A stretch of DNA of 64,000 nt from Heterotrichella gracilis (lineage: Eukaryota; Sar; Xanthophyceae; Tribonematales; Xanthonemataceae): NCBI GenBank assembly GCA_032358255.1, contig JAULBX010030375.1:62001-126000 (forward strand), written 5' to 3'. The translations under genes were made by a program, and so were the position numbers. The notes under the pieces were generated by a model. That model did not search any database. It was not told where the DNA came from and saw nothing but the letters and a program-made list of their open reading frames with translations. Positions within the stretch are counted from its first letter, which is position 1. Each line of letters starts with the position of its first letter. Positions 1-64,000 of the stretch are shown here, one piece after another.

Positions 1-1
1 C

Positions 2-184
2 TCTTCCTCGGATGGTGCCGCTACCACCACGACCAGCCAGCCGCCAGCTGGCGAGCCCCTGTTCCCCCACCTGTATGGGCCCATTGATCTGGCGGCGGTG
101 GCGGGGGTGCACGCCATTGAGCGGCGGGAGGAGGATGGCGCCTTCCTAGCCATTCCTGTGCTGGGACTGGGGGCAGAGGCGTAG
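2..184 (+). CDS. DUF952-family protein, C-terminal end (5' truncated)
   Basis: The window opens inside an exon whose frame ends at a TAG at 182-184. The readable end contains PHLYGPIDLAAVAGVHAIE followed by a short acidic-glycine stretch (EEDGAFLAIPVLG). The HLYGP-(I/L)-DL-x-AV pattern is the C-terminal half of the DUF952 family, small proteins of unknown biochemical role found in bacteria and algae. It is preceded by a Thr/Ser/Pro-rich linker, which may be an insertion in the family fold. The start lies outside the window, so length, targeting and exon number cannot be judged. Family assignment rests on this one motif. Confidence 0.65.
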   Translation, partial: SSSDGAATTTTSQPPAGEPLFPHLYGPIDLAAVAGVHAIERREEDGAFLAIPVLGLGAEA

Positions 185-1022
185 GAAGTAATTTTGAGTT
201 GGTGTTTGTATGATATGTACATGACATTGAAGGGGCGCCCGGCTTTGTGTGGGGTTACACGTCCATATCTTGGATAGTATGGCCAGGAAATCATAATCAA
301 TGCCCAATTCAGAAAACAGTATGATAGAGTAGGCTGGGCGGGACAAATGCCATGTAGTTGATGAAGTTTGCAACATTTTTCACCAACAATGTATTCAAAA
401 TATTGTCAATTGCCAGCCACCCACATACCCGCATTGCAGTTTTATTCCAAAACCAATGTCAATATTGGTGCAAGGTACAGACTGTTCAACAAAGTATGAT
501 GAAACCGATTAGAAGGGAATTGGTATGGCTAGGACTCCTCTCCGAGATCCCATTCCATAGCCAACGGGTTAACCTGGCATAGCAGGATCTAGGCGGTGTA
601 GCATCAACAAATAGGATAAAGAATGTGATGAATAGGACTGCTCTAAAGCTAACTAGCGCCGCTGAGGATTGTATAAGGCTGACTGGTGTCCCGGCAGTAT
701 TGCTGGACTGGACTGGACTGTGCTAACTATGTTTTCAGCGTACAAATTGTGCCTGCTCCAAAGCCTTGCAGAGAAAATTTAGTGGAAAATGCCAGATAGG
801 TACCTTGCCATGGCCAGTCAAGTACGTTTCCTAATCACCCCTGGCGCGCCAATGTCGTCACCTGGCGCGACGGTGAGCGCATGCATCCGCTGCACAGCCA
901 TGTCATGCAGTGCTGCTGGCAGATCCGTGCCAAGGCCACCGCCAGATGCTCCACCGCAATGCCAGACGGCGCCACCGACATGAGGCCCAGGGGGAGTAAC
1001 ATTTAGCCCCTCCATCATAACT
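185..1022. other. Spacer between the DUF952 gene and the PfkB-like gene
   Basis: The first 600 bases are AT-richer than the flanking exons and hold no ORF I can support. From about 830 to 990 lies a decayed copy of the last exon of the neighbouring kinase gene, listed separately. This stretch must contain the 3' ends of two convergent genes. Confidence 0.5.
830..990 (-). pseudogene. Decayed tandem copy of the terminal exon of the PfkB-like kinase
   Basis: On the minus strand this reads LPAALHDMAVQRMHAL. The intact terminal exon at 1023-1234 reads PPAALHDDAAQRVHAI. The DNA matches in register with scattered substitutions. It lies directly downstream of the gene's stop codon, so it is a tandem duplicate of the exon end that is no longer needed for the product. 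It resembles the exon copies seen beside many other genes in this window. Confidence 0.75.
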
Positions 1023-3480
1023 TCATCCCGTCACATGGCGCTGCGCCGAGCCCGCGGCGATCGCATGCACCCGCTGCGCCGCGTCGTCATGCAGCGCCGC
1101 CGGCGGGTCCCGGGGCACCGCCTGGTACTCCGCCATGATGCTGGCTGCGGCGCAACCCCACTCCCCCGCGCGCCGTATGCCCTCCCCCGCCTGGAGCGCG
1201 GCCAGGAACGCCCCGCAGAAGGCGTTGCCGCAGCCTGTGGTGGGTGGTAAGGAGAGTGGGCAGCGCGATTAACAGCGTGGTCCGACGTTCAGAATCAGGT
1301 GGCTAATGGGAAACAGGAAAATGCTGATATCAACAGTGGATGTTGGAATCGCCGGACTCTGCTCGGAGCAGGGCTATATGGGCCTTTACCATGGGTGCAC
1401 GTGGGAAAGGAGCCTGCAGACATGCGGCGAGTGTTAAAGGGGGTGGACAAGCGAAGCACCCTTCTAATATACAGTAGCCATGCAGATGTGTGACGTTGCA
1501 TGGGGTGAAGAGTAGCTCGCTCTTAACGCACAGCGCCATGCGCTGCACACATGCGCAGACCTCAGACATGCCCACTCATCCCCACCCATCGTACCCGTCA
1601 CATCCACCACCTGAGTGAGAGGGTACGCAGGCACATGCCAAACCTCCCCACCCTCCCTGCTCGCCACCAGCACCCCCTGGGCCCCCATGCGCAGCGCAAC
1701 CACCTCCCCTCCCGCACCCATCATCTTTTCCACCTGATCCCAGGGGTCGGCACTGGGCCCCAGCAGGGATGCAGCCTCGTGCTCATTGGGAGAAAACACA
1801 TGGCAGGCGGAGAGCAGGGTGTGTAATTGTGAGGGGGTGAGCTGGCGCTCTGCTGCTGTGAAGGGCTCTATAGACAGCCTGCCTGCACCATTTTTTTGCA
1901 ATTTTCATTAGTCCCAATCAATTATGCTTTTTTCTTATATTCTGGGGTTTGCATTTCATATTCCCAAAGCAGCCACTGGTTTTGGCAGGGGTGAGCTTGA
2001 CTGTGATGGAAAGGGATGGATGGCCAGCCTGCCTGCCTGCATCCCTAGAGGTTTTAATGACTAAATGCACTTATACAGCAGGCTTCGGGCACCGAGGTGG
2101 TGTTAACTCGGCACCACACGTCAACTACCCTACATTGGGTAATACCATGGCCATCCAACCCTTCCCCCACTGCGTGCGTCCCCTCCCACCTGCGTATCGC
2201 TCCACCCCTTGCCTCAGCTGGCGCATGAGTTCCAGTGGTGGGTGTGAGGGGTGCACCCCCAGGTGGTAGGTGGCGGAGTGGTGGTAGGGGGTGGGGAGGG
2301 AGGCCAAGGGGGGGCGCAGCATGGCGACAAGTGCGTCTGACATGGGGGTGCGCCACACCTGCATGTGGAGACAGGCGCGCATGAGTATTTTGTACATGCA
2401 AACGTGCATGCAAGTGTGCGATATGCATGGATGTGGGCTTGAGGACAGATGCTGCATGACAACGCACATATGCATTGATGGCTGGGCCCGGAGAACGTGT
2501 GCAGGTGGCGTGTGCAGATGACATGCGAGTATGACAACTGAAACCCTATACCCTTCCTCGGTCCTCCTCCCGTCTTCCTCCTCCCGTCTTTATCCCGTCG
2601 CAAAGTTCAGGGAAATTCGAAAAAACATCGCTACCCTTCGGATTCGAACCTGCGACCCCTTGCTTAGTTGAACTCAAGACTCAACTCACTCAGGTGCCAA
2701 CGGCTGAGCCAACGGCTGGGTCGACTGTTGGAGGGGAACCGTTGGCCAAGAATTGGCTGGGTTATATGCCGGACATGCCACAACCTGCACCCTACCTCGG
2801 TCCTCCTCCCGTCCTCTTCAAGTATTTGCCACGCCCGCGGGGTGGGGTGGCCCCCCACCACCAGCCCCTCCAGCCCTACCCCACACCCCTCCAGCCACTC
2901 CCGGCAGTGGTGGGGCATGTCGCCCCCCACACCAGCCGCCAGCCCCACCGCTGCTGCCTGGCGGTGGTATAGCTGGAACCCATACAGGGTTTGGGCGCCT
3001 GGGTGGAGTGGGAGTGTAGGGTTTAGGGTTTGTTGATAGGGTTTGTTGGCCTGTCGGTAGTGGTGGGGGCTTTGGGTTTATTGACAAGCGCATGGAGGTG
3101 GTACACCTGAAACTCGAAGAGGGTTTGTTTGCCTGGGTGTTTTAGGGTTTTAAGGGTTGTGCATATGATTTTGTATGACTTAGGGTTTGTTTGGCTGGGG
3201 GGTTAGGGTTTAGGGCATTTTCAGTTTGTGCACCAGGGGGTTCAGGGTCAGGGCAACTTCACCCGCCAGAGGTAGCTCTGGAACAACACCAAGTGCATGG
3301 CCCATCCCCCTGTGGGTGTGCAGGTGTAAAGGGTAGGGGTTGGATGCCCCGTCTACCCACCTCCGCCGCCCACGTTGGCCATCATGGTCCTCCCATCAGG
3401 GAACACAATGTCGTCAATGATGAATGTGAAGCCCACACAGTCCAGGGCTGGCTGGCGGCTGCCAGGGATCCATGCAGCCC
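1023..3480 (-). CDS. PfkB/ribokinase-superfamily carbohydrate kinase, MAK32-like
   Basis: Minus-strand exons that join in phase are about 3361-3480 (5' limit unresolved), 2796-2998, 2190-2358, 1595-1882 and 1023-1234 (stop TGA at 1025-1023). The first recognisable exon reads LDCVGFTFIIDDIVFPDG and ends in a Gly run, the substrate-side start of the fold. Next come GAQTLYGFQLY and VGLAAGVGGDMP, then HPTPRAWQILEEDGRRTEVWRTP, then SPNEHEAASLLG, then VVALRMGAQGVLV. The C-terminal signature is DVTGCGNAFCGAF. The order and spacing match PfkB sugar/nucleoside kinases and most resemble the MAK32-like branch. The usual GAGD anion-hole/catalytic Asp is GCGN here, so sugar-kinase activity is uncertain. 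The substrate cannot be inferred. The true start codon was not found: the in-frame stretch upstream to about 3622 is His/Pro-rich and unlike the family. Confidence 0.8.
2588..2735 (-). mobile_element. Putative tRNA-derived SINE, copy 1 (in an intron of the PfkB-like gene)
   Basis: On the minus strand there is an A-box-like TGGCTCAGCCGTTGG, a potential anticodon-type hairpin of seven pairs (including one G-T) with a 7-base loop, and a perfect B-box GGTTCGAATCC. The T-stem pairs poorly, so this is not a working tRNA gene. The segment after the B-box resembles the sequence near 11338-11400, where a second element has the same box order. A repeated internal promoter plus a shared tail points to a SINE. 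No target-site duplications were identified. Confidence 0.4.
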
Positions 3481-4639
3481 CTGACGCACGTGGAGAGGCG
3501 TGGCAAGAAGGGGACGAGTGGTGGCGGTGGGTGGTGGTGGTGTGGTGGTGGTGGTGCCTGTGGAGGGCGGGGAGGCGGGGGGAGGGGTGGGTTGTGGCGT
3601 GGGCCATAGCATCCCCCACCACCGCAGCTGAATGGGCACTTGGTTTTTGGTTGGATCCTGTTCGTTCGTGGGTGGACGTGGGGGCCTTTCCTGGGGGTTA
3701 AACCAGTGTGCCAGACTCGAGGGCTTGTTACACCTCTGAAGACAGTGCACTTATCCCTGATTAGGAGGAACCAGGAAATATACGTTCGTATTGAGGTTGC
3801 GCAATTCCCCCAAACTGGACTACAGACGACCAACGGCACGGGTAACTCCGGGGCAGGCACCATGCACACCATGCATGCATGCATTAAATGCGTGGATGCA
3901 TGCACAGCCGGTCCACGTTCACATTGAGACACGGCTATGTCCGCGCGTAGAGTTGCTAGTCACTGGAGTGGGCCCAACTATTCTCTTCATAAAAGGTTTG
4001 GCCGTGAACCTGATAGGCCACTCTCAGAACCCTCCTTCAAACCTTCGGCTAGGGTTGCAGAACTGAAAACCCGGGTAGGCCTGATACCCGGCAAGTAGTA
4101 AACCAGCAGGAGTGCCACAGTCTGGGGCACAGTGTACTATTTACACACAGCGTACATTTTACACCTGTCAGATGTAACTTAGGTCGGCTGAGCACTGTAC
4201 CTCGTTTGCAGTCGTGAACCTTTTCAATTGACCTAGCTTCAAATTCGATTGCCTACAGAGTCTGCCGTGCAGGAAATTAGTGATCGTCGTTATGTTGTTC
4301 GTCCTCGTGGGAGCAAAATGAACTGAAGGCATTCCCAGCCGGTCTTGGAGCAGATAGGCTGTTAGGAGAATGATGATCCCTGGCCCATCTGCTGGTAGGG
4401 TATTGATACATGGCGCGATACACCCCTCCATACAAAGCAACAACTTGAAGAACGAAGCCAAGAAACGGCAAACGACCACAACCTTCGAGTTCATTCAAAA
4501 TCTGCTGCTGAACTACAGCCTTGGGGTACACCCGCCCACCATCGCTTGTACCCTTGCCCTTGTACCATGACATGTTGTTTGCCGTTGCAGGCGCCAAGTA
4601 CGCCAAGTTACTGTATTGTTGAGGTTTCCATGCAGAAGG
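3481..4639. other. Spacer, likely with the 5' end of the PfkB-like gene and the GT61 promoter
   Basis: This holds a GGT/GTG-rich simple stretch (about 3515-3600), a run of ATGCATGCATG near 3872-3905, and otherwise unremarkable sequence. The first exon(s) of the minus-strand kinase must lie here, but no exon could be identified by motif. No TATA box could be called with confidence. Confidence 0.4.
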
Positions 4640-5752
4640 ATGCGGACCAACGTGAAACGTGGTCAGGTATTGTTCATAGCGGCGTTGGCCCTGGCCTTTA
4701 CCTACCCCTCTCCAGGCACCGGGGAGGTGTCTGTGCAAGTCAGGGACATGATCAATACTATCAAGACTTGCAACCTGCAGTCCACCAATTGCACTAAATT
4801 GAGGCCTTTCGGGTACCCAACCATAAGCAACCTCCCACACCCCCGGTGCGTTAACATCTCCAGCGCTGGAAATATCATAGATATGTCCTGCGGAATGTCA
4901 CCCGCTCTTCGAGGTGCCCACTTTCATCTCATTGCAGACTGCTTTGCCCCACTCTTTTTCCTTGTGGAGTATGCCCGCTTGATACATGCAACCCAGAATA
5001 CAACTAGCTGGTTGGTGCTCGCCCCAAGCAACATGAAAACGTTTTTCCTTTTTTTCTTGCCAACAACAAATTTCACCTTTTATGAGTCTTTACCACACAA
5101 GGAACTCCCGTGTTTTTACGGTGGCCATGCTTCTTTGCACTTTATTGATACCAACAACACAAAAATGAACCCCGAAAAAGTTGCCACGTCTGTGGCATTG
5201 CTGAGGCAGGCTGGCAATTCCTTAATTGAACCCGGCCATCCGATGGCAAAGAGTGTCCTCATTATAGAGAGAGTTGTTCCTACCAGAAAGTTCCACAATT
5301 CCTCAAAGATCACCACTTTTTTTGGTGAGGAGTTCCCCGAATATGAAGTGACCAAGTATCTTGGGACCGAAGGTTTGAAAGCAACGATATCCTTGTTTTC
5401 GAATGCCGCCATTGTTTTTGGATATCACGGGGCAGGATTTGCAAATGTCGTCTATTGTCAACCTGGGACGATTGTTGTTGAACTTAGTACGTTCGTTGAT
5501 CCCGAGCAGACCCAAATTTGGCGTTCAAACAGGGATGCATTGGTATCCTTGCACCCATCACTTCGATGGATTACATACTATGTGGCCTTGGACCAAGTTG
5601 TCACAAATTTTGGGGAGTTTGTGAATTACAAGAATAAGAATCATTACATTAAAAATGTGTCATTTATTCACGTTTCTGCAGGAACACTCATTAACATTAG
5701 GAATGCAATAAGAGAACTACTGAAGGGTGGCACTGCGGTACAAGCTTACTAA
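4640..5752 (+). CDS. Secreted/Golgi glycosyltransferase, GT61 (DUF563) type, intronless
   Basis: One uninterrupted reading frame of 370 codons runs from ATG 4640 to TAA. The next upstream stop in frame is at 4568-4570 and no earlier in-frame ATG exists. The N-terminus (MRTNVKRGQVLFIAALALAF) is a positively charged, hydrophobic signal peptide or signal anchor. The C-terminal third has FGYHGAGFANVVYCQPGT followed by VVELSTF, the nucleotide-sugar-binding HGAG(L/F)AN signature of GT61. Family members transfer pentoses or GlcNAc in the Golgi/ER lumen. Several N-x-S/T sequons fit a lumenal protein. Unlike every multi-exon gene around it, it has no introns, is AT-richer, and uses A/T-ending codons freely. 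It may be a retrocopy or a laterally acquired gene (inference). The sugar and acceptor are not predictable. Confidence 0.8.
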   Translation: MRTNVKRGQVLFIAALALAFTYPSPGTGEVSVQVRDMINTIKTCNLQSTNCTKLRPFGYPTISNLPHPRCVNISSAGNIIDMSCGMSPALRGAHFHLIADCFAPLFFLVEYARLIHATQNTTSWLVLAPSNMKTFFLFFLPTTNFTFYESLPHKELPCFYGGHASLHFIDTNNTKMNPEKVATSVALLRQAGNSLIEPGHPMAKSVLIIERVVPTRKFHNSSKITTFFGEEFPEYEVTKYLGTEGLKATISLFSNAAIVFGYHGAGFANVVYCQPGTIVVELSTFVDPEQTQIWRSNRDALVSLHPSLRWITYYVALDQVVTNFGEFVNYKNKNHYIKNVSFIHVSAGTLINIRNAIRELLKGGTAVQAY

Positions 5753-6272
5753 GGGGCCCAAAAACTTCCATACTTTGGCCATGAGTGGATTTCACCACTG
5801 TGTAACATTTGCCAAACTTGGAATGTGCGCCATTTGCCCGTTGTCACCCATTCTATCAGCAATATTGTACGTTACAATATAATGTTAATTGAGTACTCAC
5901 TGAGTCAGACATGAAATGACCTGGTCAACCAATAATTCATAATGCAGACAGACCAGTGTCCAGTGCTCCAGAGCTAGGCTAGGACAGATGCATGCATGTA
6001 TGTAGTGAGGCATCTTGCAATAATCTGTCCGCCCTATTCAAATTGATGCGGCATGCGGAATGCATGTGGCCGCGTAAAGCTCACAGTTGCAAAAGGATGG
6101 GCGACGTGACTGCCGTACAAAAAAACAACTAGTCGGACCCAGGTGTGGTAATTCCATACACTAACCCCTAACCCCAAGTCCCCATGAGGTGTGTTACTCA
6201 AGGCAAGGCACAGGTTGTGTGCTCACTGGGCTAAGAAGACACAGATGCCGCATCTTTGAAAGAGCCAATAAT
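5753..6272. other. Spacer between convergent genes
   Basis: AT-richer sequence with no supported ORF. It contains the 3' flanks of the GT61 gene (+) and the MYND-protein gene (-). A short ATGCATGC run lies near 5990-6000. Confidence 0.5.
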
Positions 6273-9200
6273 TTAGGACACTACCACCCGCAAGCCTGTG
6301 GTGTGGTGTTCTGGCGCTGGCTTGCCACACAACCTCTTGTGCATCTTCCAGTGCGCCACCTGGCACTCTCGGCTGCAGTAGTGGCGCTGCAGGCAACCTG
6401 CAGCAAGGGTTTTTGGGGCGTCATGCTAAATTATGCATATACATACATGGTATTTTATATAATAATATGAAATAAGTTATGTTGAATTACTAACCAGGCA
6501 ATCTCTATGTAGATTTCTTGCCAAAGACCTGGGACGCGGGTCCCACCCACCCTTGCTCACTCCCAGTCACGCACTAGTAGTTAGGGATTACAATGAATCC
6601 TATACTCCAACCCAACAACCTCCGACCTACTCTTGCACAGCTTGAGCTCTTGTTACTCAGCTCCAGCCAGCACCCAGGAGTAGTCCATCTACAGTAACGC
6701 TAAACCCCTAGATCCTTCCACTCACCCTTGCACACCCCCAGGCACTGCGATGGAGTCAAGGCTATGAGCAACCCTAAGCCACCACCCGTCCACTCAAACC
6801 CTACATCTAAAACCCTACCACTCATCCTTGCACAGCTTGAGCTCCTGCCTCTCCACCCCAGTCACCGCCCTGAAGTGGTTGGTGCGCCCGCAGTTGTCGC
6901 ACACCTTCAGACGCTCAACCTCCGCCTCCCACCCGCATTGCACGTCGCAGGGGGGCTGGTCGGGGACCGCTCTAAACTCTGAAACCAGGACGGGGCGCTG
7001 GCCAGAGGCGTCGATGCAGCGCGCAAGGATGCGGGTCTGGGCAGGGCAGGACTGTCATTCTCTACCTCTATTATGCTGAGAAACGGGTGTACGTGTAGTG
7101 TGGTTATGGAGTATGTACTTCTAGCTGAACAATCTTGTACTTATAGCTGAACAATCTACATCAGTGCACATCTGCATACCTGCATACGTGTCTGGAGTTA
7201 TAGATCATGAGCCCCGGAGCCTAGACCTTGGGCCAGTGCGCCCCTCACACTGTAGAAAACCCTTCTCCATGATTTAGGGTTTACTATTTAGGGTTTCCAA
7301 CCAGGGTGTAAGGTGCGGCCCTCACCTTGAACGGGCTGCCCTCACACATCATTTCAAAGAGGTGTCTCTCCGAGCAGCTCCCCCCTCACCCTGTTTAATG
7401 TTTAGGGTTTCAAGCTCCAGGGTTCTCAATCAGGGGTTATGGTGTGCGCCTCATAGTAAATTGGCTGCCCTAGGGTTTACAATTAGGGTTTAGGGTGCGG
7501 CCCTCACCTTGAATGGGCTGCCCTCACACATCATGTCAAAGAGGTGTCTCTCCGAGCAGCTCCCCCCTCACCCTGTTTAATGTTTAGGGTTTCAAGCTCC
7601 AGGGTTCTCATTCAACGTTAGCGTGTGCGCCTTACCCTTGTAAGGTTTGGGTTCCCAACCAGGGTTAGGGTGTGCGCCTCCCCTTAAATGGGCTGCCCTC
7701 ACACAGCATTTCAAAGAGGTGCCTCTCCGAGCAGCTGGCCCCCCCCACACCGCCCAGGCTCCCCAAGACGCACAGGGTCTGCAGCGCATGCACCCGCACC
7801 TGCTCCAGTGGGTGCACCAGGTACTTGCGCAGGGCGGGGACGAGCTGGGCGCGCAGGGTGGGCAGCGCCTGCGCCTGCAGCAGTTAGGGTTGAGGATTCA
7901 GGGTTTTGGATATGTAGGATTTAGGGTTGAGGATGTAGGGTTTGGGGCGTGCACCAGATACTTGCGCAGGTCGGGGGCAAGCTGGGCGCGCAGGGTGGAC
8001 AGCGCCTGCGCCTGCAACAGAGGCTAGGGTTTACTACAAAGTGTGTAGGGTGTAGGGTGCAGCGACCTGGCCATGAACGTGGGAAGCGCTGTGTCGTTTG
8101 GTTGGTTCGGTGATGGGTGCACCAGGTTGGCGAGCGCGTGAACTACTAAACCAAGTACGTTTTTAGTGTCCAGGGGGTTTGCCTGCCTTGGGGTTTTAGG
8201 GTTTACCTGCGTTATGGTTACGGGCTTGCCGCACCTTTTGCGCCGGCTCCAGCCTGGTCACCAGCACGCGCAGGGTCTGCAGTCTGCAGTCTAGGGTTTA
8301 GGGTTTTGCAGCACCCTCTGCGCCGGCTCCAGCCTGGTCACCAGCACGCGCAGGGTCTGCAGCGCCGCCCCCGGGACCGCTGCGGGGTCGTAGCGCATGA
8401 GCTGCTGTGCCTGCATCTTGGCACTTGACGACATGCGGTCGGATGCGCGCAGGATGGTCTGGGGTGCGCCGCAGGCCAGCATGGCTACATATGTTACAAT
8501 GTATATGATTAGAAGTAAAAGTAAACCAACATTGATGATTACGGGTAAATCTCAGCATGGCTGCAGGGCATCGGCGCATTGTATATTGTAATCCATTTTC
8601 ATCCATATTGTCAACAAATAGATAAAATTTTATAATTACGAGTAAACCTCATAAGGATGCACGCAGGATTGCCACAGGGATTGGCAGGGGGGCGCCGCAG
8701 GCCAGCATGGCTGCAGGGCATCGGCGCATTGTATATTGTAAAATTGTCAAAATCCATATTGTGAACAAATAGATAAAATTTTTTAGTTTCGAATAAACCT
8801 TGCATGGATGCACGCAGGATTGCCAGGGGGGCGCCGCAGGCCTGCAGGGGAGCGGTCACGGAGAGATGGTTATTATTGGGGATGTACCGTGAATGTGAAC
8901 ATATATTGACACATTTATAAAAAAAGTATTGCAATTGACGCCCCATGGTTCACCGCTGCAAGCTCACTGGATAGGTTGGGCATCCCTGTTGCCATCTGCG
9001 CCAGTTGAACCCCGTGGGTAGCCAGCCGCTTTGACACCTGCTTCTAAGCCTAGTGTACTGGTTGGATGAAGATGGCTTTTTTGGGCCTTGATGAGGCGGC
9101 AAAGCAGCAACAGCTGGTAAGGGTAGCCCTGTGTCACTACAGTAAAGTTGCAGGGGAAGTTCTTTGGCACGTAATGCGCGAGCCCAGGTGGAGGGTTTAG

Positions 9201-12200
9201 GGTTTAGGCTTAGGGTTTAAAGTACCAGCTCCACGATCTGCTTGGCAATGACACCCTGCACGTAGCTGGCTGCAAGGGGGGAGCATAAGGTGAAACCTTG
9301 TGTATGGACAGGAACAAAAGATAAGATTTCAAGTTGGACAACTCCTCCCTGGTTGTGTCCAGCTCCCCCATCTGCTTGTCAATGACGCCCTGCACGTAGC
9401 TGGCTGCAAGGGTGGGGGAGCATGAGGTGAAACCTTGTGTATGGGCAGGAGGCGTGCGGTAAAACCTTGTTTATAATCGTGAAGCGTCAGATGGAGTCTC
9501 GTGTATGGGGAGGCGTGAGGTGAAACCTTGAGCCTGAAAACTTCTCCTTGGTCCAGCTCTAGCATCTGCTTGTCAATGACACCCTGCACGGGAGCTGGCT
9601 GCATGGGAAGGGTTTAGGGTTTAGGGTGTGGGATGGAGGATGCATAATCAATTTCCTCCCTTGTCCAGCTGCTTGGCAATCACCCCCTGCACATAGCTGG
9701 CCGCAGGGGAAGGGTTAAGGGTTTAGGCTTAGGGTTTAGGGTAACAGCTCCACCATCTGCTTGGCAATCACACCCTGCACATAGCTGGCTGCACGGGAAG
9801 GGGCAGGGAATTGGGGTGTAGTGTGTGGCGTGTAGGAGGTTCATGTAACAGAAATGCAAGCAAGTGGGCCTACGTAGGTACAATGGACTTGGAGATCTTG
9901 GGCAGATGAGCAGTCATGCTCCTTAGGTAGCCCTCAGCAAACAGCGCATGCGCTGCTGTGACAGACCAAGGGGAACGTGTTGGTAGCTGCACATGTTGCC
10001 AGCAAATGGTCAGAAGGCTCGGGGGCCTTCCTGTGGTAGGTTCTGCTTAGGATTGTGGGTTTAGAATTCACGGTTGTAGCTTCCGGGTTCTGCTGCGGAA
10101 CCACCTAAAGGTAGGTCCCAGATATTACTGATATACCCCATGCTAGGGTTCTGCTAGTAATTATAATTTGCATCAAGTATTCATACACCAGCATTCTGCT
10201 TATTGTTTAAGGTGATAGCTTGTGCATGGGAAGGGGCCTGAGGTGAAACCTTGCGCATGGACTGAAGCTCCCCCATTATTGTACCTTTCCGATCGCTCCT
10301 CGACGGCATCCTTCACCCCAAAACCGGCACCCATCCACCACAAACCCTAAAGCCAAACCCTAAACACCCACCTGACTCACTCCCACCATCTCCTCTGCCC
10401 CACCACCTCCCCGAGGTCCCTCCCCACCCTCCCTCCCCTCCACTGCCTGCTGCTCCCCGTGAAGCAGCTACCTCCCCCGATACCACTTTGAGCACGTCTA
10501 GGGAAAGTCGGGCAATGGTGGACCCGCATTCCCTTCCCTCTCGCTCTGCCATCTTCTCCACCCGGGCAAGCACACCTGCACCACACCACAGCAGATCACA
10601 TCGCATCAAACCACAACAACCACACACCGAACAGCATCACACCGTATCACATCACATCACATCACACCAAATTGCATCACATCACATCATGTCGCATGAC
10701 AGCACAGCAGGGCAGAGCACTGCATCCGCACCCCAAATCGCATCACAAGCACCCCACGCCACGCCTCAACAGCCTCCTGCATGCCTCTTGACGCCCAACC
10801 CCACCCCACCCCACCCCACCCCACCCTACCAAACCAAAACACACCCCACCCCACCAAAATACACCACAACACACCACAACAATTTCTACTGAAACCAACC
10901 CCACCAAACTGCACCTGGCTCCACCTGCCTGCGGCGCGCCTCTTCACAGAAATCAGACTGTGCCAGATTTTTGCAGTGAAAAAGGCCACATCACTGAAAA
11001 TCATCACCATGAAAAAATGCTGACTGGGTCCCATTTCATTGACAAAGACAGAGGTGTGAACATGACACCTAAGAATCAGATCTCAAAACGATGGCGCCCC
11101 ACTCCACCACGCCGCACCTGGGTCCTCCAGCCTGCGGCGCGCCTCTTCACAGAAATCCGACTGCGCCATGTCTACCGCTGCCTTGAGCACGTGATAGCAC
11201 TGCCTGCCTACGCTGCCGTCTGGTGCGTAGCCGTTGGGCACCCCTTGGGTGGTCTCCAGTAGCATGATGATGTCATCGATGATGAGGGTGGATAGCTGCA
11301 AGGGGGGGAAGGTGGTTAGGGTTTTGAGGGCGAACCCAAGTATTCCCGACAAACGTTCATGGAAATAAAGCAATAACACATGGCTCCGCCGTGGTTCAAA
11401 CCCTTGATCTCTTGGACGAACCCTCGAGCTTGTACTAATGGCTGGGTAGACCATTGGGGGGACGTGGATGTAATCATAGCTTTATGGGTAATGTGATGTG
11501 CCGATGCCATTGGTGACGCAGGCCGCACCTACTAGCACGTTCAGGATTCTAGGGTTGAGTGTTATATGTGAGCCAATGTGGGCATGGCGCACAAGGTTCC
11601 GCCCCACCTGTGGCCCATGCAGCGGGTGTTGGCAGCACAGGGCAAGGATCATGAGGCACATGTAGGGTTTAGGGTTTCATGTGAGCCAAGTTTGATGCAC
11701 ATGGTTTTGCCCCACCTGTGGCCCATGCAGCGGGTGTTGGCAGCACAGCGCCAGGATCATCACTTACAATGACCAATAACAATCACAATCCCAATATAAA
11801 ATCACATTTACACCTCACCTGTGGCCCATGCAGCGGGTGTTGGCAGCACAGCGCCAGGATCATCAAGCACCGCTGCCACAGCTCATCAGCCATGTCATCA
11901 TGCAGCCGCAGGTACTCACAACGCACCTGGAGAGGGCAGCGTAGGGTTTAGGGCTGTGGGTGTAGGGTTTAGGGTTTGGGATTCAGACCTATCAGCCATG
12001 TCTGCACGCAGCCGCAGGGACTCACGGCGCACCTGAAGAGAGGAGCCTAGGGCTCAGGGTTTCTTGGTTAAGGTTGAGTGTTCAGGGTGCAGGGTGCAGG
12101 CTGAGCGTGACCCTTGAAAACTCTTGTGCCCACCCTATCGCTGCAGCAACGTAAGGGCTATCACCCGCACCGACCTTCCACCCCACCACCACCACCCAGC

Positions 12201-14710
12201 CCCACCGCCCACCCCACGCACCTCATCTAGCCAGCCGCTCACCCCAATAGCCACCGCCAGACTCTCCGGGGTGATCATCAGGCAGAGTAGGGCGTTCAGG
12301 GTTGACGAGCGCATTATCGGTAGGGAAAGAGTCAGCGCGCTGTGGCGCATCCTCCTGCAGTACTCAGGGACTGCAGGGGCAGGAGCAAGATTTAGGGTTT
12401 AGGGTTCAGGGTTCCAGGTGTAGGTTGTGGGGTCAGGGTGGAGGATGTGGGGTCCTGGGTGCGAGATGTAGGTTTCAGGGTGTAGGGTTCAGGGGATACA
12501 GTTCAGGGTGTAGAGTGTAGGAGTAGTAGAGTGCGATGTGGTGTATGTCGGATGCTGAATATGGGGTTGAGGTTTCAAGGTTTAGGGTTTAGGGCTTAGA
12601 GTTTAGGGCGTACTGTAACGGGAAGTAACGAAATGGAAAATGTATGTGGGAAGAGGAGATACATTTCAGGCGCAAAAAATGAAATCGCGTATCCCTCATC
12701 CCCCCCAGGTGTGTGGGAAGTATTTGATCCATAGTAATTTACCGACCGGACAATTCCCGTTCTTGGGAGTCTGTAACACGTACCTTTCATGTAGAAGCGC
12801 GCGATGTGTGGTATGGCGGGGTAGAAGGGCGCCCTGGGGGAAAGCTCGCTCTGGCAGATGGCACCCAACAGTTTGATGCGGTTGGACATCATGTTCAGGG
12901 CCTGCAGGGTTTGCTAGGGTTTAGTAGGGTCTTGGTAGGGTCACGCAGGGTTTTCAATGCCGCCCACCAGCTTGACACCGTTGGACAACATGTTCAGGGC
13001 CTGCAAAGTCTGCTGGGGTTACGTAGGGTCTTGGTAGGGCCACGCAGGGTTTGTGATGTCGTCCACGTGGTTGAGCATGCTTGAGGCAGGGTGTTGTAGG
13101 GATTTTGTTGGGTTTTTATTGGGCTGTTGCAGGATTTTGCTGGGGGGTTGCGACCCTTCCTGAGGCGCTGCAGGCAGGGATTGTGTAGGGTTTTCGTAGG
13201 GATTTTGGTTGGGGTTGGCGCGACTGCAGGCAGAACGGCGCATGCAATCAAGGCAAAAAAACTAAATCCAAAACCCTAGACCCTAAATCAGCTGCCACCT
13301 ACCTAATTGAGAAGCTAGGCTCGAGGATTCCAATCCACACTTGAGGGCTGTAACAGATGCCAGTAGGGATTCAAGGGCGTGCATGCGTATATTGATAGCG
13401 TACCTCTGGGGACTGCGGATCCTTGTCCAAATCTTCCAAAACGAAGCCAATCACCTGGGGACTGGCACACAGGGCGGTGGTGATTTTAGCATCCACGCGG
13501 TTCGCCAGGGCTTCCATCCAGAACACCAGTGAGTCCTGCACGCGCAGCAGGTCCATCCCCTGCACAGAGAGTTTAGGGTTTTGTAATGTAGGGTTTTGGT
13601 CTAGGGTTTTGGCAGGGACACAATGTACATCACCAGGGGAGTCCTGCACACGCGGTGGTTGACACTTACTGGGTGCTTAAAATTGGAGCTCCGGGTTTGG
13701 TCTCTAGGATTTGTAGGGTACGAGGTCTACAGGAGCACCTGCCAAGAGAATTTATACAATTCACACACATAAAATTTTACCAGGTACATTGGATGTATCA
13801 GAAATTCCATTTAAAGCACTCCAGCACCTGCTCTTCCATCCCCTGCACACCAAAAGCTGGACTGCATAGGCCTCTGAGCAGGGTATTGAGTAGGGTTTTC
13901 GGTAGGGTTTCCAGTAGGTTTCCGGTAGGGTTTCCGCCACGCGCCTGCAGCCCGGTACATGCCTCCAGTGCCCGCTCCAGGGTGGCCATTGTCCACTTGC
14001 CACCTGGCGCCAACCTCCCCACAGCCTGTAGCAGCTCCCGGTGTTCAGGCGGGGGTGGCGGGAGCTTCAGCAGCGCCCCTGGTCGCCCTCCCCTCTGCCC
14101 TGTGGTCATTGCTTCCCCCCTGGTGCTCGGCCCGGGTGTGGCAGCGGCGGTGGCCGTGGCAGCGGCCTGTCAGTGACAAAGGCGCTGTGAGAAACCCCTT
14201 AGGTCAAACCCTAGGATAGGTTGTTGCTGATCAGCAGGGGGTAAAGGGCGCTTGAGCAGTGGCCCTGCCCTAGGTAAATGCGGCGAAGTGCTACACTTGG
14301 GATACATCTTTAAAAAACGCTAGAAAAGGCTGCAATAGGAAAAAATCGCTACAAAAAGCGCTGCACCTGGGAAAAGAAACTAGACTTTAAACCCTAAACC
14401 CATGTGCCTGTCATTGAAAGCGGAGATTAGGCTTGGTATGTCCGGTCTCCTACCCCCACCACCTCTGTCCGCCTGCACAGATCCACCAGCTCCGCCTCAC
14501 CCCTCAACCCTCAACCACAAAACCCTAAACCCTGAACCCACCCACCTCGGTCTGCCTGCACAGCTCCACAAGCTCCGCCTTCTCCCCACAGCCGCTGATG
14601 TCCACCCCTTGCCCGATCAGGTAAGACCTGAGCTGGGCAGCGGACCGAGAGGTCCAGGGGGTGGCGGTGGCAGTGGAGGTAGAGGTGGAGGTGGTGGTGG
14701 CGGTGGCCAT
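6273..14710 (-). CDS. Long helical-repeat protein with N-terminal SAP-like motif and C-terminal MYND zinc finger
   Basis: Coding segments recognised on the minus strand share one order. First exon 14546-14710: Ser/Thr-rich start, then LRSYLIGQGVDISGCGEKAE, a SAP-like helix pair. Then about 13950-14165 (PPPPEHRELLQAVGRLAPGG); 13405-13562 (VFWMEALANRVDAKITTAL); 12784-12903 (NRIKLLGAICQSELSPRAPF); 12240-12360; 11860-11940; about 11125-11295 (LSTLIIDDIIMLLETTQGVP); about 10490-10560; about 9885-9975 (HALFAEGYLRSMTAHLPK); 9230-9790; 8305-8480; and 7740-7880 (RKYLVHPLEQVRVHALQTL). These look like amphipathic HEAT/ARM-type helices. The end is a split MYND finger: 6826-7036 gives CDNCGRTNHF and KLCK; 6273-6397 gives GCLQRHYCSRECQVAHWKMH, then the stop. 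MYND fingers bind proline-rich partner peptides. The last donor is not GT (TGCAAGG then ATGAG). Exon borders in the middle are approximate. I recognise no named orthologue. Confidence 0.6.
7318..7745 (-). repeat. Three tandem copies of an exon-edge segment in the MYND-protein gene
   Basis: A block of about 170-180 bases is repeated three times at about 7320, 7497 and 7677. On the minus strand each reads CSERHLFDMMCEGSPFK or a near variant, followed by a GTGAGG donor-like site. The spacers carry TTTAGGG repeats. Copies differ by a few substitutions. At most one is likely to be a used exon. Confidence 0.8.
8465..8850 (-). repeat. Tandem repeat with copies of an exon start plus AT-rich intron
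   Basis: The phrase GCCAGCATGGCTGCAGGGCATC and the AT-rich text after it (GTATATTGTAA, AACAAATAGATAAAATTTT) recur two to three times. Minus-strand ACGAP(Q/L)-ILRAS echoes the authentic exon at 8305-8480. The array lies in an intron of the MYND-protein gene. Confidence 0.75.
9215..9795 (-). repeat. Five tandem copies of a short exon, YVQGVI-(A/D)-KQ type
   Basis: Minus-strand copies lie near 9220-9270, 9355-9410, 9548-9602, 9665-9707 and 9745-9793. Each encodes (Y)VQGVIAKQIVEL or a close variant (VIDKQM-ELD), separated by introns with AGGTGAAACCTTG and TTTAGGG phrases. If several copies were spliced in, the product would have a repeated helix. If one, the rest are decoys. The sequence alone does not decide. 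Confidence 0.75.
11338..11462 (-). mobile_element. Putative tRNA-derived SINE, copy 2
   Basis: The minus strand has CCCAGCCATTAG, then a B-box-like GGTTTGAACCAC. The tail after the B-box (GGCGGAGCCATGTG then TTTATTTCCATGAAC) is related to that of the element at 2588-2735. Box order and spacing agree in both, and both are on the minus strand within introns of minus-strand genes. Confidence 0.35.
11590..11870 (-). repeat. Three tandem copies of an exon segment (LALCCQHPLHGPQ)
   Basis: The plus-strand phrase CACCTGTGGCCCATGCAGCG, continuing GGTGTTGGCAGCACAG, occurs at about 11607, 11713 and 11817. The minus strand encodes MILALCCQHPLHGPQ. Only the last copy (about 11817-11940) continues into a longer open segment, LRLHDDMADELWQRC, so it is the likely real exon of the MYND-protein gene. 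Confidence 0.8.
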
Positions 14711-16044
14711 GGGTGCACTTGCGGAGATGGCGTGGTTGAGGGGGCTTATTGTCAATGCTGACCCAACCCAGTGGCCTGCGAAGGTCAGGAGTCTTCCATT
14801 GCCAAGGTGCTTGTGTGGAGGCCCCAGCCGTGCCCTACGGTAGTCTGAAGCTCCCTAGAAGCCTGCAACAACCAACCAAGGAGGAGGGTTCCACCTTCAG
14901 GAATGGGCGGGTGACGGGCAAGGAAGGGCTTGGTTGACTGTCAATGTGGCGTTATATAACCCAGTGGGTGATAGGGATATCATTTGGAAACTGCAAGTCC
15001 CTGCAGACGTCTAAAGGCACATTGCAACATGCATGCATGCATGCGTGCCCCACATTTGTTGCTCACCTTGCCTCGGACTGGAGCTGTGTCACTGACTCTC
15101 TGCTCTGTCTAGTAAACCTGACTCTGTACTTATTTTACTCTACTAGTCGACAGCGCGTTGACGTTCCCTTCCTTTTTTTCTAACCCTTTGTGGGGGCAAG
15201 GGTTCCTCCTCCACTGCCCTCCCATGGTTACACCCTGCGAGCAAAGATGCGGACTTGGACCTAAGTCTGTGTGCATGTGCACGTGGCGTCTCCAGCAAGC
15301 TTGTCTTCAGCCCCTGCTGTACCGGTGTTGAGCGCACAACGCACCCACCATAGCCCCACACACCACCCAAACACGCACGCTTGCACAGTACTGTGACAGC
15401 AGCACACCACACCAGCCTCCACAGACACCCACACAGCTACGCCGCCACCCACACCTCCCCAGGCCCGTGGAACTCCCATCTCCTTCCACGCAAGCCACCT
15501 CTGCTGCAGGTGCTGCACCCAGCGCCTGCACTCCTCGCTTTCAGGCCAGACCACACATCTATCCCAGGGATTGCTGTGGCCTAGCACCTACCACTGGCAG
15601 CCAGTCAGACTGGTGTAGGACCCTTCCTACACACGCTGTGTGCAAGCTTGTCCCAGTGCAACCACACACACCCTGCAGTTCCCACGCACCCCACTGGCCC
15701 ACCCGCCCGCAACTCCACCGCCTGGACAGGTGCGTGGGTCATACGAGCTACCTACCTACCTACCTCTCCCTTGAAAGGGGGTCCCTGACAAGCGTGCAAA
15801 CCATGCACATGCCAGGCCTCAAAAAGAGTATCCCAAGCCGACTTTGGCTCCTTGCCCTGTGTAGCGTTGACACAGCTAGGGACATACATTTCACCGCACA
15901 ATGAACCCCGTGCGACTACTGCTGGTGTGCTGGCGCAGGTGCGGGGGTCCACCACCTCTGTCAGTGATCTACCAGGGATCGGCAGCGACTTAAGATTTGG
16001 GTTCTGGTCACAGCAATCTAGGGTTCAGGGTTTTCGTCACAGCC
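14711..16044. promoter_or_regulatory. Divergent intergenic region between the MYND-protein gene and the phosphatase gene
   Basis: About 1.3 kb between two diverging start codons, so both promoters should be here. It contains GCATGCATGCATGCATGCG near 15028-15047, a CTAC tetranucleotide run near 15748-15766 and no ORF with recognisable domains. No core promoter element can be assigned. Confidence 0.4.
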
Positions 16045-18947
16045 ATGAAGCGCGTGCTGCTTGTGCGCCATGCAGAGTGCGAGATGAACCTGACGGTGGC
16101 GGATAGGGTACGTGGCAAACCCTAAACCCTAAAGTGCACACCCTAAACCCTAGGGTGTGAGGTGAACCTGACGGTGGCGGATAGGTTACGTGGCAAGCCG
16201 TAAACCCTAAAGTGCACACCCTAAACCCTAGGGTGCAGAGGAGCTTGACGGTGGCGGACAGGGTGCAAGGGTCCCCTGGTCCCTATTGACATAAACCCTA
16301 AACCCTAAACCTACACCCTAGACTCCTAGACAGATGCCGCATTGCAATCCCTGGTTTCCCACCTACCCCTTGCGATGAGACCATACCCTGCTCGTCCACC
16401 ACCAAACCCTAAACCCTAAAACCCTAAACCTACACCCTCGCCCCCGAGCCCTTCCCTCCTGATCCACACGGCATTCACACCACCCCCGCAACGTTTCCAT
16501 TTCTTTCTCCGATACAGACCAATATCATCCAATGTGCACATGCATTAGTCCACAGCTTCGTCCGTTGCTGCTGTTTCACTGACTGTGTGTTACTCCCCCT
16601 ACCCAGATTGGCGGGCAGAGCAACTCCTCCCCCCTCACCCCCCTTGGGGTCACCCAGGCACAAGCGCTGGGGCGACACCTGGCACAGCTGGCACACGAGA
16701 ACAAGTGGGTGCCTAGGGTTTAGGGTTTAGGTGGTAGGGTTGTCGGCTAGGGTCAGGGTGTAGTGTGTGTTGCCACATTACACAGCTGGCAACGAGAACA
16801 AGTGGGCGGGCACCTAGGGTTTAGGGCTAGGGTATGGGATCAGGGCTAGGCTTAGGGTGTAGGGTGTACTGCCACATGGCACAGCTGGCAAGCAAAACTT
16901 GCATGTGGGTGTAGAGAGTGAGGGATTTGTACTTTTTACCCCTTGTGCAAATATTTTGATGGGACCCTATGTCAAATTTTCGTGCCTAACGAATCCTACA
17001 CCACAGTCATCTCGAGGCATCTACCCCACGCCCTTGCGCACTGAGGTACCATCCCAAACCCTGGTCCAAACCCTTGTGCAGGTTCCAGCTGGGCCCAGTG
17101 TTTGGCAGCAGCACGGTGTGGCCAAATAAGACCAAAACCCTATCCCAAACCCTGTTTCAAAACCCTTGCGCAGGTTCCAGCTGGGGCCGATATTCTGCAG
17201 CAGCGCTGTGCGTGCAAGGGAGACTGCACGGCTGATTGTGGAGGGGATGGGGGATGCGGCAGAGGGGATGGAGTGGCAAAGGGAGGGGTTTGATGACCTG
17301 CGGGAGCTGGATCAGGGGGAGTGGGTGGGTGCTTAGGGTTAGGTTAAAGGGTGTAGGGTTTGAGGTACAGGGTATAGGGTTTGGGGTTTGTTGGCCTGCA
17401 GGAGCAGTGGTGATTGCTTAGGGTTGGCAGTGCAGGGTTCTTAGGTTTAGGGATGATGGCCTGCGCGAGCTGGACTGTGACTGGATGTGGGTTGGTGAAA
17501 AAACAGCTGAAAGACAATATAATGATCGGCACTTCTAAGGAATGATTGGCTGGTTATTTGTATGTGTCCCGGCGGTGAATGAAAACATAAACTCTCCATG
17601 GCCAGTGCCATTATCTTGTGAGGCTGAACCTCTGACTGCCTGGGTCCCAAATGCAAGCCTAACAATTACCCTACGAAAGGTACGAGTGCTGCACTCCCAT
17701 ATTAAATTATTCTGTACCAGGCGTCTCTGACTGACTGGCCTATTATCCTATCAGTCCTCTGACCAGCTACCCCTATTACCCTAGAAGCCCTTGCTGACCT
17801 GCTAGACCTATTACCCTAGCAGTCCTCGCTGATTGACTGCCCCATCACCCTACAGGAGGGTAAGCCACGCAGCGAGTGCTACACCCCGGAAACCCTAGCA
17901 GCCATCGCGCAGCAACCCTGGGACTTCAAGGCACCAGGGGGGGAGTCACAACGAGAGGTAAAACCCTAAACCCTAGGATGCTGAAACATAAACCCTAGCA
18001 ACCGTAGCGCAGCCACCTTAAAGGACTTCAAGGCACCAGGGGGGGAGAAACAATGAGAGGTAAAACCTTAATGAGGGAGGCAGACCCTAAAACCCTGAAG
18101 TCCTAAAGCCTAAGTGATCAGTAGGATTATTCCTCTTGCGTGTCTCCCCAGGATGGGGAGCGCCCAGCCCTGGATGAGCAGATCAGCCTAATAAAACCCT
18201 GAAGCCCAACCAAAAACCCTGGATGTGAATCAGCCAATGCCCCGCAGCAATCTTCCCGGTGGGAATATAGGCATAGAAAAATATAGCGAGCAATAGGCCC
18301 AGAATTACATTCCATTTTGCCAAGTTACAGCTTGTACCCCGCAGGTGGAGGAGCGCATGGTGTCTTTTCTTCACACTCACGTGCTCCCCTTGGCCTCCCC
18401 ACATGCGCCTGCGCTGGTGGTGTCACATGGGCTGGCCATCAAGTGTGTGGTGAGGTGGGTATATGGGGGGTGGGGGGATCATGGAATGTGGTGGGGAAGG
18501 TGGGATGTATGTGTGTGGCATGATGGGTGTGGAGGCGGCATTAAATGAGTGGTGGGGTAGGTGCAGAGGGGGTGTCATATGCGCCTGCGCTGGTGGTGTC
18601 ACATGGGCTGGCGATCAAGTGTGTGGTGAGGTGGGCGCAGGGGGTGGATGGGGATTGGGGGGGTGCGGGCTGGTGTAGTAGTGACATGGTTCACTGGTTA
18701 CGGGGGTTGCCACACACCCACACCCCACACACACCCTCTGCTTCACCCCACCGCCCCCACATGCCCCACTACCCCTCCCGATCAATCCCCACACCCTCCC
18801 CCACACCCACGCAGGCACGTGCTAGACTCCAAGCCGGCCCTCACCCGCCGCGTTCAGACTGACAACACCTCGCTGACTGGGGTGGGGTGGAGGAAGGGGG
18901 GGGGGGATGCGGGCTGGCACCTCACCAAGGTGAACCTAAACCCTTAA
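16045..18947 (+). CDS. Histidine phosphatase / phosphoglycerate mutase-like protein
   Basis: Six exons join in phase: 16045-16107, 16607-16704, 17174-17324, 17856-17957, 18345-18454 and 18815-18947, giving 218 residues. The start MKRVLLVRHAECEMNL contains the RHG/RHA catalytic box with the phospho-accepting His. IGGQSNSSPLTPLG is the conserved second element. FCSSAVRARETA carries the phosphate-binding Arg, GFDDLRELDQGEWEGKPRSE includes the catalytic acid region, and VVSHGLAIKCVVR holds the second catalytic His. The C-terminus NTSLTGV...GWHL is typical. The family hydrolyses or moves phosphate on small metabolites or proteins. The substrate cannot be told from motifs, and this length is closer to broad-specificity phosphatases than to glycolytic mutase. 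Introns hold several decayed copies of the preceding exon ends. Confidence 0.88.
16078..16262 (+). repeat. Three tandem copies of the exon 1/intron 1 border of the phosphatase gene
   Basis: A unit of about 77 bases contains GATGAACCTGACGGTGGCGG, a donor-like site, and then two CCCTAAA clusters. It occurs at 16082, 16157 and, more decayed, 16232. The first is exon 1 itself. Others of the same kind follow exons 2, 4 and 5 at about 16780-16900, 18000-18062 and 18580-18640. Confidence 0.85.
16113..16437 (+). repeat. Interstitial CCCTAAA telomere-type repeats
   Basis: Clusters of two to three perfect CCCTAAA heptamers lie at about 16118-16170, 16200-16235, 16290-16315 and 16402-16436. They fall inside intron 1 of the phosphatase gene, flanked by unique and coding DNA, so this is not a chromosome end. 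Similar short clusters occur in introns throughout the window in both orientations. Confidence 0.85.
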
Positions 18948-20688
18948 CTGTAAGCCCTGAATGTTGAACCCTAAATTCTAAGCAGGATGCGTGCCGGCAC
19001 CTCACCAAGGTCGGTAGAGAGAGGAATAGCACTTTGTCATTGGAAGCCCTGTTTTAGTGAGTAGCAGTTGAATGGTACTACTTTATTTATCTCGTAGGTT
19101 ACATATGCCCCTGCATTATTCATTTTCTTACTGGAGACCTGTTTAATTCACTTCTTTACTGGAGACAGTTTTGTGCACCATGGCGCAGGTGAATGACACC
19201 GCCCACCTCACACATTTTCGCGTGGACCACGTCACAGTACCACAGACCAGGGAGTGAGCGCAACGCCTGGGCAGTCCGGGAGTGCGCAGCGCGCCACCCA
19301 CGCATCAGACTGTGAATTGTTGGCACCATAAGTCTGGGGCTAGATACTCCCAAAACTGGTGTGTTACAGGGGAGGTATTGCTCTAATTCTTAGTACCTCT
19401 ACCTACAGGGGAGTTGAATACTTGGAGTACTGGTAGACGCCTCACAGTCAAGAGAGGGCAAGCAAAGGCACAACAGTGGAGTTAAGGGGCCACAGGGTTG
19501 CAATAAGGCAACGGTAGCCACCACTATGCAGAATGGCTGGTCAAGCATTGAAAGGATGGGGTAGAGGCCCTCATTGCGTGTATTGGCATTGCGTGTATTG
19601 GGCCCACCCGCACGCCCTGGCGGTGTGCCACTGGACAATTGTGGAGTGATTGTCTCCAAGGCACCCATCAGACACTGGGGACACACGCTATTTTGGGCAC
19701 AGGGTCTTGTATCAGCACCTAGTTGAGTTACTTGCCAAGGTGCTGATACAAGACCCTGTGCCCAAAATAGCGTGCCCGGGGCAGCCATAGATCCAGTGTA
19801 GTTTCAGCTCAAAGAAGGCACTGGTGGGTGGCCACTAGCCACGGCTAGCCATGGAGGGGTGGGGTGGCTCGGGACCTGAGCTGTCACACCAGCTGTGCTT
19901 GGGGGGTCCCGGAGCTTAGTATAATACTTGAATCCTGGCGTCAGGTGCAGGCATGGCATGCGATGGGTATGCTGCTATACTCTGAGAAGTAGCATATATT
20001 TACAAGTCACGGTAGTGTCGGTGAGTACCGTACAAGAAGTCCACTCTCAAAGTGGAAGATGTCATCATTGAAGTCTTAGCAAAAAAACATGCAATGCCTC
20101 ATTGCAATACAGAAGCCACCACTTCTAGGACAACACAGCCAGCTAGCCCCAGCCAATAGCGCTCTATCTTAATCTAAATAGATAGATTTATCTAAATCTA
20201 AATGAATAGATTATAGCTATCTCACATTACTATTGCCACTGGCCTCATACATTCACCCGCAACCACTGCAACCATCGAGGAAAAATCAACACCTTGACTC
20301 ACATCATTGCATAATTTCAAGAGGCCTGACCAGATTTGAAGCAGCCTGCCCGGCCTCCACCTCAGGACATTGACCTGTCCCACCTCAATTTTGTGTTACA
20401 TTTACCCCATCGGCAATACGTACTATTCTCGTCCTCAGGGCAGAAACCCTACCCCCACCACCGCCCACCCGTGGGCCCCATATCCCATCCATACCTCTTT
20501 CAGGTCCGCATGAAACACCGTACACCTGGCTGGGCGCAGTGGAAGTAACCATCCCCACCAAAATTTTAAACCCGCCATTCAGCGCATGCGGCAAAAACCT
20601 GTCCTAATGAGCCCTCCCCACACCCCCTTAACAGGGCAAAACCCTACAACCCCTTGGGACAAAAACCCTCCTTTTACCCGGGAAAACC
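18948..20688. other. Spacer between convergent phosphatase and SDR genes
   Basis: No supported ORF. It holds the 36-base perfect inverted repeat at 19684-19774, an AT-rich stretch built from ATCTAAAT/TAGATT (about 20165-20213), and near 20498-20545 a decayed copy of the terminal SDR exon edge. Confidence 0.5.
19684..19774. repeat. Perfect 36-bp inverted repeat with 19-base loop
   Basis: The arms at 19684-19719 and 19739-19774 are exact reverse complements (left arm begins CACGCTATTTTGGGCACAGG) and the loop is 19 bases. It lies outside any gene model. A transcript of either strand would form a 36-bp perfect stem. It could be a small-RNA precursor, a fold-back element or a recent inverted duplication. 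No flanking target duplication is evident. Confidence 0.9.
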
Positions 20689-23651
20689 CTAGACCTCCTT
20701 CAGATCCGCCTCCTGGATGCGGTACACTTGGCTGGGTGCAGTGGATGCCACCACCCCCACCGCAAACTTGCCGATGAGTGAGTGGGGCAGCGCGGGGTGG
20801 CCCCTGAAGGCGGGGTTGTCTGGCTGCCCGTCCGCGCACAGTATGGGGAAAATGCGCAGCTCGTTGATGCGGGTGGGGCTGGTTGCAAATTCGCTCTGCG
20901 GGCGGGGGGGGGGGGGGGGGGGTTTGTGAGGGCTNNNNNNNNNNCCCCCCCCCCCCCCCCCCCCGGATGTGGAGGGCTAGAGGAAATCCTACGGTGAATA
21001 TTTCCAGGGCAGTTTGTTAATGTTGGGGGCAGCAGGGTTTGGAATTTAGGGTTTTAATCAAGGATTACGAAGCGGTGCGCAGCTTATTGATGCGGGTGGG
21101 GGCTGGTAGCAGACTAGTAGTTGTGACAGGGTAGATGTGACAGAGTCCCGTCTGACTGTGGAGTGTACATCAGCGACCCTCAACAAGTGAGTGACCTGTG
21201 TCAACTGGTTTCATAGCCACGATCTCTTGCCCATGTCCTCTTCACAAGGACACGTTTCAGGGAACGCACGCTCTGAACCAGCCGATGCAGATGACAACCC
21301 TCTTGAGGGTCCACCCCTGTAGAGCCCCAGGCACTCAGTAAGATGAGAATCTGACGTGGCCATCCCCAGCCTTTCTACAGCCCACGTCATTACCACCTAC
21401 CCCCACCCCCACCACCTACCTCGAGCGCTGACCACCTCGTACAAGCATGCAATGGGCACACACGTCTGCCCCCCTTCCCCACCCCGACCCCACCCCAACA
21501 TCCCTGGGAAGCGCTGACTACCCCATAAATGCATGCAATGGCCACATACGCTTGCCCATTTCCCCTCAACCCCCACACACCACCCCACCCCCCACACCCA
21601 CCTGGAATGCGTTGATTACCCCGTACAGGCATGCGTTGGTGACGGACAGCAGCGCCATGCTGGGGATGACGCAGTTCTCACCTGAGGATAGGGAAAAAAA
21701 ATCGTTTTAGCTTTATTGCTGGTTTACGGGATTTATTCCATGCTGGGGATGGCGCAGGTCTCCCCTGCAGAGCGAGGAGGGAGGGGGGGTAAAACACGCT
21801 AAATTGTCCACAATCCACTACTGCATTTTCTGTTATGATCAACTTCATGTCATTACGTGCCAAGGGTAAATGCAATTCTCGCCTGTGTGTAATGGGTCAG
21901 GTTTGGTTAGATAGTAAGTATAATCATTATATGCATGCAGAATAATCATACGAAATGAGTTCTGCTGGTACGCGTGCTGCATGTTTCAGCTCTGCAGTGC
22001 ATGCGGCTCCCTGCGGCCATCTACCCGGCAACCCCATGACATGTTGCACCTTTTCCCCCAAGTGGTGGGCTACCCTGGTGGGCTATAATGCTGTATGTCG
22101 GCGCCGTGCATGCAGGAGTGCACCTGCAACAGAAGACCTAGGGCACAAGCGCATGCTGCCCCTCAACACTACACCCAAAACCACATTCGCCCGGTGACGG
22201 GGATGCCAGGCGTTGGCTAATGCAGGGTGCTGTGCGATAGGAGCCGCCCAGACTTAAACCGTGCTAATCACTGAGCCAGAATGCATCTATGTAAATCTGG
22301 TCGGGGCCCTGGTGCCAGCCAGTGGCCCCTTAAATACACCTCTGTGCGTCCCCTTTCTTCCTTTCTTTCTAGATCAATGGTACACCTATTCGTCCACCTA
22401 CCCAGTCCCCCGGTGACAAAGTTGTAGCTGCTCTCGGGCGAGGCCACCACCAGCGGCAGCAGCGCCTGTGCAAACACAAGGTGGCACTCCACGCGGTCCT
22501 GGATGGCTGCCGCAAAGTCCTCGCGCGTGGCGTTGGACATGGTGTCTGCAGGGGGGAGGAAAAGCATTCAATATATTGACATCATAGACTACTATTTTAA
22601 GGGGGTCACATAGATAATTATTTTCATGGATACATATTTCTTATTCAATGGGGTGAGGTAATTTAAAACAGAAAATTAAATGTGTGGGTTAACCCTGGGC
22701 AAGAATCCACCAAGCTATGGCGCACAGTGAGCCCAGCAGACGCGCTGTTTGGCTGAGGAATAGCGTAACTTGCACTGCCTTGGGCGTTGTACCCCTGTGC
22801 ATGCGCCTCAACACTGGTGAACCTTCTCCTTCGCCTTCACCTAGGCCTACCACTACATACGTCAGTGTGTCGACACCTAAACCCTAAGCCCTGAACCCTA
22901 GGCCTTCAACTACAACACCCTGGGAAGTGCAGCCGCCAGTGCAGGGGCTGGGTTGAGCCAAATGAATATAAATATACCTAGCCTGGAAGTGGCAACAGTG
23001 CAGATGGGCCATTTAGCACCTACCAAACTAACTCACCTGGAGGGGGTACCCCAGCCATAGAGCTGATCACGATGTCAATGGACGTGTACTTGTCCTTGAC
23101 ATAGGCAGCCACCTGTTGTGCCCCGTGGATCTCGCCATAGTGCGCCACAGTCATGTCCAGCTTGGAGGTATCCACCCCTTGGAGGGCAGCCAGCAGCCTC
23201 TTTTTGGAGGGCTCCGTGCGCACCGGGGCGATGACGGTTGCCCCCTCTTCAAGGAACACCTGCACGAGGGCAACAACGGGACGGTTATCTTTTTGGTGTG
23301 CTGAGTTAAACCATTGGTTTGTCGCAACAACCTGCCCTGGTTCCTATGTGAACGTTGAACAAGTGACAACAGTGATGGGTCAGGGCGATGGCAGTTGAAC
23401 AGATGCTCTTCTTCCAGGACCACCTATGACAGACAGCACGGGATAATAAGGAGGATAGACATAGCAGATATGGGGCTTATGACATGCATGCCAACAAAGG
23501 CTACCTCGGGGGAGGAGCACTAGCCAAGCCTATGGGAGAGCAACCCTAGCAGGGGCAAAAGCTGAAACCATGTGCCCACCTTTGCGATGCCGCTGCCTAT
23601 GGTGCCTGTAGCCCCAGTCACCACCGCCACTTTGCCGTCGAGCCTGCCCAT
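20689..23651 (-). CDS. Short-chain dehydrogenase/reductase (SDR), atypical
   Basis: Five minus-strand exons close in frame: 23580-23651, 23037-23259, 22402-22545, 21602-21681 and 20689-20895, giving 241 residues. The start MGRLDGKVAVVTGATGTIGS holds the TGxxxGxG nucleotide-binding motif. VFLEEGATVIAPVRT supplies the second strand, where Arg after the strand suggests NADP(H) preference (inference). VISSMAG sits where NNAG/NSSAG is expected. SYNFVTGGLGGEN is the strand before the active site. The expected catalytic YxxxK is YGVIN (NACLYGVINAF), so the Lys is replaced by Asn. The C-terminus SEFATSPTRINELRIFP is consistent with the fold. Dehydrogenase activity is doubtful and the substrate is unknown. 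Intron 4 holds a sequencing gap (10 Ns) between G and C homopolymers immediately before the last exon. Confidence 0.85.
20904..20965. other. Assembly gap of 10 N flanked by poly-G and poly-C
   Basis: A G run (about 20904-20922) precedes 10 Ns at 20935-20944, which are followed by a run of about 20 Cs. The facing G and C tracts look like a homopolymer or hairpin that stopped sequencing reads. The true length is unknown. The gap lies in an intron, so the protein model is not affected. Confidence 0.9.
21415..21645 (-). repeat. Three tandem copies of the SDR exon 4 end
   Basis: The plus-strand pattern GCGCTGA-(C)-ACC...GTACAAGCATGCAATGG recurs at about 21424, 21512 and 21609. Each is followed by CACAC and C/A-rich intron. 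The copy at 21602-21681 is the in-frame exon; the other two lie in the downstream intron. Confidence 0.75.
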
Positions 23652-25011
23652 CTTCGCTGCTAATCTACGGAGCCTGCGCGGCGCGGATAGGGGTGAAATC
23701 CCTTGCAGTTATGGCATTTGGGGGCATGGCATGGCCAGCTAGTCAATCCCACATCTTGCCAGCTGTTCTTTCGCGAGCAAAGCAGGTTTATGCTATCGTA
23801 ATAGATACCCGTATATGTTGGTAACGTGTACAACAGGACGGTTTGCTCTCCCTTTCATTCGGTGCGATGGCTGTGGCACGTTTTGGCTGAAACGTGGTAA
23901 ACGTGACCCCGCCAATGCACCCAGACACACGGCCTGCAGCGACCCTGGTGGTTTGCAACTCACCCGGTACCTTAAGACTTGGCTGATCGTGACACCGTTA
24001 ACACCACCCACAGTGCGTCTCTCTCGAGGGTTTGAGCTAGGTGATTGCTTGTAGCGTGGGGTGCACGTGGGGTGGGGTGTTTCGCCTGCAGGTGGTGGGT
24101 TGGGGCAAGACGGTGGCAAAGCACGGCTGGTGATGCTCTCGGGATATGAGGACAGAGAGGCGAAGATGGACAGGAAGAGAGGCGTTTCACGAGGTTATTT
24201 AAGAGGTTTGCGGTAGTGATGGTCAGACAATCTTGCTTGAAAACACGACACCTGTTTCCGACCTGCCCTCCCACGATAACCATAACTTGCCTCTCAACAT
24301 ATGCATGCATCTGCAGCAGCCAACCATGGTTAACCACCAACTGCAGCTATAAACCCTGCCAGCCCAATGCCCCGGACTGTGCCTCTGCTATCCGCCTCGC
24401 TTTGACAACAAAGCCTTGGTACCATAGTATTGAATTGTAGCTACTCTCTACCGTTTGTGTGTCTCACGTTCTTGTGACCAGACACAGGTCTGTCCCTTCA
24501 CACAGAGCTAGGTAGCAGCAACCTGGTCAACCCCCTTTGGTAAAACGCGAAAACGACTTCCAAACTGTCCAGCATCAGGGCAGATTAACCCTGTGGCTCA
24601 CGAGCACATTCACAGTAAAAGCCACCATCTAGTAACATAACCACTCAGCACCACAGTACTGCCAGCCGCGGGTTCACAGTAGCCAACCCCTTTACCAGTT
24701 GTGCGCATTGCCACACACCGATGCCCGCAGGCTCACAGTAGCAGCCACCCCCACCGCACTGGCAGCCACCCCCACCCTTCAAGCTGGTCCCTTCCATCAG
24801 TTCCATCCACTGGTGAGCCTACCCCAGGCCTGCACAGCCACCACCACCACCACCACCACCATCCATCTGGCCCTTTCCATCCACTGGTGAGCCTGCCCCA
24901 GACCTGCACAGCCACCACCACCACCACCACCACCACCACCACCATCCATCCATCTGGCCATTTCCATCCACTGGTGAGCTTGTCCCAGGCCTGCACAGCA
25001 GGGCAGGCGCG
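23652..25011. other. Divergent spacer upstream of the SDR and bL31-like genes
   Basis: Both genes start away from this 1.36 kb stretch. No supported ORF is present. From 24690 to 24990 it is repetitive: a unit with TTTCCATCCACTGGTGAGC and CAGGCCTGCACAGCCACCA is present three times and carries CCA triplet runs. This array is adjacent to the bL31-like start codon and may be its 5' UTR or promoter. Confidence 0.45.
24785..25010 (+). repeat. Tandem repeat with CCA triplet runs upstream of the bL31-like gene
   Basis: Three units begin with CCATCCACTGGTGAGC and contain CCCCAGGCCTGCACAGC or CCCCAGACCTGCACAGC. Two carry expanded (CCA)n tracts at about 24838-24862 and 24911-24946. The third unit runs into the start codon at 25012 without a CCA tract. 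Confidence 0.85.
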
Positions 25012-26118
25012 ATGCCCAAGAAGGGTATCCACCCGCTCATGCGCACCATCACCGTCATCCTGCGCAACGGGGCCAGCATACAGATGGGCACCACCATGCG
25101 GCGGGAGATCCCATACATCCTGCAAAAGGTACGTGTGTTAGGGTTCAGGTTTAGGTGTTGTGGCCCAGCTACATCCTGCAAAATGTGTTAGTAATTGCTT
25201 GTTGTGCCCTGCTCCAAGCACGCACGCATCCCTCTGCTTAGCGCCAAGTGTCAGCTTTTGCATAAGGTGGGCGTGCTTGCCTGTTGTGGACCGTGCTGCG
25301 CGCACACGCACAGCCCTCTACAACGCAACGTCAATCCCACGACACTGCATATGCATGCATAGAGTGCATGGCGAGCACCAGACAGCTGCGCAGCAGACAA
25401 TTGCTACTGGACAACCAATCGCAGCCCCGCCAGCTGCAACCACCTCCTCAACACCACCCCGCGCACATATCCATACCAGCGCCACCCCCCACCCACCCGA
25501 CACACCCACCCTCCGCCACATCCAACCCGCAACCTGCAAAATGCACAACAAAACGAATTCACACAACCTCTTTAGGATGTTGGGTTCATCACACAAACTG
25601 GGGGCACTCTACTGTGCCACTAACCACCGCAAATGGAAGCCTGAAGCAATCACGCCAAATGTAAATTCTAACCCCTTAGCCCTTCCCGCAGTACCCTACC
25701 GACCACCCCAAATTATAAACCTTGTCAACCACCCAAACCATAAGCCCTACTCTGGCCGAAGGACCCCACCAACCACCTTGCCTGCACTGCAGAGGGGATT
25801 CATTCCGCTCCATAGTCCCTTGCACCCTTTTGGCCGCAGGACCCCTCTAACCACCTCCAACCCTACAGCCAAACCCTACACCCTGAACTTGGCACCTCTC
25901 TGCCGGCAAGGACCCACCAACCACCCTATACCCTATTCTACGCGCAGGACCCCACCAACCACCCTGCCTGGACGGGCGCAGCCGAGGGGCTTTCAGCGGA
26001 GGACGAGCGTGTGAACAAGTTCTTTTCGCGCTATGAGGGCCTTGACCTGACCAGCCAAGACGGCCCGGAGGAGGCGGGCAAGGGGGGGCGCAAGGGGAAG
26101 AAGCAGGAGGGGAGCTGA
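25012..26118 (+). CDS. bL31-like organellar ribosomal protein, probably mitochondrial
   Basis: Two exons, 25012-25128 and 25948-26118, join at AAG|GAC to give 95 residues. The start MPKKGIHPLMRTITVILRNG matches the bL31 N-terminus (KKGIHP then a beta strand and NG turn). After the intron comes DPTNHPAWTGAAEGL, then VNKFFSRYEG and a Lys/Gly-rich tail. NHPxW...FxxRF is characteristic of zinc-less bL31 forms. bL31 bridges the two ribosomal subunits. No separate presequence is visible ahead of the KKGIHP motif, so targeting is inferred only from family resemblance. The 820-base intron holds three or four decayed copies of the exon 2 start (GGACCCCACCAACCACC). Confidence 0.7.
25762..25965 (+). repeat. 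Decayed copies of the bL31 exon 2 acceptor region
   Basis: GGACCCCACCAACCACC-type phrases occur at about 25765, 25840, 25910 and 25948. Only the last, preceded by CGCGCAG, continues in frame as exon 2. The earlier copies sit in the intron and some keep a nearby AG. Confidence 0.8.
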
Positions 26119-26904
26119 GGGCGCGCCATGCAGGGGGGATACTAGAGTACTACAGTAGAGTACTATACTAGAGTACTATACTAGAGTACTATACTAGAGT
26201 ACTAACTACTCGGCTACTAGCCAGGGCGTGCCGCAGCCAGCAGGGGAGGAGGGGGGGGGGCTGGGGGGCAAGGGGAAGATATTGGAGGGAGGCTGACGGG
26301 GCGGAGCAGCTATGGGTGGTGAAGGGTTCACGGGGGCCAACAGCTTTACTGAAATACTGACTTTCAAGCAACCCACCCGTGGCGGGAGTGGTCCCAGGCT
26401 TTGAACGCACGACTCCTACATCCAAGTGGCCAATATCTTGACCTGAACCCCATGCGATCGCGCAGTGCCACCCAGTCTGGTAGGGTCTGAACTGGGGCTC
26501 TAGGCTAGCCTTGTAGCTCAGTTTGGTACCATCACCACCGCCACAAAATCCGTTCCTGTTGACACAGACTTACGATTTTGTCTCGTTTACAAATGTTACA
26601 CTGCCAGACCATGCAGCACCTGCCAGCAGTGTGCCTCTCGCATTGTAAACAGTGTCAATTCAGACCGAGTCACTCGCGAGGCCTCAAAAACCCAAAACCA
26701 TAAAACCCTAAACTTGTACCCCTAGGGGCTGGGTCTTCCCCTCCCACCCTCAGGCTGAGTTTTAGCGTGGCATCGATGACCATGCATGCCCAGGAAAAAG
26801 GGGAAATTAAGAAAGAAAGGGTACGCACAAAGGCAAGCCCGGGACAATTCTAGCTATTATTATCGGGGGCAGCGCCCCCCCCTCCCTCCTCCTCCCCTCC
26901 CCAG
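26119..26904. other. Spacer between convergent bL31-like and ShK-AKR genes
   Basis: It holds a 13-base minisatellite at 26141-26207. At about 26510-26530 it has an A-box-like TAGCTCAGTTTGGTA with no convincing partner B-box or cloverleaf. No supported ORF. Confidence 0.5.
26141..26207. repeat. Minisatellite, five units of 13 bases (ACTAGAGTACTAT)
   Basis: Five nearly perfect consecutive copies of ACTAGAGTACTAT lie just after the bL31-like stop codon. Each unit holds the palindrome AGTACT, so the array can fold on itself. Confidence 0.9.
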
Positions 26905-29900
26905 TCATTGCCCCCCCGCGGCCCCCTCCTCCCCCCCCTCCCCAATCCCCTCCAGGTCATCCACCTTGGCCACCTCCTCCACCCCCAGCACAAAATTCAG
27001 GTCGAGATTTTGGCGCATGCGCGCCTGGTTAGAGGAGCGGGGAATAACGGCCTGCATTGGTGGAAATAAAAACTCAAAAAGTATGTACAAACCCAGGTCC
27101 AGGTTCTGGCCCATGGTTAGAAGAGTAGGGGATGACGGACTGCAGGCGTGGAAAATTGTACAGATGCCATTACCAGTGACAATATAGACCATTTTGTGCA
27201 TTGCTTGAAATTCAGGGCTTAAAGTTGGAGGAGCGGGGGATGATGGCATGCAGGGTAGGAGGGACAACCAACGAGTGGAAATCAAACAGAATAGTTGTGG
27301 TACATGCAACATGAAACCCTGGCCGCAGTGCTGGAACAAATTAGGTAAGAAATTTGCCATGGGAAATAGCGTGAGCCGGCCACACACACCCACCACCACA
27401 TCCTACCCCCCACCGCACCTGGCCATGCTGCAGCGCCCACCGCAGCACCACCTGCGCCGCGCTCTTCCCATGCTTTGCCCCAATCCCCTTCATCACCCCG
27501 TTTTCCAGCACAGGGTTCCCCCCCTTGATCACCCCCCACTGGGTGCCGAGGCTGCTGTAGCCCTGGAACTGGATGCCGTTCAGCCGGCAGAAGGCCTGGA
27601 TCCCTAGGTTAGGGTTTAGTGGGTCGGAGTTGAGCTGGACCACGGAGGGTTTTGTGTGCGCGTAGCTCAGCAGCTGCTGGAGCTGGTCCAGGTCGAAATT
27701 GGAGACGCCTGGAAGCGGGGAATTTGGTGGTCAATGAGTGGGCATGGGTTTGTACCAAGTGGCACAACTACAGTACAGATAAAATAAGCAAGGGCACGGT
27801 TCCCAGGCTCCCCTCTCCGCCCCCACCTAGCGATCTGATGTTCCCCTGCTGCTGCAGCTGCTCCAGCGCCCGCCAGCTGTCCTTCCACGTGCCAGCTGGC
27901 GCCTTGTCGCACAGCGTGCCCCAGCACTCGGCATAGTGCAGCAGGAACAGATCCACATAAGTGGTGTTGAGGTCAAGGAGTGTGTGCCGGAACTGGGCCA
28001 GGGTAGCATCATAGCCAAAGTGGCGCGGGTGGAGCTTGGAGGTGAGGAAGATGCTCTCTCGTGCCACGTGGCTGTTGCGCAGGGCCTGGCCCACCAGGTC
28101 CTCCCGGTACCACTCCCGCGCCTGGCACAAGGGGAAAACATCAGGATAAACCCTACCAGAACCCCAGTTCAAGCAGTGCCAAAGGCTACACAAGGGTTCA
28201 CCATCGACTCACACTGGTACAGCGCTGCACTCTGTTCAGCCAGCCACAAACCCTACCCAAGGGTTCCCCCCCCCACCCCCCCCCCACCTGTGCACTGTCC
28301 AGTAGCCGGTAGCCTGCCTCCAGCGCCCACTCCACTGCCTGGCGGGTCCCCTCCCCCAGGCCTGCAGTGCCAAACCCTATCAAGGGCATTCGGTAACCAC
28401 TGGACAACTGCACCTGGGGTGTGCACAGGAAAATGAGGGTGAGAGTGAGGGATGGGATGCGGGGATGACGCTGCAAATATGCTGTTATATCTAGGCACAC
28501 TCAGTGACCCACGTCTCCTTTACTCATCCACTCCCATGCCCGCCCCGCCCGCATTAAATGAACCCTCAGGTTTCCCCACCTTTGTCCCCCACTTCCGCCT
28601 GGTACACCCCGCACACCCGGCAGGCCTTGCGGCAGTTGGGGACATGAAAGACGGGTTGCCCGCACACTCACCCAGCGCCCGCCACCGCTCACACCACCAC
28701 CTTGCCCTCCACCCTAGCACACTCCATGCCACAAACGCAGAAACTCTTCCCAAAACCCTCTAACCACCCACCTTGTCCCCCACCTCCGCCTGGTACACCC
28801 CGCACACCCGGCAGGCCTTGCGGCAGGTAGGGAACATGAACGAGGGGTTGCCCGCACACTCGCCCAGCGCCCGCCACCCCTCACAGCTATCGCTGCTGTC
28901 TCGACACTTGACGGAGGGTACCAGGGGTGGTGGTGGGGGCGGAGGGGGGTCCCCACCCACCCGCAGCGCGTCGTGCTGGTGCGCCAGGTTGCCGTCTGCA
29001 GGGGTGGTGTGTGAGTGTGTTTGGAGGGGCATGTGAGTGTGGAAGCAGGGAGGGGAGTGAATGCATGTGCACACCTGCGTGTGTGTGTGTGGTGCTTGTG
29101 GGGGGTTTTGCATCAAACCATGGGTGTATGCAAATGGACCCCTCCACTTCAGCACCCACCTGCCTCCCCTGCTTGGCCCCTGAGCAGTGCCAGTTCCCGC
29201 TCCCCCGCAGCGTCCTCATCACACATGTCACAACTCTCCTGCGGGTGGGGAGGTGGCGGGTGCCAGTGTGGGGCTATGGATGTGGGTGGGCAAGGGCGTG
29301 GGTGGGATGGTTGGTGATGGTGGTGGTGGGCGGTGGGATCAGGGGTGTGCTGATGTCACACCCCCTGTGCGCACAGCGCTGTGTGGTGCTGACATTATGG
29401 TGTTGTGTAGGGGAAACAGTGGTACTTCGGTGGAGGTGAACGTGGTATGTTTATTCGGCGCTGGCTGGTGGGTGTGGATCGACAAGTAGTGCAGATTTAA
29501 AGTATTAAGGGGGGTGGAGGGGGGGTGGAGGGTACAGCAGCGCACCTTGCACCAGATGCGCATCTTTTCAGTGTCGCACTGCCCTTGTGCAGCCCTGCGG
29601 GGATGGGGATGCGTGTGGGGGCCCCGGCAGCAAGGGGTGTATACAAGTATCAGTCTACAATGACAAGCACGCTTACCGACCGACACCACAGGCTACCGTA
29701 CATACACTGAATAGTATTTAAACCAAGGGTTTGCACCCACCCAGCGTGCCACCAAAACCCTTTACCAGGGTTAACCCCAGTACTGTGCGTTATGCACACC
29801 AGTAAATAGCTAGTAGCATAGAAGAGGTCAAGGCGCCTTGTACAAGGGTTGGTTCCAGCATGCATACCAATGCACGCATAACAGCACTAGGTGGGAGCTG

Positions 29901-30287
29901 AACCCCGGACCGGTGTGCATGCATAAGCACACCCACATGCATATGCATGCATTATACCATGGCACCCTGCATGCACCCCCCGTACCACTCCGCGCAGTGC
30001 GCCAGCTTGTCTTTGCACTCCTCCTCCTCCTCCCCCAGCGCCCGCCAACCGCCGCCGTCCGCCGCCTCGATCCGCGTCAGGCTCGCCACCCTGCTGCGCT
30101 TCCGTGACCCACCACCGGTGCCATAGCCCGACAGGACCCGGTCCGCGCTCCGGTTGAGCAGCAGCAGCGGCACCATGACGAAGGCGCACACGAGGGCTAG
30201 GCGGCAGAGCCCGGCGGCGGCGCGATTGGAGAGCCTGGGGCGCCAGGCGGGGCGCTTCTTGCTCGCCTTGGGCCTGTTGGCTAGCAT
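26905..30287 (-). CDS. Membrane-anchored protein: two ShK domains fused to an aldo/keto reductase
   Basis: Eight minus-strand exons close in frame: 29977-30287, 29546-29594, 29160-29238, 28772-28995, 28288-28413, 27827-28121, 27419-27708 and 26905-27051, giving 506 residues. Residues 1-60 are basic, with one hydrophobic segment (CRLALVCAFVMVPLLLL), a type II signal anchor. ShK 1 runs from CKDKLAHCAEWY through GQCDTEKMRIWCKESCDMC and is split by two introns. A linker with a Pro run leads to ShK 2 (DSCEGWRALGECAGNPSFM then CRKACRVCG). The AKR barrel starts VQLSSGYRMPLIGFGTAGLG. The catalytic tetrad is visible: Asp in DSAQ, Tyr in EWYRED, Lys in LTSKLHP and His in FLLHYAECWG. AVIPRSSN is the cofactor-binding loop. 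A lumenal ER/Golgi reductase is inferred. ShK modules in algae more often accompany prolyl 4-hydroxylases, so this pairing is unusual. It could also be two genes misjoined, but the codon phases agree across the joint. Confidence 0.78.
27030..27255 (-). repeat. Three copies of the AKR terminal exon start (VIPRSSN)
   Basis: On the minus strand, AVIPRSSNQ (27051 downward, the in-frame exon), SVIPYSSNH (about 27152-27118) and AIIPRSSNF (about 27250-27215) lie in tandem, each behind a CAG or CATGC. The two upstream copies are intronic decoys or potential alternative exon starts. Confidence 0.8.
28560..28695 (-). pseudogene. Near-identical but frameshifted copy of the second ShK exon
   Basis: This matches the authentic exon at 28772-28890 over more than 110 bases, including the GECAGNPSFM and CRKACRVCG coding parts. 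It is one base shorter between the FM and CRK codons (CCAACTGCCGC against CCTACCTGCCGC), which breaks the frame. It lies in the intron between the ShK and AKR parts. It is among the least diverged exon copies in the window, so it is probably recent. Confidence 0.8.
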
Positions 30288-31391
30288 GGTGTGTGTGGGG
30301 TGTGGTGGGGAAATCACCCCATTGCGTGCGGGCGGGGTTCAGCAGGGGTGGGGATGGGCATTGTGGGCCGACAGGATAGAATCAAGGGCACTGCAACTAT
30401 TAGGCTAGTCGTGTGGGACGTGCATGCATTGCTGCCAACAGGTGGCAGGGTCTCAAGATGCCAAGTGGGCGATTCACATTTGGGCCCACCACAACAATCA
30501 CCGTGGGTGGAGTTTTCTACCAGGCGTCCATATTCCAAGGTGCATGCGTTGGGAAGGGCAGCTCCTGCTTTCTAAGCGCTGCCTATCAGCAATTGACCCC
30601 TGGGCATGATGGGCACCCAGTTTACCCCTCGTAAGCGTTTTTGTACCCTTATCCCTTGCCACTTGGCGGTCAACCTGGCTGGGCTCGAGTGCCCGGCTCG
30701 TTACAAGCTTGCTGTACGTAAAACTGCGCCTCTTGTCAAAACGCCGCAGCGGCGTAGTGTTCTGGTGTATCATCGTATCGTGCCTCACGTATCTGTTGCA
30801 AACCGTTCTTGCAAACTTGCAGCTGTCTTGCCTGCAGGCCCGCCGTGCTGTCAACCGGGTGCCATAAACGTCAGCTGCAACTTTCGAACCGCTGATCTAC
30901 TATCACCAATCGGGTTCTGCTAGCGCTGAGAAACACCAACCAGCAACGAGTGTTTTGGGAACTCTTGTCCGTGACCTTCCATACAGTGTTCTGCTGACTG
31001 CATAAGGCAGGCCCACGCAAGGTAATTGAACCGGCTCCGGAGGATTATGGCGGGAATGGCAGTTTGAAAGTGTGCCCAGTTGCCTCGGAAAGACGGTTTG
31101 CTGAGCGCAAGGCACAGTTGGAGTTTGAAAGTTGCAGCTTAAAGGGGATGGCGCCGCGTAGTGCAAGGGCGTGCATGTGACGGATGTGGACGATGCTTAC
31201 AGCTTCATGCATGGCTGCTGACGCCAGCAATGGGCGTTAGTCACAGCTGGTATTCTCCCTTGTGCCTGCAACTCTCCATGGCCTGCTGATTCCATGGCCT
31301 GCTGATTCTTCCAAAGCAGTGCAGTGCGGCGCTGTTCTATCCTGTCCAGTAGCTGCCTGTTTTGCCCACGGCGACGCTGCCTTGTCCCAGG
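30288..31391. promoter_or_regulatory. Divergent intergenic region, ShK-AKR and tubulin cofactor A
   Basis: About 1.1 kb between two diverging start codons, holding both promoters by position. No conserved ORF. GC content is lower than in the coding regions. No motif is called. Confidence 0.4.
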
Positions 31392-32203
31392 ATGTCTGCC
31401 CAGGAGTTGAAGCAGCTGCGGGTGAAGACCAACACCGTGAAGCGTATCAGCAAGGAGCTGGAGCTGTACGAGGAGGACGCTGCCAAGGAGGTGGACAAGG
31501 TGGCAAAGCTCAAGGAGACGTCAGCTGATCCCTACGACATCAAGTATGCGGTGGGTGCCTTGTGTCAGGCAGTGTTATGCACCTATGCATGTGACATGCA
31601 AGTTTACACCAGGTGCCAAGTGCCAGATGCATTGGACATGCAAGCGACATGCAAGTGAAGTCTATGTACCTGGTGGTCTGGCAGCACCTGTCAAGTTCAA
31701 AAGCATAAGCTCTTCGCCAGTACCATAGCCATGTCTGGGATGTGGCCTGGCCAGCAACCCATATTACAGCACCTTGAGTGGGCATTATTGAATAATTTTG
31801 CTGTTGAGGACTCCCACTGGCTAGCATTGAGTGAATCTTTAACACCCATGTGTGGTAAGTGCAGGAGAACCTGCTGGCTGAAGCCAACATGATGATCCCA
31901 GACACAAAGCGAAGGCTCGAAACCGCCGTTGCAGACCTAGAAGGCTACGTGGTGGGTTTGGATTTCTTGTGGCAGCTTATAGTGTGCTCAGGGGGTATGG
32001 ACTGCCACTCCCCGCATGGATAAACGTTGTAATTATTTGCAAAACCCATTGGGTTGGGTAAAAATACGGGGGTTGAGCAGTTATTGACAGGCGTTGGCTC
32101 GGTGTCGCAGGAGGAGGTGCACTTACTGTTCCCAGGAACAGAAGAGCTGGCCGAGGCACACGCTGTGCTGCAGAAGACCCTCGGGCTGGCAGCCCAGTTC
32201 TGA
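31392..32203 (+). CDS. TBCA: Tubulin-folding cofactor A (tubulin-specific chaperone A)
   Basis: Three exons, 31392-31550, 31865-31951 and 32111-32203, all join in phase 0 for 112 residues, the usual family length. The protein is almost entirely heptad-patterned helix: ELKQLRVKTNTVKRISKELE, then AKEVDKVAKLKETSADPYDI, then ANMMIPDTKRRLETAVADLE, then a final helix ending LGLAAQF. The (K/R)xKTxxVKR...YD(I/L)K...MMIPD.(K/R)RRLE pattern is diagnostic of cofactor A. It captures beta-tubulin released from the cytosolic chaperonin and passes it towards heterodimer assembly. The ATG has a purine at -3 and the sequence upstream shows no continuation of the protein. Confidence 0.93.
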
Positions 32204-33487
32204 TCAACAGCCATCAGCGCTGCCATCACTCCTTGATAAGCCATGCTCGCAACCCACCACTTCATCAGCTGACAAATGTGCTGAAGACAAGCGACAACCG
32301 CACTAAACGCATCCCAGCAATCGAGCTCTGCCATTTTTTACTTGCTAGCAGGATAGTGGTCTACTACCACGTCCGTATTTCTGCTACTGTTCAACCAACC
32401 ATGCTATTTTTTGAACTCTGCTGATTCTTCTTCTTTGCTGTGAGCTTGCGTCCCCAATGTTGGGTCCTGCATAATGATAAAAAGAAGTGTATACAAACCC
32501 GTGTAGGGCAGGGTTCCCTTTATGGGTGTTGGAGTCATACACGTTTTGTCAAAATGTAGGGTAGAAGATCTACACCTTGAGGGGGTTCAGCATGCTTCGA
32601 GGACCCATTTTTGTTGAGAAACGTGTATCTGCCTGGCACTGTGCTTTCAGACTTGGAAAACTTCGTAGGGGAGGATAGTATGTGTAGTCAAGGGAAAGCA
32701 ATACAGATGGCGAGGCGGAACAGCCTCGTCACCAGCTTTTCCCTTGTGCCAATACAGGTATTGCTGTGCTGCAATGTAGAGATTCACCTGCTTTTATCTG
32801 ATCATCACCTTGTGTCAATCCAGACCAGTGATGTGGTGTTGGTCCCTCGAGAATCCATATATTACTACGCTCATGTGCTTAGCCCCTTATCCAACGGTGC
32901 CTACTTTCACATTGCATTATGCAATGATTGCAAAGCTCCGCCCTTTGGGCAATCAGTGTACGCTACACGGTAAAGTTAATTTGGGCAAGGTAAAAACACA
33001 CCCTCTCCCCTTGAAAGGAACCTTGTGTCCAGTGTCTTTAAACTATTGGACGCTGGCTGTTTCATATGTGGTTTCTTTTCCTGTTTCCAGAAAAGGAGTA
33101 TCATTTTGGTTTCAGAGCATAAAACCAGGGACCTGGAGATGCGCTGTAAGGCTCCTAAGCTCAAACAGCGTAGTATAAACAGACGCAAGCCTGGAAAGGA
33201 CGACTGTGTCACTCCTTTGTATCCTGCGGTACACAGTCTTATCGGCCAGATTGCTGTGCCCCTGGGTGTCCTTGTTGGGTATTTTGTTCGACAAGCCTTG
33301 CCAGCTGTGGCAAGAGGTTGGCCTCTGCTTGGCTTTCGCTACGGAGAGACAGCTGCAAAGTTTAATCCAGTGTACTACACTCGAACTAGCCTCGAGGCAG
33401 GCGAGACCTACTTCTTTGGGCAACGTCTGTTGCGCTGTGGATAAGGGAGCTTACCCAGATCACGGTTGTGCAACACACGGTGCCATC
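32204..33487. other. Spacer between tubulin cofactor A and ATP sulfurylase
   Basis: Both neighbours are on the plus strand, so this holds the TBCA 3' end and the ATP sulfurylase promoter. A 120-codon open frame at 32611-32973 has no recognisable domain and average composition; I do not call it. Otherwise nothing was noticed. Confidence 0.45.
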
Positions 33488-36400
33488 ATGCAGCACAGCA
33501 CGTTGCGGCTCCTGTGTCGGTGTTTAACGCCTGGAGGAACCCCTGTTGCTGCTGTCACCCAGGCGGTTAAGGTACTTCCACTGTCGGAACCTCCAGCAAT
33601 GTGCCAGTCTGTCGCATGCCATCAGACATCAGGGTGACCACCTCTAACACGACGGTGTGTTTGCAGCAGTGTGTGGCGTCCTCAAGGGGCTTCGCCAGCA
33701 AAGACACGCCGATCAGATTGTAAGTCCCAAGCATATTGCAACGCACGCCAACCGTTCCTGTTCCCTCTACGTGTCTTCGCCATGGCCTGTGAGGTGCACA
33801 GTGCTTGAAACACATCACTTTTAGCCTTATCTCTGGAACCAGTAGGCATCAAAGACCGACCTTTTGTCTCGCAGTGGAGAAGACGGCAAGGTGGTCCCCC
33901 ACGGTGGCAAGCTGGTAGACCTGTTGGTCACAGATCCCAAGGAGAAGCAGGACCTGGTGCAGCAGTGTGAGGGCAGGGTCATCCACTGCTCTGAGCGCAA
34001 CGCATGTGACGTGGAGCTCCTGTCTGTGGGGGGTTTCTCACCGGTGGACGCCTTCATGAACCCAGACCAGTACAACAGCGTGGTGGACGACATGCGGTGC
34101 GTACACGCAGACGCCCACATAGACCCTGGGTGCTATCCACAGCAGTTGATCACCCCTTTGCACAGCGTCTGTCACCCAAGGCAGCGCAGCAATCCCATCC
34201 CACGCAGCAATGTGCATTCCCATGCCCATCCCCACCCACGCAGCATCATGCCTCAGGCGATTGCATCCCCGCCCTACCCTCGACGCCCATCTGCATCCCC
34301 ACCTACCTGTAGGCATCATGCCTGGTGCATCCCACCTCAATCCCCAACCCCATCTGCCTCCACAGCCACAGCCACAGCCACAGCCACACGCAGGCTGCCC
34401 GACTCCCGCCTGCATTTTGGGCTGCCCGTTGATAGGGATGCATCCCCATCCCACACCCACTGAAGGCGGGTGCGTGCTCACCCCCACCCCCATCCCCATC
34501 GCCATCTGCGCCCCCGCCGTAGGCATCATGCCTGATGCACCCCCACCCCACCATTCCCCCCACCCCACCCCCACCCACCTCCATCCTCCTTGCAGGCTGC
34601 CCGACTCCCGCCTGCTCTTTGGGCTGCCGGTAGTCATGGACACCAACGACGAGAGCCTCAAGCCAGGCCACAAGGTGCTGCTGAAGCACCACGGCAGGGA
34701 CATCGGTGTTATGGAGATTGACAGCAAGTGGGTGCCTAACAAGGCCAAGGAGGCCAAGCAGTGCTTCGGCGTGACCACCATCGAGCACCCAGGGGTGCAG
34801 GTGCTGGCCATGGAGAAGGGGAGGTACTATATGGGGGGCAGGGTGTGGGGCCTGGACCTGCCAAAAAGGTAAGGAATGTGTGAGCCCTAACCTCAGACAT
34901 TGAGGTTGTTGAGGTAAATTCAAATGATTGCTTTAGAAGGCTTGTTTTTGGTGTATCCATCATCGAGCACCCTGCCGGCCATGGAGATGGGGAGGTACTA
35001 CATTGGGGGCAAGGTGTGGGGCCTGGATTTGCCAAATAGGTAAGGTAAGATATTGCCTAAACCCTAAACCCTAGACATGGAGAACGGGAGGTACTGCATG
35101 GGGGGCAGGGTGTGGGGTCTGGACCTGCCCGAATGGTAGGCAAGGCATGGCATAAACCCTAAGAGATGAACAGCACGAAAATTGCATGGACCTCCACCTC
35201 CATCTCGGTGCCGCGATCTGATTATGGTCAGATCCATAATCTCACCAAAGTTTCATACATTGTGGAATATGTATCAACCCTGGTGTGCCCTTATGTTGAT
35301 ACATATTCCACATTCCATGAGGGAATATGTATCACCCCCTTGTCCTTCCACCGCATGTGCAATGGCAGAAAGGGCTGGTTTGGACGGGAGTTTTATGAAT
35401 GTGATGTACATTTTGCGCCCACAGGACCTTCCAATGTCACACACCCCGGGAGGTGCGGGCACGGCTGCCAGCCAACGAGGACGTGGTAGCCTTCCAATGC
35501 CGCAACCCCATCCACCGGGCGCACTACGAGCTGTTCACGCGCGCGCTGCATGCAGAGAACGTCAGCGCAAATGGAGTGGTACTGGTGCGATCCCGCCCTG
35601 AATGTGGGCCCTTTGCGCTTGTGGGTTGAAATTGCCCCCCCCACCCCCCCCAGGGGCAGTGTACTGGATGTTGCCCGCATGGTGCGCGTTTTGTGTGAAT
35701 TTTGTGCGCATGAGGGGAGCAATTGCCAAAATCCACCTGGCGCACTGTGAGCTGTTCACGTGCACGCTGCATGCGGAGGATGTCAGCGCAAAGGGGGTGG
35801 CGCTGGGAAGCATAAAAAGGTGCGCATTTTGGCGTGCTGAATCTGTCAATGTTGCATCACGCCGCATTCCAGCTGGAGCCACAAGGAGCCGCCGCCACCC
35901 CTGGTGATCATTTGGGCGGCTGGATTTCGCCCCCCACACTACACCACCACCACCTCCACCACCTGCTCCCTGCATCGCTCACCCCCCACTGCCCCACCGC
36001 GCAGGTCCACCCCACGTGTGGCCCCACCCAGGACGACGACATCCCCGGCCCCATCCGCTACCACACCTACGAGGTGCTGCAGCGGGAGGTGGCCAACCCT
36101 AGGGTCTCCTGGGCCTACCTGCCCTACTCCATGCTGCTTGCGGGGCCAAGGGAGGCGGTGCAGCACATGCTTATAAGGAAGAACTACGGTGGGTGGGGAT
36201 GGTGGGGATGGGAGTGTCGTGGGTGCTGGATTTTGGGGTGGCTCACCTGCATATAGCCTGACCTTATCTGCCCTATGCTTCGACTACTAGGTTTAATGTG
36301 GGGCTGGGAGTGGGAGGGCATGGGCATTCGGAGGACCCACGATAGGGAGTGCATTGCGGCGGGAAAGTATACAGGGGTATGGTGGGGGAGTGCCCTAAAG

Positions 36401-37596
36401 AAGCTCTGGCCTGACACATTCCACCCAACCCCCCAGGGTGGTATTTTTGAAACTTGTTGACCTGTATTGAAATTGCACCTCCCCCACCCCGCAGGTTGCA
36501 CGCACTTCATCATCGGTCGCGACATGGCTGGCTCTAAGAGCTGCCTCACCGCCCAGGACTTCTACACACCCTATGAGGCGCAGGAATTTGCAAAGCAGCA
36601 TGCGGGGGAGCTGGGGATGGAGACCGTCCCCTCGCTCAACGTGGTGTATACACAGGAGCAGGGGTGAGTGGGTGGATTAAGAAAGGTTTAGCCTTTGTTA
36701 CAAAGGTGGCGTATATAAGGCGCCCCTGCTAGTCACTATCTTCCAGCCTTCCCCCTGGCCAAAGCTGCACATGGCAGCCGTGCATGCAGTTGCCAACTGG
36801 TCCAGCGCTTGAGACCTGGCCGTGTGCAGGCGAGTCAGTGCGAATGTCTGCACACACTTTGGACAGCTAACAAGTACAGGTGCAACAGCAAATGCGTGCC
36901 CCGATAAGTAGCTGTTTACCAGCTGCATGTTTTATTGCAAATCCGATCATATCTGCCAGAGCCATAGCCTCAGCGCTCGTCCAGCCACCCCCTCACCCCC
37001 CCACCCCCCACCGCAGGTACGTGACAGCTGACGTGGCGGAGCGCGAGGGCCTGCATGTCCAGAAGCTGTCCGGCACCAAGTTCAGGCAGATGCTGCGCGC
37101 GGGGGAGGACATCCCAGAGTGGTTTGCGTTCAAGTCGGTGGTGCAGGTGCGTGGGATGACGGGTTTGTGGGTAGGGTTTTGAGGTTGTGATGCGTGCAGG
37201 GAAAGGCATTCATCAGTGGTCTGCTGTCAAGTCGGGGATGCGGGTGTGTAGGATGTGGGGCTTTAGGGTTTTGGGTTATGGTGCATGCAGGGAAGGACAT
37301 TTCTGAGTGGTCTGCATTCCGTCAGGATGTGCAGGTGTGGAGGGTGTGGGGCTGGGATGTGGGGTTACGGCTGCGTGTGGGGGAGGACCTGCCAAAGTGG
37401 TTTGCCGTCCACCTCCACCCCTCATGAACACACCATCCACCAACACAACCTCCACCATAGTCACCACCCCGCACACCACCACCACCAGCAGCAGCAGCAC
37501 GTCACCCACCCCCCACCCCCACCCATGCCGCAGGTGCTGCAGCAGCACATGCTTGGAGAGTCACGGGGCGCCGAGCTGCAGCAGGCGCACAGCTGA
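33488..37596 (+). CDS. ATP sulfurylase (sulfate adenylyltransferase)
   Basis: Nine exons close in frame: 33488-33571, 33667-33719, 33875-34096, 34596-34868, 35425-35584, 36005-36188, 36495-36663, 37017-37146 and 37534-37596, giving 445 residues. It catalyses ATP + sulfate to APS + PPi, the first step of sulfate assimilation. The first 45 residues (MQHSTLRLLCRC..., later SSRGFASKD) are Arg/Ser-rich and acid-poor, an organelle presequence. The PUA-like N-domain follows (VVPHGGKLVDLL, NACDVELLSVGGFSPVDAFM). The catalytic domain has FQCRNPIHRAHYELF (Q-x-RNP with HxxH), VHPTCGPTQDDDIPG, FIIGRDMAG and GTKFRQMLRAGEDIPEWFAF. HRAH rather than the HNGH of many plant plastid enzymes suggests the bacterial/fungal-like type. 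The protein ends without an APS-kinase domain. Decayed copies of exons 4, 5, 8 and 9 lie in adjoining introns and the 3' flank. Confidence 0.93.
34385..34445 (+). repeat. Decayed extra copy of the ATP sulfurylase exon 4 start
   Basis: CGCAGGCTGCCCGACTCCCG followed by CCTGCATTTTGGGCTGCC repeats the start of exon 4 at 34596 (RLPDSRLLFGLP), including the acceptor AG. It then diverges into a C/A-rich intron. It precedes the used exon by about 210 bases. Confidence 0.85.
34955..35140 (+). repeat. Two decayed copies of the exon 4 end of ATP sulfurylase
   Basis: GGGGAGGTACTACATTGGGG...GGCCTGGATTTGCC (34960-35045) and GGGAGGTACTGCATGGGGGG...TGGACCTGCCCGA (35078-35137) echo the exon end at 34800-34868, including the AGGTAAG donor in the first. 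CCCTAAA repeats lie between them. Confidence 0.85.
35261..35312. repeat. Perfect 18-bp hairpin inside an ATP sulfurylase intron
   Basis: TGTGGAATATGTATCAAC (35261-35278) is the exact reverse complement of 35295-35312, with a 16-base loop. A third partial direct copy (GGGAATATGTATCACC) follows at about 35321, and a small ATTATGG/CCATAAT hairpin precedes at 35221-35240. The palindrome is AT-rich, unlike the surrounding intron. Confidence 0.9.
37190..37420 (+). repeat. Three decayed copies of the exon 8 end of ATP sulfurylase
   Basis: The exon 8 end encodes AGEDIPEWFAFKSVVQ. Related DNA follows at about 37196-37252, 37284-37338 and 37372-37412 (for example GCAGGGAAGGACATTTCTGA and GGGGAGGACCTGCCAAAGTG). 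Short TTTAGGG-type phrases lie between them. All are in the last intron. Confidence 0.85.
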
Positions 37597-38611
37597 GGAT
37601 GCAGCCAGGGGCGCAATAATTCGGTGCAGGGTGTTAGGGTTCCTAGGGTGTATGGCAGCGGGCAAAGTTGCAGCAGGCGCACAGCTGAAGGCACCGCCAG
37701 GCCGCAGCGGTTTGGTGCAGGTTTTTGGGTTCTTGAGGGCAGTGGGCGGAGCTGCAGCAGGCGCACAGATGAAGACCCTGCCAAGGGTGCTGTGCACTGG
37801 TGTAGGGTTTGGGGCAGTGGGCAGCGCTCAAGATCAGGGTTTAGGCGGGGGAGGGAGCTAGGGTGCAGCAGCCATGGCCGTTGGCTCAGTGGGTGGGCAC
37901 TGAGGTAGGGAGAAGTGGGGCTGAAGGTTTAGGGCATGTATTTTGTACCACGTGTGGACCCCCGCCTGGGAGAATTAGGGGTTGAGAAGGGCATGGCACC
38001 TGCGGCCAGGGTGCAGTACTCGCGACCAATACCAGCTAATAAGGACAGCATTTTACTATGCTTGTGGTTTCTATGTCTATGTGAATAACAGCTTGCACGG
38101 CTGGGCAACATTCAGCGTTGCTTGCCAAGCCTTGTATCGGCAGGAGTTTCACTGTGGGGTTTCTTTTTTGGTCTTGCCTTGTCTTGTATGCCGTGAGGTT
38201 GTGCTACTGGCCATTATTCTATTGGTGTGCACACATACCACCTGGTGGTGGTGCGCTCTACAGGTCATGCTGTGGGAACAACAGTACATACCCTGGTGTA
38301 ATATCAACGCACAATTTTTACCGTAAACCTGTTTACCCTCGTGAGTGCTGCTGCCAGGGCAGGCAAGCGTTTGCATGCACGCATCGCGAAAATGCATGCA
38401 TGCATGTTGCAAACATACAGAAAGAATACTCCGTCCTGCGCACAACACCCTCAGCAAAACAACACCTCGCCAACCATAAAGCAGGCTATTTGCAACTCTT
38501 GGATAACCTTAATAGCAGGCAACTTCCAGTATATATTCCAATTTGCGTGTTCCCCCCAACCCCAACACCACCGCCCCCACCCCCACCATCCACACCCGCC
38601 CCCCCGCCCCC
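37597..38611. other. Spacer between ATP sulfurylase and PYM
   Basis: Immediately after the ATP sulfurylase stop, the phrase GAGCTGCAGCAGGCGCACAG or near variants (its last codons) recurs at about 37662-37686 and 37748-37771. These are copies of the terminal exon in the 3' flank. The remainder, including the PYM promoter, shows nothing else recognised apart from an ATGCATGCATGCATG run near 38390. Confidence 0.6.
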
Positions 38612-41403
38612 ATGGACGTGCCCTACGCCCTCAACGACCAGGGGGAGCGGGTCATCACCGGGACGGTGCGGCCCGACGGCACCGTCCGCAAGGAGCGGCG
38701 GGTGCGCGCGGGCTATGTCCCGCAAGACGAGCAGCCCGTGTATATGCCCAGGGGCCAGCTGGTACGCATGCACCTGTTGGAACCCTTGAGCCAAAGCCGG
38801 TGCATTGTGCGCGACGCATATCAACCCTGCGTGCGTATCAGCTCTGAGGCCGGGATACTGTTGGAGTATGGTGCTGGTCGGTTTGTGTCGCAAGGCGAGC
38901 AGCCCGTGTGTATCTGCCTCAGAGGGCAGCTGGTACGCCAAGGCATTACACTGGTTTAACAGAAAACCCCTTGGGCCAGGCTGGTGCTTGAGCTTGCATT
39001 CCAATCCTGGATGATGAAGCCGGGATAGTTTTTTGGGGGGTTTCAGTTTGTGTATAGCCCAAGGGACGGCTGGTAAGCATGGTCGCCTTAGTCAGGGAGG
39101 GTGCTTGTCATGCGCCGCGTACCATGGGTACTCTCGGGTCGCGGGAAGCTCGTGAGGGGCACTTTGGTGGCTTGACTGCCCGTCTAGGTGGGTAGGTATG
39201 CACCCGCTAGAGTGTAGCCCCCAAAACACTGAGGATGGTGTGTATGACATACTAAAACAACTTGGGTGCATGTAGGCATTGCTTGCAAGGCCAGCTGCCT
39301 GGTTATTTATAGTTACATGTGAACCCATTTGCCATATTCGTGGGCAGACAAGTAGCAGGGCCTTTTCCCGCACACGTACAGCGCCTGTGCTCGCATACTC
39401 ATATGCATGCATATGATCCTCCCCAGGGGGTTTGTAGGGTTTAGGGTGGCTGACGTGCGCCACCACTCGAGTTGCACGAATCGTCAACCCTTGAGGCAGC
39501 CAAGGAGTCAGAACCATGCATAGCTACACGTGCCAAGAAACCCTAAAATGTACCCTATCCCCCTGCATGTCAGAAACCCTAACCTGGACCCTACCTCCCC
39601 CCCTGCAGGCCAAGCAAAATGTGCCCAAGTGCCCAGGATTCGATGGGGTAGCAACAGGTGCGGCGGCCAAGGGGGTGACACTGCGTGTGCGGTGGGGAGG
39701 GGATCCGTGGGGGTGTGCGGTGTTGGGGTTTGATGCGGTGGCAACATTTTACCTCGTTCCACTTTTATATACTTTGTTGCAACATTCTCATGTACTTATT
39801 TCCTCTCCCTGCAGCTGCCAAGCCCAAGGGGAAGTCCGCCAAGCGCAACGAGAAGAAAAAGGAAAAGAAGGCGGCGGAGCCAGCTGGGCCATCAGCAAGC
39901 AGCGCAGCAGACGGCTTGGCGCAGCTGAGGTGTGCGCACCCTAAACCCTAGCCAGGGTTTCTGGAATTCACGCTTTGCCACGGTGTATCAGTTGCGAGCA
40001 GTGTGCAGGAAATTAGGTGTAGGTCCCTTGGCAAGGCACTGACCACCCTAAACCCTCATCACCCTCATATCCAAACCCTAAACCCTGACAACCCCCCCCT
40101 CCTTGCAGCGTCTCCAAGCAGACATCCACCTCCAGCCGCCCCACACCCGTCGCCCCTGCAAACCCCCCCCCCACCACCGCCCCCGCACCCGCCCCCCCAC
40201 CACAGCCACAGGCAGAGCGGGATCCCGAGAAACTCCTGCGCAACCTGCGGTGGGATTATAAAACCCTACACATAAAACCCTCGAAACCCTAAACCCAAAA
40301 CCAGCAGTGAGGGACCCTGAGAAGCTCCTGCGCAACCTGCGGTGAGACCCTAAAACCTTAAACCCTAAGACCTCAAAACCTAACACCCCATACCCCTGAG
40401 AAGCACACTCTGCGGTGAGGAACCTAAAACCCTGAACCCCTGAACCCTAGACCTTGAGGAGCTCGTCCGCACGCTGTGGTGCGACCTCAAAGGCCCAGGG
40501 TGCACATTAAGGTTCCCAACAGTACTACCTAAGGACCAGACCATGAAAGCGTATGATGCACATTCAATTCCTCGTACCTGGCAGGAAAAAGGGGTAAGCG
40601 GGTGCACGATTCCTGGCTGAGAAACTATAATGTATTACACAGCATCATTGGTTCTTATGAACTTGACTCATTATTTGACAATATGCGGATCTTCATGTTG
40701 TTTTTGTCTTTGTCATTATCCTTCTATTCCTTTTGCCCGCAGGAAAAAGGTGCGGCAGTGCGACGCTCTGTCAGAGAAGCAGTCCAAGGGGGAAAAGCTG
40801 ACGCCAGAGGAGGAAGACAAGCTGGGCAGGCTGCAAGGCTGGTGCGCAACCCTACACCCCTAATTTAAACCCTTTGCTAGGGTCACACAGGTTTTGTTGG
40901 ACAGGAGTGCATGGCGTTTGGCTATTTTCAATGGATGCATCCCTCTGGGGTCAGGCATGTAATGTAATGCTAGGGTCACACACTGCTAGGGTTTTGTGCT
41001 GTGGCCAAGTTGCGTCCTACCAGGGACTGAAACCTACACCCTACGCTGGAGAGAAACTTACACCCTAAGCGCGCGTTCCGGAACAGCTGTGGCGTCTGTG
41101 GCGGTTTGAGCTGTCTGAGCGATGTATGGATGTTTAGGTTTTAGGGTTACGCAGGGTGAGGGTTTGCCTGAACACGCCTTGAACACGAGACTTATTTGCA
41201 GTGTGCAGCATGCATTATCTATGCTTGTCGATTAGTTTGGAAGCAGCTGGAAGAGGTGTCAAGCGCTCAATGAGACAATGTATTTTACCCGGATTCATCT
41301 CTGTGATCCGCATTTACCTATGTATTTTATGTATGTACCTGCGTGGTGCAGGTCCGACGAGGTGAAACAGCTAGAGACTGAGCTGGTAGGGGGGGCACAG
41401 TAA
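38612..41403 (+). CDS. PYM: PYM (partner of Y14 and Mago), exon-junction-complex recycling factor
   Basis: Six exons close in frame: 38612-38761, 39609-39657, 39815-39929, 40109-40249, 40743-40841 and 41352-41403, giving 201 residues. The N-terminus is the Mago/Y14-binding module: RPDGTVRKERRVRAGYVPQD then EQPVYMP. Next come a short conserved piece (AKQNVPKCPGF), a Lys-rich basic stretch (KRNEKKKEKK), a low-complexity Ser/Thr/Pro linker, and the C-terminal helix KKVRQCDALSEKQ...LTPEEEDKLGRL. PYM binds ribosomes through its C-terminal part and strips exon junction complexes from translated mRNA in the cytoplasm. Its presence implies a working exon junction complex in this intron-rich genome. 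Introns hold decayed copies of exon 1 (about 38866-38945 and 39045-39075) and of the exon 4 end (about 40308-40470). Confidence 0.9.
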
Positions 41404-43458
41404 GGGGGAAATAACCTTACCTTTGGGGGGCCAACAGGGCTAATGGGGGTGCAGAAAACGGGGCAATAATGGGAAAAACAAGGGCGTCAACCAGCAGTGG
41501 GTGCAGTAAAGGGGGGGGACAAGATCAATCGGGTCGCGTATAGGAGTAGCAAGGTCAACGAGGGAGGAAGGGGGAGCACCACGGTGCCTGTGGACAGTGG
41601 GGGTTGCTGCAAGTGGAGCCCTAGCGTAGGGTTTTGCACTGGTACCAGCTAGCTAGCTGCAATGCACCACCGTCCCTACAACGATGGCCATGCGCGATGG
41701 TAGTACTAGAACGCGCACCGGTGCATCATGCATGCTGGTAGTGCTAGTACGTGGGCTGCCCCTCCTTCCTCCCACTCAGACAGTGTTGTTCAAAGGTTGC
41801 CAATGACAGTATCAGATCATAGTTTGCCAATCACAGCATCAGAGTACAACATAAGTTATTGACTGCCAAACAGTGTCACACAGTAGGTGCCGGCGGCCGC
41901 CCGGGCCAGGCCCTGCAGAAAATCCTTCAATGCACATGTCATTGACATGAAAGTCCAACTTGGCAAGTTGCTTGTGCTCACAACCATCTTTAATTTCCAT
42001 ATATGAGTTTCAAGTATTGAAACTAAGCCCTTAGGCTAGAGCCACACTTGCCAGGGTGCAACTTGTACGCTGCACATTGACAATGTGTGTGGGTCAAATG
42101 TATGTTATTACACAGGGAAACTCCTCCCCCAGGCTGCTGAGCCATCCCGCCCTGAGTCAGACAACGAGCTCGTATCCCCATATTAAAGGTTTGAAGGGCT
42201 TCAACTTTCTGAAAGTAAGGACCCCTGAAAACGGTTTTCAAACGCTTCGGCAGCAGCCGTGACGGTCACAGCACCTGATCATCAAGTGCTCATGATGCCA
42301 CACCGTCACGCCATGCAACGATTGATTGCGTACACATGAAATCGTACCCTAAATAAATTTGTGTGCATGCTGCCGTAACAATGGGGTCACGTGACCAATC
42401 ACTTTGCAAGACATGGCATGTGTCTGATACCCTCTGGCGGTACGCCAGCAGATTCCACGGATATACACTATAAGAAGACCTGTTGGTTGCGTAAGGTTTT
42501 TGAAACCCTACCTTGTCAAGGCTGAGTGCCCATCCCGTAATATGACAATAACTGGCGCCGTCCTAGGATGTTTATTGAGGACGCGCGCGTGCGGCAACTC
42601 TAAAGGAAACAAACTGCCACGTAACGTACCATGGCGTGGTGTAAAAAAAAAAGTTCTCTGCTTCGAACGGACGAGCTTGGAGGGCCGGATGTGGCAGCCG
42701 CAGGGGAAAGGGTGGGAAAATACCCTACGCATACCCTAGCAGGGGCTGACAGTGTCAGCACGGGGGGGTTGCACCGCATGCATGCATGCCACGCCGCGCC
42801 TCATGGGGAAACCATTGCCTGAACGGTACGGTAAAAGTATAGCTAGGAAAATCAGTAAACTTGACAAAAAGAGAGTTGCAGGGTGCGTATGCACACAGCT
42901 CCCCGCGGGACCAAATCACAGGATTCAAATAACCCCCTTGCACCTGGCCACCCTTGGCAAAGTTTTAACCCTGACTGAGGGTTCACTATTAGGGTATCCA
43001 CCCCCAAGATTGAGGATCCTAAAAATGACTCCACGCCTGGCACTTGGCAAATCGTTCCCCAAGAATGTAGGCCTTGAAAATTTCAACCCTGAACTCCAGG
43101 TGCAGCCGGTGCCCACCCAGCAAAACGCACCCCCGAGCAAAGAGCAGGAAAGCACACACCTACTCGACTGACTAGTATTGGGGTGAGCTACCACCCTAAA
43201 ACTGAGCGCGCTATCAGAAAACGGCCACCACTGAGGGTGTGCACGGGAAGGCAGCTGTGTGGGCGTGTGGCGTGTGGTGGGTCGGTCACCCACCTCCAAT
43301 CGCAAGCTGCGGTCTAAAGTACAGGTACAGCCTCCTAAAGTTCTGCCTGGGGATTTGGCCCACACATGTAGGCCAAGGCCAAAGGCTCCAGCCTCCCTCC
43401 AGGACACCCTGGGGCTCCTCCCTCCCTCCCCGCTTCGTGGGGGTTCTGGCTAGGGTTT
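41404..43458. other. Spacer between convergent PYM and RWP-RK genes
   Basis: Two kilobases with no supported ORF. The only features seen are sparse CCCTAAA-like and GCATGCATGC phrases (for example near 42775) and a G/A-rich stretch after the PYM stop. Confidence 0.45.
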
Positions 43459-46400
43459 TTACCCCCCCTCCTCCCCGTCGTCTCCTCCATCCAGGGCGTT
43501 GAGTATGCGCAGCAGCTCCTGCTCAGTGCCCGACAAGGCGCCGCCACCTGGCGCAAGAAAGGGGCGGGGGTGAGGGTGAGATTTGCACATAAACTGGCCC
43601 GCACACCACCTGGTGCGCACATGACTTCACCTGACTTCCAGAGTATGGCGTGCATGCAACTCCAAAATGGATGGGTGGGGAAGTGCGGTGACCACCAGAC
43701 TCCAGTACAAAACTGCAAGGTGTGCGCGTGACTCTCATTGACACCCAAGGCGTGCAAGCGATCCCCAAACGCCCCCCACAGCGTGATGCGCAAGCCAATC
43801 CCGAGCCAGTGCAGCTCCCTAAATGTGCCCTAACACGTCTCCTCAAAGACACGACGTATGGGAGTGTGCATGCCTGTGACTTACGTGCTGACGCTGCGCT
43901 GGCCCGCTTGTTAAGGGTCTAGGTGTAGGGTTTAGAGTTGTGACTCACGTGCTGACGCTGCACTGGCCCGCTTGTTTAGCCTTGACCTGATGCCAAACAG
44001 GCGCTGCCGGAACTGGCGGATGTTCTTGGGGAGCTGGACCTCCCCGTAGAGCTGCAGGGGGGGGAAGTGGCAGGGAGTGAGTGAGTGGGGAGACAGGGGG
44101 GTGGGGGGGTGCCCTGGTTGATGGTGGCTACATGGCAGCAAGGGTGAAGGGGGTGCGGGGCTAGGGGGGGTTGGTGGTGGATTGCAGGGGGGATGCTGTC
44201 AATTGTGCTGCTTTGGCCGCCACGGTGGTGGCCATTCTCTCCCCCTAACATACAGCACATCAAGGGCCAGCCTCCTCAGTCCATGTGCAGCCTGTGTGGC
44301 GACACCCCCACCCCACCCACCCGCCTGCGCCATGTCCCCCAAGCATGTCCTGACCTTCATGCAGTACTGCCAGCATGGGTCACATCATAGCAGCCTCCGT
44401 TACTCCATGGTCAGCGAGCGTTGCCTAGCATGCCCCAAACCCTCCTCCCATGCGCCAACACCTCATGCAAGCCATTTCCCATCCCAACCCACCCACCATA
44501 CCTGCGTCTTGTCCCCCCGCCACGCCTTCACCCTATTTAGGATGCCAGCAGGAGGCGAGAAGGTGAAAATCCATGGTCTGCCAGGATTGCCTAGCATGCA
44601 CCAACCCCCTATCAAACCCCCTCCTCTTTCACCGCCACATGCAAGCCATTTCCCCTCCCACCGCCCACCCACTGCCGTCGCCACCCACCTGCGTCTTGTC
44701 ATTCCAGCACGCCTTAACGCTCTCCAGTATGGCCAGGGTGTCAGTGAGCAGCGTGGCCGCCTCCTTGAAGCCATGGTCCGCCAGGGTTGCCCGCAGGTGG
44801 TCCACTATGGAGTGGCACAGCGTCTCGAGGATCTCCAGTGACTTGCGCTTCCGGAAGGGCCAGCGGTTGACCCCAATGGCGCGGCAGGCCTTCTTGAGGG
44901 TGGACTCGCCCACCTTCATGATGGCGCAGGCGTCCTGGGGTGAAGGAGAATGGTGGTGGGTGAGTGTGGGGGTGGGGAAAGGAGTATTTGGAGGGGGAAA
45001 TAATGTTGGAGGGGCAAAGAGGGAAAAATGACTTTTGTAGGGGCAAAGAGTGCGGAGGGGGGGATTTGTGATGGGATGGTGGGAGTAAATCCTAGGGGTT
45101 GAGCACAAGGCGAGCAAACCCTAAACCTAAAAGAAGGGATAGCAACCCCAAACAAGGGGTGCGGCGCTGACAGCAAAGGTGAACGCCATGGCGTGAGGTC
45201 ATGAAACACACATATTTCAGCAGGAGCAGCCATTACAGACCAAGGCAAGGCTTGCACATCAACAATGCAAGAACAATACGACGCAGGAGGGGGATTCCGC
45301 CACTTACAATCATGGGTAGGTCAAACAGCCCGTTCTCCTCCAGGTACTCCACAGTCAGGTTGGTCATGTTCTGGTAGCCCTCGATGGCATCGGGGTCCTG
45401 CGCAGCGGCAGCGACCGCAGCGGCGCGGGCACTCGCATCGCCGCGCACCGTGCCGCCAGGGGGCGACCGCCCAGACCCCGCGCCGCCGCCGACCGACCGT
45501 CCTGACCCCCCGCCGCCGACAGGCGACCGCCCAGAACCGTCCCCGCGTCCAACATCAAGCGGAGCCAACCCGCGCGGGGAGCGTCCACTGCCGAAGGATG
45601 CCGCCGCTGCAGCCGCGGCCGCCAACGCGATAGCGGCGTGCTCACCGCCGCCGCTGCCGCCGCGCTCCACGGCATCCCTCGGCGGCGGCCACGGCATCCC
45701 GTGGTGCCCGCCGCCGGGCGCGTCGGGGCGCGTCCACCGCCTGAACCCCTGCCCCATGCTGGCCAGCTCCCCCTGCTCTGGATGCTGCTGCTGCTGCTGC
45801 TGCATGAGGTGCATGTGCTGCTGCTGGGCGCGGCTGGGGTGCAGCGACTGCGGGATGGGCAGCGGCCCCAGCGGCGGCAGGTTGTGCCCCGTGCCGAACA
45901 TGCTAGTGAACATCCCACCCGGCATGCCATGCGGCGGCACCGGGCCGCCAGGTGTCGACCCCGTGCGCGACACGTGCCCATGCCCACCCATCCCGCCCAG
46001 CTGCTGCGCGGCGGTGATGATCCCCTGCTGCTGTCCCCGGGGCTTAAAAAAGCTGTTGGACAGCCCCTCGGCGGCGCCCCCCCCCAGGCTCGACCCCGCG
46101 CTCATCATGGAAGAGGTGTTTGACATGGCGCCCCCCATGGCGCCCTCCTCCGACTTGATGCGCTTGGCGGGCATGGGCAGGTTGTTGAGCGGCTGCGTGA
46201 GACGCGAGTTGAAGCGCGCGAGGAAGTTCTGGTACACGCTGTCGGCGTCGGTAGCCGAGATGTCATCGGCGCCGCCCAGCGCCGCCGCGGGGGCGTCCTC
46301 GTGCGCGTGCGGCCGCTTGCGGGTGCCGGCCTGCTCCTGGAGCGCCTCGAGCGCTGACTGGATCTGGGCGGCGGAGGGGAGGGGGGGTGGCGCGGGCAAG

Positions 46401-49105
46401 GACGAGGGGCCCGCGCCCGAGGGCGGGAAGAGCGCTGGGCGCGGGCCGGTGGGCTGCGTGCGCGCCAGCACGTGCGCAAAGAGCTGCTCGGTCTCGCTGC
46501 GCCATACGCCGCCGCCCTCGTGCTGGTTCTCGCCCTGGGGGATGGCAGGCAAGGAGTGGGTTTAAAATTGAAGCTTTAAAGTTTAGGGTGTGATTACAAG
46601 GTTACAGTGGCAGTTGCATGTAATATGTGCTGAGCTATCCCAGGTGGAATGCAGCCATCATCTGTGAAAGGTTGCGCTGGTTTAGGGTGGGTGCAACAGC
46701 TTTTTGCAAACACTTCATTGGCTGCAGAATGGCTGTTTGAATGAAGGTCCATCCTTGGCATGTACAACAGGCAAAGCCAACCCACCAACCACACCCTTGT
46801 CGTTATGCATCCCCTCCACCCTGCAGTGCATTCACGCATGCCCCCGCCCACTCAGACCCAGCATCAGCTACCCCAGCCCAGCCCACAGAGCAAATCCCTC
46901 AATCCACGCTGCGCAACTCCCATGACCAGCCCGACCCATTGCTTCCCACTCCTTCCCGGTCCCCACCCACCTATGAGCAACTCCATGCCAAACCCTACAC
47001 CCTTATTCCACAACCCCCCACCCTACACACCCAAACCCTAATCCCAAACCCTAAAACACCGCACCCACCTTCAGCAGGTCGGTGACAAACTTCTCGGTGT
47101 CGCCCCGCGCCAGGCTGGCAAACGCAGCCTGCTCCAACAGGTCATCAAACGAGCTCTGCGCCCCCAGGCCGTCATTGGCGCTCTCAGCGAGCGACAGGAT
47201 GGCCTCCGAAAACACCCTCCCCAGCATCTGCTCCACGCCCTGCGGCTGGCCCCCGGGACCGCCGATGCCCGCCGCCGCCAGGGCCGCCATGTCGTCCGGC
47301 GCTAGGCTGGGGAGCGCATTCATGAAGTTCTCTATGGAGTCCTCGGCGCGCAGCGAGATGCCGGCGTCAGTGAGTAGCCGCTGCAGCATGGCGGCTTGTT
47401 GCTGCTGGTTCGGAGGAGGGCCATGGGATCCCGGCGGGGGGAGGTGTGGCGGAAGCTGCGGTGGGGGCTGCGGCGCGGCCTGCTGGCGGGCTGTGTCTGT
47501 GGCTGTGCGGGGTTGATGGGGGGCCGCGCGAGGGGAGGTGCTGGGCTTTGCCTGCGGCTGTGGCTCGCCTGCAGCAGCCCCGCTGGTGGTAGCCGTGGGT
47601 GCGGGTTGTTCCTGGCTGGGTGCGTTGCTTGCGCCTTCCAGGGACTGCAGCAGTGAGGCTGAGGAGAGCATGTTGCCCAGGGCTGGCGGCAGCTGGGGGG
47701 CATTTGGCAGCGAGGAGCGCAGCTGGTTGAAGAGGTCGAGGAGCAGCTGATTTTGTATGGAGAGCAGCTGAACCTGCGAAGCCGTGGGTGGTGGGGTGGG
47801 GTGGTGTCCATTGGTGGGGTGCAGTGGGGTGGGTGGTGTCCATAAGTGCGAGTGGCAGGTGGTAAAAAGGTGCAATTTAAACTTGGGAGAAGCACGGTTG
47901 TGTTAGCTGAGGAGGTGCAGTGCATGGGGTTTGTGGGGCGGGGTCCATTAGGAATGGGTGGCACAAGACTGCAGTTGCTGGAGCTTGTCAATGACCAGAT
48001 TCTTGGCACAATTACAACATGCTAACTAATGGTACGAAGCTGCGTGGTCGTCAGCCGTGTGGGGTGACCCAGCGCCTGTCATCGAAGTGCTACCCGTTCC
48101 CCCGACTGGTGTCTCGTTATGCGGCCGGTGAAAGGGCGCCAAGCAACGCCGGGCGACCACGCATATGCATGCACACAAGTCGCGATGAATCCTTCCCGAG
48201 ACGATCGCTGCGCGGAAGGCCCCGCTTGCTTGCCCACACGTTGGCGACGTGTTGCGTCGTGCCGCTGCCACCACCCACAGGCCCTGTGCACATGATTCCC
48301 CCCTACGAGCAGCCACCCCGGCATCGCGTACCACGGGCTTTTGGTCTTTGTTGTTGAGGCCCGTCAAGACGAGCGGGTTGGTGACCGCGTTGAGTAGGAG
48401 CGCCTGCTGGGGGTCGAGCTGCTGGCCTCTGGAGAGGGCATCGGACAGCTCCTGCACGGCTGCCTGCAGGGCAGGCTCCGCCGCATTGTATGGGCCGACC
48501 TGGTGCCCTTCGCCCGTCGCAGCTTCGTTGCTGGCTCCTGTAGAAGCAAACCGTGTCAACTGACGCCAACTGGGTGTCCAAGGGCTGCCGATTGAAAACA
48601 GTTTATAGAACTCAATTCACCCCACGCACTCGACGGTTGCTCTACGATAGAAGGTTGCGGAAGGTTTGGGGAGGATCTAGGCATGCATGTGTACCCATTA
48701 GATAGCACGCCAGGTATTCGGAGGCCTTGCTCCGAGGAACCAAGGCTTCCTATCCGTCGTGAGCGTTAGGTTGTTTCTGTTAGGAGCTGGTAGGAAGCCG
48801 TGCAAGTGGGAACCCAAACAAAGTGCTCCCACATCCACGGGGATTTAGGACAGGTTTAGTCGAGCTTCCTGCGCCACCTGGCTGCTGTTCCGTTCCACAA
48901 TTCCTGGTAAAAGCAGCCTGGCAGCACGAGAACGGTTTCAAAACACCCGACGTGCAACCATTGGCGTCGCGCCCGCGCACGGCAATGGTTGCAAGGGCCG
49001 ATGCCATCCTGGCCTGACGACATACTGGCGCAAAGTCATGTGCCTGTGTTTTCCCTTACCTCGCCCAGCAGCAGCCCTTTCGCTGTCTTGCCTCCCTGCT
49101 TGCAT
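43459..49105 (-). CDS. RWP-RK domain transcription factor
   Basis: Seven minus-strand exons close in frame: 49060-49105, 48332-48537, 47069-47773, 45308-46534, 44689-44934, 43949-44051 and 43459-43547, giving 873 residues. The DNA-binding domain spans the 45308/44934 junction: LFDLPMI continues into DACAIMKVGESTLKKACRAI and GVNRWPFRK (RWPFRK at about 752-757). RWP-RK proteins regulate nitrogen responses and gamete/mating functions in green algae. The 700 residues before it are low-complexity: Pro/Gln/Ala-rich with two acidic helices (about 230-319), a Met/Gln run of seven Gln, a poly-Ala run and repeated GSGRS motifs. No N-terminal NIN/NLP GAF-like domain or C-terminal PB1 was seen, so an RKD/MID-like or algal-specific subclass is possible. 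The 46-base first exon was chosen because only it gives the right phase, so the start is less certain than the rest. Confidence 0.83.
43878..43918 (-). repeat. Decayed copy of an RWP-RK gene exon end
   Basis: ACTTACGTGCTGACGCTGCG and CTGGCCCGCTTGTTAAG repeat the exon end at 43949-43985, including the donor. Related echoes of the exon 5 end (GCGTCTTGTC...CACGCCTT) occur near 44503-44545. Confidence 0.75.
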
Positions 49106-51276
49106 GGAGCACACTCCTTCCGCGTTGTGCTGGAGCAGGGGTGGCCTCCTATCGTGGGTGGCGCAGTCTGCTTCACATTTCTGTGCTGGTCTGATGACGT
49201 CGTGAGGATGTGACGTCGTTTTCAAGTCAAAAATGGCTGGAGGAGACAGTTTGACAAGCAAGGCAGCCGATCTGCCGACAGGCCACTCCCTTGAAACAAT
49301 AGGAGCATTAACTGGAGCCTCCAACAAAGCCTTCTGTCAACTCTGCTGCCAATAAATTCAAACAGCCGCTGCTGCCACGCCAGTGGCCCAGTTGGGGGGG
49401 CAACAGGCGACCGGTTGCATCAGTTGCCAAGAAAGGCTGTAGCAACCGCAAGCAACTGCGATGGACTGGAGGGAGTGCTGTAGCCTGCAACTGTTTTGTC
49501 AAGCTGCTGTAAAGTTGGAACACTGATACAGGACGTCAGCAACTTGACTTGGGCAAAAAGACCCCTTCACAGTCCCCGCTCAGTGAGCAGGCAGGCGCAC
49601 TCAATACGTAAGGCAGCATCCCAACATGGCCGGTCAGGCTCATCCCTTTACAGAGCTATGCAGAGAAGCGTGGCACAGCCGGAAAAGCATACACAACATG
49701 TACTGACACGTTTAGACCTCTGCAAGCAGTTTTTAGCAAGGTGCTCTGCAACGAAAGCGCTGACGTCAAATTGCTTTGACAAAAGTCAAGGATGACGTCG
49801 TTCAGGATAGGAAAGTAGACGGGAGTGAACTTTGTGAAAAGGAGCCCAAAACAGATAGGGTCCCTACCTGGACAGCAGCGCACTCGCGTCAGCCCAAGAG
49901 CTCAACTCTGCCAGTTGGCAGCCTCTGAAACTCAGCGTTTGAGCATCGTGAGCAGCTTTTTGCCAGCACCTGAATTGTTGGCCAAAACTGTTGGCAACAG
50001 CTTGATGGGTGGGCTGTTCACCTTTGTTCAACAAAAGCCCTGCCAGTGGGGCAGGCAGAATGATTGTGTTAAGCTCAAAGCCACGCACCCACAAGGTCTT
50101 TTTAGAAGATAAATAACACCATAGCCAGACACCATAGCCAGACAAAGGTGAGTTGATTTCAAGAGGCAGCGTTGAACCAATGATACATCCAAGCAGCAAA
50201 GCGGCTCCACAAAGTGATTAAAGTGCGGAGGTTGTCACCAGGCTGTCTGCAAATGCCTCCACCCAGTGAAGTCACTGTCAACTTTCTGTCATCCCGCACA
50301 CTTGCTGGGCAGTGTAACCATTTTCCACCACACAAAAGCAAACCAAAGCAAGGCAGCAGCAGGCCTGTAGCAGGTTCAAACAACCCAGTTACACAGCGCA
50401 AACCGGCAGTGACATCGCACCCAAGCATTTTGCACCACGGCAGCAACCTGGGCGGCCGCTGTGCATCACAGCACATCAACGTGACCTTTGTTCGACAGCT
50501 GCAACTTGCACCTGCACACCCCTCTGTTCTGCAACTCACAAAACCAATCCAACCTGTGTGCCCTGTGCCCTGACAAGAACCTGCAGGCTGGTACCTGTTG
50601 TGCACCGTGGGGTGAAAAGGGTGCATACATTGCCAAGAAACCTGTGCCCACAACCTGTGACAGCCAACTTCTGTGGAAAAAACAACGGCCATCAAGAAAG
50701 ACCTGCATTTCAACCTGCTGAAGCAAAGGTGCCACTGCTGCTCAAACAAAAAAGGAGGGAGGCAAGCTGGCTGCATGCTGACACATGTGCCTGCAAGTTG
50801 CTGCAATTACTCAGCGCAATGACACTCTGTAAAACCCTGCGGGTGGTATCCCTGTGCCCTGTAAATCCTGCGAAGTAGTGTCCCTGTGCCCTGTTAACCT
50901 GCGGGTTGGTATCCCTGTGCCCTGCAAACCCTGTAAAACCTGCAGATTAACATCCCTGGGACCTGCAGCACGCTTGCAGAGTGACTTGGCCCTGTACAAC
51001 CTGCGCACCGGTGTGTCCCTGTGCCCTGCCACCTGCCGCCTGTAACCTGGACCAGTAACCTGCAAGACCGCCCCAAACCTGTGCCAAAAGCAAAGACCAC
51101 GCAACCAGTAGACAACCCATTGCCGACAGTGAGCTGGCGCTTGTGCATGATTAGGAGCGTCTAATGCCAGCTGACAAACCCCACTACCCCTGCGCTGCAT
51201 ATGCACCCTGCATTCGCCAAGACGCAGCCTGTGATTGGCACCTGTGGCGAGTGGGCCCTGCGACAAACCCTGCGGC
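49106..51276. other. Spacer upstream of the RWP-RK gene and downstream of U2AF35
   Basis: No supported ORF in 2.2 kb. It holds the RWP-RK promoter by position and the U2AF35 3' flank. A minisatellite-like block at about 50820-51050 is listed separately. Confidence 0.45.
50820..51050. repeat. Minisatellite-like array (CCTGCGGGTTGGTATCCCTG type)
   Basis: Units of roughly 30-40 bases carry TATCCCTGTGCCCTG and AACCTGC(G/A)G in variable order, at least five times. The units are degenerate and unevenly spaced. The array lies just beyond the 3' end of U2AF35 and may be part of its 3' UTR or flank. Confidence 0.7.
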
Positions 51277-53034
51277 TCAGTACTGGGGCGGCGGCGGGCC
51301 CGGCGGCGGCGGGTAGTTTGGCGCCGGGTAATTGCCACCGGGCGGCGGTGCGTAGCCCTGAGGGGGCGGCCCGGGGGGAGGCGGCGCGGAGGGGGGCGCG
51401 CGCTCCTTGTTCCACGACGCAATCCTGGCGCGGCGCTCTGCAGAGGTCTCGCGGTCACGGGGCCTGTCGGATCGCTCCCTGTCGCGGCCGCGGTCGCCAC
51501 CGCCGCCGTAGCCGCCGCCGCCGCCGTAGCCACCGCCACCACCGCCGCGGTACCCGCCGCCGCCGCCATTGCGGTCCCCACCGCGGTCGCGGCTGCGAGA
51601 GCGGCGCCGGGGGCCGCCACCACCACCGCGGTCGTCCCGGCGGCCGCCGTCCTTTTCCCTGCAAGGTTGGGGAGAGATGTGGGCGTGAGACATGGGTGCG
51701 TGGTGTGCATGCACGGGGGGTGCTGACTGCATGTGTGTCTGGCAAATCAAGGCACCATGCTGCAGACCCATCGCCAGATGCGCCAGGTCACACATGACTC
51801 CTTGCCGGACTATGCATGGAGCCCCCAGTTGCTGTAGTGGTGGTTGCACCACTATCACTATGTAGTATGCTTCGCTGCGTGAATTCCTGCACGCACCTGC
51901 TCCTACTCCTGCTCCTGGAGCTCTTCTCCCTGCGCTTGTAGCGACCAAACAGCTCCTTCCGCAGGTCCCTGGAACAAAGAGGTGAATTAGTATACTTTGC
52001 ACCATGCATAACCATTACCCCCCCAATCCAATAAGTCAGGGTGCTGAGCAAGCCCTGCCGGTTTGCTGGGCACTAGTGGTTGCAGATGCACCTTTCCTAT
52101 GCAGGGGCCTGAGGCGGGCGTGTCAGCCCTATTCCATTCTGTCACTTACTTGCCGATGTGCTTCAAGTGCATGAAGTTGCAGTAGCCGCCGCGGGAGCAG
52201 GTGTTCTCCTCGTATTGGCGGCAGGTGGCCTCGCGGAAATCTGTGACAGGCGAGAACTCCACCTGGATGGGGCGCCCCGCGTAGAACCTGCCCTGCAGCG
52301 CCTGCAGCGCCATAGCTGCTGACTCCTCTTCCCTGAACTTGGCATACACGGACCCCACCATGTGGTCGGACACGTTTTCACACACGTTGAGGTTTTCCAC
52401 CTCGCCGTACTTGGCCAGCTCCTCGAAGATGTCTTCGTAGAAGTCCTGGGGAGGGGGTGGGAAGGGGGTGTGTGGGTGGGCAGGATTGGGGGGGTGGGGG
52501 ACAGTGCATGATGTACAGCAGAGGGGGAAACTATGGACAGTGAGATGTGGACAGAAAGGACAGCGCAAATAGGCTGTTAAAACAAACGCTTGGTGTGGTG
52601 TGAGAGGAGCCTACAATGGACACTGACAGGTAGACTGTGGGCACTAAATTCCTCCTGCCAACCCTTGCAGAAAACTACGTGGCCGCACCTCAAAGTGCTC
52701 CTGCAGCATCTTGGGGTCCTGCTGGATGGGCAGGCCGTCAGGGCCCAGCGGCACGTTCATGGCTGGGTTTTGGTACATGTTGGTCAGCAGCAGGCTCTGG
52801 CTGACGGTGGGCTTGTTATGGAGGCGGGAGCACCTGTCTCCATGCCTGCAAGCCCTGAAAAACACACCAAAAAAGCAGTTAGAATCCGACGTCAGCACAA
52901 CAGCAACCGTGGTTTAAAGAGTATGGTGTAGAGTATCGCTGACGATGTCGACCCACTTACCCGATTTTGAAGTAGAAGGGGCAGTTGACACGATCCTTCT
53001 CCGTTCCAAAGATGGAGGCCAGATGCTCTGCCAT
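51277..53034 (-). CDS. U2AF1: U2 snRNP auxiliary factor small subunit (U2AF35)
   Basis: Five minus-strand exons close in frame: 52961-53034, 52689-52854, 52150-52445, 51897-51968 and 51277-51658, giving 329 residues. The protein begins [20 protein letters not shown], the family start. Zinc finger 1 follows ([20 protein letters not shown]), then [15 protein letters not shown]. The UHM domain has [37 protein letters not shown] and [19 protein letters not shown]. Zinc finger 2 is [19 protein letters not shown]. It recognises the 3' splice-site AG together with U2AF65. The tail has a short RS run, then Gly/Tyr and Arg/Asp repeats, then a Pro-rich end ([11 protein letters not shown]), similar in style to plant and algal versions. 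No exon copies are obvious here, unlike most neighbours. Confidence 0.95.
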
Positions 53035-53769
53035 GGCTACTCAGCCGCTGACGCAGCTCCCGACAAGGGCAAACCAAGCTGGATGCTAAGGGTTATGCTC
53101 CTCAATAGCCTGTAAGGTTTAGTGCCCAAGCTTTCGCAGGCGCTTGGGCCCGATGTAGATGATGTTCACTGGATAAACCTGGTCGGATGTGCTTGGGGTA
53201 CCAAGCCGTCGGACGGTAGACGAGGCACGTCACCGCAGTATGCTCTTATTGTGTTCAGTAGGCAACGCGCTTCAAGCCTTTGTAGATAAACCAGTAGTGG
53301 GTTTTGCTCATCGCCTTGTCTGGGTGGTTTCGAGAACGTTCTATCAGGGTGACGAGAGGGTTACGCGACACGGCTGCAACCCTAATTTAGGGTTTTACTG
53401 TACCCTAGAGCGGAAGAAAGCAGGCACTTGTCGACAAGCTGCCCCGAACAACAAAAGGAAATAGTTGATGATGGGTGATCAGACTATTCTGATGTTGACG
53501 GCTCTTGAACTATTTTAGCCTTGCAAAACGATGTGGCTGATTATCTATATGAATTGCCCACTGTCACTACTCCCCCACCCTTGAAAACCGGTCACTCACT
53601 CATCAGCCTGCCATTGGCAGTGTCAGTGCTTACACCAGCTGATCCTGCCCAGCAACCACTCCACCAATCATCTCAGATGATTTCTGCTCGCATTCCATCC
53701 CCCACCATCACCCAGACCCCCTCAACAGTTAAAAGACCTCGGGCCCCCCCTCCAGACCCACCCAACCCT
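53035..53769. other. Spacer upstream of U2AF35, downstream of the second GT61 gene
   Basis: This is the U2AF35 promoter region by position and the 3' flank of the minus-strand GT61 gene. An open plus-strand frame at 53521-53865 runs antisense into the GT61 terminal exon and is not called. Nothing else was recognised. Confidence 0.45.
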
Positions 53770-56700
53770 TCAACCCCCCATCAGCTTATCCATGGCCTGA
53801 ATAAGAGCCCCCTCCAACTGCCACCTGTCAAGCGCCAGCGAGGATCGCCAGTGCAGCCAGTCTGACATGCAGCGCTGCGCCAGGGGGGGCGGGGGGCACT
53901 CGCCTCGCTCCATGAGCGCAACCTTGGCACCAGGGGGGAGGGCGGCCCAGTGGGGGTCGCGGGAGAGCTCCTGAGGGGTAGGGAGTGGGTTGGAGTGGGA
54001 CGGGGCTAAGGTTTAAAGTTTGCGTGAAAATGGTCCCTGTACGGGGGTGGGGAGGGTATATTTGTGCACACCAATGCTAGCGTATTCTGCCAGCTAGTGA
54101 TGAGGCAGATGGGGATCGATGCAGATTGTGTGACCCATGCAGTCCTACTGACGGGGGGAGCGAGTCGCGCCTGGGGTGGAAAAGAGGAGGCATGCATGGG
54201 GGAGTGTAGGCGGCAGTACATGGGCTTGTATCGCCAGAGCATTTACCGCGGCAGCATGTAGATTTGAAGGTAGAAGAGGTGGGGGGCATGGAGGCGGTGG
54301 GCGAGCACCCCAAAAACTTGGTGCATTAGGCACAGGCACCACTTGACATTCCTTCACCCGGCACCCACAAGGCCGCATGTTCAGATGGCAATCGGGCATG
54401 GCAACTGGTCCCCATTGGTTGATACGGCTGAGCTGTTAATATCGACCAGTGATCAGGCAAGCACAAATGCAAAAGCCACCCAAGCCAGTGCCATTGCAAG
54501 ATTGCCCAACAACGCAAGACCCTGGCACAGCACATGCAATACTGCCGCCCTGCCACACTACTGGCCCACCCCACCAATCCCCCATCCCCCACCAGCACTT
54601 ACATCTGTGTTGAGCACCACCCGTGCGGTGTCGTTGTTCTGCAGCTGCATGAGGTGGACCTCAAGCTCAAAACCCTTGGCTAGGGACTGCACCCACTCGT
54701 GGGGGCGGGTGTCTGCTGTCGCCCAGGGGACGATTTCAAGCGCGACCGCACCCTGCGGGGAGGGAATACAAGGCAAGGGGTGAGTGCTGACGTCCGAATG
54801 CCCTAAGGAGGGTTTTGGGTGTAGACGGGGCAGGAACATGACCTTGGCCCGTACGGTTGCACCGCTAGGGTTTTCAAGTATACCCTAATGCAGGGTCGTG
54901 GCGCACCTTTGGGAGGAACATGACGTTAGCCATGGCTGCCCCGTGCGGCCACACCATGACAGATGTCTCCCGGAACAGCTTGATCTGATCCCTGCACAAG
55001 AGGCAAGACAGGGTTTACAAGGCCTCGGGTAGGGTTTCATATGGGTAGCCCGCCAGGGGGAGGGCTGGGGGTTGGAAGTATTTGGGTCCAGACAGGTCTA
55101 GGAAATGGTTTCAGGATTGCTTGTTGCCGCATCTCAGCGGTAACTGTTCAACCAGCTTGCTATCAAATTTTGCTCCCCAAAAACCCTAAAAAATCCTACC
55201 TACCTACCCGCCCAGCACTACCACATACACTACGCCTCTCTGTTTCCAAACCCCGCCCTAGGGTCCCAAAAATTGCAAAGACAGTACCTCAGCGGCATCT
55301 GCTCCAGCAGCTTTGCCCTGACCCTGACCTGCCTCCCCTGCGCCCGTTGGGCGTCCTGCCACCCAAAACCCTGCAAAATAACCTCCAAATGCCTACCCCG
55401 AGGCTTCCCACCAGCAACATCTGCTTCACCAAGCTTGGCCCTCGAATGCCCACTCAAAAAAACCCTTGCAAAACCCTACCTGAGTGGCATCTGATCCAGC
55501 AGCTTTGCCCTGACCCTGACGTGCCTCCCCTGTGCTCTTTGGGACTCCTGCCAACCCCCTCTTAGGTTGTCAAGCAACAAGGGCAGGTTGAGTATGGATC
55601 GGCCCTGGTGGTAGTAGCGATTGATGAAGGTGACGGTGGGGCGCTGCCGGGGGGCCTGCGGGGTGGGGGTTGGGAGTATGTGGAGTGGTGGGTAGGGGTG
55701 GGGTAGGGTGGCGGCGGTTTTGGGTGGCAGGGTTTTGGGGTTAGGGTTTTGGAGCCGCGGATTGCAAGTATAGGGGTGGGGAGGAAGGGCAACGAGCAGA
55801 TGGCCCTGAGAAAATGTCATTGCCCTAAGGATGGCAAAATCCTTAGGCATGGCAAAAACCCTAGGCATAGTCAAAAGTGTACGCAAAGATGGGCCGGTGT
55901 GAAGGCCACTGCAGGCACTGGGCACACCCTGGCCACACGGGTTGGCCAGCAAAACCCTGACAGAGGTTCTGCCCAAGCCTCCCCACCTCCCCCCATGCGT
56001 CATATCTATCCCCATATAGTAGACCCTGTCGCAGGGTTTTCCTAACCCACCTCTCCATGCGTGAGGTCGATCCCCATGCAGTCCGACAGGTACTGGCGCC
56101 ACTGGAGCATCATGCCGGTGGGGGGTGGCTGGTAGTGGTCAGGCAACCTGAGGAGGGGTGGCGGGGGAAGGGGTTGAGTTAGGGGTGGGGAGTGGGGAGT
56201 GGGGAGGACCCTAGCATAGGAGTTCCTTCGTAGATATAAGGAAACTGATGCCAATGCCATAGCAGGGGAATTAAGGCTACAAGTTGTGGCATGTCCTAGC
56301 GTAGGAGTCTTCAGTAAATTCTCAAGTATACAAGCCCATCGTTTGTTGTCATGTACAAGTTGTGTGAAGCCCTACAGCAAGGGTTTGTGCATGCGATGCC
56401 AGCTGTGCAAAGCCCTAACGCAGGGTTTGCTGCAACGCACCAGTTGTCCCAGTTGTGGAAAGCCCTCACGTAGGGCCCTACCCCAATGATCGCTGACTGG
56501 ATGCGCAGAACCTGTGGGGGCGGGAAGTGGGGAGGCGGGGGTGATGGTGTGGGGCCTCAACTCTTACCAAATGCGCCCTCAGTATATACACGGTTGCAAA
56601 GGGCAAACATGTGGCGCACATTGCGCCCCCAGTACACACGGCTGAAAAGGACGCGATTTGGGGCACATTGCAGGGCACATGTCTGCGAAGTGTACACGCA

Positions 56701-58832
56701 CGTGACGCAATGGTGTGGCGCCCCTAATTTGGTGTGGACGTGCAGGTTTTCCCACAGAGGCAGACCCTAGCCTAGGGTTTCACCTTTGCGCGGATGGGCG
56801 GCGCCTGTATGTGGTAGAGCGCCTGCTCCGACAGGCACTGCATCATCTGGAGCACAGGGACCAGCAGGAACCAGGGCGTCTCAGCATGCTGCGGCTGCAC
56901 AAACAATATCCGGAAGCCCTTGCGCTGCTGGTAGGTGCATCGACCCAGGAAGGAGCACATTATTGTGAAGAAGGTGGGGATGACCTCTGTGATCATGTGG
57001 TAGTAGTTGAAGAAATGGACCTGGTGGAAGAGGGCCACTTGATCGTATGACTCCACCTGCAGGAGAGGGGGACTTGCCTGTAGGAAGAAGCGCAGTGAAA
57101 AAACAAAAACGTTATGACGGTGAGGATGGGCTCGGTGGTCAGGAGGAGCAGGTTATGGTTGGGAAGGTGGGTATGACCTCTGTGACCATGTGGTTGTAGT
57201 TGAAGGAGTGCACCTGGTGGAAGAGGGCGACTTGATCGTATGATTCCACCTGCGGGAGGAGTGTGGGTATGTGCGTGTAGGAAGAAGCGTGTTACTGGGA
57301 AGCCTAATACTTCCCTGTCAAATTTCAAGTATATATGACACATGCCCATGCGCCATGTGCACCGTTACCAGTACCAAACTCTAAACCACATCGCCACCAC
57401 CCAACATGACACATGTTTAGCAAGCACCCACCCACCCACCCACACTTCCACCCACCTCCACCTCCATCCAGTCGAACGGCAGGCCCTGTGGCCCCACCAC
57501 CTTTGGCACCATCCTGTCATCCCCCTCCCTGAAGTCCTCCCAGGTGGTGAGCCAGGTGGTGCGGATGGGGGGCAGGGACACATGCGGGTCTGCAGGGTGG
57601 GGTGGGGGTGGGGGTGGATGGTGTGGGGGGGCAGGGTGGGGAGGGGCGGGGGGCAGGGGGGTGGTGTATGTGCATGTGGGCCTTTATGGTGTCCCTCATT
57701 TTGGTGCCATTGTGGCAGGGGAGAAGGGTGGATAGGGTTGGGGTTTGGGGTTTAGGGAGGGGTGCTCATTTTGGTGCCCCTGTCACAGGGCCTTTGGCGG
57801 GAGGGTTTAGGTAGGGTTTAGGGTGCATGAGCGTGCGGCATGCAACCATTGCTTCCATACATGGGCAGGGGTTGTTTAAGGTCCAGGATAGCCTTGATGG
57901 TGGGTGAGAAACCATGACCTACCCTTGCTTATTAATACAAATTCCTTTTTTAGGGTTTAGGGTCTAGGGTTTGAGGGTGTCAGCCGTGACCTACCCTTGC
58001 TTATGTAGTACAGGCTCCCCTTGTGTAGCAGCACGTTCTGGAAGCTGCACAGGCGCGTGTGCTCGCTGCCTGAGTCGTGCAGGCACTGGGCAAAGGGGAT
58101 TAAGTGGGGCTGAGCGTGTGAGCGTGCAACTGGTTTTTAGGGTTTAGGGTTTGTAGGGTGCAGAGGGGGTCCGTGAAGTGCTGAGTGTGCAAGGGGTATC
58201 AAACACGTTGACTATGCAAAGGGGGTTACTGATTATGCTGAGCGGTGTGCTCCCTGCCAGCGCACTGCAGGCACTGGGCCAGGGGGTTTACGTCACTCTT
58301 GAGGGTAGGCAAGGTTGGTATGCCAGGTGCTGTATGCTGCGAGCATAAGGGTGTGTGTGACTGAGTGATGGTCCCATTAGGGTTTAAATGTGGGCCAACG
58401 CTGCCAGTGTCTTGTGCAAAAACCACCTTTCAAACGCTGCAAGTGCATACACAGCCACTCAGGACTGCTGTGCCACCAGGTACTTGGGTGCAGGAGGTGG
58501 TTGAAGGCGGTGGGTAATTGGGATGGTGGGTTCATGGGTGCAGTGGGTTGGTGGGTGCACTGGGTTGCCATGCAGGTGGGTGCACTAGGGTGTACCTTGT
58601 ATGAGGACATGGGCAGCTGCGGTGGTGATTCATCCTGGCACTGGCTTGGCCGCCCAACCTGTGATGCAATGACGAAGGAGTGGGAAACGTGGTCTTAGAA
58701 AGTTCAGGAATGTGCAAGTTGATTTGTGCCCAACCACGGAAAAGTTCAGTGGGCAACCCCCACCCACCCACCCACCTGCGCCACCAGCATGAAGAGTGCC
58801 AGTGCGGTGAGCTGCCGGTGACCCGCCTCCAT
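53770..58832 (-). CDS. GT61-family glycosyltransferase, intron-rich
   Basis: Minus-strand exons: 58776-58832, 58596-58658, 57995-58085, 57456-57589, 56784-57056, 56482-56511, 56051-56128 (or to 56147), 55480-55655, 54907-54991, 54603-54752 and 53770-53970. The N-terminus MEAGHRQLTALALFMLVAQ is a signal peptide or anchor. CLHDSGSEHTRLCSFQNVLL is the conserved start of the DUF563 region. VALFHQVHFFNYYHMITEVI matches the GT61 'H-N..H.i.E..p' element. RPTVTFINRYYHQGRSILN and VWPHGAAMANVMFLPKGAVA are the nucleotide-sugar site, and LEIVPW follows. The terminal Cys/Trp-rich segment ends MDKLMGG. It should act in the secretory pathway, adding sugar to glycans or cell-wall glycoproteins. The phase of exons 6-7 is ambiguous: only the internal acceptor at 56129 keeps the frame. 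Copies of exon edges lie at 57150-57256, 55290-55375 and about 56000-56035. Confidence 0.83.
55230..55380 (-). repeat. Decayed copy of the exon 8 end of the second GT61 gene
   Basis: The minus strand reads GWQDAQRAQGRQVRVRAKLL then EQMPLRY. This is close to the authentic exon end at 55480-55570 (GWQESQRAQGRHVRVRAKLL, DQMPLR), including a GTACTG donor-like site. It lies in the following intron, and CCCTA phrases separate the two. Confidence 0.9.
57148..57258 (-). repeat. Decayed copy of the start of exon 5 of the second GT61 gene
   Basis: The minus strand reads ESYDQVALFHQVHSFNYNHM then VTEVIPTF, a near copy of the used exon start at 57056 downward (HFFNYYHMITEVIPTFF). It includes the CCTGCGG acceptor region and lies upstream in the preceding intron. 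Confidence 0.9.
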
Positions 58833-59581
58833 ACCACCCTCCGGCACGCTTCCTGTTATTCTTATGACGACGTCATTGCCTCAATTGGGAGTGTCAGAGC
58901 TGACCGTCTGAAGAGGTTTTGTACAGGGGCTGGTATTTTCAGCTGCTGCCATCCAGGTGGGTCCCACCATGCCCTTTGGTCTGTTGGGTTGCTACAAGGA
59001 ACCTACATTCAAGCTGCTGATGGCCTTTCGTCACCCAATGATAAAGAGTACAAGTTGCTTTGTAGACTAGGCATCCTTGAAACAACGCTGGTAAATTTAA
59101 ACAGCACAGTTGACGGCATGTCCAGTCAATTTGCATGCAGTTCCTTGCCGCGGGTATCGCTGGGTTGATGGGTGTTGGTTGTGGGCACCACAGAGCAATG
59201 ACGAGTACACCAGTTGCTCGGCGTTTTGCGTGTGTGTGTTCCCAACGCAACCCTAGTAATCTGCTTGAAGCATGCACCCAGTACAAGGGGTTTCGTGTTG
59301 ATCGTAAGCAAGCGGGGGTGAAAAAACTGCGTGCCCAACTCGGTTGAGCCATGCATGCAGTTACAATAGTGCCTGCCAGCAAGCTTTTCTGCACGCAAAG
59401 CAGCTTGGGTTGACAGCTTGTGACGCTGTTATACATCAGCTTTGCCTCTGCTGGCTACACAGACTGCCTGAGTCATTCCTGGGCCCAAACTTGACTGCTA
59501 GGTTTGGCAGCCTACGTTTTCCTCATCGGAGGGCTCTTACCCTGCTTTACTTTGTAACGGTAACGGCAAGAGCTCGTAAAG
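58833..59581. promoter_or_regulatory. Divergent intergenic region, GT61 and QCR9
   Basis: About 750 bases between diverging starts. A CGACGTCATTG (TGACGT-like) site lies near 58866, close to the GT61 start. No ORF with recognisable domains. The promoter role is positional inference. Confidence 0.35.
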
Positions 59582-60044
59582 ATGTCGATCTGGGATGTAG
59601 GCTACAAGGTGTGTGGGGAGCTGCTGCAGTTGGGGGGGATTGCAGTTGAAGGGCAACGCTATGCATGTTAACTAATTTTGTGCTGTTGCAGATGGTCATG
59701 AGGAGTAACGCCGTGTACATCGGCTTCATCTTCGTGGGTGCACTTGCTGGAGAGAGGGTACGCGTGGTTTGCAAGGCCAGGTCCCATCTTCATCTCAAGG
59801 GCTGCTTACGGTTGCATACTGACACGCTGTTTCTTGCTGCAGGTTGTTGAGTACGGTTCTCAACGACTATGGGAGAACAACAACAAAGGGGTAAGTGGGT
59901 GTTGGCGTGGGGAAAACTGAAAGGACATTGCCGTTGTGTTAAGCCATGTGGCACCATAGGTTGCTGACCCATCTCGTGATGTTTTTTCTGCAGAAGCTGT
60001 GGAAGGACTTGGAAGCTTCACTGCCGCCACCAGCAGAGTCGTAA
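59582..60044 (+). CDS. QCR9: Cytochrome bc1 complex subunit 9 (QCR9)
   Basis: Four tiny exons, all phase 0: 59582-59608, 59692-59757, 59843-59890 and 59994-60044, giving 63 residues. The protein has MRSNAVYIGFIFVGALAGER, one membrane helix, then a short loop and LWENNNKGKLWKDLE. The RNAV(F/Y)-x-G-x-(I/L)-F-x-GA-F/L ... (N/E)NKGKLWKD(V/L) pattern is that of mitochondrial complex III subunit 9. This subunit sits beside cytochrome c1 and the Rieske protein in the inner membrane. The 27-base first exon (MSIWDVGYK) was chosen because it supplies an ATG, a GT donor in phase and the aromatic residues expected before the helix. Translation could also begin at ATG 59692 in exon 2. Confidence 0.88.
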
Positions 60045-61389
60045 AGGCTGTAATGCAGCGCACAGCACCAGCTGGGAGGGTCAATGGCAACTGGTATAGC
60101 AAGTGACAGCAGCCATACAGCACACCCCAAAATGGAGCCGCACATCACTACGGTAGCTTGGCCAGTATGGCAGCTCAGCAAAGTTAGAAGTCATAAGTTC
60201 TACACAGCTTTGCAAACCTCTCAAAAATGGAGCAGTTGGCTGTTGAAACCCCGCAGTTGAACCACTGGCCTTCCTCTGTAACTACTGAAGTTGAGCAAAC
60301 TTCACTTGGCATGCATAATGGGACCACCCATAGCCACCAACACACAACAGAACGCAGCAGGCTCCACTGCCACTGTTGGCCAGGTGAAGCAAGGCCTGTG
60401 GTCGCTGGAACTTATCACACATAGCGCACCAACACACGCCCCCATGCGGGTCGCGTTTGAAGCGCTCATCCATGATGGATGCCTGCCCCCGTCTTCCCCA
60501 TGCGACTGCTCCACCAGTGCCCAACAAAGCTTGGGGTTTGACGCACACTAAACAAGGGGGGAGTAACCCACTGACTATCGCCAGCACAGGGGAAGACCGT
60601 TTGCCTTGCCAAGCGTTGCAGGTCTTTGACACCTTGGTTGACTTGATGCGCCACCCCCAAGTGTCTGTGCCAAAGCAGGAAAATGTATGCACACGGCAAG
60701 GAATGAAGTTATAGAGCCGGTTGGGCCTGTGGTAGCGGTCGAAAAGTAAAAGAAGACCGTCACACATAAGTGCTTGGCAGGTCCCATGCTACAGATTCTT
60801 TTTGTTGGAAACCCTTGTCAGCACAGCCAGCATCTTGCCTAACCCAATCTGATCAGCTTAAATGCTGAGTTCAGGAGAGCCCAACATGGGCTTTGCAGTG
60901 TGGCTTTGGCCACCACTTGGTGGGGGGAAAAAGCACCTCCAGGAGGAAAACAATTTTATTCTTTTTTCTTCCTATTTTCGGAAAGTCGCCGCAATTTCCG
61001 CCCTGTTTCGGACTGACCTGGCGGAGGATGGGCGTGCGTGTGCGGTAAATGCGTGCTGTAATCGCAAGTAAAAGCATATTGTAAGCCAGCAACCTGAGTA
61101 AAACTGCTTCAATTGTTACAGAAAGGTCGGAAACAGTGTCGGCCGCAGCCCCGCCATCTCATAGGCATCCACTGGCCCACCACCGCCGCCAAACCAGCCT
61201 CACGCCAACCATTTCTACGCAATTATCTGCGCTTTTGGACGCCAGCATTAAGCCCAGTAAACACAGCTGTTAAGCAGTAGCCTTTGCGCCGGTGGTTGCC
61301 CATCTGGCATGCCACTGCCCCACTAGGGCGCAGCCAGCCTCCACAGCGGACCAGCCTGCTGATCCTGCTGCACGGAGAAGGGAGGCTCG
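60045..61389. other. Spacer between QCR9 and the terminal acidic-protein gene
   Basis: Both neighbours are on the plus strand. Nothing recognised in 1.3 kb: composition is mixed, without CCCTAAA clusters, and no ORF has domain signatures. Confidence 0.45.
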
Positions 61390-64000
61390 ATGGGGAAGAA
61401 GGGAGGGCAGGAAGGGGGGAAACGGAAGGCGGAGGCGCCCGCCCCCGCGCCGCAGCCCCAGAAACGGCAGCAGCACGCCGCCACGGTGCGGTGGGGTGTG
61501 GATGCATGCATGCATGCATATGGTTCGCCCTGCCCACCAACGCACACCCGCTTTAGTCACTGCAGCCGCTACCCTGGCGCCTCGGTTGTGCCTTGTTGGT
61601 CTGCACAATTGGGGCGTGGGGTTGTCTTACCCTACCTGATACTAGAGGTCTACATGCACGTGGGTACCATATATATGCTGTCTAAGAAGCTGTGCACACC
61701 CATGGCAAGGGTTATTCGGAGGGTTTAAACGCTACACAGCCTTACCATCACGATTATAACACTCTGCAAACCAACCTGCTGTTGGGTATTGCATCAAACG
61801 TGCACAGGGACCCTTGGCAACCCTTGACAACGCGGCTGCCCCCCACCCACAACCATGCACTTGTGGTTGTTGATACCGCCCCCACCTCCCGCCCTTCCCG
61901 GGACAAACTGTGACGTGCTGGTCCCATGTGCAGGCATCCAAGGGGAAAGTAACGGTGCAAGCAAAGCCCAGCAAACCAGCTCCCAAGGTATGGACTGCGG
62001 CCAACCCTCTGCTAGTATAATACTGTGACTTCTGCTGTCCAAACCGTAAACCTTAAACCCTAAACCCTAGTGTGGTATCCTGCACACCCACTGCACAACC
62101 AGCAGCATAGCATAGGCACCGCCGCTCTGCTGTACACCCTTGTACTGTACAAAGTTTTTATGCTACTCTCCCCGTTGCAGGCCACCTTGAGCCTCGCAGC
62201 TGGCAAGGGGGTCAAGCCCGCCCCTAAACCCTCGCCGAAACCCTCCAAGGGTTTCGCCCCCAAGCCCGCCAGCCTGCCAGCCACCGAGGGTTCCAAGCCC
62301 GCCTTAAAACCCTCGGCGAAACCCTTCGCAAAACCCTCCAAAGGCTTTAGTGACCACAACGCTTCCTGGCTCAAGCCCAAGGGGGAGAAGCCCAAGGGGG
62401 GGAAGGGCAAGGGGGGGAAGCCCGCTCCCGTGGAGGAGAGTGAAGGGCAGGAAAATGAGGAGGAGTATGACGAGGATGAGGAGCTGCTGATGGCAAAAGG
62501 TGGGTGGTGTGTGGTGTGCTTGCATCTTTTTCTCTCCGTTCTTGCACATAGGGAGGGTGCTGCTTCTGGATGCCCCTCCGGGATTGCGAAGCCTGGGAGG
62601 TGCACATGGTGGGTGGGAAGCACTGCGGCGGGCTTTGCATTGTTATGCTGTAATTTATGGTGGGTGACACCCAGTGGCTGGCATGGCATGCATATCTAAT
62701 GTGATCGCTGGTGCGCGTGCCTCCCTGGGGTCAGGGGATTGCCGCGCTTGGGACGCAGTCATTTGTGACCATGCGTGGTCTGGCCACGCATGTTGCCAGG
62801 GGTTGGCCATCAGTAGCGTTGTATGCGTGGTTGTGATATGGCGTGGATGTGTGTGAGGTGGCATGACCAGACCTTGCCATGGTGTGGCATGTGGGTGGAG
62901 GAAAGGAGGGCATGCGTGCTTCAGCGTTTCAGCCAGGTTGGTGGCACTGCGGGGTATGGCTTGCCCCAGTTTAAGGACCAAGGCTTGAGGCATGGCATGG
63001 GGGATGAGCGTGTTGCTGTGGGTATGCAGGCGGTAGCCTGGAGGTTGAGAGTTAAGGTTATAGGTTCGGGGTGTAGGTACTATTCAAGGGTTTAGGGTTA
63101 TGTACCGTGTAACGGTGGGTGTGCAGGCGGTGGCCTGCAGCTGGGCAATTTAGGATGTAGAGTTTGGTGTTCAAGGGTTTAGGGTTTCATGCCGTGTTGC
63201 TATGGTGGTGCAGGCGGTGGCCTGCAGCTGGACAGCGGGGATGAGTCAGGCAGCGACGGGGAGCCAGGGGAGGAATTTGACAGCGACGATGATGAGGAAG
63301 GGGAGGAAATGGAGGATGGCAGTGAGGATGAGGAAGGGGAGGAGGAGGATAGCGATGACAACGAGGCAGGGGAGGGGAACGATGATGTGGAGGAGAAGGA
63401 GTGGGCGCGCAAGCTCAAGGGCATCTTGACCGTCAAGGGGGGCAAGAAACCCAAGGTAAATTGTTACAAGGATGGATCCATGATTCTTGACAGGGGATGA
63501 TTTAATACGTGCATGTACTGCCGCCTGTACATGAGCGTGGATTTGCTATGCACATCACCTTGGGCTCTAGGATTTATGGAAAAACCACTTTGGATCACAC
63601 CCTGCTATTTTGTATAACGGAAGTAAAAACGTTTATATATGTATTGGAAGTCATATATGCAACCAACTCACACACGAAACAAAACAAGGTAGACGGGCAA
63701 TTATGGCAATTTGCTGCACCCATCCCGACTCCTGTTCCTGCTTTTTCCCACCCAAGGTACCCGACACTGATAGTGACAGCGACAGCGACCTGGGGGTGCT
63801 AGACGACGAATTCGACGGGGAGGACATGGAGGGTGGGGATGATGACGACAGCCCCGGGGAGCTGTTTTCCAGCGGGGATGAAGGGGAGGACAGCCCAGGG
63901 GAGGAATTTGGGTCCATGAGCGAAGGGGAGGAGAGCGATGGGGATGACGATGAGGGGAGTGGGGATGATGAGGAGGAAGGGGAGGAGGAGGAGGAGGAGC
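61390..64000 (+). CDS. Lysine-rich/acidic nucleolar-type protein, N-terminal part (3' truncated)
   Basis: Exons 61390-61485, 61934-61987, 62181-62499, 63214-63455 and 63757-64000 (open at the window edge) join in phase. The start MGKKGGQEGGKRKAEAPAPA is a basic nuclear-localisation-like leader. A Lys/Pro/Ala repeat region follows (KPSPKPSKGFAPKPA and variants), then FSDHNASWLKPKGEKPKGGK, then long acidic Glu/Asp/Ser tracts (SEDEEGEEEDSDDNEAGEG, DTDSDSDSDLGVLDDEFDG). EWARKLKGILTVKGGKKPK lies between two acidic blocks. Such alternating basic and acidic low complexity is typical of nucleolar ribosome-biogenesis factors with a catalytic domain further on. The domain that would name it is beyond the window, so I assign no family. 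The final intron's acceptor is CCCAAG. Confidence 0.65.
63020..63240 (+). repeat. Three copies of the exon 4 start of the acidic-protein gene
   Basis: GCAGGCGGTAGCCTGGAGGT (about 63028), GCAGGCGGTGGCCTGCAGCT (about 63124) and GCAGGCGGTGGCCTGCAGCT (63211) each follow a GGTGTGCAG-like or GTGGTGCAG acceptor. Each of the first two is followed by TTTAGGG-type phrases. Only the third continues into the long acidic exon. Confidence 0.85.

Follow-up and report, generated by a model that had tools for sequence, protein, structure and literature searches.

Direct copies of exon edges in the introns of the alga Heterotrichella gracilis

A same-strand copy of the edge of an adjoining exon is present in 80 of the 271 algal introns that we examined. 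These copies, for which we use the term exon echoes, lie close to their source, and the stretch between copy and source often consists of filler that is enriched in telomere-like repeats. Existing introns have been lengthened in this manner, and the copies give no sign of intron creation by tandem duplication. The reading that we favor, albeit with some reserve, views exon echoes as the fixed products of frequent local break-repair duplication with filler, products that survive where splicing hides them.

Frequency, orientation and distribution of exon echoes

Our sample comprised the window, i.e., the entire 64-kb stretch of DNA analysed, and 200 kb of another contig (C2:1-200000), a comparison stretch not picked by the sequence-only reading of this DNA; together they represent 264 kb of the 68.5-Mb genome. 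A gene finder trained in this analysis provided nine gene models in the window and 22 in C2, with 283 introns. Twelve of these were excluded from the exon-edge test (length of at least 1500 nt, or a flanking exon score of 8 or less), leaving 271. Genes were named by Pfam, except for those of the MYND protein and the acidic protein. The repeat-pair scans reached up to 1-3 kb, and offsets were taken from an ungapped scan that replaced blast offset histograms, which contained no values below 80, perhaps due to gapped extension meeting the main diagonal.

Comparison of the window with itself revealed 46 repeat pairs; 44 were less than 3 kb apart, 41 of them direct and three inverted, whereas five dinucleotide shuffles of the window yielded none. 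Likewise, C2:1-200000 contains 51 direct and seven inverted pairs, and none were present in three shuffles. The exon echoes are real, and the sequence-only reading was correct in describing them as local and directly oriented. Introns match the end of their own upstream exon in 55 of 271 cases, the start of their own downstream exon in 33, and both in eight; matches to the opposite strand of their own exon edges amount to three (two upstream, one downstream), and exons of other genes gave about one matching pair per 271 introns. A rank test (z>3) scored 66/240 upstream and 35/244 downstream edges, with two and four on the opposite strand. Exon edges compared with other introns of the same gene gave 42 and 71 pairs, counts that are not broken down and in which an exon borders two introns. 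As 22 (upstream) and 12 (downstream) of the 67 introns in the window have a match, as opposed to 33 and 21 of the 204 in C2, the window is richer in echoes than C2. The presence of echoes on the unselected C2 speaks for the genome-wide process that had been proposed, on a base of these two contigs only.

Echoes had been claimed for at least ten genes, and we detected matches for PfkB, MYND, the phosphatase (in all five introns), SDR, bL31-like, ShK-AKR, ATP sulfurylase, RWP-RK and GT61 (Table 1), as well as for the acidic protein. U2AF35 and TBCA, described as free of echoes, contained no exon-edge copy in the intron self-match scan. In PYM, the repeat pair is located mostly within one predicted exon (38519-38932), whose end may be misplaced, and is accompanied by one weak 33-nt match. 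Echoes resemble exons, which is a warning for annotation: the gene finder called some of them as exons, and the ATP sulfurylase segment 35731-35806, called in this way, is probably an echo. For the GT61 copy at 56946-57289, one and the same set of residues was matched twice; an assignment of this copy to U2AF35 was considered and ruled out, as it belongs to GT61. Searches for orthologues of the SDR protein gave distant hits only, comparison of the phosphatase with solved structures revealed distant relatives only, and no haplotig of window positions 16000-19000, by which events might be dated, was found in the assembly.

The echoes are roughly 62-97% identical to their source and about 30-180 nt long, and most offsets are below 420 bp, placing the copy close to its source. 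Unit sizes of about 70-180 bases had been given earlier; size classes, however, exist for the offset rather than for the length of the copies. Introns with a match have a median length of 442 nt vs. 306 nt for those without, in keeping with the suggestion that echoes lengthen introns, although this difference partly arises because long introns offer more target.

Table 1. Exon-edge copies and related features in the window and in C2.
Locus	Feature	Positions	Strand	Offset (bp)	Identity
PfkB	acceptor-side copies across 3' end of intron 2999-3360	2956..3236	-	~134-148	67%
MYND	end of exon 11819-11926 and donor; two further copies in intron 11296-11818	11550..12092	-	103, 211	76-89%
MYND	CCCTAAACCCTA between copies 2 and 3, intron 11296-11818		-		
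MYND	acceptor-side copy, intron 11927-12221		-	106	77%
Histidine phosphatase	end of exon 16607-16704 and donor, intron 16705-17173; TTTAGGG tract after each copy	16676..16898	+	98	78%
Phosphatase	acceptor and start of exon 17174-17324, intron 16705-17173	17051..17224	+	91	78%
Phosphatase	end of exon 17856-17957, intron 17958-18344; CCCTAAACCCTA at junction	17890..18096	+	100	78%
Phosphatase	end of exon 18345-18454 and donor, intron 18455-18814	18400..18655	+	176	88%
SDR	part of last exon (20689-20895), 3' flank	20493..20761	-	200	75%
bL31-like	start of exon 25840-26118, intron 25129-25839	25686..25973	+	148, 185	66-78%
ShK-AKR	end of exon 28772-28995, copy at 28575-28693	28575..28885	-	192	92%
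ATP sulfurylase	acceptor-side copies, intron 34097-34595	34255..34640	+	209	69%
ATP sulfurylase	end of exon 34596-34868, intron 34869-35424	34765..35167	+	96, 182, 267	73-80%
ATP sulfurylase	segment of exon 35425-35603, copy at 35731-35806	35510..35806	+	221	84-86%
ATP sulfurylase	end of exon 37017-37146, intron 37147-38518; neighbouring copies ~97 apart	37090..37410	+	188	
PYM	pair 38701-38767 / 38870-38938, inside/at end of predicted exon 38519-38932	38701..38938	+	169	79%
RWP-RK	end of exon 44689-44934, two copies in intron 44052-44688	44324..44791	-	200, 366	64-68%
GT61	end of exon 55480-55655 and donor, intron 54992-55479	55273..55556	-	192-193	86%
GT61	part of exon 56784-57056, copy at 57140-57289	56946..57289	-	194	84%
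Telomere-like tract	CCCTAAA, within duplicated intron (example)	16120..16147	-		
Plain arrays	examples	7289-7736; C2:4374			

Offset classes, filler and telomere-like tracts

The offsets fall into two classes, 80-110 bp (n=48) and 160-220 bp (n=47), with only 15 of the 110 values lying between 110 and 160 bp, where a flat distribution would place 36% (p=4e-7). Both peaks persist in the ungapped scan, and both classes are present in each contig separately.

In young pairs (at least 85% identity, spacer of 25-200 bases), 11 of 17 spacers resembled neither the following nor the preceding stretch, nor the copy, on either strand (threshold z>4). When telomere words were masked, nearby matches were found for 23 of 97 spacers, and a match in the rest of the 264 kb for one. 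Fillers of the phosphatase (96 bases, 18480-18575), ShK-AKR (73 bases, 28694-28766) and GT61 (101 bases, 55365-55465) had no other match in the genome in a search that omits very common words; capture from elsewhere was thus found for none of the three. Spacers of older pairs are often similar to the copy (11/37 and 12/32), and part of the loci are therefore plain arrays. Such arrays are what ordinary minisatellite slippage or unequal crossing-over would generate without any special process, but this explanation does not predict the non-homologous filler between most young copies and leaves both the size classes and the telomere tracts at junctions unexpected; we regard it as highly improbable.

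The copy-filler-copy anatomy, with a filler of untraceable source and a total length in two classes, might also be attributed to an introner-like mobile element that inserts the filler and produces a long target-site duplication, and both algae and fungi do contain introners (PMC9860276). However, one sequence family recurring across many introns was not found, as the masked spacers gave a single cross hit between different loci (n=97; 34 when unmasked). The three fillers that were searched match nowhere else in the genome, and the duplicated stretch is variable (30-180 nt), whereas target duplications of 3-9 bp are given in that paper for some introner families. A mobile element is consequently a very unlikely source of the echoes.

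TTTAGGG is the true telomere repeat of this genome and occurs 78 times in the window vs. 8.0 expected. Direct repeats flank 59 of 147 telomere-like tracts (inverted repeats, one), in comparison with 19 of 147 random noncoding sites (inverted, three; p=2e-7), a result that agrees with the proposal that TTTAGGG/CCCTAAA phrases join the copies. Telomere 6-mers cover 9.9% of 80 independent spacers vs. 4.1% (sd 0.8) in 500 shifted controls; 43 of the 80 spacers hold such a word (26.2 expected), and hence not every junction does. A telomere 7-mer is found in 72 of 94 echo introns and in 68 of 177 others, and, across 26 bins of 10 kb, tract density rises with duplication density (rho 0.74, without correction for the share of noncoding DNA). 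The motifs are concentrated within the 40 nt that follow the donor and between positions -40 and -20 relative to the acceptor, most strongly so in echo introns; introns lacking a match have weaker peaks at both ends.

Telomere-repeat addition at breaks, as suggested by the sequence-only reading, is half supported. The tracts are present, but the polarity expected of telomerase, with TTTAGGG following copy 1 and CCCTAAA preceding copy 2, was not found: 26 of the 80 independent spacers are for and 32 against (p=0.51). A polarity of 30/47 on overlapping pairs was discarded, as it was gone on the independent spacers. We also rejected an RNA loop formed between telomere motifs on the donor side and those on the acceptor side, since the two do not co-occur (p=0.70).

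Splice sites, exon borders and the origin of the echoes

Among copies aligned across the splice site, 31 of 37 on the donor side retain GT and 23 of 28 on the acceptor side retain AG, slightly above neutral decay as given by the square of identity (p=0.05 and 0.03). Echoes thereby leave spare splice sites, as had been predicted, at a frequency that equals the neutral expectation when uncovered sites are counted as lost (31/44 and 23/33). This retention on covered echoes, together with the motif peaks at both intron ends, would also fit telomere-like motifs that are selected splicing signals (CCCTAAA as a branch-point-like element ahead of acceptors, and either TTTAGGG or CCCTAAA behind donors), with echoes as a side effect or as reserve splice sites. 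We deem this improbable, as both motif orientations follow donors, motifs on the two sides fail to co-occur, retention is neutral under the stricter count, and tracts anywhere in the 264 kb often lie between direct repeats.

Simulated random duplication followed by selection places 71% of the events at exon borders, or 62% in the version with filler. One observed set contains 95 intron self-matches, 77 of which include an exon edge; a second, ungapped scan gave 88 border and 53 intron-intron events (88/141, 62%). The claim of duplication at exon-intron borders stands with respect to local direct copies, but a process aimed at these borders is not needed (simulated 62-71%, observed 62-81%), since random duplication and selection account for a large portion of the border cases. 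A border-directed process, for instance one in which co-transcriptional splicing or R-loops cause breaks, could nevertheless generate copies there in addition to their survival, and the first set, the concentration of telomere motifs near intron ends (chiefly of echo introns) and the higher number of events per kb in genes than in intergenic DNA point in this direction. As the second scan equals the simulation with filler, and the ends of copies are only modestly more concentrated near splice sites than simulated, we judge such targeting to be unlikely. Intergenic DNA contains 17 events in 67 kb and intron interiors 53 in 131 kb, and the event rate may therefore be non-uniform.

The echoes might alternatively be remnants of intron birth by tandem genomic duplication of an AGGT-bearing exon segment (Rogers model), with which the strong AG|G at acceptors (+1 G in 72%) and a few exon-to-exon matches across introns (exU->exD 3, spanD->exD 2, spanD->spanA 1; n=103) are compatible. 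The surroundings of the donor and the acceptor of one intron are, however, hardly more similar than permuted ones (0.2556 vs. 0.2490, sd 0.0042; 0.2474 vs. 0.2514, sd 0.0046), and donor-side copies within introns do not abut the acceptor. An offset equal to intron length, as tandem-duplication gain would have it, was not found: among 103 matches, a single one extends from donor to acceptor, and its offset differs from the intron length. For these introns, the Rogers model is already largely refuted and its chance of being correct is minimal.

Our data thus lend themselves best to local break repair. A staggered or resected double-strand break would be repaired by fill-in and end joining; a nearby stretch of about 30-180 nt would thereby be duplicated in direct orientation, with filler of untraceable source, often telomere-like, remaining between the copies, and about 95 or 190 bp in total would be added per event. 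Inside an exon, such an event would ruin the protein and be lost. If the duplicated segment extends across a splice site, its second copy would come to lie within the intron, be spliced out, survive and decay into an echo. Counting against the break-repair reading are the missing telomerase polarity, size classes without an established cause, the one border set that exceeds either simulation, the fewer intergenic than intron-interior events, and the part of the loci that are plain arrays.

A more far-reaching version, which we consider possible but rather doubtful, assumes a repair pathway that is both phased by chromatin and linked to telomeres, and by which genes gain DNA in units of half a nucleosome repeat or a whole one (about 95 or 190 bp), each unit consisting of telomere-rich filler and a copy of the neighbouring exon edge. 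This pathway would then be the principal source of intron growth, and much intron sequence would represent reused exon at differing stages of decay. About three in ten sampled introns still reveal the adjoining exon as a source, which touches upon the old question of where intron sequence comes from; with copies of roughly 62-97% identity, a single genome could serve to measure how old intron growth is, how fast it proceeds and how it is selected. Testable handles on the repair pathway come from both size classes and from the telomere tracts.

Comparison with known systems

A rice study by Vaughn and Bennetzen and, separately, nickase work in plants are reportedly of relevance here. Among the titles and abstract openings listed by searches of open-licence PMC papers, none described pervasive exon-edge copies in introns. 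The following comparisons draw on parts of the cited papers.

Introners (Gozashti et al., 2022; PMC9860276) share with the echoes a large-scale change of introns and a possible nucleosome-linked geometry; they form repeated families, some with target duplications of a few bp, whereas the algal filler has no relatives and the copies are far longer. Intron gain by tandem genomic duplication (reviewed in PMC3443670) likewise involves local exon duplication turned intron, but introns are created there, whereas in the alga we looked for creation and found growth of existing introns instead.

Plant telo boxes, for which a telomerase-spreading model was put forward (Gaspin et al., 2010; PMC3022908), are similar in that single telomere units are scattered in genes, with a proposed origin from telomerase at breaks; they are concentrated in 5' regions and are infrequent in coding sequence, whereas the algal tracts are situated at both intron ends, beside duplicated exon edges. 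Repair of double-strand breaks can also leave short interstitial telomeric sequences (Nergadze, 2007, PMC2246262; for horse and human, PMC7215372), and some of these sites additionally have random extra sequence and a direct duplication of the target; duplication affects about 5-16% of those loci, as compared with 59/147 algal tracts, which lack polarity.

Small tandem duplications arise via CST-guided Pol alpha-primase fill-in at breaks, with complementary 3' overhangs joined by NHEJ, and the same complex fills in telomeres (Schimmel et al., 2021; PMC8355091). The alga has small direct duplications as well, for which similar enzymes might be responsible, but its junctions contain filler and telomere repeats, which the abstract, introduction and discussion of that paper do not mention. 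Repair-mediated duplication by capture of proximal DNA was described in human (Pace et al., 2009; PMC2671141), with 824 proximal cases genome-wide, copies averaging 162 bp, an average distance of about 1.2 kb, subject to a method bias stated by its authors, and four partial-exon and four full-exon donors tabulated. The alga differs in that about 30% of the sampled introns are affected, distances are mostly below 220 bp, filler is telomeric and two size classes exist. Common to both are what appear to be local break-repair copies, filler and breakpoint scars, and in both, exon edges and splice sites can be duplicated.

Sample and gene models

Unless stated otherwise, our counts rest on 264 kb from a genome of 68.5 Mb in 903 contigs: the window, a region chosen for its richness, and the first 200 kb of a second contig (C2:1-200000), added as a sample independent of that choice. 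The gene models are home-made and derive from sequence alone. A small gene finder trained on the 264 kb, used in its second working form, yielded 31 models with 283 introns, which display a clear consensus at donors (AG|GTRNG) and acceptors (GCAG|G); 271 of them were kept for the echo test described below. All ten predicted proteins or pieces subjected to a Pfam scan fitted their expected families: PfkB; histidine phosphatase; SDR; L31; ShK + aldo-keto reductase; ATP sulfurylase + TBCA; Mago-binding (PYM); RWP-RK; GT61; and RRM + CCCH (U2AF35). Adjacent genes are sometimes fused in these models, and some echoes, i.e., diverged same-strand copies of a flanking exon edge inside an intron, are called as exons (see Table for an example), both of which make the data noisier; annotation pipelines may likewise call echoes exons. 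Among the best 120 of 2723 matches, the U2AF35 of the window has green-algal relatives at 70-81% identity and one further relative at 86%, followed by land plants; we therefore take the source to be a green alga with no near relative among the named entries of that list.

Features noted in the window and in C2
Position	Feature	Properties
7289-7736	Tandem array within an intron, MYND gene region	182-bp units, 2.5 copies, 85%, TTTAGGG-rich; size class as in exon echoes, but without an exon part
18480-18575	Young spacer	Marginal local similarity in the flank/copy comparison
19684-19774	Inverted repeat between phosphatase and SDR genes	Near-perfect, 91 bases, 90%
26139-26208	Short tandem array of ATACTAGAGTACT, directly after the bL31-like gene	5.5 copies
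35654-35796	ATP sulfurylase exon echo	Open enough for the gene finder to call an exon
55365-55465	Young spacer	Marginal local similarity in the flank/copy comparison
c2:189655	Intron of C2	Exon end, then GTACACTAAACCCTAAACCTTAAACCC, a few bases later a copy of the exon end

Exon echoes and the growth of introns

The intron/exon repeats claimed in the sequence-only reading are real. Self-blast of the window returned 44 pairs less than 3 kb apart (41 direct, 3 inverted) and that of C2:1-200000 returned 51 direct and 7 inverted pairs, while eight dinucleotide shuffles of window and C2 together gave none. With 0.64 direct pairs per kb versus 0.26 in C2, the window is therefore a rich region, not an exception. 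The upstream exon end was matched in 55 of the 271 introns, the downstream exon start in 33, either one in 80 and both in 8; opposite-strand matches numbered two and one, respectively. Over all pairings of an exon edge with an intron from a different gene, 269 and 274 matched, or roughly one for each 271 introns; pairings with the gene's own remaining introns gave 42 and 71 matches. A rank test independent of blast agrees with these results (z>3 in 66/240 and 35/244; antisense 2 and 4). Matches reach the splice site and often run through it: the 103 matches, in 74 introns, comprise 32 spanning the donor, 22 spanning the acceptor, 12 and 11 in or ending at the exon edge, 18 from intron to intron, and 8 others. 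The echo frequency is known from this one genome, and whether it is unusual depends on counts in other algae.

An ungapped scan of the 264 kb detected 176 local duplication events, and the same scan of one shuffle detected none. The distance between copies falls into two classes, 80-110 (48 events) and 160-220 (47), with 15 in between, a pattern that both contigs show on their own (24/5/24 and 24/10/23); 36 of the 47 longer-offset events overlap no 80-115 event. Copy length and spacer length are each more variable than their sum. In young pairs the spacer mostly resembles neither flanks nor copy (11/17), and in older pairs it resembles the copy in 23/69, forming arrays. Three young spacers, including the two listed in the Table, had no other match in the genome, and with telomere words masked only one of 97 spacers matched elsewhere in the 264 kb. 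A typical event thus inserts filler plus copy, about 95 or about 190 bp in all. Since the size classes also occur among intergenic events (4, 1 and 4 of 17, a small sample), splicing probably does not impose them; that they come close to half a nucleosome length and a full one is a likeness of numbers without the force of a test.

Birth of introns by tandem duplication predicts that the sequences around donor and acceptor match at an offset equal to intron length. Among the modelled introns we saw no clear excess of such matches, only one of the 103 matches spans both splice sites, and donor-side copies sit well away from the acceptor. For these introns we therefore largely reject creation by this route: existing introns grew, in line with the lengthening originally suggested.

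Telomere sequence between the copies

Eleven contigs carry perfect (TTTAGGG)8 arrays, which on six of them lie in the first 200 bases and point outward; TTTAGGG is therefore the real telomere. Three-repeat sites number 406 forward and 428 reverse genome-wide (overlapping matches counted), so that short internal tracts are widespread. No words are more enriched in introns than telomere 6- and 7-mers; the tracts there lie in the first 40 nt and, as CCCTAAA, at about -40 to -20, a placement that is most marked in echo introns. In the interiors of introns of window and C2, palindromic words of the CATGCATG type are over-represented (CATGCAT, 72 versus 19.0 expected; GCATGCA, 75 versus 21.6).

The previously noticed telomere phrases at copy junctions hold up: tracts are enriched two- to threefold over shifted controls between copies (cover 5.5% versus 1.8%; telomere 6-mer cover of independent spacers, 9.9% versus 4.1%). 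With telomere words masked and flanks of 200, direct repeats flank 59 of 147 tracts (window 32/66, C2 27/81) and inverted repeats one; at random noncoding sites the numbers are 19 and 3 of 147, and for permuted flanks the share is 1%. The eight interstitial telomeric sequence (ITS) loci, L001-L008, examined with flanks of 220, represent seven distinct tracts as measured, L005 and L006 having the same scores and seemingly being one tract; L001, L002, L003 and L008 (direct) and L004 (inverted) exceed the threshold of the 147-tract test, L001 falling within the C2 sample. Tract density correlates with duplication density (rho 0.74 over 26 bins, noncoding share left uncorrected). Of the proposed telomere-repeat addition at breaks, the enrichment at junctions thus stands, but the polarity of simple telomerase end-healing, looked for there, was not seen.

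Exon borders and a proposed repair model

Forward simulations took real exons, applied random duplications, removed exon-destroying events and let copies decay. Events touching an exon edge furnished 512 of 721 detected cases (71%) without filler (1500 simulated) and 783 of 1264 (62%) with filler (2400 simulated), compared with 77/95 observed matches (8 of other kinds left out) and 88/141 events in the ungapped scan (17 intergenic and 18 exon-exon events left out). Selection and detection therefore explain the border excess largely or entirely, and a duplication process directed at exon borders, as first envisaged, is not needed. GT is kept in 31/37 alignment-covered echo donors (exon-part identity 83%) and AG in 23/28 acceptors (79%), slightly above neutral in these covered cases (p 0.05 and 0.03), but not once uncovered cases count as lost (31/44, 23/33). 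Genes hold 141 intron/border events over about 197 kb of gene span, intergenic DNA 17 duplications over 67 kb; this lower intergenic density may point to a link with transcription or to missed genes.

These observations are best fitted by a model in which breaks are repaired with copying of nearby DNA and addition of filler, telomere sequence presumably being part of the repair process in this lineage. That sequence may stem from telomerase addition, or telomere-like stretches may attract breaks or the CST complex. The proposed process resembles repair-mediated duplication (PMC2671141) and CST-guided fill-in (PMC8355091).
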